Assembly (NCBI RefSeq): GCF_008000815.1
Contig: NZ_CP042806.1
Span: forward strand, 1,612,001 to 1,676,000
Source of the DNA: Terriglobus albidus
GTDB lineage: Bacteria > Acidobacteriota > Terriglobia > Terriglobales > Acidobacteriaceae
Direction: 5' to 3'
Length of the DNA stretch: 64,000 nucleotides
Position 1 is the stretch's first letter. Every line of letters begins with the position of its first letter. This document shows positions 1-64,000 of this stretch, piece after piece. Under the pieces are notes generated by a model, which saw nothing but the letters and a program-made list of their open reading frames with translations, was not told where the DNA came from and ran no database searches. The position numbers and the translations under genes were made by a program.

Positions 1-947
1 GGCGGCGTGTCTTTCAGGAGGCAGCGGCACTGGGTATCCTGCATCTGCATCTGACGGGCGGGGAGCCGCTCGCGCGCAAGGATTTGGCTGAGCTGATCCA
101 GGCAGGCCACGATGCGGGGCTCTACGTGAATATGGTGACCTCGGGTGTGGGGTTGACCGAGGAACGGCTCGCAGGGCTGGTGCAGGCCGGGCTGGAACAT
201 CTGCAACTGAGCTTTCAGGACGCAGATGAGGCACGGGCCAACTACATCGCCGGAACGCGGGCTCACGCCTGGAAGCTGGGGCTGGTTCCGCTGATCAAGC
301 AGCAGCGGCTTGCCTTCACGGTGAACCTGGTGGTGCACCGGCAGAACCTTGATCGGTTGGAAGAGATGATTGCTCTGGCAGAGTCGCTGGAGCCAAACCG
401 CATCGAGATCGCACACGTGCAGTACTACGGCTGGGCGCTGAAGAACCGCAGTCTGCTGATGCCGACAGAGGAGCAGGTGCAGTACGCGCTGCCTGTGGTG
501 GAAGCAGCGAAGACGCGTCTGCGGGGAAAGATCCATCTGGACGCTGTGCTGCCCGACTACTACGCCAATTTCCCCAAGGCATGTGTCGGCGGATGGGGAC
601 GGCAGATGATCCTCATCGATCCCGCAGGGCGGGCGCTTCCATGCCACTCGGCGGGTATTCTGCCGGGGTTCGCATTCGACAACGTGCGGGAGAAAAGCCT
701 GTCGTGGATCTGGGGGCAGTCGCCTGCGTTTGAGCGGTTTCGTGGTGACGCGTGGATGTCGGAGACCTGCCGAAGCTGCGAGCGGAAAGAACGCGACTTC
801 GGCGGATGCCGGTGCCAGGCGTTTCTGTTGACGGGCGATATGGAAGCGATCGATCCGGTGTGTACGTATAGCCCGCAGCATGGGTTGATGGAAGAGCTGC
901 GGAAGCCGGCGGGGGATGATCTACTGCCGATTTACCGGAATAGTTGA
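1..947 (+). CDS. pqqE: PqqE-like radical SAM/SPASM protein, 5' truncated by window edge
   Basis: Open reading frame enters from the left edge in frame 3 (reading RRVFQEAAALGILH...), so the start and the radical SAM CxxxCxxC cluster lie outside the window. A TGGEPL segment typical of radical SAM enzymes is at the edge. The C-terminal half carries a SPASM-type set of cysteines (ACVGGWG, LPCHS, CRSCERK, GGCRC, DPVC) that binds auxiliary Fe-S clusters. The pattern and length match PqqE, which crosslinks Glu and Tyr of the PqqA peptide in PQQ cofactor synthesis; Acidobacteriota use PQQ-dependent dehydrogenases. No pqqA or pqqD is visible, so a related SPASM maturase is possible but less likely. 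The stop TGA lies inside an 8-bp tandem repeat. Confidence 0.85.
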   Translation, partial: RRVFQEAAALGILHLHLTGGEPLARKDLAELIQAGHDAGLYVNMVTSGVGLTEERLAGLVQAGLEHLQLSFQDADEARANYIAGTRAHAWKLGLVPLIKQQRLAFTVNLVVHRQNLDRLEEMIALAESLEPNRIEIAHVQYYGWALKNRSLLMPTEEQVQYALPVVEAAKTRLRGKIHLDAVLPDYYANFPKACVGGWGRQMILIDPAGRALPCHSAGILPGFAFDNVREKSLSWIWGQSPAFERFRGDAWMSETCRSCERKERDFGGCRCQAFLLTGDMEAIDPVCTYSPQHGLMEELRKPAGDDLLPIYRNS

Positions 948-973
948 ATAGTTGAATAGTTGAATAGTTGAAT
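938..973. repeat. 8-bp tandem repeat over the pqqE stop codon
   Basis: The unit GAATAGTT occurs four times plus a partial GAAT (938-973). The TGA stop of the upstream gene falls at the junction of units one and two, so changes in copy number downstream do not alter the protein. Confidence 0.85.
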
Positions 974-1061
974 GGTGAGCAGTTCCGGGCGCCAATACAC
1001 TGGGTGCCCCACATACGCGTAGCTTATGTGGGCATTCGCGCTATGCGCGAACCGCTTTCTG

Positions 1062-1096
1062 GTTGTCATCCTGAGCGAAGCGAAGGACCTGCTTTA
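1062..1096 (+). repeat. Dispersed repeat, CCTGAGCGAAGCGAAGG type
   Basis: GTTGTCATCCTGAGCGAAGC followed by GAAGGACCTGC. A close copy is at 4347-4380 and a reduced, inverted version at 31366-31396. The 205-bp gap between the flanking genes holds nothing else recognisable except a small GGGTGCCCCACATA / TATGTGGGCA hairpin at about 1004-1034. Confidence 0.7.
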
Positions 1097-1152
1097 CCCT
1101 CCACAATCGCCTAACCAGCCCCGCAAACCACCATTCAACGGCTCAACCGCGC

Positions 1153-2271
1153 TTAAAAATAAAACTCGGCGATCCGTTGGACGACCAACTCCTGTTCGTC
1201 CATCCGCAGTCCGGGGAAGATGGGTAGAGCCAGAACCTCATGCGCCGCCTGTTCGGAGTGTGGGAACGTACCTGCCATATAGCCAAGATGGGAGAGTGAC
1301 GGCTGCAGGTGAATCGGCAGCGGGTAGTAGATCTCGGTGCCGATCTGATGGGCGGTGAGGTGTGTCCGCAGGTCGTTGCGGCGTGGGGCGCGAATGACGT
1401 ACTGGTGCCAGGCGGAGTGGGCGTTGGTCAGCATCTCCGGCAGCGTGATGGCGCCGATCAGACCGGCCTGCTGGAAGAGGTGCAGGTAGTTCTCCGCGAT
1501 TTGAGCGCGTTCTTCATTGCCGGCGGTGACGTACTTCAGCCGGACGTTCAGCACCGCTGCCTGGAAGCTGTCGAGGCGGGCGTTCCATCCGATCTCATCG
1601 TGGAAGTAGCGCTGGCGCATGCCGTGAGTGCGCAGGGCGCGTGCGTGGTCGGCGACGGTGTCGTCGTTCGTGGTGACCATGCCGGCATCGCCCATGGCGG
1701 CGAGGTTTTTGGTGGGGTAGAAGCTGAAGGCCGCGGAGGCGCCGAGCGACCCGGCCGGGATCTGCTTCCAGCGTGCTCCCCAGGCCTGGGCGGCGTCTTC
1801 GATGAGCAGCAGTTTGTGGCGGTCTGCGATCTGCTGGAAGTGGTCCCAGTCGACGGGCTGGCCGTAGAGGTGGACCGGGAGAATGGCTTTGGTGCGCGGG
1901 GTAATTACGGCTTCGGCAGCGGCGGGAGACAGGTTGAAGGTGACCGGGTCGATATCGGCGAAGACCGGGATAGCGCCCGCGCGCAGGATGGCCGAGGTAG
2001 AGGCGAAGAAGCTGAACGGGGTGGTGATGACCTCGTCACCCGGACCTACGCCGGCGGCTGCCAGGGCGAGCCAGAGGGCGTCTGTGCCGGAAGCGCAGCC
2101 GATGGCGTGCTTGACCTGCAGAGCGGCAGCGGCTGCTGCTTCAAATTGTTCGACTTCGGGCCCAAGGATGAACTTCTGGGAGTCGGCGACCAGTTCCAGG
2201 GCGGCGAGAATCTCTTCGCGGCGGAGCTGGTATTCACGAGAAAAATCGAGCAAAGGAACGGCGTTCGGCAC
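1153..2271 (-). CDS. DegT/DnrJ/EryC1/StrS family PLP aminotransferase
   Basis: Fold-type I PLP enzyme of the sugar aminotransferase family, which transaminates nucleotide-linked keto-sugars for surface polysaccharide or glycan synthesis. Counting from the GTG start chosen here, the protein has 372 residues. It shows the family opening VPLLD, the CASGTDAL phosphate-binding segment, the EDAAQAWGA motif (about residues 158-166) and the Schiff-base lysine in SFYPTKNLAAMGD (about Lys188). The frame stays open back to 2355, but that extension (MLFLRTPPDF...) has no family resemblance, whereas the GTG at 2271 places VPLLD near the N-terminus as in relatives. The substrate cannot be told: no sugar-nucleotide genes are adjacent. 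Confidence 0.88.
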   Translation of the reverse strand: MPNAVPLLDFSREYQLRREEILAALELVADSQKFILGPEVEQFEAAAAAALQVKHAIGCASGTDALWLALAAAGVGPGDEVITTPFSFFASTSAILRAGAIPVFADIDPVTFNLSPAAAEAVITPRTKAILPVHLYGQPVDWDHFQQIADRHKLLLIEDAAQAWGARWKQIPAGSLGASAAFSFYPTKNLAAMGDAGMVTTNDDTVADHARALRTHGMRQRYFHDEIGWNARLDSFQAAVLNVRLKYVTAGNEERAQIAENYLHLFQQAGLIGAITLPEMLTNAHSAWHQYVIRAPRRNDLRTHLTAHQIGTEIYYPLPIHLQPSLSHLGYMAGTFPHSEQAAHEVLALPIFPGLRMDEQELVVQRIAEFYF

Positions 2272-2405
2272 GAGGTTGATCTTAAGCTCCCTGAAGAATG
2301 AAAGAAAGTGAGGCGCAGATGAAAGAAAGTCAGGGGGAGTGCGAAGAAACAGCAAATTTTGAGCAGCCTAAGGGCATCCCTGTGCGTCTATTAGGGCAGC
2401 AAGTG

Positions 2406-2435
2406 TTGAAAATTCGGCACAATGCTCGTATTGTG
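2406..2435 (+). promoter_or_regulatory. Candidate sigma70 promoter of hfq with palindrome over the -10
   Basis: TTGAAA (2406-2411), 17-bp spacer, TATTGT (2429-2434). An inverted repeat CACAAT-N6-ATTGTG (2418-2435) covers the spacer and -10 box and could be an operator. It lies about 130 bp before hfq. The 290-bp gap also carries the divergent aminotransferase start. Confidence 0.4.
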
Positions 2436-2564
2436 AACTCGCTCAGGACTTTTGAGTCTGGACGCCGCTGCAGTTTCCCTCACATAACCCGGGGGAAGCG
2501 GTGCAGCTTCACTGTTTCCAGCAACGCATTTTGAACCAGAAAATCTAAAAGGAGATCGGCCTTT

Positions 2565-2870
2565 ATGGATTCGAAGCCGGCGCAGAACATTCAGGACACT
2601 TTTCTCAACACTGTCCGCAAAGACAAGAGCCCCATCACGATCTACCTCGTAAGTGGCGTGAAGCTGACGGGCCGTATCCGCTCCTTCGACAAGTATTCCG
2701 TGTTGCTCGAGAACAACAGCCAGGAGCAGTTGATCTTCAAGCACGCTATCTCCACCGTGGTCAGTGGGCGGTCCGCTACGGGTCACGGCGAACGGCCGCA
2801 TGGATCCGCCATGTCGCATGGCGCTCCTTCGTCGGCCGCTGTCGCCGCGCATGAGCCCGCAGGTGCCTAG
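2565..2870 (+). CDS. hfq: RNA chaperone Hfq
   Basis: 101-residue Sm-like protein that forms a hexamer and helps small RNAs pair with mRNAs. The core (residues about 7-68) has the Sm1 region with [18 protein letters not shown] and the Sm2 signature IFKHAISTV, in which the YKHAIST of other Hfq proteins reads FKHAIST. Residues about 70-101 form a low-complexity tail rich in His, Ala, Ser and Gly, presumably disordered like the tail of E. coli Hfq. A good ribosome site AAAAGGAG precedes the ATG. hflX follows after 2 bp, the same order as in E. coli (hfq-hflX), so the two are cotranscribed. Confidence 0.97.
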
Positions 2871-2872
2871 CA

Positions 2873-4324
2873 TTGGCAGGCATACAGAAGCCGCGGCTTC
2901 TCATAGAGAGGCTGCGGCAGGCTGACGAACTTCGCGAACGCAGTCTGAGCACACACGCGGAGCGAGCTGTTCTGGTCGCGGTGGAGTTTACCGGCGAGCG
3001 GCGGCAGGTTCCGTACGTGGCTGCGCGGGCGCGCGCCTCTGCAGCTATTGATGCTGCAGCGACCGGCGTTCCCGTAGAACCTGCCGTGCCTGTGGCTGAC
3101 CTCGACTTTGAGGCCGCGCTCGAGGAGTTCCGTGAGCTGGCGCGTTCGGCCGGAGCGGAGATCGCCTCGGTCATGATCCAGCGGCGGCAGAAGCCCGACC
3201 CTGCGTTGCTGGTGGGTCAGGGCAAGGCGGAAGAGATTGTCGCCATGGCCGAGAGCACGGGCGCCGAGCTGGTGCTGTTTGACCACGACCTCTCTCCCTC
3301 GCAGCTTCGCAATCTTGAAAAGCTGTTGCCGTGCCGCGTGATCGACCGCACGCAGCTTATCCTCGACATCTTTGCGCGTCATGCGCGGACCCGTGAGGGC
3401 CAGTTGCAGGTAGAGCTGGCGCAGCTTGAGTATCAGCTGCCACGGTTGGCCGGACGAGGCAAGGCGATGAGCCAGCTTGGCGGCGGCATCGGAACCCGTG
3501 GCCCCGGTGAAACCAAACTCGAAACCGACCGTCGGCGCATCCGTGTCCGCATCGACCATGTAAAAGGACAACTCGAACAGGTGCGGCGCATCCGCCGCCA
3601 GCAGCGGCAGCGGCGTGAAGGTGTTCCCGTGCCGGTGGTGGCGCTGGTGGGCTATACGAATGCGGGGAAGAGCACGTTGTTCAATGCGCTGACAGAGGCG
3701 GGCGTGCTGGAGTCGAGCCGCATGTTCGCAACGCTCGACCCGAAGCTGCGTCAGCTTGCGCTGCCTTCACGGCGCAAGGTGTTGCTCAGCGATACGGTCG
3801 GTTTTATCCGCAATCTGCCGCACACGCTGGTCACCAGCTTCCGCGCCACGCTGGAAGAAGTGGAGCGCGCAGAGATTCTGCTGCACGTGCGCGATGCTTC
3901 GTCGCCGATGCTGGATGAGCAGAAGACGCAGGTGGAGAAGGTGCTGGGGGAGCTCGATGCCGGGCGCAAGCCGGTGATTGAGGTGATGAACAAGGCCGAT
4001 CTGTTAGATGAGGCGCAGCGGAATGACCTCTGGCATCACGCGGGTAAAGGCGATCTGGTCACGGTGAGCGCGAAGACGGGCGAGGGCCTGGAGCGGTTGA
4101 TCACGCTGATCGATGAACGCATCGGCGGCGAAGGCGCGGCTGATCCTACGGAGACGGCCGAGTTCCGCATCCCCCAGAAGCAGGGCGCGGCGCTGGCGGC
4201 GATTGAGGCTGGGGCGTTTATTGAGAAGAAGCGGTTCGAGGGGAATCTGGTTTATCTGAGGGCACGGGGCCCGGCGAGTCTGCTGGGGCGGTATCGGCGG
4301 TTTCAGTTGGAGCCGGCGTCGTAG
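2873..4324 (+). CDS. hflX: Ribosome-splitting GTPase HflX
   Basis: TRAFAC-class GTPase that binds the 50S subunit and dissociates stalled ribosomes. The 483-residue protein has the HflX N-terminal domain with [10 protein letters not shown] (about 113-122), the glycine-rich linker [19 protein letters not shown] (about 203-221), P-loop GYTNAGKST (260-268), G3 DTVG (307-310) and G4 NKAD (373-376), then a short C-terminal domain. It starts at TTG 2 bp after the hfq stop; no other in-frame ATG precedes the conserved domain, so coupling to hfq translation is likely. The N-terminal approximately 30 residues are less conserved and the exact start is less certain than the rest. Confidence 0.95.
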
Positions 4325-4346
4325 GACGGCAGAAAATGTAGTTTTG

Positions 4347-4450
4347 TTTGTCATCCTGAGCGAATGCGAAGGACCCGCTTTACGCGACGCCGCCCTCAAC
4401 CGATGGGTTGAGAAGCAGATTTCTCCGCTTCGCTACGAAATGACAAAGAA
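4347..4450. repeat. Composite dispersed repeat with inverted ends
   Basis: Left half TTTGTCATCCTGAGCGAATG with GCGAAGGACCCGC (4346-4380); right half GAGAAGCAGATTTCTCCGC with TTCGCTACGAAATGACAAA (4410-4447). The outer TTTGTCAT and ATGACAAA are inverted repeats, so the whole can fold. Halves recur at 1062, 13264, 16606, 31320 and 42903. A short open frame here (4344-4595) is mostly repeat and is not called as a gene. Confidence 0.7.
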
Positions 4451-4600
4451 GATGTGGCGCGGGATGGAGTGCTTCGGCATGGATAAGATTGCCCTCATAG
4501 AAGCCGCTGATGCATTTGTACGGGAAGCACTACGGCTCGAACTTCGCTCAGATACCCATCTTCTCCCAAAAATAGGTGCCATGTTGAGCGTTTAAATGAC

Positions 4601-4651
4601 CAGGCCGCCTCAAAGAGGGGGAGCGGAGAGTGTCCCCGGCGAGGCGGCCTG
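4601..4651. terminator. Strong nested hairpin between hflX and the atp operon
   Basis: Perfect 11-bp arms CAGGCCGCCTC (4601-4611) and GAGGCGGCCTG (4641-4651) enclose a second stem GGGGA/TCCCC (4618-4622, 4633-4637). No U-run follows on either strand, so this may be a structured RNA or a factor-dependent terminator rather than an intrinsic one. The rest of the 587-bp gap (4325-4911) holds the composite repeat upstream and the atp promoter downstream. Confidence 0.5.
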
Positions 4652-4791
4652 ATTGACCCTGAATTGGGTCCAGGTGGTGACTTAAAGGGTACTCCGGTTC
4701 TCTATTGCGTCAAGTACTTTTCGGGGATATTTCAGGGATGTCAAATTGTGCGAATAGCGACTTGCTAGTTCTTTTATCGCACGAATGCACA

Positions 4792-4821
4792 TTGACATGC
4801 CCCAAAATGCCTTGTTACAAA
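4792..4821 (+). promoter_or_regulatory. Candidate promoter of the ATP synthase operon
   Basis: Perfect -35 TTGACA (4792-4797), 18-bp spacer, TACAAA (4816-4821) in an AT-rich stretch, 90 bp before the first b-subunit start. No other good sigma70 site is apparent in the gap. Confidence 0.5.
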
Positions 4822-4911
4822 TAAGATGTCGAAGGGAAGAAAAGAAAGCCTCTTTCGCTGCCCTGAAGATCCGTTCCCGCGGTTACGGCAGCTTTCCAGA
4901 CAAGCCATTTC

Positions 4912-5376
4912 ATGAATGAGATCCTAGCTACACTTAGCGAACTTGTGCTCGGCTCCGTGCCGACGATTGTGTTGTTTACGCTCGTGGTGATCGCCTATAG
5001 CGTACTGGTGCGCCGTCCTCTGGAGAAGACGCTGTCCGAGCGCCGCGCGCGTACTTCCGGCGCCATGGAGCAGGCTAAGTCGGCTGTAGCCTCCGCTGAA
5101 AGCAAGACGTCGGAGTATGAAGAGCGGTTGCGCATTGCGCGTGCCGAGATCTTCGAAGCCCGTCAGAAGCGTGTGCAGCAGTTCAACGCCGAGCGTGAGG
5201 CCATTCTGGCCGAAGCGCGCGAGCAGGCGCAGACGCGTGTCACCGCAGCCCGCCAACAGGTAGAGCAGAGCCTCACTGAGGCGAAGAAGCAGATTGAGGT
5301 GGCCAGCGAGCAGCTTTCGGCTCAGGTCCTGAAGGCCATTTTGCCAGCGGAAGTTCTGGCTGGAGGCGCGCAGTGA
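4912..5376 (+). CDS. atpF: ATP synthase Fo subunit b (first copy, b/b' type)
   Basis: 154 residues: one N-terminal transmembrane helix (about residues 12-32, VPTIVLFTLVVIAYSVLV), the b-family RRPLEKTLSERR turn, then a long charged coiled coil. It forms half of the peripheral stalk that holds F1 static against the rotor. First gene of the operon and overlapped by the next b gene by 4 bp. The presence of two different b genes side by side suggests a heterodimeric stalk, as with b/b' in other phyla. Confidence 0.9.
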   Translation: MNEILATLSELVLGSVPTIVLFTLVVIAYSVLVRRPLEKTLSERRARTSGAMEQAKSAVASAESKTSEYEERLRIARAEIFEARQKRVQQFNAEREAILAEAREQAQTRVTAARQQVEQSLTEAKKQIEVASEQLSAQVLKAILPAEVLAGGAQ

Positions 5377-6083
5377 AGTTGAAGAAGATTTTGTTTGCGG
5401 CGATGCTCGCCGGTGTTCTTGCTGCGCCCTCGCCGCTGACCTTTGCGCAGGAAGCTGCCCCCGCCCCCGCCGCCAAGCAGGATAAGCCGGAGCTGACGGC
5501 TCCCGAAGAGCTGAAGTCTGAGAAGAAGGAAGAAGATTCTAACGAAGCCTTCCTGAAGAGCCCGATGGTCGTGAAGATCGGTCATGCCTTGGGCATGCAG
5601 CCGGACACCGCCGCCACCGCCTTCCAGGTGCTTAACTTTGCGATCCTCGCGATTGCCGTTCTCTACGGCCTGATGAAGTCGCTACCCAAGGCCTTCCGTA
5701 ATCGCTCCGCCATTATCGGCAAGCAGATCAACGACGCCCGTTCGGCGACTGAGGCTGCCAACGCCCGTATGTCCGCCGTCGAGGCTCGCCTGGCGAAGCT
5801 GGATGGTGAGATCTCCGCGCTGAAGTCACAGGCCGCTGCCGATGCCGCCGCCGAAGAGGCACGTATGAAGGCGCAGCTCGAGGACGAGAAGAACAAGATT
5901 GTTACTGCTGCCGAGCAGGAGGTTGCCGCAGCCAGCGCCCATGCGCAGCGCGCCATCAAAGAGTACGCAGCCGAGCTGGCGATCTCGCAGGCAGCACAGA
6001 AGCTGCAAGTTTCGGCTGAGACTGACCGCCTGTTGATCCGCAGCTTTGCGGAGCGTCTGGGCGGGAACGGAGGCCAGAACTAA
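5373..6083 (+). CDS. atpF: ATP synthase Fo subunit b (second copy, with signal peptide)
   Basis: 236 residues, longer than a normal b subunit (about 155-170). It starts at GTG overlapping the previous stop (GTGA). Residues 1-25 are a signal peptide (MKLKKILFAAMLAGVLAAP... ending TFAQ), followed by an Ala/Pro/Lys/Glu-rich periplasmic linker (26-55), a transmembrane helix at about 88-108 (VLNFAILAIAVLYGLM) and a coiled coil to the end. The extra exported N-terminus is a known feature of one acidobacterial b paralogue as I understand it; its role is unknown. Partner of the shorter b subunit in the peripheral stalk. Confidence 0.88.
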   Translation: MKLKKILFAAMLAGVLAAPSPLTFAQEAAPAPAAKQDKPELTAPEELKSEKKEEDSNEAFLKSPMVVKIGHALGMQPDTAATAFQVLNFAILAIAVLYGLMKSLPKAFRNRSAIIGKQINDARSATEAANARMSAVEARLAKLDGEISALKSQAAADAAAEEARMKAQLEDEKNKIVTAAEQEVAAASAHAQRAIKEYAAELAISQAAQKLQVSAETDRLLIRSFAERLGGNGGQN

Positions 6084-6622
6084 TGGCGGATGTCACTCTT
6101 CGTTACGCGCAGGCTTTTGCGGATGTGGTGGCTGCAGCGCAGCTCGACCGCGAGCAGGTCCGCCAACAGCTCGATGACTTTGCCGGCACGCTGGCCGGCA
6201 GCCGTGAGCTTCGTGAGCTCCTGGAGAATCCGTCGATCGATCAGGCCACCAAGGTGAAGGTGCTGGACGCGGTGGGTGGGAAGATCGGCTTCAGTAAGCA
6301 GGTACGGAACTTCCTGGCGGTGTTGACCGCGCACGACCGCATGGAGATGCTGGGCGACGTGTTGGATCAGTACAATGCCATCGCTGACAGACAAGCTGGA
6401 ATTTCGGAAGCTGAGATCATCAGCGCCCATCCTTTGACCGGCGAGGATAAGGCGTTGCTGGAGCAGAAGGCCGGAGCCCTGGCCGGTGGCAAGGTGCGCG
6501 CCAGCTATAAGCAGGACGCCTCGCTGCTGGGTGGAGCGATTATCAGGATTGGATCGACGCTGTATGACGGCTCGGTCAAGGCGCAGTTGGCCCAGTTGAA
6601 ACAAAAGCTGGTCAACGCGTAA
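6083..6622 (+). CDS. atpH: ATP synthase F1 subunit delta
   Basis: 179 residues, normal OSCP/delta length. The helical N-terminal domain begins with LRYAQAFADVV, and the C-terminal signature LLGGAIIRIGSTLYDGSVKAQL (split here: LLGGAIIRIG, then SVKAQL) is characteristic of the family. Delta caps the F1 head and joins it to the b subunits. The ATG overlaps the previous stop (TAATG), so translation is coupled. Confidence 0.95.
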   Translation: MADVTLRYAQAFADVVAAAQLDREQVRQQLDDFAGTLAGSRELRELLENPSIDQATKVKVLDAVGGKIGFSKQVRNFLAVLTAHDRMEMLGDVLDQYNAIADRQAGISEAEIISAHPLTGEDKALLEQKAGALAGGKVRASYKQDASLLGGAIIRIGSTLYDGSVKAQLAQLKQKLVNA

Positions 6623-6678
6623 GCCGCGGCGGAAACGCACAAGACACACCGCGACAAACATCAGTATCAAGGGATTGA

Positions 6679-8241
<1,563 letters not shown>

Positions 8242-8247
8242 CCGACT

Positions 8248-10789
<2,542 letters not shown>

Positions 10790-10792
10790 GCC

Positions 10793-11230
10793 ATGGCCGA
10801 GACAACACACAATACGGGACTTCTCTCGGTGCGGCTGGTCACGCCGCAGCGCGTGGTGGTCGACACCACGGCTGAGGCGGTGGAGCTGCCGTCGATGTCC
10901 GGCTACCTGGAGACGCTGTACGGCGCCTCTCCGCTGCTGGCCGAGCTGGGCGCCGGCGAGGTTCGCCTGCACGGCGGCGCTTCGGGCAACGAGAAGTTCT
11001 TCGTAGCCTGGGGCTTTGCCGAGGTGCTGCCGGAGCGTGTGACCATCCTGGCCGAACAGGCAATGCGCCCAAGCGAGATCAACGTCGAGCAGGCAAAGGC
11101 AGAGCTTCTGCAAGGCGAGAAGGACTGGGCCAATGCCGGCGACGAAGCGCAGGCGTATGACGATGCCAATGCGGAGATCCGCGTAGCCGAGGAGAAGATT
11201 GCTTCGGCTGAGGGCAAGGCCGCTCACTAA
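10793..11230 (+). CDS. atpC: ATP synthase F1 subunit epsilon
   Basis: 145 residues: beta-sandwich N-terminal domain (LSVRLVTPQRVVVDTTAEAV, then PSMSGYLETLYG, in which the usual G-GILPGH turn is replaced by GYLETLYGASPLL) and a C-terminal helical hairpin rich in Ala and Glu. Rotor-foot subunit that can inhibit hydrolysis. Starts 3 bp after atpD and ends the operon just before a strong terminator. Confidence 0.95.
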   Translation: MAETTHNTGLLSVRLVTPQRVVVDTTAEAVELPSMSGYLETLYGASPLLAELGAGEVRLHGGASGNEKFFVAWGFAEVLPERVTILAEQAMRPSEINVEQAKAELLQGEKDWANAGDEAQAYDDANAEIRVAEEKIASAEGKAAH

Positions 11231-11250
11231 CTTTTATGTAGATACAAAGC

Positions 11251-11278
11251 AAAGGCGCGGACTTCGGTCCGCGCCTTT
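11251..11278 (+). terminator. Intrinsic terminator of the atp operon
   Basis: Perfect 12-bp stem AAAGGCGCGGAC / GTCCGCGCCTTT with loop TTCG, 20 bp after the atpC stop. Confidence 0.85.
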
Positions 11279-11325
11279 AGCTTCGAATCGGTGAGTTTAT
11301 TGTGTCGCAGATGTGAGCATCGGAT

Positions 11326-12102
11326 TTGGACTTAGAATTCCAGTCAGTGACTATCAAACGATTGATCGGCCTGCTTTGCTTAGTCTGCCTTTTGGTTCTG
11401 TTTGTCGCTGTCCACTCTTTCTTTGCTGATCGTGAATCAGTTGTCAAAGAGATCGTTTCTCCGGATGGGAAAAGCATTGCGGTGATTCGTAGGATTCAGC
11501 GATCTCAATGGGGGAGTGAGCCGGATGTCGTTGAAGTTGCGATAGGTCGTCGTCACTGGCTCAAGACAGTGGTTGCCCGGCTCCCTTACGAGAGTCACTT
11601 AGAAGATTTCAATGTGAGTTGGCTTGATCCGGCGAAGATCGCGGTTCTGTATCCGACGGATGCCACGAGCAGGCGATATAAGACGGTATCGCCTGCCACA
11701 GGAGAGGCGGCGGGTATTGCGCCGATCGGCTTTGTACATACCGCTACCTGGATCGATGATGCGGAAAGCGGAGTTTCTGAAGTGCTCTCTTCTCTCGATT
11801 CTGTTCACCAAGTCACAGTGAAGGTGGAGCCGGAATCGGGCTCCGGTGACAAGAAAAGGTTGAAGGTGTGGCTGCAAGATAGTCAAAGTCAGGCTCTCAG
11901 AGCCGACACGGCTATTGCTGTGTACGACGAAGCGATGTGCAGCGCTTCCTTCCTCTATGGCGTAAGGTGGAGGTCGGCGGTCTTACTCGATCTCTACATT
12001 CCTGGTTGCGATTGGGCAGAGTCAGGGAAGAAGGTAGAGTCGACTATGGTCGGAAATATCCTGGTTCGGCGTCGTATGAGTGATGGTTCCTCGGATGAAT
12101 GA
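11326..12102 (+). CDS. Membrane-anchored protein of unknown function
   Basis: 258 residues from a TTG start; a GTG seven codons later (11347) is an alternative, and neither has a clear ribosome site. One N-terminal transmembrane helix (RLIGLLCLVCLLVLFVAVH, about 12-30) is followed by an extracytoplasmic domain with alternating hydrophobic strands, two late cysteines (AMCSAS, IPGCDW) that could pair, and a basic C-terminus. I recognise no family. Base composition (about 50% GC) is below that of the atp operon, which fits an acquired or fast-evolving gene. It stands alone between the atp terminator and a convergent gene. Confidence 0.6.
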   Translation: MDLEFQSVTIKRLIGLLCLVCLLVLFVAVHSFFADRESVVKEIVSPDGKSIAVIRRIQRSQWGSEPDVVEVAIGRRHWLKTVVARLPYESHLEDFNVSWLDPAKIAVLYPTDATSRRYKTVSPATGEAAGIAPIGFVHTATWIDDAESGVSEVLSSLDSVHQVTVKVEPESGSGDKKRLKVWLQDSQSQALRADTAIAVYDEAMCSASFLYGVRWRSAVLLDLYIPGCDWAESGKKVESTMVGNILVRRRMSDGSSDE

Positions 12103-12121
12103 TGGGGGATCTCGGCCTCAG

Positions 12122-13099
12122 CTAGTTTTCTGAAGGAAGCTCGATGTGGTCGATGACGAATGTGTCGATCACCGCCTCGGTGGGCCGCAGTTTCAGTCCG
12201 AGCTGATCTCGCAATGCTTCTTCCATAGAGACCTCTCGCGGGTCTCTTTGTGCTTCCGGAGTTGTCTCCGTGGCCTGATCTGCGGAGGGATGCCAGTTCC
12301 ATACTAGTGCGAAGTCGATCTTCTCCTTCACGCCGGTTTCATCCACGATGGGGCGATCGAAGGGCGTCGGTGGCAGCCCCGGTAAGTCGGCGGCAAGGTA
12401 TGCCATGGTAGAGTCGCGAATACCCCACTCGGCCAATCTGGGGGAGAGCACTATTGCTGTTTCTCCGCCGCACCAGAACGGGTATTCAGGCGTTCCGTTG
12501 ATAGGTTTTTCGGATGTAGCATGCGCCGGCGATCCGTCGGGCGCGGCAGGAACGTTGCATGAAGGGCCGGCGGTGTGCAAGCGGAGATAGGGGCCAAACC
12601 TGCCTTCTTTAACGAAGCCAAGGGCAAATACGGGAAGGCGCTTCGGTTCGAAATGGACTGCCAGTTTGAATCTTTCAGCCAGCAGCGACTGCATCATCAG
12701 GCGATATTGATCCTTTGTAGGATCGCCCTGTGCTCGCGCCTTGATCACGAAGCGTTGATTGGTCACCCATTTCGGCAGGGTGGCCATGAGCGCGTCTTTT
12801 TGCGAGGGAGTAAGAAATAGTTTGTAAGCAAAATAGATATATCGCTCAACTGTGGCGTCAGCGGTAAACAGGCCTCCCGTAGGGGTGAAGTTGACTTGAG
12901 GGCCGATCGGTACGTTGGAAGGTGATGGTGCATCAGGACTGCTGGGTTTGATCGACGCGACCTCGAAGCTGGCTTTGCCGCCCGCTTCGATCTGCCATGC
13001 GGGAGGCCTAGGCGCTGATTGTGCGGACAAGGGAAGGGTGAGTGCTCCACTGAGCAACAGGCAGGCATATCGTAATTGCTTCGCGTAAGACCAGATCAA
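12122..13099 (-). CDS. TIGR03435 family soil-associated protein
   Basis: Secreted protein of a family greatly expanded in Acidobacteriota, function unknown. Diagnostic pieces: FEVASIKPSSP after the signal peptide, the LLAERFKLAVHFEPKRLPVFAL block, LAADLPGLPPTPFDRPIVDETG, and the ending LGLKLRPTEAVIDTFVIDHIE. The TTG at 13099 is chosen because it is preceded by AAAGGG at 8 bp and gives a signal peptide (LRYACLLLSGALTLPLSAQSA); the open frame continues to 13222 but that part looks non-coding. 325 residues. Confidence 0.85.
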   Translation of the reverse strand: MIWSYAKQLRYACLLLSGALTLPLSAQSAPRPPAWQIEAGGKASFEVASIKPSSPDAPSPSNVPIGPQVNFTPTGGLFTADATVERYIYFAYKLFLTPSQKDALMATLPKWVTNQRFVIKARAQGDPTKDQYRLMMQSLLAERFKLAVHFEPKRLPVFALGFVKEGRFGPYLRLHTAGPSCNVPAAPDGSPAHATSEKPINGTPEYPFWCGGETAIVLSPRLAEWGIRDSTMAYLAADLPGLPPTPFDRPIVDETGVKEKIDFALVWNWHPSADQATETTPEAQRDPREVSMEEALRDQLGLKLRPTEAVIDTFVIDHIELPSEN

Positions 13100-13263
13100 G
13101 TCTGCGTGCCCTTTTGTTACCGAAGATCGAAGCTGGTGCCGTCGTGCGGGTGCACTATGAAGACGGCATGACTGCCGGATGTGTTCGTTTTTTTTATGAC
13201 GTTCCTGGCTGGGTGATGTCACCAGCGCAGTCCGATGGGGATTCAGACATGGGCCACCTGGGC

Positions 13264-13312
13264 AGAGAAGCAGATTTCTCGCTCCCTTCGGTCCCTACGA
13301 AATGACAAACAA
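13264..13312 (+). repeat. Dispersed repeat, AGAAGCAGATTTCTC...GAAATGACAAA type
   Basis: Same unit as 4410-4450 and 31320-31362, with the middle expanded to GCTCCCTTCGGTCCCTAC. It is followed by small hairpins (TTCGAGC/GCTCGAA and AACGAA/TTCGTT) and GGGGCACCGGG up to about 13410; together these fill the 325-bp gap. Confidence 0.7.
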
Positions 13313-13424
13313 AAAAGAAGTTCGAGCTTTGCTCGAATGCCCATGTCCCAGAATCGGGAAACCACCCCAACGAAGCAAAGTTCGTTCGGGACCCGGGGCA
13401 CCGGGTGTCTGGGCTGGAATCAGT

Positions 13425-13910
13425 TCACTCGAATTGGTTGAGATCGGTGTCGGGAGCGGGATAGCCCAGGGTGCGGCACATGGAGACGATCTGGCCTTTG
13501 TGATGGAAGGCGTGGGTCAAGACGTGATGAAGGATCAGCGCCGGGGTGCGGATGGCCGTGTCTCCGTCCGGGAAATGCAGCGTTGTATCTGTGTTGAGTT
13601 GCTCGTCCGTCAGGCCTGACAGGTAGGCAAGCGTGTTTGCGCCGACGCGGCTCTGCAGGAGTCTGGCATCGGAGATGGTAGGCCAGTTGGCAGCATCCTC
13701 ATCCTTGAAGCGGGCTGCCTGAAGGGTGTGGATCCAGAAAGCTTCACAGTTAAAGATATGAATGACCTGCGCGCGAAGTGTTGGGAGACCGAAGCCCGGA
13801 AGTGCTCTCACGTACTCTTCTTCGGGGATCGTCGAGAGATGATCGAGTACAAGACTGAGGCTGGAATACGTCCAGGTATGTAGCTTGCGGGTTCCTGTGA
13901 GCGTGAACAG
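13425..13910 (-). CDS. DinB/YfiT-like putative metal-dependent hydrolase, CTG start
   Basis: 161 residues when read from CTG at 13910. Four-helix DinB fold: helix 1 RKLHTWTYSSLSLVLDHL, HIFNCEAFWIHTL with a metal-ligand His, and the C-terminal HHVLTHAFHHKGQI motif with further His ligands. A GTG at 13811 is the first conventional start but would remove helix 1. In the same frame, TAA lies eight codons upstream of the CTG and no ATG, GTG or TTG occurs between, while a perfect AAGGAGG (13917-13923) is 6 bp before the CTG. Activity unknown; relatives include thiol transferases and stress proteins. Confidence 0.8.
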   Translation of the reverse strand: MFTLTGTRKLHTWTYSSLSLVLDHLSTIPEEEYVRALPGFGLPTLRAQVIHIFNCEAFWIHTLQAARFKDEDAANWPTISDARLLQSRVGANTLAYLSGLTDEQLNTDTTLHFPDGDTAIRTPALILHHVLTHAFHHKGQIVSMCRTLGYPAPDTDLNQFE

Positions 13911-14332
13911 AAGGAGCCTCCTTGCGGTTCGGATTTATTGTAAGTGGGGTCTTGGGGGACCCGCGACGTAATGGTTGATCATGCAACACGGTTCGTGGAA
14001 GCCCGCCGTTTCAAGTCGTTAGTGCAACGAAGGTAGAGACGACGGCAGTAGGTTCGTTTTTGTATGCCCCTCAGGGCGCGACAGTCGAGCATTTAATTCG
14101 TGTTGCGCGAGGAGCATCCCGCGTGGCTTTCTGCCATGCCGAACTGCGAGGGCCAAACCACCGCGAGGGTGCAACCAAGACCGGCGGAGGTAATCGTCAT
14201 CGATCACATTGAGAAACCTTCGGAGAACTAGCGCGCGGAGAGGCTCGGTATCAATCCAGATCTCCTCCGAGACTGGGAAGCTAGTCCCGTATCGTTTGTC
14301 CTCCTACGGCAATGACACACTTCCGGGTACTC
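13911..14332. other. Gap with no gene recognised
   Basis: 422 bp containing the DinB-like ribosome site at its left end. Short open frames on both strands have no family resemblance or ribosome site. No repeat shared with the rest of the window was seen. Confidence 0.5.
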
Positions 14333-16210
14333 TTACGGATTCTGGAGGGAATTTCCCTTTTGCTTTTGCACATCTGCACTGCTCAGAAGATTTCTGGCCT
14401 TCCTCCGCTGCTTCTCCACAAACGTATTCACCACTTGTGCAGCGAGTTTTGCTGAATTCCACCCCCCATTGCCATTCTCCCAGAGAACCGCAACTACGAT
14501 ATCGGGATTACGACGAGGAGTCATTCCGACAAACCATGAATTGGGGACAGTCCTTTTCCCCCCGCCGGATCTCGCCAACGCCAAGTGGCTCATCACTTGA
14601 GCGGTACCGGTTTTACCAATAAAGTCAATCCCCTCTAGATGCGCTGTCGCGGCGGTACCTGTATTGAGTGTTTCGGCCATGGCATCAGTAATGATCTGCC
14701 AGTTCTCGGGTTGGAGCGGGACTTGTTTGTCCCCACTTCCCGGGTAGATGTCATAAATCGCTTTTTGATATTGAGCGGGGAGTTGACCGTCGAGAAGCAC
14801 ATGAGGACGTCTCAAACTACCACCAGAAGCTATACCGCTTAGTGCGCGAGCTAATTGGACCGGTGACGCCTGGACGGCTCCTTGCCCAATGCCGACTGAT
14901 ATCACCTCACCGGCGTACCATTTGTCATGAAAGTTCTTGAGCTTCCAGGCTGTCGACGGCATTGTGCCACTCACCTCGTCCGGCAAGTCGATTCCAGTCT
15001 TCTGCCCTATTCCAAGGGAAGCCGCATACTTAGCGATTGTGTCAATTTGCAGACGTTCCGCCAGAGTGTAGTAGAAAGTGTCGCAACTTAGAGGAATGGC
15101 ATTGTGAATGTTCACTGCCCCATGATGCAGGTCACATCCAAAAAAGTGCCCGAAAAACGTTCCGCCGCCAGAACAATTAACGTGCATATCCTGGGCTACC
15201 CCTTCTTCGAGACCGGCGTATGACATGATGATTTTGAAAGTCGAACCTGGAGCCAATTGAGCTTGAATGGCCTTGTTCATCATCGGATGATCAGGATCCT
15301 TCAGGATTTGGTTCCAATATTCTTTCGACAAGCGAACGGCGAATTGATTTGGATCATAGGTTGGCCGCGAAACCATCGCTAAAACTTCACCTGTGTGCGG
15401 ATCAATCGCGACCATTGCGCCGCTCTTACCTTCCATCGCTTTCTCTGCAGCGACTTGCAAATCCAGATCAACAGCCAAGCGCAAATCTTGTCCGGGAACT
15501 GGATCCTGCTGTCCCAATTGGCCTACCTCATGACCGCGACTGTCTACAATCACATCTCGTGCTCCGTCTGTACCGCGGAGGACCGCATCATAAGTCGCTT
15601 CTACTCCGGACTTCCCGACAACGTCGCCAGCCTGATAAAACGCATACTTTTCTCTATTGAGATCGTTTTCACTGATCTCGCCGACATAGCCAATCAGATG
15701 GGCTGCAAAGCCTCCTTTGGGATACAAACGACGCTGTTCATCCAGCGTTTCCAATTCTGGCAGCTCGTTACGATGAGCTTCGATGAAGGCAATTTCATCC
15801 GGAGAGATGTCTTGCTTGAGTGGAATCGGCTGGTATTTGGGAGCAAATTGATACTTGCGCACGACACTTTCAATCTGCTCGACCGTCATATGCAATCCCT
15901 GAGCAATCATTGGGAGTTCTATGCTCCAATCCCTTGCTGGTTCGCGCAGTAGATAGCACGAGACGGAGGCATAATTGTCGACCAATAAGCGCCCTTCGCG
16001 ATCGAATATTTTGCCACGCGGGGCCATAATCGGGACCTTACGAACACGATTCTGCTCGGCCTGGGTGCGGTACCCTTCGGCGTTAACTACCTGTAGACGC
16101 CAGAGTCCCCCCGCCAGAATCACCAATAGCGCCACAACAAAATACTGCGCCATGTTCAATTTCAGCGGAGAAACCTTCTCTTCCTTTGTCGCAACCTTTT
16201 CCTCGATCAT
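14333..16210 (-). CDS. mrdA: Penicillin-binding protein 2 (MrdA-type transpeptidase)
   Basis: 625 residues from the ATG at 16210 (frame open to 16264). A transmembrane helix near residues 20-40 (YFVVALLVILAGGLW) is followed by the PBP dimerisation domain (RKVPIMAPRGKIFDREG) and the transpeptidase domain with STFK (active Ser about 323), SCD (about 375) and KTGT (about 533). All catalytic motifs are intact, so it should crosslink peptidoglycan during elongation. It is not in an mre/rod cluster and its GC content (about 50%) is clearly below the neighbours, suggesting a second, possibly transferred, copy. Its C-terminus lacks any long extension. Confidence 0.9.
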   Translation of the reverse strand: MIEEKVATKEEKVSPLKLNMAQYFVVALLVILAGGLWRLQVVNAEGYRTQAEQNRVRKVPIMAPRGKIFDREGRLLVDNYASVSCYLLREPARDWSIELPMIAQGLHMTVEQIESVVRKYQFAPKYQPIPLKQDISPDEIAFIEAHRNELPELETLDEQRRLYPKGGFAAHLIGYVGEISENDLNREKYAFYQAGDVVGKSGVEATYDAVLRGTDGARDVIVDSRGHEVGQLGQQDPVPGQDLRLAVDLDLQVAAEKAMEGKSGAMVAIDPHTGEVLAMVSRPTYDPNQFAVRLSKEYWNQILKDPDHPMMNKAIQAQLAPGSTFKIIMSYAGLEEGVAQDMHVNCSGGGTFFGHFFGCDLHHGAVNIHNAIPLSCDTFYYTLAERLQIDTIAKYAASLGIGQKTGIDLPDEVSGTMPSTAWKLKNFHDKWYAGEVISVGIGQGAVQASPVQLARALSGIASGGSLRRPHVLLDGQLPAQYQKAIYDIYPGSGDKQVPLQPENWQIITDAMAETLNTGTAATAHLEGIDFIGKTGTAQVMSHLALARSGGGKRTVPNSWFVGMTPRRNPDIVVAVLWENGNGGWNSAKLAAQVVNTFVEKQRRKARNLLSSADVQKQKGNSLQNP

Positions 16211-16264
16211 TCCTTCCCGCCCACGTCGCCCTAAAGTCACTGCTCTTGTTGAGGTAATTGACAT

Positions 16265-16785
16265 CGCTACGCGCGTAGTCGATGGCCGATGGGGTAATCA
16301 GTCGGATCGTTCCAGTCGACACACCTATATTGCGAGCGTTCTGGCCTCATGCTTGCTGCAGAGCAAATCGACACCAATCGCTTGGTGCGTGGAAACTGCT
16401 CCCTCGCCAGATCGCGATACCGCACGAAAATGCCGATGAATACTATAAGTTCTACCATCGGGTACCACCTGAAGATGATCTAGGGACAGTCATTTTTTGT
16501 TCTAGTAATGCTGGAAGCAACAGTTCTCTCTTTGAGTGACTACCCTAGTGGAGTTCTCCCCAGGTCTAACGCCTCATCATCCAGCAAAGCTGGCCGGAGA
16601 CGCCGAACGCTTCGAAATGACAAACCAAAAGGGGATGCCGTGACAGCGGTCCGTGGTGAACGCGTGAGCCGTCTTTGACAACGCGGGTTTTGCAGTCTGG
16701 CTTCAATTTCTCTGCTTGCGGGGCGAACGGGGCTATAGGAAGATGACTGTACTCTGGTTCACTTGCTTTGCTGAGGTTCCGCGCC
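16265..16785. other. Gap of about 520 bp, no confident gene
   Basis: A 63-codon minus-strand frame (16267-16458) sits just upstream of the PBP2 gene with the same low GC but has no recognisable family. At 16606-16630 is a degraded copy of the ...GCTTCGAAATGACAAACC dispersed repeat. Nothing else is supported. Confidence 0.4.
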
Positions 16786-18462
16786 ATGAGACTGCCTTCG
16801 CGTTCTGTTCTGCTTGCTTCGGTTCTCTTTGCTTCCGTTCCACTGGTTGCTCAGACAGCGGCTACTTCGCATCGCAAGCCGACACTTCCGTTGCAGTTCG
16901 GTCCTGTCGTTAAGGACGCTCCGGTCTCCGCGATCCGGGTATTGGATTTCGAGCCGGCGGATGGGGTCGATGCGCCGAAGGTCCACGGGGAAGAGAAGCT
17001 CTTCCGGGACAGCGCGGGAAACACTCCATCGGAGATCAGTTACGACGGCGGCCCGGCAACGATTTACATCCTCGATCATGTAGCCAATCTTGAACTGACC
17101 TGGCAGGAAGGCGAGAAGGTTGCTCATCAGTATCCGTTGAAAGAGGCCCGGGTCGCGGAGAAGAAGACAGCCTCCTATGACGCCGACGCTCCGAAGATTG
17201 ACGGCGTGCCGACGCACTATTCGCGTGGCCTGGACCGGAATAGTGAGATGGTGGATAGCTGGTATTCCGCTGAGCTGCAATTCGCGCTGGCTACGGTGAT
17301 CAATACACCGGGCTGGGGCAAAACCAGCTTCCGCTTTACCCACATCAACCAGACAGAACCGGATGCGAAGCTGTTCCGTGCTCCGGAGGGGATGACGGTA
17401 GAAAAGGCCGGCACGCCGCCTCCTCAGCCGACTCTGCTTGCGGACAAGAAAGCAGAGGATGTATCGCCTGCGTCTGTTGCAGCGGCCGCTCAGCCTGCTT
17501 ATCGCAGCGATCCTAAGTTTCAGAAGGCGTATACCGAGGCGCGTAAGCCAGGCACCGCTGAAGATCTGGTCGGGCGCTGGAAGAAGACTGTGAAGCTGTC
17601 AAACGGTGAGTGCATTGAGTGCCTCGACCATGTGATCGACATGCAGCGCGTCACGGGCGCTTACAAAGATATGCAGAACACCGCCGAGCAACTCGACAAG
17701 GTTGCTACGTCGCCTTCGGATAAGTTCCACGCCAAACTCACGATCGGCCAGGCGCTGCTGCAGAGCAACTACGGTGAACCGAAGAGGCGCGAGGCCGAGC
17801 AGGCAGAGGCCCAGATTCGCGCCGCCCTCGAGATTGTGCCGAATAACAAGGTCGGCATCTTTGAGCATGGGCGGGTGCTGGCTATGCTGGGCCGTGATGA
17901 CGAAGCGAAATCTGCCTTCCAGAAATATGTTGACCTGACGAAGGATAGCGATCGTTTTCACCTGCGTGCTGTGCGCTTCGCCGAGACGCCGCACCTGGCT
18001 ACGTTGCCCTCTGCTCCTCCGTTCAAGCTGGTAACCGCGCAGGGCGAGGAGATTGAGCTTGATGATATGCACGGTAAGGTCGTGTTACTCGACTTCTGGG
18101 CAACGTGGTGCGGACCGTGCAAGGCGACTCTGCCCACGCTTCAGCGGATTGCGAAGGATTTCAAAGATGAACCGCTGGTGGTGTTGAGTATCAGCTCCGA
18201 CAGGGACGCTGCTGTCTGGAAGAAGTTTGTGCAGGAGCACAATATGGACTGGCCGCAGTATCGCGATGCCGACGGCACACTTGGCAACGCTTACAACGTC
18301 AAGGCCATTCCACACTACTTCACCATTGATTCGAATGGTGTCCTGCAGACGGAGATGATCGGTTCGGACGCCGATGTTCGCGGTAAGCTGAAGAAGCTGC
18401 TCAAGCAGGCGCACGAATCGCAGGAGCATACGCAGTCGGGGCAGGCTGGTGCGGAGTATTGA
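16786..18462 (+). CDS. Secreted TPR/thioredoxin-like (TlpA-type) protein
   Basis: 558 residues. Signal peptide (RLPSRSVLLASVLFASVPLVAQ), a beta-rich region of about 190 residues, a helical TPR-like segment (about 270-385, AKLTIGQALLQ ... HGRVLAMLGRDDEAKSAFQKY), then a TlpA-type thioredoxin domain with redox motif WCGPC near residue 445 and the cis-proline region KAIPHYF. A CIEC pair (about residue 275) may be a substrate or partner disulfide. Probable role: thiol reduction in the periplasm. The ATG at 16786 is preferred over a TTG six codons earlier because it begins the signal peptide. Confidence 0.85.
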   Translation: MRLPSRSVLLASVLFASVPLVAQTAATSHRKPTLPLQFGPVVKDAPVSAIRVLDFEPADGVDAPKVHGEEKLFRDSAGNTPSEISYDGGPATIYILDHVANLELTWQEGEKVAHQYPLKEARVAEKKTASYDADAPKIDGVPTHYSRGLDRNSEMVDSWYSAELQFALATVINTPGWGKTSFRFTHINQTEPDAKLFRAPEGMTVEKAGTPPPQPTLLADKKAEDVSPASVAAAAQPAYRSDPKFQKAYTEARKPGTAEDLVGRWKKTVKLSNGECIECLDHVIDMQRVTGAYKDMQNTAEQLDKVATSPSDKFHAKLTIGQALLQSNYGEPKRREAEQAEAQIRAALEIVPNNKVGIFEHGRVLAMLGRDDEAKSAFQKYVDLTKDSDRFHLRAVRFAETPHLATLPSAPPFKLVTAQGEEIELDDMHGKVVLLDFWATWCGPCKATLPTLQRIAKDFKDEPLVVLSISSDRDAAVWKKFVQEHNMDWPQYRDADGTLGNAYNVKAIPHYFTIDSNGVLQTEMIGSDADVRGKLKKLLKQAHESQEHTQSGQAGAEY

Positions 18463-18635
18463 GATTATTCTCGGAAACCACATCCTGCGAGAAAGCTTTC
18501 AGGTACGGGTACTATTTTTCGTGTCCAGGAAATTCAGCAAAATAAAATTTGTTCCAAGAAAACATCCAACTTGAAGCGAAACCTGTCTATGAAGCAGGTC
18601 CTGGTGGAGATTCCTGTTTTCAGGGAAAGAGGCGT

Positions 18636-20183
18636 ATGTCGAAAGTCTTCCGGCTTGTATTTTTCGTTCTCGTCGGTTTGTCCGGCCGTATTTCGGCGCA
18701 GCCTGTCAATCATGTCTATTACGCGAATCAGTACTGTACATCGCCAAATGTCTATGACCAATCCTGCATTGCCAATGCCATCTCAGCAGCAGGGAACAAT
18801 TCGCATATTATCCTGGGGCCGTTCACCTATAACCTCTCGTCAGAGATTACGGTATCCAATCTGTCGAATGTGATACTGGAGGGTGCCGGTGCGATTTTGA
18901 AGAAGGATGGGGAGGCTTTTCGGTGTAATTCGTGCACTGGCGTGAAGATGTCGGGAATAAATTTTCAGACCGTCACCGTACCTACAGTTGTCACTCCATC
19001 GGCGCTTCCTACGGCCTCTCCCAATACGGTCGTTGTGATTGATCGATGGAATACCGGAAATGGCTATATTCCCAATGATGCGAATGACGGGGACCTTATA
19101 CCTATACCTAGACCGGACCACCCAGATGATATTCCGGGCGGGACATGTGTATCGCACTGTTTATCAAAATTTCAGGCTCAGGTGAGATTTGATACTGGCG
19201 TTTTCTTTAATGGCGGTTCAGGGCTGGACATCTCGGGACTATCCGGTAGATGGTTTTATATCGGCCTATATGACATCAGCAACTCCATTGTTCATGACAA
19301 TCAGGTGATGGGTGGAAAGAACTTTGAGGGTGGAATCTTTTGCTGGAAGTCTGTCAGTAGCGCGGATAAAGGGTGTCGCTACAATCTATTCACAGAAAAT
19401 ATTGTTTCGTACACATCGTTCTCCGGGATAGCTGTCGGAGGTGGCGATCACAATATCATCAGCAACAACAGCGTGCGTCATGGCGGCGAGTCGGGGATAA
19501 AGGTTGGCCAAAACGGAAACCAGATAACGACATACTCGACAATCGTCGGAAATTCAGTAAGGCAGATGCACTTCGACTGCTACGATATCAGTGGAACTTA
19601 TCCACATACTGCTACCATTCAAATGAATACAGCCCTGGTTGGGAACGTCGCCGATGGTTGCGACTCAACTGCCTACTCTCTGGACGGAAAGAATATTTCG
19701 GTTAGCGGGAATATAGCTGTCAATGCAGGAGGAACTGGATTCAGTAGCGACTTGGTCGATAGCTCGCTCGTCGGAAACATTGCGTTTAACAATAATTCTC
19801 TCCAGAATCCCACCGGTAGTCATCAGATAGCTATTGGGGTCAGTGTGCCTTCCAATAATATGGCGATATCCGGAAACTATGCGGATACAAACGGGAATTC
19901 TGGATACCCGGCGTATTTCGCTAGCGGGCCAAACATCATATCGGGAAACTGGGCTAACAACGGGCAATTTTTCGATGCTTACAAACCAACAGCCAGTGCA
20001 TTGGGGAATGCATTCAAGGGGAATTTTAGTAATGGCAATTTTCTGCGGGACTCATCTCCCGAGACTGGTGCAACTGCCAGTGGAACGCCTGCTTTACGGC
20101 CAAGCTTCTCAGGTACAAAAACTGTGGGAGCCTGCGTCTTTACCATCGTTTCCGGAATAATAACAAACATTACGGGCTGCTAA
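18636..20183 (+). CDS. Secreted right-handed parallel beta-helix repeat protein
   Basis: 515 residues from the ATG at 18636, which has GGGAAAGAGG upstream and opens a signal peptide (KVFRLVFFVLVGLSGRISAQ). Many short NxI/SGN repeats (NHIILGPF, NIVSYTSFSGIAVGGG, HNIISNNSVRHGGESGIKVG, NIAVNAGG, NMAISGNYAD) define stacked PbH1 coils as in pectate lyases and phage tailspikes. No catalytic residues can be assigned. Codon use is rich in A/T and Asn (about 48% GC), unlike neighbours, a sign of transfer. A carbohydrate-binding or -cleaving role is inferred from the fold only. Confidence 0.8.
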   Translation: MSKVFRLVFFVLVGLSGRISAQPVNHVYYANQYCTSPNVYDQSCIANAISAAGNNSHIILGPFTYNLSSEITVSNLSNVILEGAGAILKKDGEAFRCNSCTGVKMSGINFQTVTVPTVVTPSALPTASPNTVVVIDRWNTGNGYIPNDANDGDLIPIPRPDHPDDIPGGTCVSHCLSKFQAQVRFDTGVFFNGGSGLDISGLSGRWFYIGLYDISNSIVHDNQVMGGKNFEGGIFCWKSVSSADKGCRYNLFTENIVSYTSFSGIAVGGGDHNIISNNSVRHGGESGIKVGQNGNQITTYSTIVGNSVRQMHFDCYDISGTYPHTATIQMNTALVGNVADGCDSTAYSLDGKNISVSGNIAVNAGGTGFSSDLVDSSLVGNIAFNNNSLQNPTGSHQIAIGVSVPSNNMAISGNYADTNGNSGYPAYFASGPNIISGNWANNGQFFDAYKPTASALGNAFKGNFSNGNFLRDSSPETGATASGTPALRPSFSGTKTVGACVFTIVSGIITNITGC

Positions 20184-20330
20184 AGCCTGCAACATAAAGA
20201 CCTTCATACCAGTGATCCAGAAAGTTTCAGGATTCATGAGGCCCACTTCGGGCGTGGAATCATGGAAGGTGTGGAGAAACGCATTTCCGTTCCTTCAGCA
20301 ATGAGCGCTGTCTGGAGTTTGACAGCGTTC

Positions 20331-20445
20331 TAGAGCATTTTCCCTGTTGCTGGGTATCCCGGGAGGAGCGTGCAGCGGCGTTTTCATTGAGGAAAACGCC
20401 CATAGATGCACGAGCCTGCACTACGCCTACAGGAAAAATACTCTA
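20331..20445. repeat. 115-bp MITE-like hairpin element, copy 1
   Basis: Ends TAGAGCATTTTCCCTGT (20331-20347) and ACAGGAAAAATACTCTA (20429-20445) are inverted repeats with 15 of 17 matching and TA at both outer ends. Inside are GGGTATCCC and a hairpin GGCGTTTTC/GAAAACGCC (20377-20400). The minus-strand stop codon TAG of the diguanylate cyclase gene is the outermost triplet of the right end (20443-20445). Copies 2 and 3 are at 23354 and 56757 in the same orientation. Confidence 0.9.
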
Positions 20446-23409
20446 GTCCCCGCTTGGGTAAGAGGTCCAGACGATGCGGTTTCTGCCTGTTTCTTTTGCG
20501 AGATACAGGGCGGTGTCTGCCTGATGCAATAATTCTTTGCTATCGAATGAGTGAAAGGGCCGTAGTGCGGCGGCGCCGAAGCTCATGGTCACATGTACGG
20601 CCTTGTCGTCCACCAGAACGACCGAGCTGGTGATCTGGCGATGAAGGTCGTCGAGTCTGCCTTGTGCCATGTCGATGGGGATGCCTGGCATTACTAGCAG
20701 GAACTCTTCTCCTCCATAGCGCCCCAGGTGGTCAGAGCTGCGGACGAGGCCGTCGAGTGTCTGCGCAACGGAGCGGAGAACTTCGTCGCCGGCAAGGTGA
20801 CCGTAGGTGTCGTTGATCTGCTTGAAGTGATCGATGTCGATCAGCACAACAACCAGGTCCTGTTGTTTACTCCTCGCCTGCGAGATCTCAAGATCCAGAA
20901 TCTCCAGAATGGCGTGGCGGTTGCGGAGTTTCGTCAGGCTGTCAGTGGTCGCCATCTGTTGCAGTGAGAGCTTTGCCTGCGTGAGCAGGCGTTTTTCTTC
21001 TTCGAGGGCATATGTTCTTTCGGCCACCATATTTTCCAGCTTTCTGCGCTGTATGAGCAGGCGATGAAGCCACAGGCGGATGATGCCTGCGATGAGGAGA
21101 AGGAGGGCAATGATCTCCGCGATCTGGACATCGAGACGTCGCCACCAGGGAGGGCGAACGGTGAAGCTGACGGTGGTAACCGGTGAGGACTTGTTCGTAA
21201 ATGGGTCCTCTGCTTTGAGCTCAAAACTGTACGACCCGCCGGGAAGAGCGGTGAACTGTACCTTCTCTCCTTCCGCGGTCTGCCAGGTTTCGTCAAAGCC
21301 GATCAGGCGATAGAGAAGACGCTGGTGTGCGTGATCTTTGTAGGAGAGTGCGGCGAGATAGAAGGTAAGCGGACTCTTAGACCACGGGAGTGCGATGAGA
21401 TCGTTGGCGGAGAGAGTCTTTTCACCGCGTTCGATGGCGACCACTTCGGCGGAGAGCATCGCCGGCTGGAAGAGCGATGCGGGGGCTACGACATGCGAGA
21501 CGCCCTTGCTTGTACCGATCCATACGCTTCCGTCTCTATCTTCATAGAGACCCGCCTGCGATACATCCGGCCATACCAGACCATTGTCCTGACGGAGAAG
21601 GCTCCAGTGGCCATGGTCCAGAACGGCTACTCCCATATCGGTTCCCACCCATAACCAGCCGCGACGATCCATGAGGAGAGCAATGATATGCGCGTCGCGG
21701 AGATCGTCTGGCATGGAGATGCGGTTGGCCGTCAGGATCGAGTTCGCGGGAGATGCCTGCCACAGCCCTGGTGTCTCGCCGCCCAGCCACAGCGTTCCAT
21801 CCGGTGAACATGCGATCTGGCTGAAGCGGGGAGGGTTTGAAGCGTTCTTCACCTCAGGTTTATCCCACGCACCATCGTGCATGCGAAGCGGGCCCAGGTC
21901 ACTGAGGACCCAGATGGTGTGCGAGGGGCCTTCACACGCATTCGGTGTGGGTACATCCCGATCGCCGAGCAGATGGCGGGTCTCGATGACCGGTTCAGGC
22001 ATGCCGGTAGTGTTGGAGGAGCGCAGAGCGTAAAGGCCCTGCATGGTGGTAAACCAGGTCTGCCCGGTTGTGTCATGCAGGATGTGAAAGACCAGCGCTG
22101 TTTTGGTGGCTTGCGTGATTTTGCCTCGAGCCTCGTCAAGACGAAGGATGCCCGTGCCACCCATGGTGCCGACCCAGAGATTGCCGGCATCTCCATCTGC
22201 AAGGCCGGCGATCTCTGCTTTGCCGAGCTCGTGTGGATCGACATCGGAGATCGTGTTGTCGTGTAGCCTCTGCAGGCCACTGTCGGTGCCGAGGTACATG
22301 CCTGCGTGACGGTCTGACAGGAAGGACCAGACTATTTCATTCTTGAGGCCTTGCGCGAAGGTCCAGTTTTCGAGGTATGGATATCCGAGCCACTGTCCAA
22401 GGCCAAGACCTCCGGTACCCATCCATACGTTCCCTTCGCGATCGACGAAGAGCGACGAGAGCGCTTCACCGGGGATGCCGTTGTTTCGGTTGAAGATCTG
22501 CCACTGCTGTCCATCCCAGCGGAGCAGGCTGGTGTCGCTCGATTGAAGGATGCGTCCGTTGGCGTCCTCTGCCAGTGAGAGGAAGAGATGCTCGCGCTCT
22601 TCGCTTGGAGTGCTGGGGCTTCGATCAACGGCGCCGCCGCCAGCGGCAGAGATCTCGACGGTGCGGTAGGCGGACCTGATCCAGATGCTTCCATGTCTGT
22701 CCTGCAGCATGGATTTCCAGGTGTCTTCAGGGACTCCGCGGGAGGCACTCCAGACAGTGATGTTGCCGGCAGACCACTGGCAGACAGCTTTGCCGCAGCC
22801 CATCCAGATGTTGCCCTTGCGGTCCGCGAAGAGAGAGTGAAGTCCACCGATGGACGATCGTTCCGCGGCAGCGATGGTTGCGAGCAGCGGCTTGCCGGTC
22901 CACTGATCCTTTCCGCTTTTTTGGAAGAGATACGGTTCCCGTTTGACCATGGCGAGTATGCGGCCGCCGGGAAGCTTTCCGAGGTTCTGCCCCTGCCATA
23001 TGGAAAGGGGCTGGTTCGCATCCTTCAGCTCAACCAGGTACTGGCCCGAGAGGCGGAAGAGGTGCCCTGTTGTTCCTACCCAGATGTTGCCATCGTCATC
23101 CGCTTGCAGCGAGCTGACGTAGAACTGGCGGAGACCGTCTTCTGTTCCGAACCGTTGAAAATGAGAGCCGTCGAAGCGATAGACGCCATTTTCTGTGCCG
23201 ATCCAGAGATAGCCTTTTGGGTCCTGCGTGACCGCGGTGATCGCAAGATTGGCGAGTCCGGTTTCGTTTGCGTAGAAGCGGACAGGGAATTGCTGCGATT
23301 GGATGTGGGGGACCAAAAGGAGGAGCCACGTGTATGCGATGAGAACGAGACCCAGAGCATTTCTCCTGTTGCTGGGTATCCCGGGAGATGCGTGCAGCGG
23401 CGTTTTCAT
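20443..23409 (-). CDS. Periplasmic-sensing diguanylate cyclase (propeller, Y_Y_Y, GGDEF)
   Basis: 988 residues from ATG 23409. After a signal peptide or anchor (LVLIAYTWLLLLVPHIQS) come Reg_prop beta-propeller repeats (GYLWIGTENGVYRFDG, GNIWVGTTGHLFRLSG and others), a Y_Y_Y domain (about 690-750), a transmembrane helix (IAEIIALLLLIAGIIRLWL), a coiled coil and a GGDEF domain with active GGEEF and an inhibitory RSSD I-site five residues before it. It should make cyclic di-GMP in response to an outside ligand, possibly a sugar polymer as for similar hybrid sensors. The ATG lies in repeat copy 2 and has no ribosome site; a CTG at 23355 behind AGGAG is an alternative start. The stop lies in copy 1. 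Confidence 0.9.
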   Translation of the reverse strand: MKTPLHASPGIPSNRRNALGLVLIAYTWLLLLVPHIQSQQFPVRFYANETGLANLAITAVTQDPKGYLWIGTENGVYRFDGSHFQRFGTEDGLRQFYVSSLQADDDGNIWVGTTGHLFRLSGQYLVELKDANQPLSIWQGQNLGKLPGGRILAMVKREPYLFQKSGKDQWTGKPLLATIAAAERSSIGGLHSLFADRKGNIWMGCGKAVCQWSAGNITVWSASRGVPEDTWKSMLQDRHGSIWIRSAYRTVEISAAGGGAVDRSPSTPSEEREHLFLSLAEDANGRILQSSDTSLLRWDGQQWQIFNRNNGIPGEALSSLFVDREGNVWMGTGGLGLGQWLGYPYLENWTFAQGLKNEIVWSFLSDRHAGMYLGTDSGLQRLHDNTISDVDPHELGKAEIAGLADGDAGNLWVGTMGGTGILRLDEARGKITQATKTALVFHILHDTTGQTWFTTMQGLYALRSSNTTGMPEPVIETRHLLGDRDVPTPNACEGPSHTIWVLSDLGPLRMHDGAWDKPEVKNASNPPRFSQIACSPDGTLWLGGETPGLWQASPANSILTANRISMPDDLRDAHIIALLMDRRGWLWVGTDMGVAVLDHGHWSLLRQDNGLVWPDVSQAGLYEDRDGSVWIGTSKGVSHVVAPASLFQPAMLSAEVVAIERGEKTLSANDLIALPWSKSPLTFYLAALSYKDHAHQRLLYRLIGFDETWQTAEGEKVQFTALPGGSYSFELKAEDPFTNKSSPVTTVSFTVRPPWWRRLDVQIAEIIALLLLIAGIIRLWLHRLLIQRRKLENMVAERTYALEEEKRLLTQAKLSLQQMATTDSLTKLRNRHAILEILDLEISQARSKQQDLVVVLIDIDHFKQINDTYGHLAGDEVLRSVAQTLDGLVRSSDHLGRYGGEEFLLVMPGIPIDMAQGRLDDLHRQITSSVVLVDDKAVHVTMSFGAAALRPFHSFDSKELLHQADTALYLAKETGRNRIVWTSYPSGD

Positions 23410-23467
23410 TGAGGAAAACGCCCATAGATGCACAACCCCCGCACTACACCTACAGGAGAAATGCTCC
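23354..23467. repeat. 115-bp MITE-like hairpin element, copy 2
   Basis: Ends AGAGCATTTCTCCTGT (23354-23369) and ACAGGAGAAATGCTC (23452-23466) pair perfectly over 15 bp. The inner hairpin GGCGTTTTC/GAAAACGCC is kept. Relative to copy 3, two adjacent bases in the left arm changed (TC to CT) with matching changes in the right arm. It overlaps the start of the diguanylate cyclase frame and fills half of the gap to the next gene. Confidence 0.9.
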
Positions 23468-23641
23468 ATCACCCTACGCCGGATGTGCAACTCCGTGGTC
23501 ATCCTCGATGGCATGAGGCAAGTAGCGTATCAAGAGGTTGGATACGAGCCAACATTAATACCTCTTCGGCTTCTGCAGGATGAGGTTTAGAGATAGAGCT
23601 GTCCCGTTTCGGGAGACAGGGGACTCGGTCGGCAGTGTGGT

Positions 23642-24838
23642 TCAGGCCGCAACGGAGGCGGTTGAGGTTTCGGCCTGTTCAGCCGGAATCAGGATCGAAA
23701 AGACAGTTCCGCGATGGTTTGGGGCTGTGGAGCTGCGAACCCGAATCTCCCACCCATTCTTCCTGATCAGTTCCTGCGTGACCCACAGTCCGAGGCCCGT
23801 GCCTGTCTCTCCTTTGGTCGTGACAAAGGGTTCGAATACGGATGGCAGCAACTGCGGATCGATGCCTGACCCTGTATCTGCAATGGTCATACTCAGGTAT
23901 CGGCGGTTCGACAAATTTGGGCTGTGCCACAAACCGATTCGCAGCCTCAGCTTGCCTCCGGTGCGCATGGCATCCAGTGAATTGCCGATAAGATTAGCGA
24001 TCACCTGGCGCAGCTCGCCTGGATTGGCGCAAATAGAAACTACCGGGGAGCGGGTTTCTTTGCTCACGTCGACACGCGCCGCGATCAAACGCGAATGATA
24101 CAGCGTCAACATGGAGTCCAGCACGGCGCTGACATCGACCAGTACCGGCTTATTGGGTTCCCGATAATAGCGCAACGTGTGTTTGGCGATTTCGGTTACG
24201 CGTGCGAGCTCCTGCTCGGCTTGACCGAGGTAACGCTGCCCCGTCTCCGATGGGGTTTCCGAACGCAAGAGATAGAGCAAGTTGGTCACGGACTCCAACG
24301 GATTGTTGATCTCGTGAGCGATACTTGCGGCCAGGCGCCCGGTTACCGCCAGTTTCTCCGCGCGGCGAAGGGCGTCCTGGGCATGCACCATCTGCTCCAT
24401 CTGGTCTCGCACCTGATACTGACGCTGCCGTCCACGCAGCGCGGCTTCAAGTGTGCTGAGCAGGGTTTCCGGCCGCAGGGGCCGCTCCAGTAGAAGTACA
24501 TTGCCGAGCGGGGTCCGCAGTTTGCGTAGGCGCTCACTCTCGGTTGTAACGCGGCCTCCGGTCACCAGAAGAATGACCGGAAAGTCCGACCATGCCGGCT
24601 GATCCTTCAGCACAGATTCCAGATCATGGATGGAGTTTCCCTTCAGTGCTTCTTCGGCGACGATGGCGGCGCCGGCGCCTTTGCCGATGTTCTCGCGCAA
24701 TTCGAAGACAGAGTTCACGACATGGCAGAGTCTGCCCAGTCTCTGCAGAAGAGTAGAGATCAACGACGCATCGCGTCCTGTAGGAGCCAGGACGAGGGTG
24801 CGTGTTTCGTAGGACGTTGTTTCATTCTCGGGGATCAG
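23642..24838 (-). CDS. Sensor histidine kinase with pseudo-receiver domain, CTG start
   Basis: 398 residues when read from CTG at 24838. Residues about 12-135 resemble a receiver fold (RTLVLAPTGRDASLISTLLQ ... FPVILLVTGG ... LLERPLRPETLLSTLEAAL) but the phosphoacceptor Asp position reads AAIVAEEAL, so it is a pseudo-receiver. Then HisKA with phospho-His in AHEINNPLES (about His175) and HATPase with NLIGNSLDA, DTGSGID and GTGLGLWV. No transmembrane helix: cytoplasmic kinase. AGGAGG (24845-24850) is 6 bp before the CTG, and the gene overlaps the end of the KaiC-like gene by 17 bp, so translation is probably coupled. ATGs farther upstream (24931, 24904) lack ribosome sites and lie well inside the KaiC-like gene. 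Confidence 0.85.
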   Translation of the reverse strand: MIPENETTSYETRTLVLAPTGRDASLISTLLQRLGRLCHVVNSVFELRENIGKGAGAAIVAEEALKGNSIHDLESVLKDQPAWSDFPVILLVTGGRVTTESERLRKLRTPLGNVLLLERPLRPETLLSTLEAALRGRQRQYQVRDQMEQMVHAQDALRRAEKLAVTGRLAASIAHEINNPLESVTNLLYLLRSETPSETGQRYLGQAEQELARVTEIAKHTLRYYREPNKPVLVDVSAVLDSMLTLYHSRLIAARVDVSKETRSPVVSICANPGELRQVIANLIGNSLDAMRTGGKLRLRIGLWHSPNLSNRRYLSMTIADTGSGIDPQLLPSVFEPFVTTKGETGTGLGLWVTQELIRKNGWEIRVRSSTAPNHRGTVFSILIPAEQAETSTASVAA

Positions 24839-26384
24839 AAGAATCCTCCTGTAACTTCGAACCGGTGAACGTTGGGTTCCCGCCAAGAACTCCTTCGAAC
24901 TCATGCAGCGGCGGGCCGACCCTGATTTCACCGTTGCCGAAGATCAGCTCACGAATGGTGCGTTCATGCGGCCCGCTCCGTTTCTTTACGACCGAGAGCG
25001 CCTGACGGATGGATCCGGCGCGCTCGAAATAACGAAACAGCAGAACCGTGTCGGCCAGATAACTTATGTCAATAGGAGTATTGGTGACGCCGATGAAGCC
25101 GTGTTGTGCGAGCGTGAGAAGCGTTGCGATACCCTGCTGTCCCAGATAGGCCAATAATTCGTGCAGTTGCATGGCGAGGAACTGTTCATGCGGCATGGCG
25201 TTCAGAAATCCGTTCATGCTGTCGATGACCACCATGCGAAGGTTTTGTTCATCCACCAGATTTCTGATTCGGGAGACAAGCTCTCCGGGGGAGAGCTCCA
25301 CGGGATCGATCTGTTGAATCCCAAGCATGCCGCTCTCCAGCAGATCGGTGGGATCCATACCCAGGCCGTGTGCCCGCTCGATCAATGTCGCGAGCGTCTC
25401 ATCGAAGGTAAATATAAGTGCTTTCTCGCCTCGCTGGGCGGCGGAGACTGCATATCGAAGCGCGATGGTCGATTTACCGCAGCCAGCCGGGCCGATGAGA
25501 AGCGTGCTGGTTCCCGTATCGATGCCTCCGCGAAAGAGGTCATCCAGCTCCTTCAGGCCGCTTGGAACATGCGTCCTCTTAAAGCCGGGTTTGTGTTCCG
25601 CGGCAACCAGGCGAGGGTAAATCTCGATCCCGCCGGTCTTGATGGTGTAGTCATGGTAGCCTTCGCGGAAATGGGAGCCGCGAAGCTTGTGGACCTCCAT
25701 ACGGCGTCTTTTGACGCCAAAATCCCGTTCCAGGCTTTGCATCTTGATGACGCCGTGCGCGATGCTCTGGAGCTGCAGATCGTCGACATTTCCTTCGGCG
25801 GTTCGATCGTCCAGCAGAAGGACAGTGCAGTTGCGGCCCGCAAAATATCGCTTCAGTGCGAGGATCTGGCGGCGGTATTTCAGTGGGTCGCGGGCGATCA
25901 TGCGGAACTCTGAAAGCGAGTCAAAGACGACGCGTTGCGGCCTGATCTCCTCCACCTGCTTGAGGATGGCCGTCATGGTATCCGCTAGCTCGACATCCGA
26001 TGGATAAAAGACGGTGTACTCCGCTTCCGGTCCAAGGTCTTCGTCGGAAGAGATCATCTCGTAGATGGTGATCGACCGCAGGGACCAACCATGGGAGGCC
26101 CCGACTTGTTCCAGCTCGCTCCTGGATTCCGACAAAGTGATGTACATCCCTCCTTCACCTCGTTCCACTCCTTCGAGCAGAAACTGTAATGCGAGTGTAG
26201 TTTTGCCGGTTCCTGGATCCCCCTCGACAAGATAAAGATGTCCTTTGGGCAGGCCACCGTTCAGAATGTCATCTAAGCCGTCGACACCCGTAGTGAGCCT
26301 GATTTCCTTGTTTGCAGAGTCGTTGCTTGAGGAAAGGAACTGCGGCTTCCCTGGCTTGGCGTTCACTGGAAGCGTTGCACTCAT
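24822..26384 (-). CDS. KaiC-like double RecA-domain ATPase
   Basis: 520 residues, about the length of cyanobacterial KaiC (519). Two KaiC domains with P-loops GDPGTGKTT (55-63) and GPAGCGKST (298-306), Walker B VVFDSLSEFR and MVVIDSMNGF. The ATG at 26384 follows GGAGG at 6 bp. The region equivalent to the KaiC autophosphorylation pair Ser431-Thr432 reads IDISYLADT, so the second site appears to be Tyr. No kaiA or kaiB is present; such KaiC homologues outside cyanobacteria are usually paired with histidine kinases, as here. Likely an ATP-dependent signalling partner of the downstream kinase rather than a clock. Confidence 0.9.
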   Translation of the reverse strand: MSATLPVNAKPGKPQFLSSSNDSANKEIRLTTGVDGLDDILNGGLPKGHLYLVEGDPGTGKTTLALQFLLEGVERGEGGMYITLSESRSELEQVGASHGWSLRSITIYEMISSDEDLGPEAEYTVFYPSDVELADTMTAILKQVEEIRPQRVVFDSLSEFRMIARDPLKYRRQILALKRYFAGRNCTVLLLDDRTAEGNVDDLQLQSIAHGVIKMQSLERDFGVKRRRMEVHKLRGSHFREGYHDYTIKTGGIEIYPRLVAAEHKPGFKRTHVPSGLKELDDLFRGGIDTGTSTLLIGPAGCGKSTIALRYAVSAAQRGEKALIFTFDETLATLIERAHGLGMDPTDLLESGMLGIQQIDPVELSPGELVSRIRNLVDEQNLRMVVIDSMNGFLNAMPHEQFLAMQLHELLAYLGQQGIATLLTLAQHGFIGVTNTPIDISYLADTVLLFRYFERAGSIRQALSVVKKRSGPHERTIRELIFGNGEIRVGPPLHEFEGVLGGNPTFTGSKLQEDSSDPRE

Positions 26385-26847
26385 ACCATCCCTCCTGGGG
26401 CGCTTAGATGTCATTTTTGCGGGAAAGTCTGCCAAAGGCATTTTGACTATTCAATTTGCGACTCACCCGGCTGACCATGATTCCGCTGTTCCGCAGGTGG
26501 CCGGGACGGGCTGGAGGGGCAGAAACGGAAGGGAGACCGCGCCAGCCGCTGGGTTTCCCACTGCCGCATGGACTCCAGAGACGCGAGCAGGACATCTCCA
26601 GCGCGGCGGAGCCGAGATGTGGCTCATGGTTGCGGCAACTGAAGCTGATGCAACGAACGTCTTACTCATGCTGATATTGTTGAGATTCCCGCGGCATTTC
26701 TACTGGATGCTCTCGCTGTGCTTGTCTGAGCTGGATGGCGCTCTTGAACTCCAGATGAAGCTGCCAGGTATGGCCAGCCCGGATGCCACTGCGTGACGAG
26801 ATAGGTATCCGGCAACTGTTCTTGTCTTTTGAAGAGAGAAGAATCCG
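26385..26847. other. Divergent gap of 463 bp
   Basis: Separates the KaiC-like gene (minus) from the secreted protein (plus). Short frames here have no family resemblance. It presumably holds both promoters, but I see no convincing -35/-10 pair. Confidence 0.4.
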
Positions 26848-27873
26848 ATGATCTTAAAACGCCTGAGGGGCGCAGTCGTTTTGGTGTTCTTCCTGTTTCC
26901 CCTTCTCGAAACGTATGGACAGCCCGGTATAGGAAAGCCAGGCGCGCTCGATACGGATCGGGACGGTTTAAGCGATCGAGAAGAAGGTGACTTACTGGAG
27001 AGGTATTCTCCGCTCTTTATGATCAGCCGTGACGACTGCTCCGATCGGCCTGCAAAGTTTCTCGAGGGCGCCCGAAGTCCTACTGTCGTGGAAGACGATG
27101 GAACGATCTATGGTCAGGTATTTCCTCGGAAGGGACAGCCTGACGAGGTGGAGCTGCACTACTACCATCTATGGCGTCGAGATTGCGGCGAGATGGGACA
27201 TCGTCTCGATGCAGAACATGTATCGGTCCTGGTGAGAACTGGAGCGAGCATTGCAGATGCAAAGGCTCTGTACTGGTATGCCGCCGCGCACGAGGACACA
27301 ATCTGCGACGCAAGCCACCTCGCTCGTGCGGCCACGCTACATGCGGAAGAGCATGGAGGCACGATCTGGATTTCGGAGGGAAAGCACGCTTCCTTTTTGT
27401 CGGAGGCCATGTGCACCCATGGGTGTGGCGGCGACCGATGTGCACGGATGAAACCGCTGAAGGCCAAACAGATTATCAACGTGGGCGAGGCGGATACCCC
27501 CATGAACGGTATGGTCTGGCTTAACTCCATCGAATGGCCGCTGAGCGGCAAACTAAGTCGAAGCGACTTTCCGGAGATGCGCGTGGCGAGAGTCGAGCGA
27601 TTGCCGGAGACAGATATCGTCTGGGCGAATCCTGCGAAACGTCCCGCGCAGGCCACCATCCTTGGTGCGAATGCGGGGATTAGCGGAGCGGCGACGGGCA
27701 TAAGGGCTACAGATACAGCTCTGGATGTTGCGAACAGCAGCACGTCTTCCGCGCTGGATACAACCACTGGCAAGACCGGGAAGGCCCTGAAGGGTTCTTC
27801 CAGGAATGTCTGGAAAGCTGTGAAGAAGAGTGTTCAGAAGACGGGCGAAGTTCTCAATGGGAAGCGGGAATGA
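26848..27873 (+). CDS. Secreted protein with EF-hand-like calcium loop, unknown function
   Basis: 341 residues. Signal peptide (LRGAVVLVFFLFPLLETYG), then ALDTDRDGLSDREEGDLLERY, a thrombospondin-3/EF-hand-like loop with DxDxDGxxDxxE spacing that should bind calcium. The central domain (about 50-230) has paired cysteines (DDCSDRP, RRDCGEM, TICDAS, MCTHGCGGDRC) and His/Glu-rich segments HLARAATLHAEEHGG and SEGKHASF that could bind metal. The C-terminal 70 residues are Ala/Thr/Lys-rich and low complexity. Similar central domains occur in secreted proteins annotated as hypothetical; I do not assign a function. Ribosome site GAAGAGAGAAG. Confidence 0.7.
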   Translation: MILKRLRGAVVLVFFLFPLLETYGQPGIGKPGALDTDRDGLSDREEGDLLERYSPLFMISRDDCSDRPAKFLEGARSPTVVEDDGTIYGQVFPRKGQPDEVELHYYHLWRRDCGEMGHRLDAEHVSVLVRTGASIADAKALYWYAAAHEDTICDASHLARAATLHAEEHGGTIWISEGKHASFLSEAMCTHGCGGDRCARMKPLKAKQIINVGEADTPMNGMVWLNSIEWPLSGKLSRSDFPEMRVARVERLPETDIVWANPAKRPAQATILGANAGISGAATGIRATDTALDVANSSTSSALDTTTGKTGKALKGSSRNVWKAVKKSVQKTGEVLNGKRE

Positions 27874-27921
27874 AGAGCAAGTCGTCAGAGATACAACGCT
27901 GACAAACAAAAGTCGCTTTGT

Positions 27922-28056
27922 CACTCGCGGCGCAGAGCGTCGACGGGGTCAAGGCGGGCGGCGCGGAAGGCAGGCAGGAGGCTGGCGGAGAATGCCACTG
28001 CTGCCAGAACTGTGATGGCGAAGGCGGTGGTCGCCGGGCTTGAGAGCGTGGATGGG
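27922..28056 (-). pseudogene. Remnant of an ADOP-type FtsX/MacB permease C-terminus
   Basis: A 44-codon piece ending in a normal stop reads TTAFAITVLAAVAFSAS... LPAFRAARLDPVDALRRE, the last transmembrane helix and characteristic DPVDALR end of FtsX-like ABC permeases that are numerous in Acidobacteriota. Upstream the similarity breaks into repeat-like sequence (GGTGCCCCAGGT ... ACCTGGG, 28074-28100) and a GGGGCACCC motif, so the rest of the gene has been lost, perhaps through repeat-mediated deletion. Confidence 0.75.
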
Positions 28057-28211
28057 ATCGGCCTTGGCCGGGTGCCCCAGGTACGCGGAGCTTACCTGGG
28101 AGTATCGCGCGTGAGCTCGATCCGTATCGCTGTGAGTAACCCGAAATTGAAGAAAAGCGTCTCGTTTGGTTCGCATCCATCCGCTGGGATGGATGGGGCA
28201 CCCAGTGTGGG

Positions 28212-29477
28212 TTAGTTGAGTGGCAGGTGCACCCCGGGAACTACTTGTTTCACGGTCGAGATATTTAAGCCGACGAGAGAATCCTTCGCAGCGATTGCGT
28301 CTACGTTGACCAGAGGGATAGCCAGCGACAGTTTTGCATTGAGTGCAGCGAGGAACTGGTTGGCGAGAAGGGCATATCCGGTGTTGGTGGGGTGGATGCC
28401 GTCCAGACCGAAGAGGCCGCCGAGAAATGCCGTGGTTGCGGTTTTGCCATTGACCGTCACGCCTGCCTGCATGGACGCGAAGTAGGCATGCATGTCGACG
28501 ACAGTTGCTCCTACGGCCTGCGCCTGCTGTTGAATGACCTGGTTGTAGCTGTTGACGATGGCTTGCACTGCTGTAACTTCAGATGCGGTGAGAACGTAGT
28601 TGTCGGCCAGCTTGGTCAGTTTCCCGCCGGTAGCCGAGGCCTGCAGCGCCTGCACTCCGTCGAGGCTCACCAGGTCTCCATTCTGGATACCGAGGATCGC
28701 AGCCACAGTGGAGGCAGGGAGGCTGGTGAGCGCAGAGACCTGCGCGATGACAGTATTGGCTGGCACCATGTAGGGAACGGCGGTGACATCGGGAATGTTG
28801 GCGACGATCAGGTTGGCGGACGTCTTCGACTTCAAAGTAGTCATCAATTGGGTGAAGTCGGTGGTGAAGCTCGCGAGCGATGTCATGACGGAAGGCGTTC
28901 CCTCTTCATCGGCGACGAGAGCGTCGTTATTGCCCGCCCATACAATCACGGTGCTTGGCTTGAGCGTGATAGCTTCATCGAGCTGCGACTTCGTGTTGCC
29001 CGCGGGGAAAGCTAGAACGAGATTGGTCATCAACTGCTGGCCTGTTGTGGCGACGGCCGATGGCGTGGTGTTGAGGATGTCATGGAGCAGATGGCCGGGA
29101 ACGGCGAGATCATTTGGCTGCTCAGTGGGATTATCGCGGCCGGTGGTGGTTCCCGGAGCCGTGACGATGACAGGTGGCGAGCCGGCCTTGACGAGCTGCA
29201 GCACCGCAGGCGCTCCAGGAGGCGCGATCAGCGGCAGCGTGAGCGAGAAGTTTGCCTGAGTAGCGAGGAGTGCGGCGTAGCCATTCTTCTGCTGGCTGTC
29301 GAGGAGTGAGCCGTTCTGATAGCCGGCGGTGAGGGAGTCACCAAGGAAGACGACACTTGCAAAGGGCTTGCTGGTGGAAGAATCGCTCCCATCCGAACCA
29401 CAACCATTGATTAGAACCGTCGACAGAAAGAGCAGCGAGGCAGAGATGCCGCGCCAAGAGGTCCTGAGCGGGGACAC
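28212..29477 (-). CDS. SGNH/GDSL-type hydrolase, putative lipoprotein
   Basis: 421 residues from a GTG start. Lipobox LINGC (Cys26) predicts a lipid-anchored protein. SGNH blocks: GDSLTAG (block I, nucleophile Ser), PNDLAVPG (block II region), AGNND (block III Asn) and DGIHPTNTGY (block V Asp-His). A 60-residue insert between blocks I and II and a long Ala/Thr-rich middle make it larger than a minimal GDSL esterase (about 200). Probably hydrolyses esters of lipids or acetylated glycans outside the cytoplasmic membrane. Confidence 0.88.
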   Translation of the reverse strand: MSPLRTSWRGISASLLFLSTVLINGCGSDGSDSSTSKPFASVVFLGDSLTAGYQNGSLLDSQQKNGYAALLATQANFSLTLPLIAPPGAPAVLQLVKAGSPPVIVTAPGTTTGRDNPTEQPNDLAVPGHLLHDILNTTPSAVATTGQQLMTNLVLAFPAGNTKSQLDEAITLKPSTVIVWAGNNDALVADEEGTPSVMTSLASFTTDFTQLMTTLKSKTSANLIVANIPDVTAVPYMVPANTVIAQVSALTSLPASTVAAILGIQNGDLVSLDGVQALQASATGGKLTKLADNYVLTASEVTAVQAIVNSYNQVIQQQAQAVGATVVDMHAYFASMQAGVTVNGKTATTAFLGGLFGLDGIHPTNTGYALLANQFLAALNAKLSLAIPLVNVDAIAAKDSLVGLNISTVKQVVPGVHLPLN

Positions 29478-29590
29478 AGGCGTTCTCCAGAGTTGATGTG
29501 TTGTATCTGTTTCAGTGCAAGTATAGCGAAGACACGGTCTTTGACCGTACGCATGGAAGCGGCGTCAGAGGCTTGTTCGAGGAAGTAGTG

Positions 29591-31240
29591 CTATCGATGG
29601 AACAGCCCGCTGAGAGCCTTCCCTAAAGGATTGGACTGCAGGTTCTGTTGCTGTTGCTGTGTGCTTCCGCGAACCAGCTTGCTCATGTCGGGTGTGAAGG
29701 TCGGGCTGGCGGTTGTGCCACTGATGGTTACTGGAATTCCGTTTGCCGTGGCCTGACTGACTGTCGATCCGAAGACACCGGGCAGCAGACTGGCGGCTTG
29801 CGTTGCAAGTCCGCCGATGCCGGTGGAGTCGAGCTTGATCAGCAGGCGGTAGTTGAGCGCATTATTGGCGCTGATGGAGCCGCTGCCGGAGGCTGAGCCT
29901 AATCCAGCGACGATCGCTGCGAGGTTATTCGTCTGGACACCTTCGGTGCTGTAGCGCAGGTTGGTGCTCAGAGCCTGGATGGTGGTGTTCGAGCCGGTCT
30001 TTGCTCCGGTGAGGGCCTGAATGCTGGCGAGCTTCTGTCCGAGATCGAAACCCGCGAGCTGCGTATTCGCAATACGAATGGGCCCGCTGATGACGGGAGC
30101 CGTTGTCGGTCCGGCGACATCGAGCGAGAGAGTGAGAGTGCCGCCTTGCAGCCGTGAACCGGAGGGTAATTGCACGCCAAGCGAGGGCAGGAAGGCAACC
30201 AGATCATCGATAGGCATATTCTTCCCATCGACATTGATCTGTGTCGTAGTGGTGTTGCCGCGGGTTGTATAGGTTCCTGCGAGGGCAAGCGCGGCTTTGC
30301 TCACCTGCATGGTAGCGCTGTTGATCTTGCCGGAAAGTGATTGAAGATCCTGATTGACGTTGAACTGCAGATCGACTGGCTGTGAGGAAGGCGTGCCGTT
30401 CTTCGCCAGCTTCAGTTGAGCGAGATGAAGCTTGCCATCTGCCTGTGCTGTCTGGCCATTCGAGGTGACCTTGGTATCGAGATCGGCGATGCCGGAGATT
30501 CCCTGGCTGGGTTGGACGAGTCCGGCTGAGACCAGGTCGGCATGTTTTAGTCCGACCTGTGCGGTGAGCGGCGTCAGTGAAGCGTCATGCTGATTGATCG
30601 GGCCGGCGTTGCCGGTGATCGCGATGCTTCCACCTTCGGGCAGTTTGCCGCTTACGGTGAAGGGGAATGCATTGGTGAACGAGAAGTTCTGCACGCTGAC
30701 GTTGAGGTCGCTGTAGATGTGCGGCTGGCCCTGTTGCGGCAGCGTTCCCATGGTGACGCTGCCGTCCTTGATATCGATCTTGCCTACGGTCAGGTTAGGA
30801 ATGAGGTCGTTGGTCTCCGCCGTGGGGGCTTTACGCTTGCCTTCACTGCCGATGCTGGAGTAGTTCCAGGTACCGTTCTCGGCGCGTATCAGGGCAATCT
30901 TCGGTTGATCGATGGTGAAGCCGTTGATGTGGATCTGGCGATGCAGTAGCAGCGGAAGTACCTCAACACCGATGTGAACGCTCTTCGCGGTAAGAAAGGG
31001 CTGATTGCTGAACGCGGGGTCGTCGGCGATGGCAGGCGACTCAGCATTCAGGCTTCCGGAGAAGAGTGAGAAGTCGAGGTGTCCTAACTGCACGGGACGT
31101 CCGAGGGAATCCGAGAGCGCTTTTTCGATGCGTCCGCGGTAAGTGTCTGCATCGAGAAGGTGGCCGACGGCGAAGAATCCGATGAGCACCAGAAGTACGA
31201 TGCCCGCGATGATGGCCCAACTCCGTTTGATCTGTACCAT
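29591..31240 (-). CDS. AsmA-family envelope protein
   Basis: 549 residues. A single N-terminal transmembrane helix (WAIIAGIVLLVLIGFFAVGHLL) is followed by the AsmA opening RIEKALSDSLGRPVQLGHLDFSLF and extended beta-strand repeats (VHIGVEVLPLLLHRQIHINGF, TTTQINVDGKNMPIDDLVAFL) that form the bridge-like groove of AsmA/TamB/YhdP proteins; the end is Gln-rich (STQQQQQNLQ). These proteins span the periplasm and move phospholipid towards the outer membrane or affect its assembly. It stands alone between two terminator or repeat regions. Confidence 0.85.
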   Translation of the reverse strand: MVQIKRSWAIIAGIVLLVLIGFFAVGHLLDADTYRGRIEKALSDSLGRPVQLGHLDFSLFSGSLNAESPAIADDPAFSNQPFLTAKSVHIGVEVLPLLLHRQIHINGFTIDQPKIALIRAENGTWNYSSIGSEGKRKAPTAETNDLIPNLTVGKIDIKDGSVTMGTLPQQGQPHIYSDLNVSVQNFSFTNAFPFTVSGKLPEGGSIAITGNAGPINQHDASLTPLTAQVGLKHADLVSAGLVQPSQGISGIADLDTKVTSNGQTAQADGKLHLAQLKLAKNGTPSSQPVDLQFNVNQDLQSLSGKINSATMQVSKAALALAGTYTTRGNTTTTQINVDGKNMPIDDLVAFLPSLGVQLPSGSRLQGGTLTLSLDVAGPTTAPVISGPIRIANTQLAGFDLGQKLASIQALTGAKTGSNTTIQALSTNLRYSTEGVQTNNLAAIVAGLGSASGSGSISANNALNYRLLIKLDSTGIGGLATQAASLLPGVFGSTVSQATANGIPVTISGTTASPTFTPDMSKLVRGSTQQQQQNLQSNPLGKALSGLFHR

Positions 31241-31319
31241 GCTCTCCCCCGGCGCCTGAAGTTCCTCTTTAGTAGATGCTTGTTTAGGGATTTCTACCAG
31301 TGTGGGAGAGTGAATAAAA

Positions 31320-31396
31320 GAAGCAGATTTCTCCGCTCCCTTCGGTCACTGCGAAATGACAAGAAGCAGGTCCTTCACTCCGTGAAGGATGACAAC
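31320..31396 (+). repeat. Dispersed repeat with adjoining inverted unit
   Basis: AAGCAGATTTCTCCGCTCCC then CACTGCGAAATGACAAG (31321-31362), as at 4410 and 13264, followed by AGCAGGTCCTTCACTCCG and TGAAGGATGACAAC, an inverted form of the 1062 repeat. Confidence 0.7.
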
Positions 31397-31400
31397 ATAA

Positions 31401-31427
31401 AAAGCCCCTCCGATGTGGAGGGGCTTT
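31401..31427 (-). terminator. Intrinsic terminator of the propeller-phosphoesterase gene
   Basis: AAAGCCCCTCC / GGAGGGGCTTT 11-bp stem with a 5-base loop; on the minus strand the stem runs into a TTTTTAT tract, 24 bp after the stop. Confidence 0.85.
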
Positions 31428-31450
31428 GGTTTGAGGTGTGCTTCACGTGT

Positions 31451-34279
31451 TTAGTCGTCGTCATCGTCCTTCTTCTGGCCGTGCGGATGCAACACCATCT
31501 GCGGGACCGGTTTGTCTCCCATGGAGTCACGCCAGAGGATGATATTCAGCAGACGGGCGTCGGCGCGGTCTTCATGAGTGAAGTCCATTTTGGAGGACTG
31601 CTTCGCTCCCGGAGCCTTTGGCGTATTGGCCTGGTAGATAAGTTTGTTGTCGCGATTGGTGTAGTCGGCGGTGAAGGCCGGCTGATCGCCCTTGCCTGCG
31701 AAGATGGGCGAGATGAGCGGAGCGAAGGCGTCGTTGTTGTTCATCGGCGGAACGCCGAGAAGGTCTTCCATGGTGTGCAGGACAGAGACCGTGGTGTAGA
31801 AGCTGTGGTCGATGAAGGCCTCTGCGTTACGCGGAGAGTACTTGCTGACAACCAGTGAGATCGACCGGTGACCGTCAACGTGGTCGGCGCCGTCCTGCGC
31901 GTCGTCTTCAAGGATGAAGAAGGCGGTGTCGTCCCAGTAGGGCGAGTGTGACAAAGCTTCCACGGCACGGCCGACAGCGAGATCGTTATCGGCGACGGAG
32001 GAGCGAGGTGTGGGCGAGCCGATGGTAGTGCCGGCGGTGTGATCATTGCCCAGGCGCAGCATCACGAACTGCGGCATGTTGTCCTTCCCTGCCTTGCGCT
32101 CGGTGACCCATTTGTCGAAATGGGTAATGAACTCGCTGACGCGGAGCTGGTCTGGGAACTTGAGATTGAAGTCCGGGTAGGCGGTATCGAAGTGGCCTTC
32201 GAGCTCAGGCTTGGTGGCAGTGTTCTTGTAGGTGAGCGGGATGTGCCACTGGTACTCGCTCGCGCCGCCGCCGTAGTTGGCAGGAATCTCCTGGCCGGGG
32301 AGGATGGAAGCTTTTCCGGCGCAGCGCTGAGGCGCGGGTTCGGGTGTGCCGTTCAGCGGAGAACGGTCTTTCGGCGCCTCGCCGGAGTCGTCACAGAACT
32401 TGGTAGCGACGAATTCACCGAAGTGGTAGAGAGACTTGCCGTGTTTGGCGAGGTTCGTCCATAGGTAGCCGCTCTGCGGCTCGTCGATATCGGAGATGCC
32501 TTCGAGCAAGGGATAGCCTTCCGCGACGACGCCTTCGTAATCATACGTGCGCTCTTTGCCGCGATAGCTCTGCTGCCAGTTCTTCTCGTTGTAGTCGGAG
32601 GTGATGGCGGCGGTGGACCATACGTGTCCATCGCCGGAGACCTCTCCGGAGTCGTAGAAGTTATCCAGGAGACCGAACTGCAGTGCGAGTTTGTGCAGGT
32701 TTGGCGTGATGTCTTTGCCATACATCGTCAGAGAGGGATCGCCGTCACCGACGCCGAGATCGCCGAGAATCTGATCGTAGGTGCGGTTCTCTTTGATGAT
32801 GTAGATCACATGCTTGATCGGATTGTGTCCATCGGCGAATACGTGTTGCTGCTCGGCGTTCATGCGGTTAGAAAGAACGACAGCGCGTGAGAGCTCGTCC
32901 AGTTTGGGAAGAGCAGAGGTCAGATCGATGGAGGCTAGTGAGCCATGTAGCAGCGTGGCGATGTAAGCGTGCGCCCGCGTCTTGAACTTTGCGGGCATCT
33001 GGCTGGGATCAGCTGCCATGAGCGGCTTGGGAGCATTGGGTCCGGTGCCTTTGCCTTTACCGGTGGCGGCGTAGAGTTTGTTGCCCTGCACGGCGACTGC
33101 AGTGGGGAACCATTCCGTGGGGAGAAAGCCTGCAGCGTGGATAGGCGTAGCGGCAGCGAGTTTCTGCGCCGTATCGAAGACCGCTACCGCGTTGGAGCCA
33201 GAGTTGGCAACGAAGAGCCGGCTGCCGTCGGTGCTGAGAGCAAGGGCTGTAGGGATAGCGCCAAAATAGCTCTGTCCTGGCAGGCGTGTGTCGAGGGTGC
33301 CGTTCAGCTTCGGCTTCCCGCTTGTGAGTGAGACAGCAGCTATCGCATCGCGATTCGCGAGGGCGACGTAGAGAGTCTGTCCATCTTTCGAGAAGACCAG
33401 AGCACAGGGATGCGAGCTGGGGCCGGTGGCCGGGTCGGGCGGAAGCAGCGGAAGTGTGGAGACGACCTTGCCGGACTTCAGATCGAGCTGGGCCAGTGCG
33501 GAGCCGTTCCAGAGAGCAACATAGGCGAAGCGCTGGGCTGCGTCGACAGCAATCGCAATCGGGTAGTTCGCTGGGACGATCGGCTTGGTGGCGAGGTCGA
33601 AGCGGCGAAGGATCTTGCCGCTGGCGGCATCGAGCTGCAGCACGTCGTCGGAGAAGTTATTGGCGACCAGAAGTTGTTCTGCGCCATTGGTTGCTTTCAA
33701 CAGGGCCAGTCCGGTGGGAACTGGGATGGCTTTGCCCATGGGGATGGGGTTGCCGATCTCGTTCTGCGAGCGGCCTGGAGCAAGCTGTTGCAGCGGGATA
33801 GGGATCAAACGATCCGCGGCGATGGAGCCGTCGTGGAAGCTGTAGACGGCGATGGCGTTGCCGGTCTTAACGAGGCCGTCTTTGCCAGGCTCGCCGCCTT
33901 CGGGGGCAGAGAGAGAGTCGAGCGAAGCGTAAAGGTGCTGTCCGTCAGCAGAGAAGAGCAGGCCGGAGAAGAGTGTCTGTGCGGACGAGAGTGTCGTGCG
34001 CGACTCAGGAAAGTCTTTGACTGTGCCGGTCTGTGTGTCGAGCACGGCGATGGACTGCTGGTAGTTCGACTCGGCAGTTCCGTAGCCGGCGTTCACCACG
34101 GCGAGATAGCGATGATCGGGTGACCAGGCCATCGCCAGTGGAAGGCTGTTGATGCGCTGCGGGTCGCCGGGAATGCCGGGGAGCAGCTGTTTGCTGCTGG
34201 GCAGATTAATCGGCGACTGGGCAAAGACCGGGGCAGCAGCCAATAGCGCAACGAGGGAGAGACGCGTTACAGAGGTCAT
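31451..34279 (-). CDS. Secreted beta-propeller/phosphoesterase fusion protein
   Basis: 942 residues. Signal peptide (RLSLVALLAAAPVFAQ), a YncE-like seven-bladed propeller (about 30-420: LAVVNAGYG, LLVANNFSDDVLQL, LYVALANRDAIAAV, LFVANSGSNAVAVFD), then an alkaline-phosphatase superfamily phosphoesterase domain (about 490-900) with KHVIYIIKENRTYDQILG, the DGHVWS and LRLGNDHTAG segments, and EDDAQDGADHVDGHRS, which holds metal-binding Asp/His. Ends in KKDDDDD. Related to phospholipase C/acid phosphatase-like proteins common in this phylum. Likely releases phosphate from organic phosphates in the periplasm or outside. Confidence 0.88.
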   Translation of the reverse strand: MTSVTRLSLVALLAAAPVFAQSPINLPSSKQLLPGIPGDPQRINSLPLAMAWSPDHRYLAVVNAGYGTAESNYQQSIAVLDTQTGTVKDFPESRTTLSSAQTLFSGLLFSADGQHLYASLDSLSAPEGGEPGKDGLVKTGNAIAVYSFHDGSIAADRLIPIPLQQLAPGRSQNEIGNPIPMGKAIPVPTGLALLKATNGAEQLLVANNFSDDVLQLDAASGKILRRFDLATKPIVPANYPIAIAVDAAQRFAYVALWNGSALAQLDLKSGKVVSTLPLLPPDPATGPSSHPCALVFSKDGQTLYVALANRDAIAAVSLTSGKPKLNGTLDTRLPGQSYFGAIPTALALSTDGSRLFVANSGSNAVAVFDTAQKLAAATPIHAAGFLPTEWFPTAVAVQGNKLYAATGKGKGTGPNAPKPLMAADPSQMPAKFKTRAHAYIATLLHGSLASIDLTSALPKLDELSRAVVLSNRMNAEQQHVFADGHNPIKHVIYIIKENRTYDQILGDLGVGDGDPSLTMYGKDITPNLHKLALQFGLLDNFYDSGEVSGDGHVWSTAAITSDYNEKNWQQSYRGKERTYDYEGVVAEGYPLLEGISDIDEPQSGYLWTNLAKHGKSLYHFGEFVATKFCDDSGEAPKDRSPLNGTPEPAPQRCAGKASILPGQEIPANYGGGASEYQWHIPLTYKNTATKPELEGHFDTAYPDFNLKFPDQLRVSEFITHFDKWVTERKAGKDNMPQFVMLRLGNDHTAGTTIGSPTPRSSVADNDLAVGRAVEALSHSPYWDDTAFFILEDDAQDGADHVDGHRSISLVVSKYSPRNAEAFIDHSFYTTVSVLHTMEDLLGVPPMNNNDAFAPLISPIFAGKGDQPAFTADYTNRDNKLIYQANTPKAPGAKQSSKMDFTHEDRADARLLNIILWRDSMGDKPVPQMVLHPHGQKKDDDDD

Positions 34280-34349
34280 AGGGATCGTTAGAAGAGTAAC
34301 AATCCTGTATTGCAGCGGTCGTGCGATTTATCTGATTTTTATTGATTGG

Positions 34350-36197
34350 TCAGGGATGATTCGTGAGGACGGTTTTGCCGCCTTCGGATTTGAGCTCGTA
34401 CACGCCGCCGAAGGGCCGCAGGTCAGTGAGGCGGCGTTGCGGCTCGTAGGTCATCAGAAAGACGCGGTCGTGACTTGCCCAGGCCTGGTGCAGGGAGTCT
34501 TCGGTTTCAAAGACTCTGGCGGCGTCAGGCCAGAAGCTGCCGTACCAGGGGCCATTGACGCGTCCGTTGACCAGGTGCAGGGGCTGGCGGGTGTAGAAGG
34601 CGATTGAGGACCCGGAGGTCAACTCGCCGTCGAGCATGATCTGATCGCCGGGTTGGAAGACGGAGTTGATCGCGTCGGCCAGGCCCTTCGAGCCGAGGAT
34701 GGGATAGAAGCGCGCCAGGCCTTCATGCATGCCCCAGAGATTGCCCATCATGGCGATGGCGAGAGTGACGTTGGCCGCATAGCACTTGCCTTTGCGCCGT
34801 AGCAGCCATGCTGTCAGGCCGGCGGCGTACATGGATACGGCGACAAGGATCAGCGGAAAGCGGAAGAAGCCCATCGCCTTGCCGGTGAGGTCGTAGAGAT
34901 GGCCGAGCGCGAGGGTATAGCGCTCGGGATTGGTCGTCAGCAGATCTGAGATATCGACGCCCGCCGGCGGCGTAGGTGCGGTGATCGCAAACCAGGTGCA
35001 GACCACTGCCGCGAGTGTGGTGATAGGCAGAAGCAGCCAGCGCGTCCAGAAGTAGCCTGCATGGCGTGACCCCGGGTGCAGTGGATCTTCGGCGCGCTCC
35101 AGTTGTCCGCCTGCGAGAATCGCGAGAGCGGGCAATGCGGGAAGGGCGTAGTACTCCTGCCGGCTGCCGAGCGAGAAGAAGCCGATGACGGTGAAAGCCC
35201 ACAGGAAGAGGGTCAGCGGGGCCTCGGAGGCGCGTGCCTTCATGCCCTGGGTGCGCAACGTGGCGACGCCCCATCGGATCGCGCGCGGAAGAAAGACGGC
35301 CCAGGGTAGAAGCCATGCCAGGATCATGCCCCAGAAGAGTAGGAGGGGCACCTGGCCGTAGTCATGCGGGATGCGCTTGCCGAGGAAGCGCATGAAGTGC
35401 TCATTGATGACGTAGAACCAGAACCAGCCGCGGGCATTGGCGTCAATCGCTGGGTTCCGTATGGCCGCAAGCACATGCCAGGGAAGCGCGATGAGCAGGA
35501 AGAGCGCCGTCGATGCGACGAGATGCAAGCGGAGCATGGCGCGGATCTGGCGGGTCAACAGAAGGAAGATGAGAGCGAAGCCGACCGGAAAGACGAGACC
35601 GATAAAGCCCTTGGTAAGGACATTGAGCGCGGTCACGGCGGCGAAGCCAAGCATCGGTTTCAGCGCGGACTCGTGTGTTCGTACGCGATCGAGGGCGATG
35701 AGCAGAAGGTGGATGGAGACGGTCATCCACAGCGCCAGCGGCACATCGGGAATGTAAAAGCGGGTGAAGAGATAGGGGCCGATGGAGGTGGCGATGGCCA
35801 GGCCGGAGTAGAAGCCTCCACGTTCGCCAAAGAACCGTCTACCGAGCGAGTAAACGGAGAAGATAAGCCCAAGGACGAGCAGAGTAAGCGGAAGCCGGCC
35901 TGCCCAGTCGTGCGGCCCGAAGATCTTCATGCTGCCGGCGGCGAGCCAGTACATCAACGGAGGCTTGTCGAAGAAGCGGATGCCGTCGACATAGGGCGTG
36001 ACGTAGTCGTGGCGGACAAGCATCTCGCGCGCCACCTCGAGATAGACCGAGTCGACATCGTCGAGCAGACCGGGGGTAAAGATGCCACCAAGCTGCAGCA
36101 CTCCCCAGATGATCAGGAGAATGACGATGGATCTGCGGCGTGCTGGTGCGGGCGAGGCGGTGGGGTCCGTCACGGCGGATGAGGTCGGCAGGCTCAC
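34350..36197 (-). CDS. GT39/ArnT-type membrane glycosyltransferase, copy A
   Basis: 615 residues with about 11-12 transmembrane helices. The catalytic first loop reads LLDDVDSVYLEVAREML (the paired acidic residues of GT-C enzymes) followed by YVDGIRFFDKPPLMYW, the ArnT/PMT DKPP motif. The C-terminal periplasmic domain is about 150 residues. It transfers a sugar from a lipid carrier (dolichyl/undecaprenyl type) to lipid A, protein or another glycan. A paralogue of identical length lies immediately upstream in the same direction, 41 bp away. Confidence 0.88.
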   Translation of the reverse strand: MSLPTSSAVTDPTASPAPARRRSIVILLIIWGVLQLGGIFTPGLLDDVDSVYLEVAREMLVRHDYVTPYVDGIRFFDKPPLMYWLAAGSMKIFGPHDWAGRLPLTLLVLGLIFSVYSLGRRFFGERGGFYSGLAIATSIGPYLFTRFYIPDVPLALWMTVSIHLLLIALDRVRTHESALKPMLGFAAVTALNVLTKGFIGLVFPVGFALIFLLLTRQIRAMLRLHLVASTALFLLIALPWHVLAAIRNPAIDANARGWFWFYVINEHFMRFLGKRIPHDYGQVPLLLFWGMILAWLLPWAVFLPRAIRWGVATLRTQGMKARASEAPLTLFLWAFTVIGFFSLGSRQEYYALPALPALAILAGGQLERAEDPLHPGSRHAGYFWTRWLLLPITTLAAVVCTWFAITAPTPPAGVDISDLLTTNPERYTLALGHLYDLTGKAMGFFRFPLILVAVSMYAAGLTAWLLRRKGKCYAANVTLAIAMMGNLWGMHEGLARFYPILGSKGLADAINSVFQPGDQIMLDGELTSGSSIAFYTRQPLHLVNGRVNGPWYGSFWPDAARVFETEDSLHQAWASHDRVFLMTYEPQRRLTDLRPFGGVYELKSEGGKTVLTNHP

Positions 36198-36238
36198 GAG
36201 GTTCTTCTATCCATCGTGCTGGTTTTTCTATGGTTACG

Positions 36239-38086
36239 TCAATTGAGCGGCCGGTCGGTTAGCAGCGTATTGCCGGCGGTCTCTTTCAACAGGACGTAGC
36301 GTCCCTTGAGAAGTTGCTCTACGTCGTTGTGGTGTTCTTCAGGAACGAAGAGGAGATGGCGCACCCCCTGTCCCCACGTCTGCAGCAGATCCTGTGAGGA
36401 GAGGAAGATATGCGGTGCATCGGGGAAAGTGCTGCCGAAGATCAGCGAGCTGGAGCGGCCTTCGACCAGCAGTGCCTGGCGGTTGGTATAGAAGATGACC
36501 GAAGAGCCATAGGACTGGTCGCCGTACAGCATCAACTGATAGTTGCCTTCGATGCGTCGGGAAGCGACGAGATCATTGGCCGTGTCTGCCAGTTGTTTGC
36601 AGCTCAGCATGGAGCCGAAGCGCATGAGGGCGATGTGCGCGGCTACCAGGAAGAGCGCCGTGGTGAATCCCATGGTGGAGAAGGCGGCCGTGTTCCGCTT
36701 GTGCAGGCGGAGATTCCAGGCCACAGCCGGACCGAAGGCGAAGGCCAGCATGGCCAGGGCGGCGGGTAGCCGCAGGGCGGCAAAGGAGGCCCCGGTCAGG
36801 TCGAAGAAGTGCGACATGGAGAGCGTGTAGTCTCCGACGGCGCGATGGGCCAGAAGGTCTCCGATGCTGGGCTCGAAGGGGAGGTTACGTGAGCTCCACA
36901 GGCCGTAGAAGAGAGCTCCTGCGATCAGGAAGCCGAGCATGGCAAAGACAACATGTGCTGCGGTGACCAGGTGCCCGCGCAGGGCGTTATCTTCGCGCCG
37001 GGCAAGCGAGAAGGCGATAAGCAGAAGGATTGGCAGATAGGCCGGGAAAGTGTAGTACTCCTGGTTGGTGGAGATGGAGAAGAAGACCAGGATGATGGCG
37101 GCGTAGATGCCGAGTAGAAGCACTGACCGCTGATGGAAGCTGTACGGACGCAGATATCTGGAACGGTTGGTCCACAGATCGCGCAGGGTGACGGGAAGGA
37201 AGAGCGACCAGGGGAAGAGCCAGACCAGGTGCAGCAGCCAGAAGAGGTAGCCGGGCAGCTTGTTGTAGTCCTTCGGGTAGCGCTCGCCGAGGAAACGGAG
37301 CACGTGCTCGTTGATGAAGTAGAACCAGAAGAAGCCGTGTCCGTTCATGCCGCCGGTGTTTCGAAGACCGGCGAGGATGTGCCAGGGGGCGGCGATGGCG
37401 AGGAAAAGAACGCCGCCGGTAACAAAGCGGAGCTCGCGCCAGCGGCGCCACTCGCCGGTGATCGCCAGATAGATCATCACCGCGCTCATGGGGAAGACCA
37501 GGCCGATGAGCCCCTTGGTCATAACGGCGAGTGCGAGACCAATCCACATGCCGTAGAAGTAGCCGACGCGTGCTTTCTCAAGGCCACGTAATAGGCAGTA
37601 GAGAGAGGCGCAAAGGAAGAATGAGAGCAGCACCTCTGGGATGAAGATGCGCGTGAAGAGAAAGATGCCGGCCGTAGTGAGCGTCGCCAGAGAGGCGTAA
37701 AAGCCCGCTGTCTGCGAGATCGCGTGCTTCCCCCAGCGATAGGCGAGAGCAGCCAGCATCGCTACGCCAAGGGCCAGCGGAAGGTGCGTGGCAAATGCGT
37801 TCAGGCCGAAGATGCGATAATCGACCGCGACCAGCCAATAGGGCAGAGCAGCCTTTTCCAGATAGCGGATGCCGTTGACGTATAGGGTGACGTAGTCGCC
37901 GGTGCGAGCCATAGCGGCGGCGGCCTGAGCGTGAGTAGCGTCAGCGTCGTCAAGCAACGGTGGAGAGAACAGGCTTGCAAAATATACTGCCACCCAAACG
38001 AGCGACAGGATCCAGATCCGGCGCTTGCGGGTGCTGGTAAGGCGCGAGGGTGCCGCGACAGGCTTGGGAGCGTACGTAGTTACCAT
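36239..38086 (-). CDS. GT39/ArnT-type membrane glycosyltransferase, copy B
   Basis: 615 residues and the same architecture as copy A. The catalytic loop reads LLDDADATHAQAAAAMA and the second motif YVNGIRYLEKAALPYW, so the DKPP of copy A is replaced by EKAA. That substitution next to the acceptor/lipid-sugar site suggests a different substrate or altered activity. Multiple transmembrane helices and a periplasmic C-terminal domain. First gene of the pair; the divergent ppx-like gene starts about 108 bp away, so the promoter lies in that short gap. Confidence 0.87.
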   Translation of the reverse strand: MVTTYAPKPVAAPSRLTSTRKRRIWILSLVWVAVYFASLFSPPLLDDADATHAQAAAAMARTGDYVTLYVNGIRYLEKAALPYWLVAVDYRIFGLNAFATHLPLALGVAMLAALAYRWGKHAISQTAGFYASLATLTTAGIFLFTRIFIPEVLLSFFLCASLYCLLRGLEKARVGYFYGMWIGLALAVMTKGLIGLVFPMSAVMIYLAITGEWRRWRELRFVTGGVLFLAIAAPWHILAGLRNTGGMNGHGFFWFYFINEHVLRFLGERYPKDYNKLPGYLFWLLHLVWLFPWSLFLPVTLRDLWTNRSRYLRPYSFHQRSVLLLGIYAAIILVFFSISTNQEYYTFPAYLPILLLIAFSLARREDNALRGHLVTAAHVVFAMLGFLIAGALFYGLWSSRNLPFEPSIGDLLAHRAVGDYTLSMSHFFDLTGASFAALRLPAALAMLAFAFGPAVAWNLRLHKRNTAAFSTMGFTTALFLVAAHIALMRFGSMLSCKQLADTANDLVASRRIEGNYQLMLYGDQSYGSSVIFYTNRQALLVEGRSSSLIFGSTFPDAPHIFLSSQDLLQTWGQGVRHLLFVPEEHHNDVEQLLKGRYVLLKETAGNTLLTDRPLN

Positions 38087-38193
38087 CCGGCTACAACTCT
38101 ACTTATTGATTAAAGATGTGTGTTCCTTCTTTTAGACACGAAAAACACCCATAAGATTCGATGCGCGAACCGTGTATTCTGACGCGAGGAAAG

Positions 38194-39732
38194 ATGCCGA
38201 CCTTTGCAGCTATCGATATCGGGTCCAACTCCTGCCGGCTGAAGATCGCCGCCGTACAGATGCATAAGCTCAAGACGCTGTATGAGGACCGAGAGGTGAC
38301 GCGTCTGGGCGAAAGTGTCTTCGAGACGGGAGTGATTTCGCCGGAGGCGATGGCCACTACTATCCGGGCCCTGAAGCGTTTTCATAAGGCGGTGCAGGCC
38401 CATGTTGTGGATAAAGTGCGGGTCGTGGCCACCTCCGCCACGCGTGATGCCCGCAATGCAGCCGCCTTTTCGGCCTGGGTCAAATCGGCCACAGGATGGA
38501 GCCTGGAGGTAATTTCAGGCCTGGAAGAAGGCCGTCTGATCCATCTTGGAGTAGCTACGCTGGAACCAGGGGCGCGGGGCAGGTGCCTGATGATCGATCT
38601 TGGCGGCGGAAGCTGCGAGATTACCAACAGCGAGCACGGCCGCATCAAGTCGATGGTGAGCACTCCGCTGGGAGCGGTGCGGTTGCAGCAGGAGTTTCTG
38701 CACAGCGATCCGACCAGCAAGGAAGACCTGGCGCAACTGGAACGCTTTATCCATCGTGAGCTGCTCCGCGCTGAAAAGAAGCTCGGCCCAGTGCGTGTGC
38801 CTCTCGTGATTGCGACCAGCGGCACGGCAGCGGCACTGGCTGAGGCTTCCGCGGCACTGTTCAAGAAGCGAGCTTCACGCGCGAAGACAAAGGCTCTGGA
38901 AGCCGATACGGTAAGCGTCCGTAAGGTGGCGCACATGCTGGCGAAGATGACCAATGCAGAACGGGTGCAGGTGCCCGGCATCGGACCGAAGCGCAGTGAG
39001 ATCATCATCGGCGGAGCCTATGTGTATGCCCAGTTGCTGGAGCGATTGGGCCTGAAGGGCTTCCGTTACTCGCCGCTGGGGCTTCGTGACGGTGTTCTGG
39101 CTCAGATGCTGGCCGAAACGGACATTCGTGCCGACGTGCACCAGCAGATGGAGGTTGAGCGCTGGAACGGCATCCGCGAGCTCTGCCGCCGCTATGGCGT
39201 CGATCCAAGGAGAAACGAGCCCGTCCGGGCGCATGTGGCGCAGCTCTTCGACGCGCTGCATGTGGTGCATGAGCTTCCGCCTGAGTACCGGTTATGGCTG
39301 GAGGCAGCGGCCATGATGCAGGACGTCGGCAAGTACATGAACCACCAGGGACATCACCGGCACACGCAATATATCCTGGCGAACTCGGAAATCTACGGTT
39401 TCTCGCCGGAACAGCGGGCGATTGTCAGTGCCATTGCGCGGTACCTGGGGAAGAGCCGTCCGGACGCGATCGACCGGGTGTTGCGTGCAGTTCCTGTGGA
39501 AGAACACAGCGCGGTGGCGCGTGCGGTAAGCCTGCTGCGGCTTGCGGTCGGCCTGAACCAGGACCGCGTTTCGGCCGCCGTAAGGCTCCGTATCAAGGTC
39601 TACCCGAAGCGTGTCCTGCTCGACCTGTCGGCAGCGCGCGGAAGTGCGGAGCTGGAGGTATGGTCGCTGCGTAAAGAAGCTGACTACTTCCGCGAGGTCT
39701 TTCGCCGCGAGCTGGCTGTCGAGGCCGTATAG
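38194..39732 (+). CDS. ppx: Exopolyphosphatase / pppGpp phosphatase (Ppx/GppA)
   Basis: 512 residues. ASKHA phosphatase domains with FAAIDIGSNSCRLKIAAV at the N-terminus and the phosphate-binding MIDLGGGSCEI at about residue 140; the C-terminal third is the HD-like helical domain (EAAAMMQDVGKYMNHQGHHRHT). Degrades polyphosphate and/or pppGpp. The ATG at 38194 is preferred over the one at 38161, since it follows GAGGAAAG and begins MPTFAAIDIG. A SixA phosphatase gene overlaps its 3' end on the other strand; Ppx and SixA genes often neighbour each other. Confidence 0.93.
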   Translation: MPTFAAIDIGSNSCRLKIAAVQMHKLKTLYEDREVTRLGESVFETGVISPEAMATTIRALKRFHKAVQAHVVDKVRVVATSATRDARNAAAFSAWVKSATGWSLEVISGLEEGRLIHLGVATLEPGARGRCLMIDLGGGSCEITNSEHGRIKSMVSTPLGAVRLQQEFLHSDPTSKEDLAQLERFIHRELLRAEKKLGPVRVPLVIATSGTAAALAEASAALFKKRASRAKTKALEADTVSVRKVAHMLAKMTNAERVQVPGIGPKRSEIIIGGAYVYAQLLERLGLKGFRYSPLGLRDGVLAQMLAETDIRADVHQQMEVERWNGIRELCRRYGVDPRRNEPVRAHVAQLFDALHVVHELPPEYRLWLEAAAMMQDVGKYMNHQGHHRHTQYILANSEIYGFSPEQRAIVSAIARYLGKSRPDAIDRVLRAVPVEEHSAVARAVSLLRLAVGLNQDRVSAAVRLRIKVYPKRVLLDLSAARGSAELEVWSLRKEADYFREVFRRELAVEAV

Positions 39733-40211
39733 AGGGTGCGTACGGTGCGCGGATCGAGCAGCCACTGCAGGGTGCCGGCGCCCCGGTCGTAGCTCACACG
39801 AGCGATCGAGCCTTTGCGCAGCCTGATCCGTGCCGGCTTCGGCAGCGCAATAAGAGAGCCGAGAAAGGTTGTGAGATTGGGATTGTGCCCCACGACCAGG
39901 AGATTCTCGGCCTCTCCGCACTCGCTGAGCAGCTTCTGAAAGTCGGCAAAGGTGGCTCCGGGAGCCAGAGCATTCGAGAGCAGAACCGAGGCCTCATAAC
40001 CGGTCTCCATGCCAACGAGCGAAGCAGTCTGCAGGCTGCGCTTCAGCGGGCTGGAGACGATGAGGTCAAAGTGCAGCCGCATGCTGTTGAGCACGTGGCC
40101 GAGTTGCAGACACTGCTTCTTGCCCTCTTTGTCGAGAGGGCGGCGAGTATCGAGCAGCGGGTTGACGCGGCGGGTGCCGGCGCTGGCGTGACGGAGGACG
40201 TAAAGATTCAT
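39684..40211 (-). CDS. sixA: SixA-like histidine phosphatase
   Basis: 175 residues of the histidine phosphatase superfamily: LYVLRHASAG at the N-terminus gives the catalytic RH, IVSSPLKRSLQTA the second Arg, and LLVVGHNPNL the second catalytic His. SixA removes phosphate from His in phosphorelay HPt domains; related proteins act near polyphosphate enzymes. The last 16 codons overlap the end of the ppx gene by 49 bp tail to tail. Confidence 0.88.
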   Translation of the reverse strand: MNLYVLRHASAGTRRVNPLLDTRRPLDKEGKKQCLQLGHVLNSMRLHFDLIVSSPLKRSLQTASLVGMETGYEASVLLSNALAPGATFADFQKLLSECGEAENLLVVGHNPNLTTFLGSLIALPKPARIRLRKGSIARVSYDRGAGTLQWLLDPRTVRTLYTASTASSRRKTSRK

Positions 40212-40324
40212 CTCTTGTTAAAGATGCCAGAGAGCGGGGTGTTGATGGTATGGGATGTGGGTTATCGGTCGACGCCGGCATGGAGGAAATGTGGGTTCCT
40301 AACGAAGAGGGGTCAATGTTGTCG

Positions 40325-40359
40325 TGGTTTACAGGGTGTCTCCAGAGATCCTTTACAGG
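40325..40359. repeat. Solo remnant of an IS481-type end
   Basis: GGTTTACAGGGTGTCTCCAG followed by AGATCCTTTACAGG matches the inner part of the right end of the adjacent IS481 element (GGTTTACAGTTTGTCTCCAC, ACATCCTTTACAG), but is outside its target duplication, so it is a leftover of another insertion. Confidence 0.65.
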
Positions 40360-40415
40360 TTCATCCCGCTTCGCACCGCAGGTGTGAATGCTTTGCTTAA
40401 GGGCACGGCTTCAGC

Positions 40416-41691
40416 TGTTCAGTTCCATGACATCCTTTACACCTTGTCTCCAGACATCCTTTACAGGTTTATGCCTGTTTAGGGGTGTTTTTGGATGGCA
40501 TGGAGGAAGGTGGAAGTGGAAGCGCAGCGATTGCGGTTTGTGGAGGCGGCGATGATTGGAGAGCGATCGTTTTCGTCTCTGTGTGTGGAGTACGAGATTA
40601 GCCGTCCGACGGGTTATCTGTGGCTGAAGCGATACCGTGAGCATGGAGCGGCCGGCATGCAGGAAGCCAGCCGCAGGCCTCTGCTGAGTCCCCGTCAGAG
40701 CCCTGCCGAGTTGGAAGAGCAGATCGTGTCTTTACGGCGCCAGCATCCTGACTGGGGTGCACGTAAGCTTCGCGTTCTGCTCGGCCGATCTGGGGTGAAG
40801 GTGCCATCGTCGACCGTACATCGAGTGTTGCGTCGGCACGGTCTGATCCACCGGCTGGACAGCCATCCACAGGCCACTGGCAGCTTCTGTCGCGAGGCGC
40901 CTAATCAGCTCTGGCAGATGGATTTCAAAAGCCCTAAGGGATGGAACGCGCATCTTGGCCCCTTATCCGTGTTGGATGACCACAGCCGCTATGCCTTGGT
41001 GTTGGAGCAACTGTCCTCGGGTGAAGGTCTCGTCGTCCAACAGAGGCTGGATAAGGCGTTCTCTGACTGTGGGTTGCCCGAGGCCATGCTGATGGATCAC
41101 GGCCAGCCCTGGTGGAACGCGCAGTCACCAGGAGGATGGACGCAGCTATCCGTGTGGCTGATGCGGCTGGGCATCCGGCTGTACTTCTCCGGAGTCCGCC
41201 ACCCGCAGACCCAGGGTAAGGTGGAACGCTTCCACGGTGCCCTGGAGCGGGCACGGAGAAGGTGCGGGCCGATGGATACGCCGCCTGGCCAGTCATGGCT
41301 GGACCGCTTCCGGGAAGAGTACAACCATGTTCGTCCCCATGAAGCGCTGGACATGGAAACGCCAGCAGACCACTGGCACCCCAGCCAGCGAGAGTACACC
41401 GAACCACGTAACCCCGCGTATGCCCCGGATGCCGAAGTGCGCGAGCTCAACAGCAACGGAGCGCTCTGGCTGGACGGACGCAGCTGGCAGGTAGCCGGAG
41501 CCCTGGCTCATCAGCCTGTCCGTCTCGCTCGCATCGATCAACGCATCCTGATCTTCTACGGTGACACGCCCATCCGGGAACTCGACCTCACGGGGCAGGG
41601 TTCCACGATCGTGGAACCCTGCCCCGCAAACTCACTCAATCTGTAAAGGATGTGTGGAGACAAACTGTAAACCATCTCTGGAGACTAGACA
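40416..41691 (+). mobile_element. IS481-family insertion sequence
   Basis: 1276 bp. It is flanked by an 8-bp direct repeat GCTTCAGC (40408-40415 and 41692-41699). Both ends begin TGT, as in IS481. Each end has two tandem TCTCCA...TTTACA sub-repeats: left TGTTCAGTTCCATGACATCC then TTGTCTCCAGACATCC; right (inverted) TGTCTAGTCTCCAGAGATGG then TTGTCTCCACACATCC. Removing the element restores the palindrome GGCACGGCTTCAGCCGTGCC. Confidence 0.92.
40495..41646 (+). CDS. IS481-family transposase
   Basis: 383 residues. N-terminal helix-turn-helix (SFSSLCVEYEISRPTGYLWL), a second HTH (VPSSTVHRVLRRHGL), and an rve-type integrase core with the DDE residues in WQMDFKSP, AMLMDHGQPW and GKVERFHGALERA. Complete and uninterrupted, so it could be active. 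Short C-terminal beta domain as in IS481 transposases. It begins 79 bp inside the left end of the element. Confidence 0.95.
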   Translation: MAWRKVEVEAQRLRFVEAAMIGERSFSSLCVEYEISRPTGYLWLKRYREHGAAGMQEASRRPLLSPRQSPAELEEQIVSLRRQHPDWGARKLRVLLGRSGVKVPSSTVHRVLRRHGLIHRLDSHPQATGSFCREAPNQLWQMDFKSPKGWNAHLGPLSVLDDHSRYALVLEQLSSGEGLVVQQRLDKAFSDCGLPEAMLMDHGQPWWNAQSPGGWTQLSVWLMRLGIRLYFSGVRHPQTQGKVERFHGALERARRRCGPMDTPPGQSWLDRFREEYNHVRPHEALDMETPADHWHPSQREYTEPRNPAYAPDAEVRELNSNGALWLDGRSWQVAGALAHQPVRLARIDQRILIFYGDTPIRELDLTGQGSTIVEPCPANSLNL

Positions 41692-41750
41692 GCTTCAGCC
41701 GTGCCGAATTGACGTGAGAGTACGTGCGGCTTTATTGATTCCTGTATAAC

Positions 41751-42828
41751 TAAAGTCCTATTTGAGGCGTAGAAGAAGAGGGCTGTGTTGCACGAAGGAT
41801 CGTAGCAGGGATTGTTTGTGTTGCAAGGATCGGGCGGCATGTCTTGCTTCAACCGCCAAGTCGTCTATGTCGAAGAAGGCGCGGTTGGCGAGGGGATTGA
41901 TCTTGGTCCATGACCAGAGATACTCGACCGGGTTTAGCTCAGGAGCATAGGGAGGGAAGAAGGAGGTCCGCAGGCGTTGTGCACCGGCAAGCCACCGGCT
42001 GGTTTGCTTGGAGCGGTGGGCATTGAGCCTGTCCCAGATCAAGCACCAGTTGACGGCCAACTCGTGGTTGAGTGCGCGCAGGAAGTCGATCACGCGTGTG
42101 GAATCGACATCGCCTCCCGGATAGAGACGGAAGTAGAGTCGAACCTCGTCACGCTCCGGAGAAACACATAGTGCAGCGATAGCAGAGACTTTCTTGTGAT
42201 GCCGTCCGCGCTGATAGATCACCGGTGTTTGGCCGGAAGGAGCCCAACTGCGCCGCACCAAGGGAGCCAGCAAAAAGCCGCTCTCATCGAGAAAAACCAG
42301 CCAGGCTTTCAGCCGGTGCGCTTTTTTTTGAGAGCGGGCCAGTCCTGTTTGACCCATTGCTGGATCGCCTCTTCATCGCGTTCAACAGCTTTGCGGACTG
42401 GCTTTTGTGGACTCCAGTGCATCCCATGCAACAGGCGGCAAACATGATCGACATGGTATTGAACCCCGAAGGTTCGCTCGATGTAGTCGGCTACCCGGGG
42501 ACAAGTCCATAGATCAGTCGGAAAACCAGCAGAGACAGCCCCCTTGAGAAGTTGCTTCTCCAGCTTTTGCCGGTCCCTCGCGCTCAGACGCGGTGGCCTG
42601 CCGGTCGCCCGAGTCGCCCCTAACGCCTCACGGCCTCCTTCGGTCCACGCATGCTTCCAACGCCGCACGCTGCGCGGCTCTACTCCCAGAACACGCGCGA
42701 TCTCAGCTTGGGTAATGCCTTGTTCGATGAGTGTGATCGCGCGTTGACGCTTGCGCTCCAACTCCTCCGGACTGCCGACTGGACGCATCATGCCTCCTCG
42801 ACTGCTCGGATAATAGAATAGGACATTA
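41751..42828 (-). mobile_element. IS630-family insertion sequence
   Basis: About 1.08 kb, bounded by TA dinucleotides (41751 and 42827) as expected for IS630. The ends carry short inverted repeats A(A/T)GTCCTATT: AAGTCCTATT on the left and ATGTCCTATT on the right (inverted). It contains two overlapping transposase frames. It lies 52 bp beyond the IS481 target duplication. Confidence 0.85.
41758..42791 (-). CDS. IS630-family transposase made by -1 frameshifting (orfA+orfB)
   Basis: orfA (42309-42791, ATG after GAGGAGG) encodes the HTH region (AEIARVLGVEPRSVRRWKHAW and a winged helix); orfB (to 41758) encodes the DDE domain: FLDESGF, LIWDRLNAHRS and ELNPVEYLW. The frames overlap and are joined at a run of eight A on the coding strand in CTCAAAAAAAAGCGC. 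Slipping back one base changes ...LKKKRTG-stop into ...KKAHRLKAW, giving one full-length protein of about 344 residues. This is the usual programmed -1 arrangement of the family, so it need not be a mutation. Confidence 0.88.
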
Positions 42829-42902
42829 TTTGTGCAGGAAGCAATAGCCGCAGAGGTCGAATTCATTCTGGTCGAAGTACAACATTTCGCCCCGCATTTT
42901 CT

Positions 42903-42943
42903 GTTTGTCGTTTCGTCGCGAAGCGGAGAAATTTGCTTTTCCA
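42903..42943 (-). repeat. Dispersed repeat, inverted copy
   Basis: TTTGTCGTTTCGTCGCGAAG then CGGAGAAATTTGCTTTTCC is the complement of the GAAGCAGATTTCTCCGCTTCG...GAAATGACAAA unit at 4410, with changes. Confidence 0.6.
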
Positions 42944-42992
42944 CCACATTGCCCTCAGCGGCTGAAGCCGCCATCGTGCGGCATACGAGTAC

Positions 42993-43013
42993 GGCACGGC
43001 TGAAAGCCGTGCC
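42993..43013. repeat. Intact palindrome related to the IS481 target
   Basis: GGCACGGCT-GAA-AGCCGTGCC followed by CTTAAGCAAG. The complement of this (CTTGCTTAAG GGCACGGCT...) matches the left flank of the IS481 insertion at 40393-40415. Confidence 0.8.
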
Positions 43014-43084
43014 CTTAAGCAAGACATCCGCGCCTTCGGCGCGAAATAGTTGCGCAACGCGCAACGGCTGTTACGTAGCACGTC

Positions 43085-44065
43085 CTAGCTCTCCGGAATC
43101 TCAGGCTCTGGATGTGGGGGAAAGGGATTCGGCCTGGGCCATGGGGAGATGGGAACCGGAGCCGGTGGATCTTCGTTGAGTTCTGGGTTGTTCGCAGGCA
43201 TATCTTCTACCAGGCGAACTTCGACGGCGCGTTGCCAGAAGCGGGTGACAAGATCGAGCAGGATGCCGCTCTGCAGCAGGAGAAAGATGCCGAGTGAGCC
43301 GGGAGCGGCGAGACGGTGAATGGCGAGCCAGGCCGCGGCTGCGATACAGGCGATGCCTGCGAAGGTCAGAAAGGTAAATGCAAGGTACGGCCCGGTGAAG
43401 CGGAAACGCAGAGCGTCCCACGCCGGCGCATAGGCTTTGTATACGCGGTACTCGTTATTGAGACCAAGCTGAATGGCATAGACCTCTACCAGGTCGAAGT
43501 AGAGGCGAATCAGGCAGGCGACCAGCAGGAGAAGCAGTGTCATCGGCAGCACGGCCAGGAAGTGCGGTTTGCCAAGGACGCCGGCGGCGTCAAGACGATC
43601 ACTGACAAAAGAACGCAGCGATGCGAGCGGGCTGAGCACGGCAGTGAAGAGGATGACCGCTACGAGAGCGATACGCACAAACCGCCAGAAATAGCGGAAG
43701 CCCTGATATTGCAGGCGGTGCAAGCAGGCGCGTTCTCCTGTCACATAGGCATAGAGCACACCGGGGGTAAGGATGAGGTTGACGATGGCAAAGACAAAGC
43801 TGGAGAGGTACCACTGTTGCCGGCCTGCGTAAGGAGGCTGCCTGATGCCCCGGAAGACCTCCGCAAGGAGCGTCACATCGAAGCCCGAAGTAAGCCGCGT
43901 TGATACGAGGGAGTGGGATAGTAGAGCCGCAAGCTGGTGGTGGACTCCTAGTGTGAAGAGCACTGTAAGCAGCAGCTGCAGCGCATAGGTCCAGGCAATG
44001 GCCCTCCAGTGGTGTAGCGCCATGTGGAGACCGGGCAGAAGCAGAGGGCGGCGATTGGTTTCCAT
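43085..44065 (-). CDS. Polytopic membrane protein of unknown function
   Basis: 326 residues with about six transmembrane helices (AIAWTYALQLLLTVLFTLGV, FVFAIVNLILTPGVLYAYV, IALVAVILFTAVLSPLA, FLAVLPMTLLLLLVACLI, AFTFLTFAGIACIAAAAWLAI and others) and a proline-rich cytoplasmic tail (PPAPVPISPWPRPNPFPPHP). No family recognised. The start is taken as ATG 44065, 2 bp after the upstream stop (a GTG at 44071 overlapping that stop is possible); the tight spacing says it is the last gene of a four-gene operon. Confidence 0.75.
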   Translation of the reverse strand: METNRRPLLLPGLHMALHHWRAIAWTYALQLLLTVLFTLGVHHQLAALLSHSLVSTRLTSGFDVTLLAEVFRGIRQPPYAGRQQWYLSSFVFAIVNLILTPGVLYAYVTGERACLHRLQYQGFRYFWRFVRIALVAVILFTAVLSPLASLRSFVSDRLDAAGVLGKPHFLAVLPMTLLLLLVACLIRLYFDLVEVYAIQLGLNNEYRVYKAYAPAWDALRFRFTGPYLAFTFLTFAGIACIAAAAWLAIHRLAAPGSLGIFLLLQSGILLDLVTRFWQRAVEVRLVEDMPANNPELNEDPPAPVPISPWPRPNPFPPHPEPEIPES

Positions 44066-44067
44066 GC

Positions 44068-46083
44068 TCACACGATCCATGTCGCAACCTGGCTGAGGCA
44101 TTGTTCGAGGAAGAGGATGATGGCTGTCAGCTTGCGTGCTGCTGTGCCATGCGGCGTGACCTGGTAGCTGTTGTTGAACCGGTCTTTATCGAGTAGAACG
44201 GTGTGGTTCGGATCAATCTCCACGGAGACCACCTTGGCGCCCCGTTGTTTGAAGGTGAACTTCTGCCAGCGGTCAGATCCATCCCACCAGAGTTGTGAAT
44301 GCAGGCCGTTGTCGAAGATCACTTCCGCGCTGACAGGAAGAATAAAGTCACCTTTGCGATGAAGAACAACAGTGCTGAGATAGTCGGTCTGTTTGGGATC
44401 TGCAGGTTCTGGCTTCCACCATTCGAATGGTTGTGTGGTGACTGAATCGACAGCGTAGTCGAGAACCGCGGTACCGTAGATGGCCTGCTGGAAGTAAGCG
44501 TGCAGAGCCGGAGCGACCTCGATGGCAGCCGCGTGAGCACAGGTACCGCAGAACGAACCGGAGGGTTGCGCAATGTGGTACACACGGTTCTTTGCAATGG
44601 CTGTGTTTTCTATCTCCTGCAGGAAGTCCTTGGCGGTGGGATGCTTGAAGCGATACTTGGTGAAGTACTGATGCACGGCTTCGCGCATGGTGTCTTCGCC
44701 AATGATGCCCTCAAGCGTGAGCAGGGCTGTAGCGGTCTTACCGTAAGTAACGCCGCCGTACGAGCGCTCATCGTAGAACTGATAGGCGAAGCGCGTCATT
44801 GGGTCGTAGTCAGGGACAAAGGTGTATTCGTAGCGTTGCAGATCGCGTTCCCCGGCACTGGCATAGGTTCCGCCGAGAATGCCTTTGTCTTTCCCGAAGA
44901 GCGATTCGATGACCTTGACCTCGGTGTAGGAGTTGATGCCTTCATCAAGCCAGGCTTCTTCGAACTCATTGGTAGCGACCATGCCGTACCAGTACTGATG
45001 GCCGAACTCGTGTTCTGCCGTGACCTCAAGCAAGTGAAGCCATGAAGGCTCCCACCAGTCGGTTCCTCCAGTGATAAGCGTGGGGTACTCCATGCCTTCC
45101 ATTGCGGAGCCCGGTTCGGGGTCGATCACTGTTATCTGCTTGTATGGATAAGGGCCGTACCACTGTTCAAACTTCGCCATGGTCTGGCGGAGAATGGCGG
45201 CATATCGTGGTCCGGCCTGGGGATGCGATTTGAGGGCAAGGACACGGATGCGGACAGGGCCCATGGCTGAGAGATACGTCTCTGTGGTCTCAGTAAAGTG
45301 CGGTGAGGCAGCCCATGCGAAGTCGTGGACATCTTCCGCGTAGAACGACATCGTCTTTCTTCCGCCGCTGTGGGTGATACCGGTGGAGACGCCTGTAGTG
45401 CCGACGGTGTAGTTCTCAGGTACGGTGAGCTTTACGTTGTAGGAGCCGAAGTCAGAGAAGAATTCGGTGGTCGCGTGGTACTGATGGCAGTTCCACGCGC
45501 CATGCCAGAAGACACCGACTTTTGGGAACCACTGGCCGCCCATCATGAAGTCGCGCTTGTAGCCGTTGCGTGCGATGGACTCCGGAAACTTGTCGTGAAA
45601 CGCGATGTGGAAGGTGATGGTCTCGCCAGGCTCGAGAGGATGAGGCAGCGGAATCTCCATCACAGTGTGATCGGCGGTGTTGCCATCGTCGGGCGCGGTG
45701 AAGCGTTGTGCCGAGGTCAGGTCACCGAAGCCATCGGCAGTAACGGAGACGATACGGATCTCGCCGCGGCGATGTTCGGGATACTCACGCTCTACTTCGC
45801 GGAAGCCGCCACTCTCCGCAGTCTCTCGTGCGAAGGTGGACTGCTGCTGAAACGCATTGAGGTAGAGATGGAAGGGGAAGTTCGTCAGCCGCTGGCCAGT
45901 AAGGTTGCGATACGTGAGGGTTTCGCTGGCGTCAACGGTGTGTTTTACCGGGTCGATCTGTGCGTCGATGGTGTACTGCACCACGCGTTCGGATAAGGGC
46001 GTAGGCGAGTTGGTCGCAATGGATGTCTGTGCACCGAGCGCAGTGGCAAGAGAAAGCAGAGCAAGGAAGAGGGTCTTTCTCAT
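44068..46083 (-). CDS. Secreted M1-family metallopeptidase
   Basis: 671 residues with signal peptide (TLFLALLSLATALGAQ). Zinc site HEFGH (358-362) with third ligand Glu381 in AWLDE, exactly the HExxH-x18-E spacing of M1 aminopeptidases. Substrate-side motif GGMEN of classical members is replaced by GSAMEGMEYPTL. The C-terminus ends with a hydrophobic stretch (ITAIILFLEQCLSQVATWIV) that may anchor it. Probably trims peptides in the periplasm. Third gene of the operon. Confidence 0.9.
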   Translation of the reverse strand: MRKTLFLALLSLATALGAQTSIATNSPTPLSERVVQYTIDAQIDPVKHTVDASETLTYRNLTGQRLTNFPFHLYLNAFQQQSTFARETAESGGFREVEREYPEHRRGEIRIVSVTADGFGDLTSAQRFTAPDDGNTADHTVMEIPLPHPLEPGETITFHIAFHDKFPESIARNGYKRDFMMGGQWFPKVGVFWHGAWNCHQYHATTEFFSDFGSYNVKLTVPENYTVGTTGVSTGITHSGGRKTMSFYAEDVHDFAWAASPHFTETTETYLSAMGPVRIRVLALKSHPQAGPRYAAILRQTMAKFEQWYGPYPYKQITVIDPEPGSAMEGMEYPTLITGGTDWWEPSWLHLLEVTAEHEFGHQYWYGMVATNEFEEAWLDEGINSYTEVKVIESLFGKDKGILGGTYASAGERDLQRYEYTFVPDYDPMTRFAYQFYDERSYGGVTYGKTATALLTLEGIIGEDTMREAVHQYFTKYRFKHPTAKDFLQEIENTAIAKNRVYHIAQPSGSFCGTCAHAAAIEVAPALHAYFQQAIYGTAVLDYAVDSVTTQPFEWWKPEPADPKQTDYLSTVVLHRKGDFILPVSAEVIFDNGLHSQLWWDGSDRWQKFTFKQRGAKVVSVEIDPNHTVLLDKDRFNNSYQVTPHGTAARKLTAIILFLEQCLSQVATWIV

Positions 46084-46102
46084 GCCAAGAATTCTATGCG
46101 CT

Positions 46103-46741
46103 TCAGAGCCGTTGCCATAGCTCCGAGATCAGGATGCCGCCAAGGAACACACGTCTTCGGATGCAGACCATCCCCGCACGCTGTAACAAAGAGGCATAGT
46201 CGGGAAGGCGGTTGGCGCGGAGACCGGTCAGGAGACGAAAGGCCGCGTAGAGAGTGCGGGTTACCAGCGCCGCGATGGGACGGATGGCGCCTTGTTGCGG
46301 GATTTGGAAGTCGCTGACCAGCCATCGGGCATTGTCTGTCAGGGAAAGTAGTAGGGTCTGCACGAGCTGCTCTACCTCTGTCGTAGAGAGGCAGTCGAGG
46401 AAGAAGTGTGTGGCAACAAGATCGTATGCGGCATCGGGAACGAAGTTCAGTGCATTGGCCTGGGTGGTCACGAGGCGATTTGCATACGGTGTGCAACGGA
46501 GGCGCAGCTCCTGCAGCATGGCCGCGCTGAGGTCTACGGCATGAACGTGCATCTGTGGGTTCGCGCTGAGTAGATCACGTGTGAAGCGGCCATCGCCATC
46601 GCCCAGAACAAGAGCGCTACGGCTTTCGAGAAGTTCACGCAGCCATGCGCTGCGCGTGCGATGCAGCAGCGGGCCGAAGCTGAACCATTCCATCCAGCGG
46701 TAGAGCCGCGCGATGCGATCGAAGTTGGGGGTGGCGTTCAC
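46103..46741 (-). CDS. SAM-dependent methyltransferase (UbiE-like fold)
   Basis: 212 residues from GTG 46741, whose GTGA overlaps the upstream stop. Class I methyltransferase: motif I ALVLGDGDGRFTRDLL, motif II HVHAVDLSAAML, then ALNFVPDAAYDLVATHFFLDCL. The opening NFDRIARLYRWMEWFSFGPLL resembles UbiE/MenG-type and lipid methyltransferases. The frame is open farther upstream to 46867 but that lies in the preceding gene. Substrate unknown. Confidence 0.85.
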   Translation of the reverse strand: MNATPNFDRIARLYRWMEWFSFGPLLHRTRSAWLRELLESRSALVLGDGDGRFTRDLLSANPQMHVHAVDLSAAMLQELRLRCTPYANRLVTTQANALNFVPDAAYDLVATHFFLDCLSTTEVEQLVQTLLLSLTDNARWLVSDFQIPQQGAIRPIAALVTRTLYAAFRLLTGLRANRLPDYASLLQRAGMVCIRRRVFLGGILISELWQRL

Positions 46742-47538
46742 CGCAGAAAGAAGAGGATGAGCGGGGTAAGTAGCGCGGCGTCGGCCGCAGCGCGCAGCGT
46801 GACCGAGGAGATCGGCCGGCGGGTGCAGTCCAGCGCCAGCAGCAGAAGCGCGGAGCTTGCGGTGCACAGATTCAGAATAGCGAAGGGATGCGGTGCGGGA
46901 GAGAACGGGGTGAGAGCACAGATGGTGGCCAGGACGACGACGAGGAGACGGAAGTTACGTGCGCTCCAGTTGGACGATTGCGGATTCTCCCAGCGATGGA
47001 TGGCGACACAGTTCAGCCAGCAAAGCAGCGCAAAGAAGGTGGTGGCAATAGCCACGCGCGGCGTGAAGAACTCAGGTAGAAAGACCGCTGCTGCAAAGAA
47101 GATGCCGACGACGGCCTCCTTAGGAGCTTTCTGGCGAAGGCGGGTCTTATGGATGGCGGCAAAGTAGAGGACGAGTGGAGCGCACAGCAGGATGTAGGCG
47201 AACAACGCGCGCGCGGGCATCTTCCACATCAGAGCCAGAAGCGCAGGCAGGGCAATCATGGCGGCGATCACGAAACGGCGGTGAAAGCGGCCATGGAAGC
47301 GGTGCCGGGCTTCGAGCTCTTCGCCCTGTCTGTAATCAAGCAGGCGATCGGCGACATAGACCAGCCATACCGCGACGAACATGGCTCCAGGCACATACCA
47401 GGAAAGCGTGTGGTGGGTGATGCGAGCCGCCGCAAGAGTCCACACGACAGCGACCGTCGGAGCATCAAGCGAAAGCAGATGCCAGCGGTGGAGGACGCTG
47501 TAACGGTGCGTCGGGAGTGTGGGAAGTGCGACAGCCAT
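46738..47538 (-). CDS. Polytopic membrane protein, possibly UbiA-like
   Basis: 266 residues with about seven to eight transmembrane helices. VWLVYVADRLLDYRQGEE after helix 2 resembles the first Asp-rich motif of UbiA prenyltransferases, but the second motif (DxxxD) is not seen, so either a diverged UbiA-fold enzyme or an unrelated membrane protein. It is the first gene of an operon with a UbiE-like methyltransferase overlapping by 4 bp, which makes modification of an isoprenoid or quinone-like lipid a reasonable but unproven idea. Confidence 0.6.
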   Translation of the reverse strand: MAVALPTLPTHRYSVLHRWHLLSLDAPTVAVVWTLAAARITHHTLSWYVPGAMFVAVWLVYVADRLLDYRQGEELEARHRFHGRFHRRFVIAAMIALPALLALMWKMPARALFAYILLCAPLVLYFAAIHKTRLRQKAPKEAVVGIFFAAAVFLPEFFTPRVAIATTFFALLCWLNCVAIHRWENPQSSNWSARNFRLLVVVLATICALTPFSPAPHPFAILNLCTASSALLLLALDCTRRPISSVTLRAAADAALLTPLILFFLR

Positions 47539-47633
47539 AGAGAGAAGAGTTGCCAGTTACCAGTTGTCAGTTGAAGACGCGCCTCAGAGGCGCATTCGTG
47601 CGTGTTTACCCTCTTTTAAGGGTAAAGCAAAGA

Positions 47634-47655
47634 AGGATGGCAGTAACTGCCATCC
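47634..47655 (-). terminator. Hairpin terminator after the GH57 gene
   Basis: AGGATGGCAGT-A-ACTGCCATCCT, 11-bp perfect stem; on the minus strand followed by TCTTTGCTTT. It sits between imperfect inverted repeats of the GTTGCCAGTTACCAGTTG type (47549-47573 and 47660-47694). Confidence 0.65.
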
Positions 47656-47686
47656 TCCTCAACTGGCAACCGGTAACCGGCAACTG

Positions 47687-49423
47687 TTAACTGGCTTTAG
47701 CGCCTGCGGCCCAGAAGCTGGGATCGATGTCGGGAAAGACGGAGTCCCTGATTTCGAGTTCGGAGAGGCGGCGGTCCTGGACTTCGTTAAGGGCGTTGTT
47801 CTGTTCGAAGGCCTGCCAGATGCCTTTCATCTCCAGGAACTGATCTTTGTGCACGTTGAAGCGCTTTTCGGCGTAGTCGCGTGCGGCTCCAGTGGTGATG
47901 AGGAACTGCCAGTCAGAAGACTCAAGCAGCAGCAACTCGCGGCAGAGCTGTTTCATGATGCGTTCGCCGAGACCACCGTCTTTCCACTTGCCGGCGGTTG
48001 CGAGGTCGCGGGTGTACAGTTCGGCGGGATAGATGTGGTTGTAGGTCCAGGAGGTCTCCGGGTTCATCCACACGTCGTTGGTGCCTTCGGCGCCCCATGA
48101 ACCTTCGTGCATCGAGATGAAGCCGGCACGCGGGTACTTGTCGAGATACTCGGAGCAGGTGATGAGCTCGATCCCGGTGGGGTAATCGGCCAGCGTGCGG
48201 GCGATGGCTTCGAGCCAGAGCGGACCTTCGAACCACCAGTGCCCGAAGAGTTCGGCGTCAAACGGCGCGCAGAGAATCGGCGGGATGGAATCGTTGAAGC
48301 CGTCTTTCAGCGCTTCAAAGACGAGGTGCACAAAGTGGCTGGCATGTTCCTTGACCTTTTCGGCGGCTTCCTGCGGCCAATATGGCATCTTGAAAGCCAT
48401 ATCGAGCTTGGGACCGGTGACCTGCCAGTAGCGATGGCCACCCGGCCAGCGCTTCTTATGGAAGTCGAGATAGTTGGCATCGCCCGGATAGCCGGTTTCG
48501 CCCGACCAGACCTGCAGGCCGGTGCGCGGATCGCGCGGGAAGATGGTGGCGGCGTAACGCTTGTCGTAGGGACCATCGACGTAATACGGCTGATAGAGTC
48601 CGCGGTGGTTATTGAAAGTCATCTGGATGGTGGCTTCGTCACGCGGCACCTGTCCGTTGAGCAACTCGTAGGGCGAAGGAATGCGTTCCGACTCTTCGAC
48701 CAGATGAGTATCGACGTAGAAGTACTCGATCTGCGATTCGCTGAGAGCTTGTTCGACACCGATACGATCGTAGCCGGGATGCGTAGTTCCATCGGCATCG
48801 GGCACAGGGTAGTTCCAGAAACCGGCTGGGCGATAGCCGCACTCAGGCACCCAGATACCGCGAGGATGTTTGCCGATGTGGCGCTTGTGGGTGGCAACAG
48901 CGGTGCGGACCTGTGCACGTACGCTTTCATCGGTACCCAGCAGAGGCATGTACCCATGCGTTGCGCCGCAGGTGATGATCTCAATGAGACCTTTGTCATT
49001 GAAGTGACGGAAGCCTTTGATGATGTCGCCGTCGAGAGCGTTGAAGTCATCCAGCGCTTCCAGGAAGAACGCGCGCCAGAAGCGGGCGGTCTCCGCGAAG
49101 TGTGTCTCGCCGCCCTGAATGAAGAAAGCTTCGTCTTCCGTTGCGGCGGTAATCTTGCGATCGAGATACTTTGGGAACTCAGCTCGGAAGACAGGGTGCG
49201 CGAGCTGCTCAAGGAGGATCGGCGAAAGATTAATGTTCGCCTTCAGGGCTAACCCGTCTTTTTCAAGACGTCCAAGGACGCGCAGCAACGGAAGGTAGGT
49301 TTCGGCCGCTGCTTCATGTAACCACTCCATACCATGTGGCCACGTACCGTGGTTGACCACATACGGTAGATGAGAGTGCAACGTAAATGTCAGAAATCCT
49401 GCAGGCTTCTTCGGCGATGCCAA
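47687..49423 (-). CDS. GH57-family 1,4-alpha-glucan branching-type enzyme
   Basis: 578 residues. GH57 catalytic core with HSHLPYV at the N-terminus, nucleophile Glu194 in WVPECGYRP, acid/base Asp389 in APFDAELFGHWWFEG, and a C-terminal helical domain (ELLLLESSDWQF) of the branching-enzyme subgroup (DUF1957). This points to introducing alpha-1,6 branches in glycogen rather than plain amylase activity. No other glycogen genes are in view. A stem ending in a poly-T tract is downstream. Confidence 0.9.
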   Translation of the reverse strand: MASPKKPAGFLTFTLHSHLPYVVNHGTWPHGMEWLHEAAAETYLPLLRVLGRLEKDGLALKANINLSPILLEQLAHPVFRAEFPKYLDRKITAATEDEAFFIQGGETHFAETARFWRAFFLEALDDFNALDGDIIKGFRHFNDKGLIEIITCGATHGYMPLLGTDESVRAQVRTAVATHKRHIGKHPRGIWVPECGYRPAGFWNYPVPDADGTTHPGYDRIGVEQALSESQIEYFYVDTHLVEESERIPSPYELLNGQVPRDEATIQMTFNNHRGLYQPYYVDGPYDKRYAATIFPRDPRTGLQVWSGETGYPGDANYLDFHKKRWPGGHRYWQVTGPKLDMAFKMPYWPQEAAEKVKEHASHFVHLVFEALKDGFNDSIPPILCAPFDAELFGHWWFEGPLWLEAIARTLADYPTGIELITCSEYLDKYPRAGFISMHEGSWGAEGTNDVWMNPETSWTYNHIYPAELYTRDLATAGKWKDGGLGERIMKQLCRELLLLESSDWQFLITTGAARDYAEKRFNVHKDQFLEMKGIWQAFEQNNALNEVQDRRLSELEIRDSVFPDIDPSFWAAGAKAS

Positions 49424-49621
49424 GGCGGTAGACCTCGTACAAGTCTTGGTTGCAGGTGGTTCGTTTTGTATCTCTAGAGAAGGGAGCTTCCCTCCGGGAC
49501 AGCATTGCTCCGAGTCTACTACACGAAAATCTCACCTTCGTGGCCGATTGGATAGACGCAGATTGATGGAGCGGCGTTGTAACCTGCGCGGTTGCCGACA
49601 GACGTCAGTGACAAGAAAAAA

Positions 49622-49647
49622 CTCCGGATCCACGAAGGGATCCGGAG
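49622..49647 (-). terminator. Intrinsic terminator of the BON lipoprotein gene
   Basis: CTCCGGATCC / GGATCCGGAG 10-bp stem; read on the minus strand it ends in TTTTTTCTTG. 26 bp after the stop. Confidence 0.9.
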
Positions 49648-49673
49648 CCTTTAATGAAACGTCTTAGAACGAG

Positions 49674-50744
49674 TTATTGCATCGGGTGACGCGTGGAGTC
49701 ATCGTTGCTCGATGCTCCCGCGGGTGTTGCCTGGACCGTGAACGCGTTGGTCAGCTGGAAGCGGATGAGCGACTCAGTGGGGATCTGTACCTGCTGACCT
49801 TTGGTGATGGCGTTGACACCTGCGCCACCTGCGCCGCCGGCGGCTGCACCAATGGCAGCGCCCTTACCCCCGCCGAAGATACCGCCGAGGATGGCTCCAG
49901 CTGCTGCGCCGACACCGGCCTTGGTGGCGGTGTTCTTACCGCGTCCGGCGCCTTCTTTGCTGAAGGCTTCGGTGGAGACCGCGATACGCTCGCCACGGCG
50001 GGAGACGCTGGTCAGCTCAATGGAGAGCAGTGAGCTTCCCTTGAAGTGAGCCGCATCTTTCGCTTCCACAACGCGTCCGCTGACCGGAGTTCCCTGACGC
50101 AGCGCAACCCATCCATCGACGATGATGTCGTTGGAGATGACGCCCGTGAAGGAGTCACCCGTTTGAGTGGTCGCGGAGTCCAGACCCTGCGTGATGCGTA
50201 CCGGAAGGAAAGTTCCGGCAGCAACCGTCACAGTCTTTGTCGTAGGCGCCGGCGGCGGCGGTGGTGGAGCCTGAACAACAGGTGCCGCAGCTTGTCTTAC
50301 AGGGGCCGGTGCTGGTGCTGGGGCCGGAGCAGGCTGACGCTCGACGATGACGGGCTTCGGCTTCTTCTCGCGCTCGGGCCGTACCGGAGCGGGTTCAGGA
50401 GCGGCGGCAACCGGCGCCGGCGCTGGGGCCGGAGCCTGAACGTTCAGGTTGTTGATGACGGTCTTGACGCCGGGAATAGCAGCCGCGTCATTGGAGGCCA
50501 ACGTTTTGGCAGCCGCATTGCTGACATTACCGCTCAGCGTGGCGACGCCGCCCGAGACGCCTACCTGAATCTGTTCCGCGCTCAGTGCGGAGTCGGAGGT
50601 GATCCTGCTCTGGATGGAGGAGGCCAGGCTGTTGTCATCCGGAGGAGCCGGAGCATCGGCCTTCTTGCATCCAGTTACAGCGATGGCCAGAACAAGCGCC
50701 AGGCCGGTGGTGCGAAGAGTGTGGTGGATATGTTCAAAATTCAT
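49674..50744 (-). CDS. BON-domain lipoprotein with proline-alanine linker and glycine zipper
   Basis: 356 residues from ATG 50744, preceded by AAGGAG. Lipobox AVTGC (Cys about 26) then a BON domain (about 40-105: SIQSRITSDSALSAEQIQV ... VATLSGNVSNAAA). Next a PA-rich linker with runs of (PA)n and PPPPPP, a beta domain (LPVRITQGLDSATTQTGDSF), and a glycine-zipper segment (GVGAAAGAILGGIFGGGKG). BON domains bind phospholipid; the zipper may insert into the outer membrane. Probably an envelope-stabilising lipoprotein. The frame is open to 50822 but without lipobox logic. Confidence 0.85.
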   Translation of the reverse strand: MNFEHIHHTLRTTGLALVLAIAVTGCKKADAPAPPDDNSLASSIQSRITSDSALSAEQIQVGVSGGVATLSGNVSNAAAKTLASNDAAAIPGVKTVINNLNVQAPAPAPAPVAAAPEPAPVRPEREKKPKPVIVERQPAPAPAPAPAPVRQAAAPVVQAPPPPPPAPTTKTVTVAAGTFLPVRITQGLDSATTQTGDSFTGVISNDIIVDGWVALRQGTPVSGRVVEAKDAAHFKGSSLLSIELTSVSRRGERIAVSTEAFSKEGAGRGKNTATKAGVGAAAGAILGGIFGGGKGAAIGAAAGGAGGAGVNAITKGQQVQIPTESLIRFQLTNAFTVQATPAGASSNDDSTRHPMQ

Positions 50745-51036
50745 GGAAATCCCTCTCCTTACGCGGGATGTGCGTCCTGATCTGCGATTTCCCGGCGAGC
50801 TCCGGGGAGTATGTGTCGTCACTCATCTTAGACGCCAAGTTTATCCCTGATGTTTCTGTCATAAGAAAGGGAATGTTATGGGTAAACCTCGCCGATGCGA
50901 GTAGCATCCTCATTAAGCAGGAGCTTTGTGCGCGATACAGGCGAGGTTTGCCGCCCGGAGGGGGATTTGCTACCATCCGATTCTCCGCAACTTGAAGGTT
51001 CCACACACGAATCTCGCTCAGGAAAGAGGGAAGCAA

Positions 51037-51408
51037 ATGGCAGAGAATGATAACGGCTCGAACGGAATTGGCTGGTTTCTTGCAGGACTTGGCATCGGCG
51101 CGCTGATTGGTGTGCTGTACGCTCCAAAGTCCGGGAAAGAGACGCGTGAAGAGCTCGCGCTTTCCGCCAAGGAAGCCCGCGACAAGGCCAATCAATATGT
51201 GGAGCGCGGTAAGGAACAGTTGGATGAGTACATTGACCGCAGCCGCCAGTACTATGAGCGCGGCCGCAGTCAGTGGACCGAGTATGTGGAGAAGGGGAAA
51301 GACTTTCTGCACGAGCAGCAGGACAAGGTAGCTGCGGCTGTAGACGCGGGGAAGCAGGCGTATAGCCGGGCGGCCGTCGAAGAACCTTCCAACGACCACT
51401 CAGCGTAA
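51037..51408 (+). CDS. YtxH domain protein
   Basis: 123 residues. One transmembrane segment with glycine spacing (GWFLAGLGIGALIGVLYAPKSG) defines YtxH, followed by KETREELALSAKEARDKAN and an amphipathic coiled coil to the end. The ATG has AGAGGGAAG before it. YtxH proteins are small stress-related membrane proteins; the next gene is YtxG-like, the same pairing as in the Bacillus ytxGHJ operon. Confidence 0.88.
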   Translation: MAENDNGSNGIGWFLAGLGIGALIGVLYAPKSGKETREELALSAKEARDKANQYVERGKEQLDEYIDRSRQYYERGRSQWTEYVEKGKDFLHEQQDKVAAAVDAGKQAYSRAAVEEPSNDHSA

Positions 51409-51483
51409 ACTCAGCTTGCATGGGGCTCCGCATCGAGGCGCGGAGCCCTGTCACTATTTCCGGAAAGAAAGCGCGGCCTACCC

Positions 51484-52044
51484 ATGCTTACAGCAGCCAT
51501 TCTTTGGCAGAGCCAACTGGCAACGGACCATTCCAACCTGCTTATCACTTTCATCGCGGTGGTTGCCGCGGCCGTCGTGCTGCAGGCTTTTGTGCTGATT
51601 GGGATGGCTGTAGGCGCCTATAAGACGCAGAAGCAGTTGCTCAGCATCGCCCAGGAGCTGCAGGCCAAGGCCTTCCCCATCATGGACAACATCACGCGCG
51701 TGGTAGATAAGGCTGCGCCGAAGGTGGACCGCATTACCGACAACCTCGTCGAGACGACCGACGTTCTACGCGACAAGGCACATGAGCTTGACATTGTTGT
51801 CTCTGAGGTTGCTGCACGTACACGTGCCCAGGTAGCCCGGGTTGATAACGCGGTAACCGACAGCCTCAATACCGTCGGCCGCGTGACCGCCGAGGTGCAT
51901 CACGCCGTCATGGTGCCGGTGCGTCATATCTCCGGCGTGATCCATGGGATCAAGGCGGGATTGGAGACGTTGGTCGGACGCGCCAAGACGTGGAGAGATG
52001 CTGCCGCGTCGGTTGCGACGGGCGTGGGCGATACCGAAGATTAG
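51484..52044 (+). CDS. DUF948/YtxG-like membrane protein
   Basis: 186 residues. One transmembrane helix (LLITFIAVVAAAVVLQAFVLIGMAV, about 19-43) then a long helical region with heptad pattern (MDNITRVVDKAAPKVDRITD ... VDNAVTDSLNTVGRVTAEVH), as in DUF948/YtxG. 75 bp after the YtxH gene, so probably cotranscribed. Role likely linked to envelope stress; specific function unknown. Confidence 0.75.
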   Translation: MLTAAILWQSQLATDHSNLLITFIAVVAAAVVLQAFVLIGMAVGAYKTQKQLLSIAQELQAKAFPIMDNITRVVDKAAPKVDRITDNLVETTDVLRDKAHELDIVVSEVAARTRAQVARVDNAVTDSLNTVGRVTAEVHHAVMVPVRHISGVIHGIKAGLETLVGRAKTWRDAAASVATGVGDTED

Positions 52045-52057
52045 GGCCGTATTGCAC

Positions 52058-52130
52058 GGGAGCCCCACGGCTCCCACCCAGATTCGCGCAACGCGCGAAT
52101 CTCCCACGCATGCTTCGCATGCACGGGGGA
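52058..52130. repeat. Cluster of three short hairpins
   Basis: GGGAGCC/GGCTCCC, GATTCGCG/CGCGAATC and GCATGC/GCATGC stems follow one another in the gap between convergent genes. They could terminate both transcripts or be degraded repeats. Confidence 0.5.
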
Positions 52131-52156
52131 CCCAATTCCGTGGCAGGCGTTTCAGC

Positions 52157-53281
52157 TTAGCGGATCCAGCCGCCGCCCACGACTTCGTCGTCCTGATAAA
52201 AAACTGCGGCCTGGCCGGGGGTGACGGCGCGTTGTGGTTCGTCGAAGATGACTTCCACTTCATCATCACTAACCCTCTGCAGAGTCGCCCATGCGGGTTC
52301 GTGGCGGTGGCGGATCTTTGCCTGCACACGCATCGGTTCGCCGAGTGAAGCGATGGAGATCCAGTTCAGATCGCCGACACGCATGGTGTGTGTCAGCAGC
52401 TCATCTTCCGTGCCGACGGTGACGCGGTGCGAATCTGGATCAATCTGCAGCACATAGAACGGATTCGGTTGATGTCCCTTCAGCCGCTGTTGTATGCCCT
52501 TGCGCTGACCAACGGTGAAGTGATGCACGCCCTCATGCGCTCCGACGACCTCTCCAGTGCTGGTGACCAGTTCGCCGGATGTGTCTGGAAGGGGCTGCTC
52601 CTGCTCTTCCAGATAGGCTTCCATGAACAGCTTGTAATCGCCTCCGGGGATGAAGCAGATCTCCTGCGAGTCCGGCTTCTTCGCGAGAGCGAGGGAATAG
52701 CCTTCGGCGAGCTGACGCACCTCGGGCTTGGTCATATGGCCCAGGGGGAAGAGTGTGCGCGAGAGCTGTTCCTGGGTAAGACCGAAGAGGAAGTAGGTCT
52801 GGTCCTTGGCCTTGTCCGCCGGCCGCTTGAGAATCCAGCGATCTCGCACCGGATCGTACTCGTTACGGGCGTAGTGACCGGTGGCAATGCGCTCGGCTCC
52901 GATGGAGCGGGCGGTCAGGAGCAACTGGTCGAACTTCAGGTGGTTGTTACACAGGGTGCAGGGAATGGGCGTGCGTCCATGCAGATACTCGCGGACAAAG
53001 GGCTGCACGACATCGCGCTCGAAGCGCGCCTCCTGGTTGACGACGTAGTACGGAATACCGATCTGCTCGGCCACGCGGCGAGCGTCGTAGACGTCATCGA
53101 TCGAACAGCAGCGGCCTTGAACAGCCTCGGGCATGCCCTCGTGTCCTGAGAGACGGCGCTGATTCCATAACTGCAGGGTAAGGCCGATGACGGTGTGTCC
53201 ATCGGCGCATAGCATCGCTGCGACGGTGGAGGAATCAACTCCTCCAGACATGGCGACGGCAATGGTCTCCTGCTGACTCAT
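52157..53281 (-). CDS. mnmA: tRNA-specific 2-thiouridylase MnmA
   Basis: 374 residues, standard length. PP-loop AMSGGVDSSTVAA at the N-terminus binds ATP; catalytic Cys pair in IPCTLCNN (about 110) and QEICFIPGGD (about 210); GHYAR motif. It makes s2U34 in Lys, Glu and Gln tRNAs with sulfur from a cysteine desulfurase, whose gene lies 219 bp upstream in the same direction. Confidence 0.97.
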   Translation of the reverse strand: MSQQETIAVAMSGGVDSSTVAAMLCADGHTVIGLTLQLWNQRRLSGHEGMPEAVQGRCCSIDDVYDARRVAEQIGIPYYVVNQEARFERDVVQPFVREYLHGRTPIPCTLCNNHLKFDQLLLTARSIGAERIATGHYARNEYDPVRDRWILKRPADKAKDQTYFLFGLTQEQLSRTLFPLGHMTKPEVRQLAEGYSLALAKKPDSQEICFIPGGDYKLFMEAYLEEQEQPLPDTSGELVTSTGEVVGAHEGVHHFTVGQRKGIQQRLKGHQPNPFYVLQIDPDSHRVTVGTEDELLTHTMRVGDLNWISIASLGEPMRVQAKIRHRHEPAWATLQRVSDDEVEVIFDEPQRAVTPGQAAVFYQDDEVVGGGWIR

Positions 53282-53330
53282 ACTTCTCTATTTTCGCCGA
53301 TTTTCGAGGGAAAATGTGAGCTTCTGTGGT

Positions 53331-53465
53331 TTCCTAACCCACCCTAACTCCGTGAGGGTGGGGGCACCCGGTACGATAAGTACCATCAGCCTTGGGCAGC
53401 GCCCCAAGGCTCCTAAGTTCCCAACCTGGGTGCCCCACCCTCGCAACGCCAGGGTGGGTTAGGAA
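53331..53465. repeat. Large palindromic element between mnmA and the desulfurase
   Basis: Left arm 53331-53369 (TTCCTAACCCACCCT ... GAGGGTGGGGGCACCC) and right arm 53428-53465 (GGGTGCCCCACCCTC ... AGGGTGGGTTAGGAA) are inverted repeats of about 38 bp with an imperfect middle. The loop has a CCTTGGG/CCCAAGG stem. A diverged copy is at 55448-55565. Confidence 0.85.
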
Positions 53466-53500
53466 TACCTCAAATTCCTAATAACGAATTGGTCGATACG

Positions 53501-54685
53501 CTATACCGCGACTGCCGACTTCCATGCTGGAGAAAGCGCTCGGAGGCGGGAGACGACTTCCGGGATGATTGCCAGGACGGCGTCGATCTCGTCTTCGGTA
53601 GTCGTCCGCGAGAGCGAGAAGCGGATGCTGGCGCGGGAGCGTTCGGGCGAAAGTCCCATCGCCAGAAGAACATGCGAGGGATCGGTGGCGCCCGATTGGC
53701 AGGCTGAACCGCCACTGACAGCAATACCCTTCAGATCGAGGGCGATGACCAGGGCTTCGGCTTCAAGGTGCGCGAAGTACAGGTTGGTCGTATTGACGAC
53801 ACGGTCCGCACCTTCGCCATTGATCTCAGTCTGCGGAACTTCGGAGAGGATGCCAGCTTCAAGACGGTCGCGCAGGCGGGCAAGCTGTTGCGGGCCACCT
53901 GTCTGGAGATATTCCTGTGCAAGTTCGGCGGCCCTTCCCAGACCAACGATGCCCGGCAGGTTTTCGGTGCCGGCACGGCGCTGGCGCTCATGGCTTCCGC
54001 CGTAGAGCAACGGGCGTAGATGGAGGCCTCGGCGCACATACAGCGCGCCTGTTCCCTGGGGAGCGTACATCTTATGCCCAGAGATGGAGAGCAGATCGAC
54101 GCCGAGATCCTTAGCGTTGATCTCAAGCTTGCCGGCGGCCTGGACAGCATCGGTGTGGAAGAGTGCTCCGCCTTCGTGAGCGATGGCCGCGAGCTCTTTG
54201 ATCGGTTGTATGACACCCGTCTCGTTGTTCGCCAGCATGATGGAGACCAGGCGCGTATTCTGCCGCATGGCAGAGCGCAGGCTCTCAGGGGAGATGATGC
54301 CGGCGCGGTCAGGGCGCAGGACCGTGAGCTCGACGCCGCGTCGTTCCAGCTCTTCGGCGGCATTCAGAATGGCATGGTGTTCGACGGCGCTGGTGATCAG
54401 ATGGTCGCCGCGCGCGATCTCACTGGCGGGCTGCAGTGCGCCAAAGAGAGCAAGGTTGTCGCTTTCCGTGCCTCCGCTGGTGAAGACCACCTCCGCCGGG
54501 CGGCAGTGCAGCAGTGCCGCCACAGATGCGCGCGCATGTTCCACCGCAGCTCGGGCCTGCTGTCCCGGCTGATGGATCGACGAGGCATTGCCAAAGCGCT
54601 GCGTGTAGAAGGGGAGCATTGCCTCCAGCACTTCGGGCAGCACCTGCGTGGTCGCGTTGGCATCCAGATAAATCCGGCGCATCAC
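53501..54685 (-). CDS. iscS: Cysteine desulfurase (NifS/IscS type)
   Basis: 394 residues. PLP lysine at Lys205 in SGHKMYAP, catalytic Cys329 in GSACQSG, and the VEHHAIL and HTDAVQAAG segments of the family. Provides persulfide sulfur for Fe-S assembly and thiolation. Position next to mnmA suggests it serves tRNA thiolation, as with NifZ in Bacillus; whether it also feeds Fe-S assembly cannot be told. Confidence 0.93.
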   Translation of the reverse strand: MMRRIYLDANATTQVLPEVLEAMLPFYTQRFGNASSIHQPGQQARAAVEHARASVAALLHCRPAEVVFTSGGTESDNLALFGALQPASEIARGDHLITSAVEHHAILNAAEELERRGVELTVLRPDRAGIISPESLRSAMRQNTRLVSIMLANNETGVIQPIKELAAIAHEGGALFHTDAVQAAGKLEINAKDLGVDLLSISGHKMYAPQGTGALYVRRGLHLRPLLYGGSHERQRRAGTENLPGIVGLGRAAELAQEYLQTGGPQQLARLRDRLEAGILSEVPQTEINGEGADRVVNTTNLYFAHLEAEALVIALDLKGIAVSGGSACQSGATDPSHVLLAMGLSPERSRASIRFSLSRTTTEDEIDAVLAIIPEVVSRLRALSPAWKSAVAV

Positions 54686-54756
54686 TCCATTCTAAGAGAT
54701 GACGCCCTTCGATACGGATGCTAGCCTGATTGCGCGCAATACCCAAAGGAGAGGCA

Positions 54757-55362
54757 ATGAAAAGTAAGATCTTGGCGATCGCGATGGCGGCGCTGTGCTC
54801 CACAACCATGTTCGGACAGGCGCCCCCGGCGGCACCTCAGGGCCCTGTAGAACCGGCAAAGGCGGCAGACTTCATGCTCTCCAACACGGAGAAGGATTTC
54901 ATCGCGCTGATTGAGGCCATGCCGGCGGACAAGTACAGCTTTGCTCCCTCAGCAAGCCTCTTCAAGGCGCCCGAGTCAGTTGATTTCAAAGGAGTACGGA
55001 CGTTCGCTCAGTTGGTAACCCATACCATCCAGGCAAATTACTTCTACTGGGCTCCGGTGCTGGGTGAAAAGCCCGATCAGGAAAAGCTCGCCACGATCGG
55101 CAAGCTGACCGAGAAGGATGCCATCGTAAAGGCAGCGAAGGAGTCGATGGAATACGGCCATAAGGCTGCTGCTTCGATTACGGCTGCGAATGCCTTTGAG
55201 GGAGCGGGCCGCGGTGCGGCGTCGACGAAGTTGATCAGCCTTGCAGGTGGCGTGATCCACATTCGCGATGAGTACGGACAGATGGTCGTGTGGGGTCGTA
55301 TGGTCGGTGTAGCCCCTCCGGCAAGCAGCGGACGCCCTCCGGCGAATCCGGCGAATAAGTAG
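54757..55362 (+). CDS. Secreted DinB-like protein
   Basis: 201 residues from ATG 54757 (AAAGGAG upstream). Signal peptide (SKILAIAMAALCSTTMFGQ), then a DinB_2-type helical bundle: MLSNTEKDFIALIEAMPADKYSFAP, HTIQANYFYWAPVL with a His ligand, and HIRDEYGQMVVWGRM. The usual C-terminal HxxHH motif is reduced to HIRDEYGQ, so metal binding is doubtful. Exported DinB proteins are numerous in this phylum. Followed by a terminator. Confidence 0.82.
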   Translation: MKSKILAIAMAALCSTTMFGQAPPAAPQGPVEPAKAADFMLSNTEKDFIALIEAMPADKYSFAPSASLFKAPESVDFKGVRTFAQLVTHTIQANYFYWAPVLGEKPDQEKLATIGKLTEKDAIVKAAKESMEYGHKAAASITAANAFEGAGRGAASTKLISLAGGVIHIRDEYGQMVVWGRMVGVAPPASSGRPPANPANK

Positions 55363-55380
55363 ATTGTTTTGAGCATATGA

Positions 55381-55406
55381 GAGGGCACGGCGACCGCTGT
55401 GCCCTC
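55381..55406 (+). terminator. Terminator of the secreted DinB-like gene
   Basis: GAGGGCAC / GTGCCCTC stem (with inner CGG/CCG) followed by TTTG, 18 bp after the stop. Confidence 0.7.
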
Positions 55407-55447
55407 TTTGCATTGCGGCGTATGTAGTCTGTCCAGGATGCTTTGGT

Positions 55448-55565
55448 GTTCCCCGCCCACCCTACCGTTGCGAGGGGCACCCCGGCTTGGCGAGCCATAG
55501 AGCGCACTGCTGGTGCTTATATTGTCCGGGTGCCCACTCTCACGGAGTTCGGGTGGGCAAGGAAC
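55448..55565. repeat. Large palindromic element, second copy
   Basis: GTTCCCCGCCCACCCT ... GAGGGGCACCCCGG and CCGGGTGCCCACTCTC ... TTCGGGTGGGCAAGGAAC pair as inverted arms around about 45 bp. Same plan as 53331-53465 but with many changes in both arms. Confidence 0.75.
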
Positions 55566-55607
55566 GCCCAAAAATCCCAATTAACTTGCGACAAATATGT
55601 CGATACA

Positions 55608-56666
55608 TCAGTAGGAGCGGTGCTTGAACGGATTGCGCAGGGAACAGGTCACAGATATGCCGGTGGTGTCGTACTTCAGTCTCAGGCTGCGGCTGTAGAA
55701 GCCGGAGATGATGACATTGCGATTCACGGGAATCTCGAGGATGGTATCGACGCCATTATCTTCTGCGAGACTGACACCAACTGCACGCTCTACCCATGCA
55801 TGATTCACCCGCACGGGACGGTAGATCTTCTGGTCGCCGATCGGGAGATTTTCGTAGGCCGAGGCCGTGAAGGCACTGCGGAACGGTAAAAGAAACTGAG
55901 AGCCGGCCTGGAAGTGTGCAATGTGGCCGATGGTCGTGTAGGTCCGTTGAATCTCGCGATCGATCAGACTGGAAGTGTCGCCAATGCCGGTCTCGACAAA
56001 GGGAGCGACCCAATGGGTACTGTAGTCCACCCGGTGGTTGAAGTTGTACGTGACTTGACCGTTGCCGAGGCCGTAGCTGTCAGCTCCCGTAGGAAGGGAC
56101 ATGGTTGCCGAACCTGTATAGGTGAAGGCGCGGCCGAAGTCAGTGGTGTAACGCGCTGCGAGCGAGGTGTCTCCAACGAGGTGACGCAGCGTCTCGAGTT
56201 TGTAGGTCGTCGTGGAAATGATGGAAGGTTCGCTGGCGCTGCCTGGCGGCGGAGGAGCTGCGGTCGTGGTTGTGTTGGCGACGTAGCTGTGGATGCTGAA
56301 GAACGCCGGAACCGAAAGGTCTACGGACCAGTGACGATTGAAGCGATACGCCACGACCGGGGTCGTCATCTGGGTCCATCCAAGGACAGAGTTATGGATC
56401 GAGGAGGAGATGAGACTAAAACTCAGAACGTTGCGATCCTGGGGTTGGAACTGCTCCGGATCATAGCCTTCCCGTGCGACAGCCATTGCCAGTTCAGCAG
56501 CTACTGCATCATCAAGAGCATCATCTGCCGTCGAGCTGGAATTAGTGAGGGAGGAACTGACAGCCGTTGAGGCAGGAACCTGCGCCGATAGGCTCTGTGC
56601 GCGTGCGACAGAGACAAGGCCGATGGGCAACAGGCAAAGACCCGCAATCGTTCGAACGACGTGCAA
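55608..56666 (-). CDS. Putative outer-membrane beta-barrel protein
   Basis: 352 residues. Signal peptide (RTIAGLCLLPIGLVSVARA), a Ser/Thr/Ala-rich stretch, then alternating aromatic-hydrophobic strands (TPVVAYRFNRHWSVDLSVPAFF, YTGSATMSLPTGADSYGLG, HWVAPFVETGIGD) typical of transporter-like or MetA-pathway phenol-degradation-type barrels. Ends with RNPFKHRSY rather than a C-terminal Phe. Function unknown; strands and aromatic belts support outer-membrane location. Confidence 0.7.
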   Translation of the reverse strand: MHVVRTIAGLCLLPIGLVSVARAQSLSAQVPASTAVSSSLTNSSSTADDALDDAVAAELAMAVAREGYDPEQFQPQDRNVLSFSLISSSIHNSVLGWTQMTTPVVAYRFNRHWSVDLSVPAFFSIHSYVANTTTTAAPPPPGSASEPSIISTTTYKLETLRHLVGDTSLAARYTTDFGRAFTYTGSATMSLPTGADSYGLGNGQVTYNFNHRVDYSTHWVAPFVETGIGDTSSLIDREIQRTYTTIGHIAHFQAGSQFLLPFRSAFTASAYENLPIGDQKIYRPVRVNHAWVERAVGVSLAEDNGVDTILEIPVNRNVIISGFYSRSLRLKYDTTGISVTCSLRNPFKHRSY

Positions 56667-56756
56667 ATAGGTACTCCAGGGGGACCTAGAGGAAGGCTAC
56701 CCCGGGGCTGCGGGGAATGGCAACGAAAATCGCGGAGGAGATTTCCTCCGGCTGGT

Positions 56757-56872
56757 TAGAGCATTTTCCCTGTTACTGGGTATCCCGGAAGCGGAGTGGA
56801 GATGCGTTTTCATCGCGGAAAACGCCCATAGATGCGGAAGCCCCACACTACACCTACAGGGAAAATGCTTTA
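56757..56872. repeat. 115-bp MITE-like hairpin element, copy 3
   Basis: Ends TAGAGCATTTTCCCTGT (56757-56773) and ACAGGGAAAATGCTTTA (56856-56872), inner hairpin GCGTTTTC/GAAAACGC, TA at both ends. The right end abuts a duplicated tail of the citrate synthase gene, whose TAA is formed by the last three bases (56870-56872). Confidence 0.9.
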
Positions 56873-56917
56873 GCGCTGTTCGATCGGTGTATACGGCGCC
56901 GGATACTCCGGCCCGAT
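56870..56917 (-). pseudogene. Duplicated 3' tail of the citrate synthase gene
   Basis: Fifteen codons plus TAA read IGPEYPAPYTPIEQR, against IGPEYPATYIPIDQR at the end of the intact gene just upstream. The copy is out of frame with it, begins 5 bp after its stop codon and has diverged at several positions. Confidence 0.85.
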
Positions 56918-56922
56918 GACGG

Positions 56923-58068
56923 TTACCGCTGGTCAATCGGTATGTACGTTGCAGGATACTCCGGCCCGATGTAGTCGGCGCGCGGCCGGATCAGACGGTT
57001 ATCGTCATGCTGCTCAATGACATGCGCTGCCCATCCGGAGATGCGGGAGATGGCAAAGATCGGCGTGAACAGGTCGATGTCGATGCCCAGCATGGTGTAG
57101 GTCGAGGCGGAGTAGAAGTCGACGTTGGCGTTGAGCTTCTTCTCGTTCTTGATGAAGAGCTCGATCTCGCGAGACATGCCGTACCACTTGCTGCCGGTGG
57201 ACTTGGAGAGCTCCTCGCTCATCTTGCGAAGGTGGGTGGCGCGGGGATCTTCCGTCTTATAGACGCGGTGGCCAAAGCCGGAGATCTTCTCCTTACGCGC
57301 GAGCATGTCTTTGACGTACTGAACGGGATCGGCGCCGGCCTTGTCGATGGCGTAGAGCAAGCGCATGGTGGCCTCGTTAGCTCCGCCATGCAGAGGGCCC
57401 TTCAGGGCGCCGATGGCGCCAGTGATGGCAGAGTGCATGTCAGCGAGGGTAGCGGCGATGACGCGGGCGGCGAAGGTGGAGGCGTTGAGCTCGTGGTCGG
57501 CGTGGAGGATCAGGGCTACGTCGAAGGTGCGGATTGCGGTCTCGGTCGGTTTCTCGCCATTCAGCATCCACAGGAAGTTTGCGGCATGCGAGAGCGATTT
57601 ATCGGCCTCGACCACAGGTTTTCCTTTTCGAATGCGATCGAACGCCGCAACAATCATCGCGATCTGCGCGGTGAGACGGAAGGCCTTGATGACGTTGGCG
57701 TCGTGCATCACGCTCTTCTCATCGGGGTCATTGCCTTCGGGATACATGGAAAGCAGACTGACGGCGGTGCGCAGCACCTCCATCGGAGTTGCATCCTTCG
57801 GGACGGTCTTCAGGAACTCGATGACAGCCGGAGGCAGGCTGCGTGCCTCGGCGAGACTCTTCGCAAAGTCAGCCAGCTCACTCTTCGAGGGCAGCTTGCC
57901 AAACCAGAGAAGATAAGTGACCTCTTCGAAGGTGGACTTCGGAGCCAGCTCATGAATATCGATTCCCCGGTAGGACAGAACGCCCGCGTCGCCGTCGATC
58001 CAGCAGATGCCAGAGTTCGCGGCAATAATGCCTTCCAGGCCTTTGGGTGCGGCGGTCATCGTGGTCAT
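56923..58068 (-). CDS. gltA: Citrate synthase
   Basis: 381 residues, the short type I-like citrate synthase common in Gram-positives and Acidobacteriota. Active-site His in GPLHGGANEA and SGFGHRVYKT, and Asp in NVDFYSAS. Condenses oxaloacetate with acetyl-CoA to open the TCA cycle. A related methylcitrate synthase cannot be fully excluded, but no prp genes are near. A duplicated fragment of its own 3' end follows it. Confidence 0.93.
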   Translation of the reverse strand: MTTMTAAPKGLEGIIAANSGICWIDGDAGVLSYRGIDIHELAPKSTFEEVTYLLWFGKLPSKSELADFAKSLAEARSLPPAVIEFLKTVPKDATPMEVLRTAVSLLSMYPEGNDPDEKSVMHDANVIKAFRLTAQIAMIVAAFDRIRKGKPVVEADKSLSHAANFLWMLNGEKPTETAIRTFDVALILHADHELNASTFAARVIAATLADMHSAITGAIGALKGPLHGGANEATMRLLYAIDKAGADPVQYVKDMLARKEKISGFGHRVYKTEDPRATHLRKMSEELSKSTGSKWYGMSREIELFIKNEKKLNANVDFYSASTYTMLGIDIDLFTPIFAISRISGWAAHVIEQHDDNRLIRPRADYIGPEYPATYIPIDQR

Positions 58069-58138
58069 GCTGAACTCTACTCCCGTGAGGAAACGTAAAT
58101 TTAGTACTAACGGTTATAGCGCAGCGCCGCGAGGATTG

Positions 58139-59176
58139 TCATGACGGTTGTGCGAATACCGGCCCAAATGTGCGATTTACGGCGTAGGCTTGCATGTCGA
58201 CCGGAAGGGGCTCTCCGGACAGTTGCAGACCGATGGCGCGGGCGGTTGCGGCAGCGAGCTGGATCCCATTGCGATAGTGGCCTGTGGCGGCGTAGAGGCC
58301 TTCTTCGATAGCGCCGATCAGCGGCATGCCGTCGTGGGTCGCCGGCCGAAGACCGGCCCATGTTTCGACGATGGGCGCCTGCGCTGCCGGTGGAAACAGT
58401 TTCACGGCGCGGGCTTTCAGGGCAGCGATGTCGGCGCTGTGTACGGTCTTGTCGTAGCCCGCATCTTCGATGGTGGCGCCGATGACCACACGTCCGTCGC
58501 CTCGTGGAATCAGGTAGATCTCCGGTGTGCGCACGACGGTATCGAGCGGTGCATCCATCTCGACGGCCATCATCTGGCCTTTGCGGGGGAAGACGGGAAG
58601 ATTGCCCGGCCCGGCCCAGCTCCCGGTGCAGAGGACGACGCGGTAGGCGAGGATGTCGCCGCTGCCGCTCTGCAGCCGCCATCCGGCGCCGTCGCGCGCG
58701 AGCGTGTCGATCGCGCAGTGGGATCGTATTGAGACGTCTGTATTGGCGCATGCAGCTTGGAGAGCTGCGCCGAGGTCGCGCGGATCGAGTGAACCTTCCA
58801 CTTGGAGTGCCCAGGCGTGTCCCTCGGGAGAGAGGCCGATCTCTTTCAGCGTATTAAGGGCCTCCAGGGAGGAGCTGCCTTCGTGGGAGCCCTGCAGGGC
58901 ACGATGGGTGCGGATGGGAACGCTCAGAGCACTTTGTTGTTCGATGCGCGCAAGGAACTCGGGATAGAGCTCGCGCGACCAGGCGGAGAGCGGCCACAGA
59001 GGAGCGGGGTTTTCCGGGTCGTCAACGGCGAGCATACCGCCGGCAGCCCAGCTCGCCTCCCTGACCGGATCGCTTTTGTCGGCGACAGCGACTGAAAGCC
59101 CGCGGCTGCGAAGCTCCAGCGCGACGGCCAGCCCAATGACTCCTGCTCCTACGACGGCTACATCTACCTGCTGCAT
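58139..59176 (-). CDS. thiO: Glycine oxidase ThiO-like FAD enzyme
   Basis: 345 residues of the DAO family. FAD-binding VAVVGAGVIGLAVALEL at the N-terminus, REASWAAGGML (flavin loop), RPATHDGMPLIG and ATGHYRNGIQLA at the C-terminus, all typical of ThiO. Oxidises glycine to dehydroglycine (iminoacetate) for the thiazole of thiamine. No other thi gene is next to it. It is 70 bp upstream of citrate synthase in the same direction and may be cotranscribed with nothing else. Confidence 0.88.
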   Translation of the reverse strand: MQQVDVAVVGAGVIGLAVALELRSRGLSVAVADKSDPVREASWAAGGMLAVDDPENPAPLWPLSAWSRELYPEFLARIEQQSALSVPIRTHRALQGSHEGSSSLEALNTLKEIGLSPEGHAWALQVEGSLDPRDLGAALQAACANTDVSIRSHCAIDTLARDGAGWRLQSGSGDILAYRVVLCTGSWAGPGNLPVFPRKGQMMAVEMDAPLDTVVRTPEIYLIPRGDGRVVIGATIEDAGYDKTVHSADIAALKARAVKLFPPAAQAPIVETWAGLRPATHDGMPLIGAIEEGLYAATGHYRNGIQLAAATARAIGLQLSGEPLPVDMQAYAVNRTFGPVFAQPS

Positions 59177-59260
59177 ACGGTCATTGTAGAAACTCGTCTA
59201 TCTCAGCGGGCGGGGCAAGGCTATACTTTGCCCCAAGGCTAAGGAGAACTTAGGACGCAT

Positions 59261-60061
59261 ATGAGTGAAGAAATTGAACAGAGGCAGATGTCCGGAGCTT
59301 TTATTGCGGTGGTCTTCATCGCCTTGGCGCTGGGGATCGCCTCGCTGATCTGGTGCTACGGGCTGCAGAACCACCTCGGCGAGGCGGAGAAGAATCTGGC
59401 CGCGGCCAAAGCAGCGAACGCTGATCTGAACGACAAGCTCACGGCGACGAATGCACGCCTGAAAGCCGCCACGGAGACTCTGGGAGCCAGCGTCGGTTTG
59501 ACGCAGCGACAGCTTGAGCAGCGCGCGCAGAGCATTCTGGCGGCGCAGAAGGCTGCCGACGCGAAGCTGATCGCCGCACAGGAGGCGACGGACAAGCAGG
59601 TAAGCGCGGTATCGAGCGAAGTAAGCGGTGTGAAGACGGATGTGGGCGGCGTGAAGACAGATGTCGCCAGCACCAAAGCCGATCTGGACACCACCAAAAG
59701 CCAGCTGCAGCGCGTTGTCGGCGACGCCGGCGTGATGAGCGGACTGATTGCGAAGAACCACGACGAGCTGGAGATTCTGAAGCACAAGGGTGACCGCAGC
59801 TATTTCGAGTTCACGCTGCAGAAGGGCGGCCAGCCGACACTGCTGTCGACCATCAAGGTGCAGCTGAAGAAGGTCGACCAGAAGAAGGGCAAGTACACGA
59901 TGGTGATCTCGTCCGATGACCGCAATATCGAAAAGAAGGACAAGACGATCATGGAGCCGGTGCAGTTCTACTCCGGCAAGAGTCCGGCATTGTTTGAGAT
60001 TGTGGTGAACAGTGTGGCGAAGAACCAGATCAGCGGGTATCTGTCGACGCCGAAGAGCTAG
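59261..60061 (+). CDS. Membrane-anchored coiled-coil protein, unknown function
   Basis: 266 residues. Transmembrane helix near the N-terminus (AFIAVVFIALALGIASLIWCYG), a long Ala/Lys/Asp/Gln coiled coil with short repeats (SGVKTDVGGVKTDVASTKAD) and a C-terminal beta domain (YFEFTLQKGGQPTLLSTIKV ... SPALFEIVVNSV). The layout suggests a periplasmic sensor or scaffold. No family assigned. Ribosome site AAGGAG. Confidence 0.7.
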   Translation: MSEEIEQRQMSGAFIAVVFIALALGIASLIWCYGLQNHLGEAEKNLAAAKAANADLNDKLTATNARLKAATETLGASVGLTQRQLEQRAQSILAAQKAADAKLIAAQEATDKQVSAVSSEVSGVKTDVGGVKTDVASTKADLDTTKSQLQRVVGDAGVMSGLIAKNHDELEILKHKGDRSYFEFTLQKGGQPTLLSTIKVQLKKVDQKKGKYTMVISSDDRNIEKKDKTIMEPVQFYSGKSPALFEIVVNSVAKNQISGYLSTPKS

Positions 60062-60104
60062 ATGGATGTAGTTTGAGTCGGCGGAGTTTCGAAGGCAACC
60101 GTCT

Positions 60105-60248
60105 GGTATCAGCGGGCTTCAGCCCGCTGATACCGACCTTGCAAAAGAAGGGCTTTTAGCCCTGGGCTGTTTCTGTTCAGCAGAACAAAAGCCCAGGGCT
60201 AAAGCCCATTTCTTTATGGATCGTTATACCTTGGGCTGAAGCCCAAGG
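60105..60248. repeat. Three consecutive strong hairpins
   Basis: (1) GGTATCAGCGGGCT-TC-AGCCCGCTGATACC, 60105-60134; (2) GGGCTTTTAGCCCTGGGCT ... AGCCCAGGGCTAAAGCCC, 60150-60207, with an inner TTCTG/CAGAA; (3) CCTTGGGCT-GA-AGCCCAAGG, 60229-60248. They lie between two convergent genes. A CCTTGGG/CCCAAGG stem also occurs within 53331-53465. Confidence 0.85.
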
Positions 60249-60273
60249 CTCCCACCGTATTCGAGTTGTATGG

Positions 60274-60855
60274 CTACTTCAGCTCGGCCACGATGGGGTC
60301 GTAGTGGTAGGGCGCGATCTTGACTGCGGCGTGCTTGCTCTGATCCCAGGTCTGCTGGGTGGCATCGCGGAAGCCGAGGAGGACCAGGCCCTCCTTGTCG
60401 CTCATGCCGGGGACTTCGGTCTCGCGCAGCAGTAGAGGCTTGCCGTCAGCGGCTTCTTTCACCTTCGGGAAGGCCGTGAAGGTGGCCGGGACATCGTCCT
60501 TTTCGACGGCGCTTGTCAGTAGCTCTGACCCATCGGGCATGGTGAGTGCTCCGGTGAGGTCTTTCACAAAGACCGGAGTGTTGAGGTTGTTGTGCACCTT
60601 CACCATCGCCAGGACGTAGAGGGTGTTTTCGTTGGTGTCGGTCTTGCCGAGCAGCTTCAGTGTCCCCACGTCGTTGGAGTAGGTAACGGTCGTCGGCACT
60701 GCGGCGACGTGGGTCACGCTCACTTTTGCCGGTGCATGCGGGCTGCGGACATAGATCCCGATGCCGACCGCGGCAAGAACCACGAAGGCAATGGCGATGG
60801 GCCACAGAAAGTGACGGAAAGGTCGGTGGGTCTGGTGAAACTTAATTTCGTGCAT
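60274..60855 (-). CDS. Membrane-anchored protein of unknown function
   Basis: 193 residues. Transmembrane helix (FLWPIAIAFVVLAAVGIGIYV, about 16-36) and a periplasmic beta domain (VPTTVTYSNDVGTLKLLG ... YVLAMVKVHNNLNTPVFVKDLTGAL) resembling DUF-type immunoglobulin-like domains. No motif assigned. It follows the PolX gene by 6 bp, probably in the same transcript. Confidence 0.65.
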   Translation of the reverse strand: MHEIKFHQTHRPFRHFLWPIAIAFVVLAAVGIGIYVRSPHAPAKVSVTHVAAVPTTVTYSNDVGTLKLLGKTDTNENTLYVLAMVKVHNNLNTPVFVKDLTGALTMPDGSELLTSAVEKDDVPATFTAFPKVKEAADGKPLLLRETEVPGMSDKEGLVLLGFRDATQQTWDQSKHAAVKIAPYHYDPIVAELK

Positions 60856-60861
60856 CGTTCC

Positions 60862-62604
60862 TCACGGCCTGGGTCGTAACGCCGCAAGAAACTCCTCCGG
60901 CGAGTAGGTATTGATTACGTCGGCCGGTGTAAGCCAGGCGCGGCGCAGTTGGGTGATGCCAAAGGGCATCTGTTCGAAATCGGAGACAGCGTGCGCATCT
61001 GTATTGACGGAGATGCGGCAGCCAAGTTCCTTCGCAAGGCGCAGATTGCGGTCACTGAGATCGAGGCGAGGCATGCCGGCGTTGTGCTCCACCATGACGC
61101 CGAGCTCGGCGCAGCGCCGCAGCACGCGCTCCAGATCGAAGGTATAGGCTTCGCGCGCCATCACCTTGCGTCCGGTCGGATGTCCGAGAATGCGCAGATA
61201 CGGATTTTCGACGGCACGCAGGATGCGGGCCGTCATCTCCTCATACGGCTGATTGAAGAGCGTGTGGACAGAGCCGATGACGACATCCATCTGTGCCAGC
61301 GTGCTGTCTTCCAGATCGAGCGCGCCGTCGCCGAGAATATCGACCTCGATGCCGGCGAAGACACGGATGCGGCCTTCCAACTCGCGGTCAACCTCGCGGA
61401 TGGCGGCGATATGTTCCAGTGCCCGCGCATCGTCAAGGCCGTTGGTCATGGCGAGGTTCTTGGTGTGGTCGGTGATGGCGAGGAACTTGTAGCCCTTGGC
61501 GAGGGCGCCTTCGGCCATCTCGCGGATGGTCTGCCGGCCGTCGCTGGCGATGGTATGGGAGTGCACATCGCCGCGAATATCGGCGAGTTCGATCAGACGG
61601 GGAAGGGTGTGAGCCTGGGCGGCTTCGATCTCGCCGTTGTTCTCGCGCAGTTCGGGTGGAATGTAGTCGAGGCCGAGGGCGTTGTAGATCTCCTGCTCGG
61701 TGGCCGAGGCAACGATCGAGCTGTCGTCCATGCGGGCAAGTGCGTATTCGCTGAGGGTGTAACCCATCTTGATGGCCCGCTGGCGAAGTGCGACGTTGTG
61801 CATCTTGGAGCCGGTAAAGTATTGCAGTGCGGCGCCGTAACTGCTTTTGGGGAGCATCCGCACATCCACCTGCAGGCCGTTGCGCATGTTGAAGCTCACC
61901 TTGTTCTGGCCTTTTGCAATGAGGTTCGCAATCAGCGGGAGAGCGGCGACGTGATCGACGACCGCGGCGACGCAGTCGGGTTCACAGGCAGGCCCCGTGA
62001 CAAGGAGATCGAGGTCGCCGACGGTCTCGCGGCCGCGGCGCAGCGAGCCGGCCGGGGTGACGGTGTCGATGCCGGGAAACTCGCGGATGAGCGCGGCGAT
62101 GCGCTCCGCGGTGGCAGTGGCATCGTCGATGCGGTAGCGACCGGTGTTCTTGCGGAAGTCCTCAATGCCCTTGAGGATCTTGTCGACCTGCTTCTGCCCA
62201 AAGCGCGGCAGATCATTTAGCTTGCCTTCTTTGGCGGCGGTCTCCAGGCTGTCGATATCGGCGACGCCAAGGGCGCTCCAGATGAGGGCGACGGTCTTCG
62301 GACCCATGCCGGGGAGCTTCAGCAGCTCAAGCATGGTGGACCGGTACTTGGCCAGCAGCTCCTCCCGCAGGGGCATGGAGCCGGACTTAACCAGGTCGAC
62401 AATGTTCGACGCCATACTTTTGCCGATGCCGGCAATGGCAAGCAGTTGTTTCGGTTCGTCGACGAGCGTGGCGAGCTGCGTGGTCTGCTGCTCGACGGCT
62501 TCAGCGGCGCGGCGATAGCTGCGAATGCGGAATGGGTCGGCAGCGTCGATCTCTAGTAGATCGGCGGTCTCATCCAACAGGCGGGCGATTGTGACGTTTT
62601 CCAT
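60862..62604 (-). CDS. polX: DNA polymerase X family / PHP 3'-5' exonuclease PolX
   Basis: 580 residues, standard for bacterial PolX (about 570). N-terminal helix-hairpin-helix (AIAGIGKSMASNIVDL, LPGMGPKTVALIW), nucleotidyltransferase core with catalytic Asp pair in SLRRGRETVGDLDLLV, and C-terminal PHP domain (RGDVHSHTIASDGRQT ... FLAITDHTKN). Gap-filling polymerase in base-excision repair with proofreading. Confidence 0.95.
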   Translation of the reverse strand: MENVTIARLLDETADLLEIDAADPFRIRSYRRAAEAVEQQTTQLATLVDEPKQLLAIAGIGKSMASNIVDLVKSGSMPLREELLAKYRSTMLELLKLPGMGPKTVALIWSALGVADIDSLETAAKEGKLNDLPRFGQKQVDKILKGIEDFRKNTGRYRIDDATATAERIAALIREFPGIDTVTPAGSLRRGRETVGDLDLLVTGPACEPDCVAAVVDHVAALPLIANLIAKGQNKVSFNMRNGLQVDVRMLPKSSYGAALQYFTGSKMHNVALRQRAIKMGYTLSEYALARMDDSSIVASATEQEIYNALGLDYIPPELRENNGEIEAAQAHTLPRLIELADIRGDVHSHTIASDGRQTIREMAEGALAKGYKFLAITDHTKNLAMTNGLDDARALEHIAAIREVDRELEGRIRVFAGIEVDILGDGALDLEDSTLAQMDVVIGSVHTLFNQPYEEMTARILRAVENPYLRILGHPTGRKVMAREAYTFDLERVLRRCAELGVMVEHNAGMPRLDLSDRNLRLAKELGCRISVNTDAHAVSDFEQMPFGITQLRRAWLTPADVINTYSPEEFLAALRPRP

Positions 62605-62690
62605 GAATCAAAAGCGGACAAGGCTTGGACAAAGCCCTGTCCGCTAGTATGCACCGTGCGGTACAGCTATGAGAAAACTCTGCTCGTCGG

Positions 62691-62909
62691 CTAGGACGCT
62701 TCTTTTAGCCGTGTGACCTGGTCGGCCTGGGGGCCTTTCTGGCCTTCAATAATGTCGAACTCGACCTCGTCGCCCTCTTTGAGGCTCTTATAACCTTCAA
62801 GCTGAATCGAGCTGTAGTGGACAAACACGTCCGGGCCATCGTCCCGGCCCAGGAACCCGTAGCCCTTCGCGTTATTGAACCACTTCACTTTGCCCTTGTA
62901 ATGTGCCAC
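62691..62909 (-). CDS. Cold-shock protein, CspA family
   Basis: 72 residues from GTG 62909. RNA-binding motifs [11 protein letters not shown] (RNP1, K-GFGFI in relatives) and DVFVHYSSI (RNP2). Single OB-fold RNA/DNA chaperone. The frame is open to 63014, but the upstream part has no csp similarity. The leader between the Nudix gene and this start may be regulatory, as is usual for csp mRNAs. Confidence 0.93.
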
Positions 62910-63055
62910 GTTCGTCGAACCTCGCGGGAGGGAAGTCTGCTCGGGAACGAATGAACCCGCGCGTGATCGGTATGACGCGGATGAGGGGCAGGAAGGTTTT
63001 CTGAGGGAATACAACGGGCGGGAAGTGGCCTTCCCGCCTGAGAGTGGATTGATGT

Positions 63056-63670
63056 CTAGGCTTTGCCGGTGCGCCGCAGCGCTTCGTAGATGGAGATGCC
63101 GATGATGGTCTTTCCGTCGTGAATCTGGCCTTCATTGCGCATCTTCAACAATTCAGACAGACGGATGCGAAGGATTTCGATCTTCTCATCGTCTTCGGGC
63201 TGGGCCTCACCGTCGGTCAGATTGGTGGCGAGGTAGATCTCCATCCACTCACCCAGGAAACCTGGGCTGGCGTAGTAGCGGACCAGCTTCTTCCAGGTAC
63301 GGGCACGGTAGCCGGTCTCCTCGATCATCTCGCGTTTCGCGGCGGCCAAGGGCTTCTCGTCAGCTTCACGCCGGCCGGCGGGGAGCTCCAGCAGGAACTG
63401 TTGCGCCGCCTGACGATACTGCCGCTCCATGATGATGTAGGGATCACGCTTTGATTGGCGGTCGTCGACGGCGAGAATGACGACCGATCCGTTGTGACGG
63501 ATGATCTCCCGGTTGGAGACGATGCCGCCCGGCTCCTCTACGGTTTCAGACCATACCTTGAAGAGCGGACCATCGTACGCCAGCTTCTGTTCGAGGAGTT
63601 TTGCCTTGCCGGAACGTCGCGCCGGAGCCTTTTTCGCGGGTGTTCGTTTCGCGGATGTTTTGGTCGCCAT
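63056..63670 (-). CDS. nudF: Nudix hydrolase, ADP-ribose pyrophosphatase-like
   Basis: 204 residues from ATG 63670. Nudix box [23 protein letters not shown] fits G-x5-E-x7-REUxEExGU (shown in parts: [17 protein letters not shown]), with [17 protein letters not shown] after it, as in NudF. The N-terminal 25 residues are Lys/Ala-rich. Hydrolyses ADP-ribose or similar sugar nucleotides. Confidence 0.9.
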
Positions 63671-63855
63671 AAAACTAAACCTAACACTCTGCATCGCCGG
63701 GGCGGGCTGATGAATCTAACCGTGCAACGCGAATTTATGACGCACCAGCTGACAAAACTCGTACGGCGAACGTCTCTTCTTTACTGTGAAAGTTTGGAAA
63801 ACGGATCGTGTCGGTATGCGAGACTCATCTGTGTGCCTCTGCACGAGTAATCTCC

Positions 63856-64000
63856 ATGCGGTCTGAGTGTTACCCCATCACGGTGCTGCCCGGCGTCTCG
63901 CGTCTGTTTCGCGAGTATCTTGCCCATTGGGACAATCCCATTCTTGCTGAGAGCTTCGGCGGCCATCCGGCCGATACGGCCTGGCGCGATAAGGCGCCCG
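63856..64000 (+). CDS. bshC: BshC-like bacillithiol synthase N-terminus, cut by window edge
   Basis: Open frame from ATG 63856 to the window end: MRSECYPITVLPGVSRLFRE, then YLAHWDNPILAESFGG. The opening LPGVSRLFREYL resembles the start of BshC, which adds cysteine to GlcN-malate to make bacillithiol. Only 48 residues are visible, so the identification is tentative. Confidence 0.55.
   Translation, partial: MRSECYPITVLPGVSRLFREYLAHWDNPILAESFGGHPADTAWRDKAP

Follow-up and report, generated by a model that had tools for sequence, protein, structure and literature searches.

Several small bacterial repeats offer points of comparison for the element described here; what is cited on them comes from excerpts of the papers named. 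RUP of pneumococcus is 107 bp long, occurs in ∼110 intergenic copies and has been proposed to be moved by IS630-Spn1 (PMC2229807, PMC3049150). ERIC (IRU, RU-1) of enterobacteria is a 127-bp element with terminal inverted repeats (TIRs), terminal TA, TA duplication and a stable stem–loop (PMC2229807, PMC2759123), and its orientation matters for mRNA stability. The Correia or NEMIS elements of Neisseria measure 107 and 155 bp, with TIRs of 24 bp and terminal TA (PMC2229807). Supply of a gene's stop codon by a repeat has been described for the GTAG REPs (PMC3733652) and for pneumococcal BOX, which encodes the 3′ stop codon in 36 of 58 overlapping CDSs, with no strong evidence of truncation (PMC3049150).

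The repeats in our 64,000-nt stretch of Terriglobus DNA (the window) are copies of an IS630-type MITE comparable to RUP, which it resembles in size, TA target and TIRs similar to those of an IS630 element. It differs in sequence and in host phylum, the two being set apart by description, and its home genome has no detected partner; the excerpts of PMC2229807 and PMC3049150 are silent on any link of RUP to gene-terminal stop codons. Also by description, it shares TIRs, terminal TA, TA duplication and a stem–loop with ERIC but is randomly oriented to genes, and it is a small TIR-bearing MITE with TA at its termini like Correia, which differs in host and TIR length. It resembles the GTAG REPs and BOX in supplying stop codons; however, REPs are 20–40-bp palindromes often tied to Y1 transposases, whereas this is a TA-inserting IS630-type element, and BOX is modular with another proposed partner. 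Our literature searches listed no paper naming an acidobacterial MITE; the one paper listed for MITE together with Terriglobus (PMC8841776) uses the term solely in citing eudicot work.

All three copies in the window lie on the plus strand and align without large gaps where the initial annotation had placed them: copy 1 at 20331–20445 (left arm 20331–20347, inner hairpin 20377–20400, right arm 20429–20445), copy 2 at 23353–23468 (inner hairpin 23399–23422) and copy 3 at 56757–56872 (inner hairpin 56804–56825). The alignment bears out the inverted ends and inner hairpin that the annotation had described as common to all three, as well as the TA at both ends of copies 1 and 3; copy 2 has CA at both tips. 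Copies 2 and 3 do differ by the TC/CT swap, and the right arm carries the matching change. Copy 1 has an arm mismatch (left TTTTCCC versus right GGAAAAAT), so that pairing is not preserved in all three, and the inner hairpin of copy 3 has lost its first pair. Folding z-scores for the six strands of the three copies range from −3.8 to −7.2. Chance is excluded as a source of the similarity because the three copies are a small fraction of a family of several hundred.

The surroundings of copies 1 and 3 introduce the relation to gene ends. A minus-strand ORF with a GGDEF (diguanylate cyclase) domain (20443–23514) has its stop codon, at 20443–20445, wholly inside copy 1; this TAG is made up of the terminal TA of the right tip and the element's adjoining G. 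Since the start given for the ORF is located past copy 2, the listed frame runs through that copy and is probably too long. Copy 3 and the 3′ end of a minus-strand, putatively citrate synthase-like ORF (56923–58068) are 50 bp apart.

Soil Acidobacteria harbour an extensive family of very small non-coding transposons, of which the three repeats are members. We estimate ∼300–380 copies in the home Terriglobus genome, where a first look gave 328 candidates genome-wide (40 were scored) and a 400-kb sample of nearly evenly spaced stretches held 24 copies. The same family is present in T. albidus DSM 26559 and in other Acidobacteria. At ∼116 bp, the copies are too short for a transposase gene, and their 17-bp arms form the TIRs. 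Spacers vary far more among copies than the inner stem (10–20% in the two main spacers versus 1.3–1.8%, for copies above 70 bits).

Comparison of orthologous loci with and without the element, over 884 kb of the home genome and 800 kb of T. albidus DSM 26559, yielded filled/empty pairs and defined the target site as TA. Four copies below 40 bits were left out in each genome, along with three and five partial copies, respectively. An empty orthologous site was found for 14 of 47 home-genome copies and for 26 of 63 in T. albidus DSM 26559. Nineteen of these 40 copies have recognisable TA...TA bounds, the other 21 not being scorable for TA, and in 15 of the 19 the empty site reads flank-TA-flank (with at most 3 mismatches in 12 flank positions); four did not fit. 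The TA-target transposition first suggested by the tips of copies 1 and 3 is thus supported by a duplicated TA.

An IS630-like enzyme had been suggested for this movement, and relatives do carry IS630 elements whose ends are of this kind. IS630 transposases (PF13358, NF033545) are found at E≤1e−20 in 56 of 398 Acidobacteriaceae genomes, with no match at this threshold in the home genome or T. albidus DSM 26559. Other Acidobacteriaceae genomes hold complete IS630 elements of 996–1058 bp with TA-GAGC-type ends, none of which was detected in those two genomes; they encode a DDE_3 transposase, which the MITE lacks. The IS630 left end is nearer to the MITE right end than to its left end in 15 of 15 elements. 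Within the MITE left end, however, the inner part is nearer to the IS630 right end in only 1 of 15, which counts against these elements as partners. At one locus in a relative (L289 of YF4.bin40), an IS630 end lies inside the terminal TA of a MITE copy. The duplicated TA and the TA-GAGC-type ends together identify the family as an IS630-type MITE. As the home genome has yielded no partner, we infer mobilisation from relatives, and the element was probably once moved by an IS630-type enzyme.

Other candidates within the home genome were rejected as partners. It has two DDE_3/IS630 matches, one being that of the window IS630 (DDE_3, 41857–42300, minus strand), and neither locus has an element-like end, in agreement with the initial annotation that the ends of the window IS630 differ. 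The loci of 15 PF01609 transposases lack a solo element-like end. Solo ends were examined in the fetched loci as well as in the home genome, T. albidus and three relatives. They proved to be deletion derivatives of small size, ends that had decayed or arisen by chance, and a single segment bearing a gene; no autonomous element was seen among them, with one search pattern that would miss ends resembling the MITE only further in.

We consider it highly probable that the family is a non-autonomous ∼116-bp MITE with IS630-type ends that inserts at TA; its arms most likely match because both must fit one transposase. An IS630-family DDE transposase would recognise the TAGAGCATTTTC-type ends and place the element into TA dinucleotides, duplicating the TA. 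As both ends would have to suit a single transposase while element lineages diverge, a change in one arm would come to be matched in the other, perhaps with some end-to-end copying as an aid. The element starts with TAG on either strand, so that a TAA or TAG codon hit at its TA is restored as a stop.

Copies are found at stop codons in marked excess. Fifty-five of 141 lie exactly on the TAG or TAA stop of a neighbouring gene, copy 1 of the window among them, where 12 would be expected by chance and 18 with TA context weighted; stops make up 8.8% of the TA sites that spare genes (p=1.8e−22 for the excess). Stop-codon supply is not unprecedented, since BOX and GTAG-REP stops are already in print. 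There is about an even chance that the excess reflects survival, with other intergenic insertions damaging terminators, promoters or ribosome sites and vanishing. Divergent gaps are depleted (12 copies versus 32 expected), TA sites are under-used when distant from any gene 3′ end and, within 60 nt of one, only mildly over-used (33 copies versus 24.7 expected), and TA context (C before, G after) accounts for part of the excess, all as survival would have it. Convergent gaps, however, contain no promoters of the flanking genes and still favour stops: stop TAs are hit in 16 of 395 cases versus 15 of 1826 (p=1.7e−5, context unweighted), and with context weighting there are 16 stop copies versus 7.3 expected. 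Nor does age show a clear trend, stops being occupied by 4 of 8 shared, older copies and by 13 of 41 copies with an empty ortholog, although these numbers are small. More tentatively, the transposase may actively prefer stops, or the TAG tips may have been shaped for harmless colonisation of stops, in which case a self-healing, gene-end-homing MITE would have spread through Acidobacteria.

The covariation of the arms, which the initial annotation had proposed to look for among genome-wide copies, is real. Among 314 copies there are 242 complementary double changes in the arms versus 50.7 expected, and the one-sided mismatches number 112 AC, 106 GT and 104 other; the 108 Terriglobus copies show a mild AC excess (49 versus 37 GT). 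One further analysis used 333 near-full copies. The inner stem has 17 complementary double changes where 1.2 would be expected; 15 fall at a single pair, the pair that differs in the second subfamily. Its one-sided mismatches are 23 AC and 22 GT. A preference for G-U over A-C mismatches was therefore found neither in the arms nor in the inner stem.

It is conceivable, but unlikely, that the arm matching is purely mutational, produced by templated repair (quasi-palindrome correction or end-to-end copying) without selection. Seven of the 34 complementary changes inferred on a tree are transversions in both arms at once, and equal AC and GT mismatches fit a process at the DNA level. Repair in place should nevertheless be visible in copies occupying the same site in two genomes. 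We obtained 11 shared sites from 117 home-genome copies after removing 6 below 40 bits, 15 duplicates, 3 at edges, 46 without a flank match, 10 other, 6 complex and 20 with an empty site. Across these sites, 24 of 26 changed arm pairs are one-sided; of the two complementary cases, one is a site with different subfamilies in the two genomes and one a decayed copy. An earlier eight-pair version gave 0 of 13, one pair being dropped as not orthologous. The tree-based counts (34 double changes versus 200 single breaks) are not clearly different from 2 of 26.

It is less likely still that the element owes its retention to folding as RNA or DNA, such as a hairpin at mRNA 3′ ends, with compensatory arm changes. 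The strong arm covariation, the inner-stem double changes and the many copies right at stop codons would suit such a role, and the siting of REPs between co-directional or convergent genes has been read, in the excerpt of PMC3733652, as a sign that most are transcribed. At shared sites, the inner stem (7/194) and left arm (10/185) evolve more slowly than the spacers (81/612; p=6e−5 and p=0.002), but against flanking DNA (87/1281) the inner stem shows no significant slowing (p=0.11), and some copies in same-site pairs may have been converted. The left arm, which looked slow relative to the right in the eight-pair version, did so to a lesser degree in the fuller set (10/185 versus 20/177, p=0.056). 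The slow inner stem and its 17 double changes lean toward folding, and a conserved inner stem is not needed by a plain deletion derivative, which counts against the explanation that we favour.

Selection on folding or cruciform structure, as originally proposed, is nonetheless not supported: G-U mismatches are not preferred, changes are compensated in place in only 2 of 26 pairs, and orientation to genes is random, with 47 same versus 51 opposite in tandem gaps and 26 versus 29 at stop codons. Rfam has no match at gathering score within the window. Moreover, end matching is alike in IS630 elements whose ends are 1 kb apart. Their ends agree at positions 7–17 in 71% of comparisons within an element versus 43% between elements, with 0 of 20 000 permutations as high. 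This test covers 12 elements whose ends were picked on the six terminal bases only, being the 12 of 37 loci with one candidate pair (2 loci offering two candidates and 23 offering none were set aside). An earlier contrast (80% versus 57%, 15 elements) was biased because ends had been picked partly on arm similarity. A constraint from a shared transposase, rather than selection on folded RNA in place, is therefore the most likely source of the arm matching. That the element is a REP or REPIN moved by a RAYT-type (Y1) transposase is very improbable: its copies are many, palindromic and close to the 3′ ends of genes, TAG stops are often supplied by GTAG REPs, and the REP-linked group of tyrosine transposases is reported from Acidobacteria including T. 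saanensis (excerpt of PMC3733652), but the TA duplication and IS630-like ends point to a DDE enzyme, and only two of the seven Y1_Tnp loci in the home genome (3.2–3.3 kb each) hold a copy, about the expectation from copy density and no sign of association.

Two Terriglobus genomes without a detected matching transposase thus carry several hundred copies of one IS630-type MITE family. The family is also a clear warning case: since 1-kb transposons show the same end matching, paired changes in inverted repeats should not be taken straight away for RNA selection. Repeat-supplied stops have been reported for BOX and the GTAG REPs; here, the comparison of filled with empty sites documents insertion into native stops, backed by counts and controls, which makes target choice and survival separable by experiment.

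The three copies in the window, at 20331–20445, 23354–23467 and 56757–56872, have the inverted ends and inner hairpin described in the initial annotation, and strong folding is predicted for each (z −3.8 to −7.2). They belong to a family of non-coding repeats of ~116 bp with 17 bp inverted arms. Based on 24 copies in twenty 20 kb stretches (nearly evenly spaced) and 46 copies scoring 40 bits or more across the 964 kb that surround the window, the genome that holds the window (G000; one contig of 6,405,582 bases) has roughly 300–380 copies; a first look gave 328 candidates, 40 of which were scored. Matches at E ≤ 1e-6 occur in 5 of 150 family genomes, G000 included, and a scan of public genomes with the inner core found at least 120 stretches, the 120 listed matches all being from Acidobacteria. 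For the 73 and 121 copies fetched, identity to the closest copy in their own genome has a median of 92% and a maximum of 97%, which does not point to a very recent last burst.

Insertion at TA, as the initial annotation had proposed, is borne out by comparing 884 kb of G000 with 800 kb of a second genome of the genus, T. albidus DSM 26559 (colinear segments >1.5 kb are ~82–94% identical). An empty orthologous site was found for 14 of 47 G000 copies and 26 of 63 T. albidus copies, and 9 and 8 copies, respectively, were counted as shared; the remainder lacked a flank match, were arranged otherwise, were incomplete copies or scored below 40 bits. Recognizable TA bounds are present at 19 of the 40 empty sites, and 15 of these 19 read flank–TA–flank. 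The TA of one copy can also be occupied by another, giving head-to-tail pairs with one common TA, and there are nested insertions within the TA of other copies. When both strands of 40 sites away from stop codons are read, TA is preceded by C in 42 of 80 cases and by G in 5. The tips of window copy 2 are CA.

Stop codons are strongly over-represented among the occupied TA sites. In 2.16 Mb from the two genomes there are 141 copies scoring 40 bits or more, not fully independent because the genomes share part of them. Of these copies, 140 lie outside genes called from codon usage, and in 55 (window copy 1 included) the stop codon of the adjoining gene starts exactly at the element TA. Stop codons constitute 8.8% of gene-sparing TA sites (p = 1.8e-22 for the excess), and 18.4 copies at stops would be expected once TA context is weighted, with the non-stop copies as the source of the weights. 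At TAs no more than 60 nt from a gene end, 33 copies are seen versus 24.7 expected, and at those farther away 53 versus 98. One other stop lies elsewhere within an element and 25 lie outside but no more than 60 nt away. Between convergent genes, the element occupies 16 of 395 stop TAs versus 15 of 1826 other TAs (p = 1.7e-5, unweighted). Element orientation at stops is balanced (26 same, 29 opposite).

For 13 stop-sited copies with an empty ortholog, the orthologous site is a native stop in 12 and gene interior in none, and for 28 copies not at a stop it is a stop in 5. Independently of gene calls, long open frames that run into the element were counted for 333 copies: of 175 such frames, 144 have TA at the start of a codon, and the other two phases account for 10 and 21. 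The TA-first frame leads in every genome with at least 20 copies. It is found at 90 of 215 copies in the two Terriglobus genomes versus 13% of 12,049 control TA sites (frame counts 1630, 705 and 798).

The IS630 element in the window has no element-like end, in agreement with the differing ends noted in the initial annotation. Relatives do carry IS630 transposase genes flanked by matching ends, seen first in fragments (loci L285, L288 and L289) and then across 56 of 398 family genomes; a complete case (L320) comes from the same genus, and G000 and T. albidus both lack a match at E ≤ 1e-20. Where a single clear pair of ends is present (12 of 37 loci), the complete elements are 996–1058 bp long and encode a DDE_3 (Pfam), IS630 family (NCBIfam) transposase. 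The left IS end is closer to the right than to the left MITE end in 15 of 15 cases, and just 1 of 15 agrees with the reverse comparison, so inheritance is clear for a single inner MITE end. In a relative, YF4.bin40, the terminal TA of a MITE copy is directly occupied by an IS630 end (L289, around 1284–1410). At L091 5870–7634 in T. albidus, a 1765 bp segment that has element-like ends in inverted orientation (with 1 and 2 mismatches in 17 bases) carries a TIGR03118 family gene, perhaps captured; no transposase was seen inside. A RAYT partner shows no sign, since the element lies within 2 of the 7 Y1_Tnp loci of G000 (3.2–3.3 kb each), about as expected from one copy per 17–21 kb. The IS630 of the window, like two IS types with PF01609, lies within or beside palindromes of the CGGCTGAA/TTCAGCCG type or similar (window 41696–42850; L258–L270; L391–L397); such palindromes look like an insertion hot spot and may be the REPs of the Y1_Tnp genes.

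Covariation of the arms, which the initial annotation took as selection on folding, is real, with 242 complementary double changes versus 50.7 expected at 15 outer pairs of 314 copies, but that reading of it is not supported. The 322 one-sided mismatches comprise 112 AC, 106 GT and 104 others (49 AC and 37 GT in the 108 Terriglobus copies), and since AC and GT are about equally common, RNA pairing on one strand is not indicated. Nor is pairing kept everywhere, as window copy 1 has an arm mismatch. An inner-region tree of 195 copies implies 34 events in which both arms changed in a complementary way and 200 in which a single change broke a pair, and only 2 of 26 changed arm pairs are complementary in 11 same-site pairs between G000 and T. 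albidus. In our reading the arms match because they are transposon ends; in 12 IS630 elements, agreement between an element's own two ends is 71%, versus 43% between ends of different elements. It may alternatively come from templated copying of one arm off the other.

Within the inner stem, double changes number 17 versus 1.2 expected, 15 of them at one pair, and there are 23 AC and 22 GT one-sided mismatches. Per-site variation in Terriglobus copies above 70 bits is 1.3–1.8% in the inner stem, 5–8% in the arms, 7–8% at positions 71–79 and 10–20% in the two main spacers. Same-site copies changed at 7 of 194 inner-stem positions versus 81 of 612 in spacers (p = 6e-5) and 87 of 1281 in flanks (p = 0.11); the low rate may reflect selection acting at the site or sequence exchange among copies. 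A second subfamily has another inner hairpin, GCCGTTTTC/GAAAACGGC, with the stem change paired (G000 1609680–1609793 and 2196320; L039 10937–11051; L044 7512–7616). One TA site holds different subfamilies in the two genomes (G000 952761 and T. albidus 355783, in joined stretches), by either gene conversion or repeated insertion. Very short derivatives with little beyond the arms (~35 and 21 bp) occur around 1501 in L237 and L254.

By description, ERIC and Correia are similar in form to the element, and the closest known system is RUP, which targets TA and has an IS630 element as its proposed partner (passages of PMC2229807 and PMC3049150). Repeats that supply stop codons are already known: passages of PMC3049150 have BOX encoding the gene's stop in 36 of 58 overlapping CDSs, those of PMC3733652 have GTAG REPs often supplying a TAG stop, and single MITEs that alter the stop at gene 3′ ends are reported as well. 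We therefore do not set the present family apart as an unprecedented kind; what is added here lies in the host group, in the related IS630 elements, and in evidence from filled/empty sites and reading frames that the element inserts into native stops.
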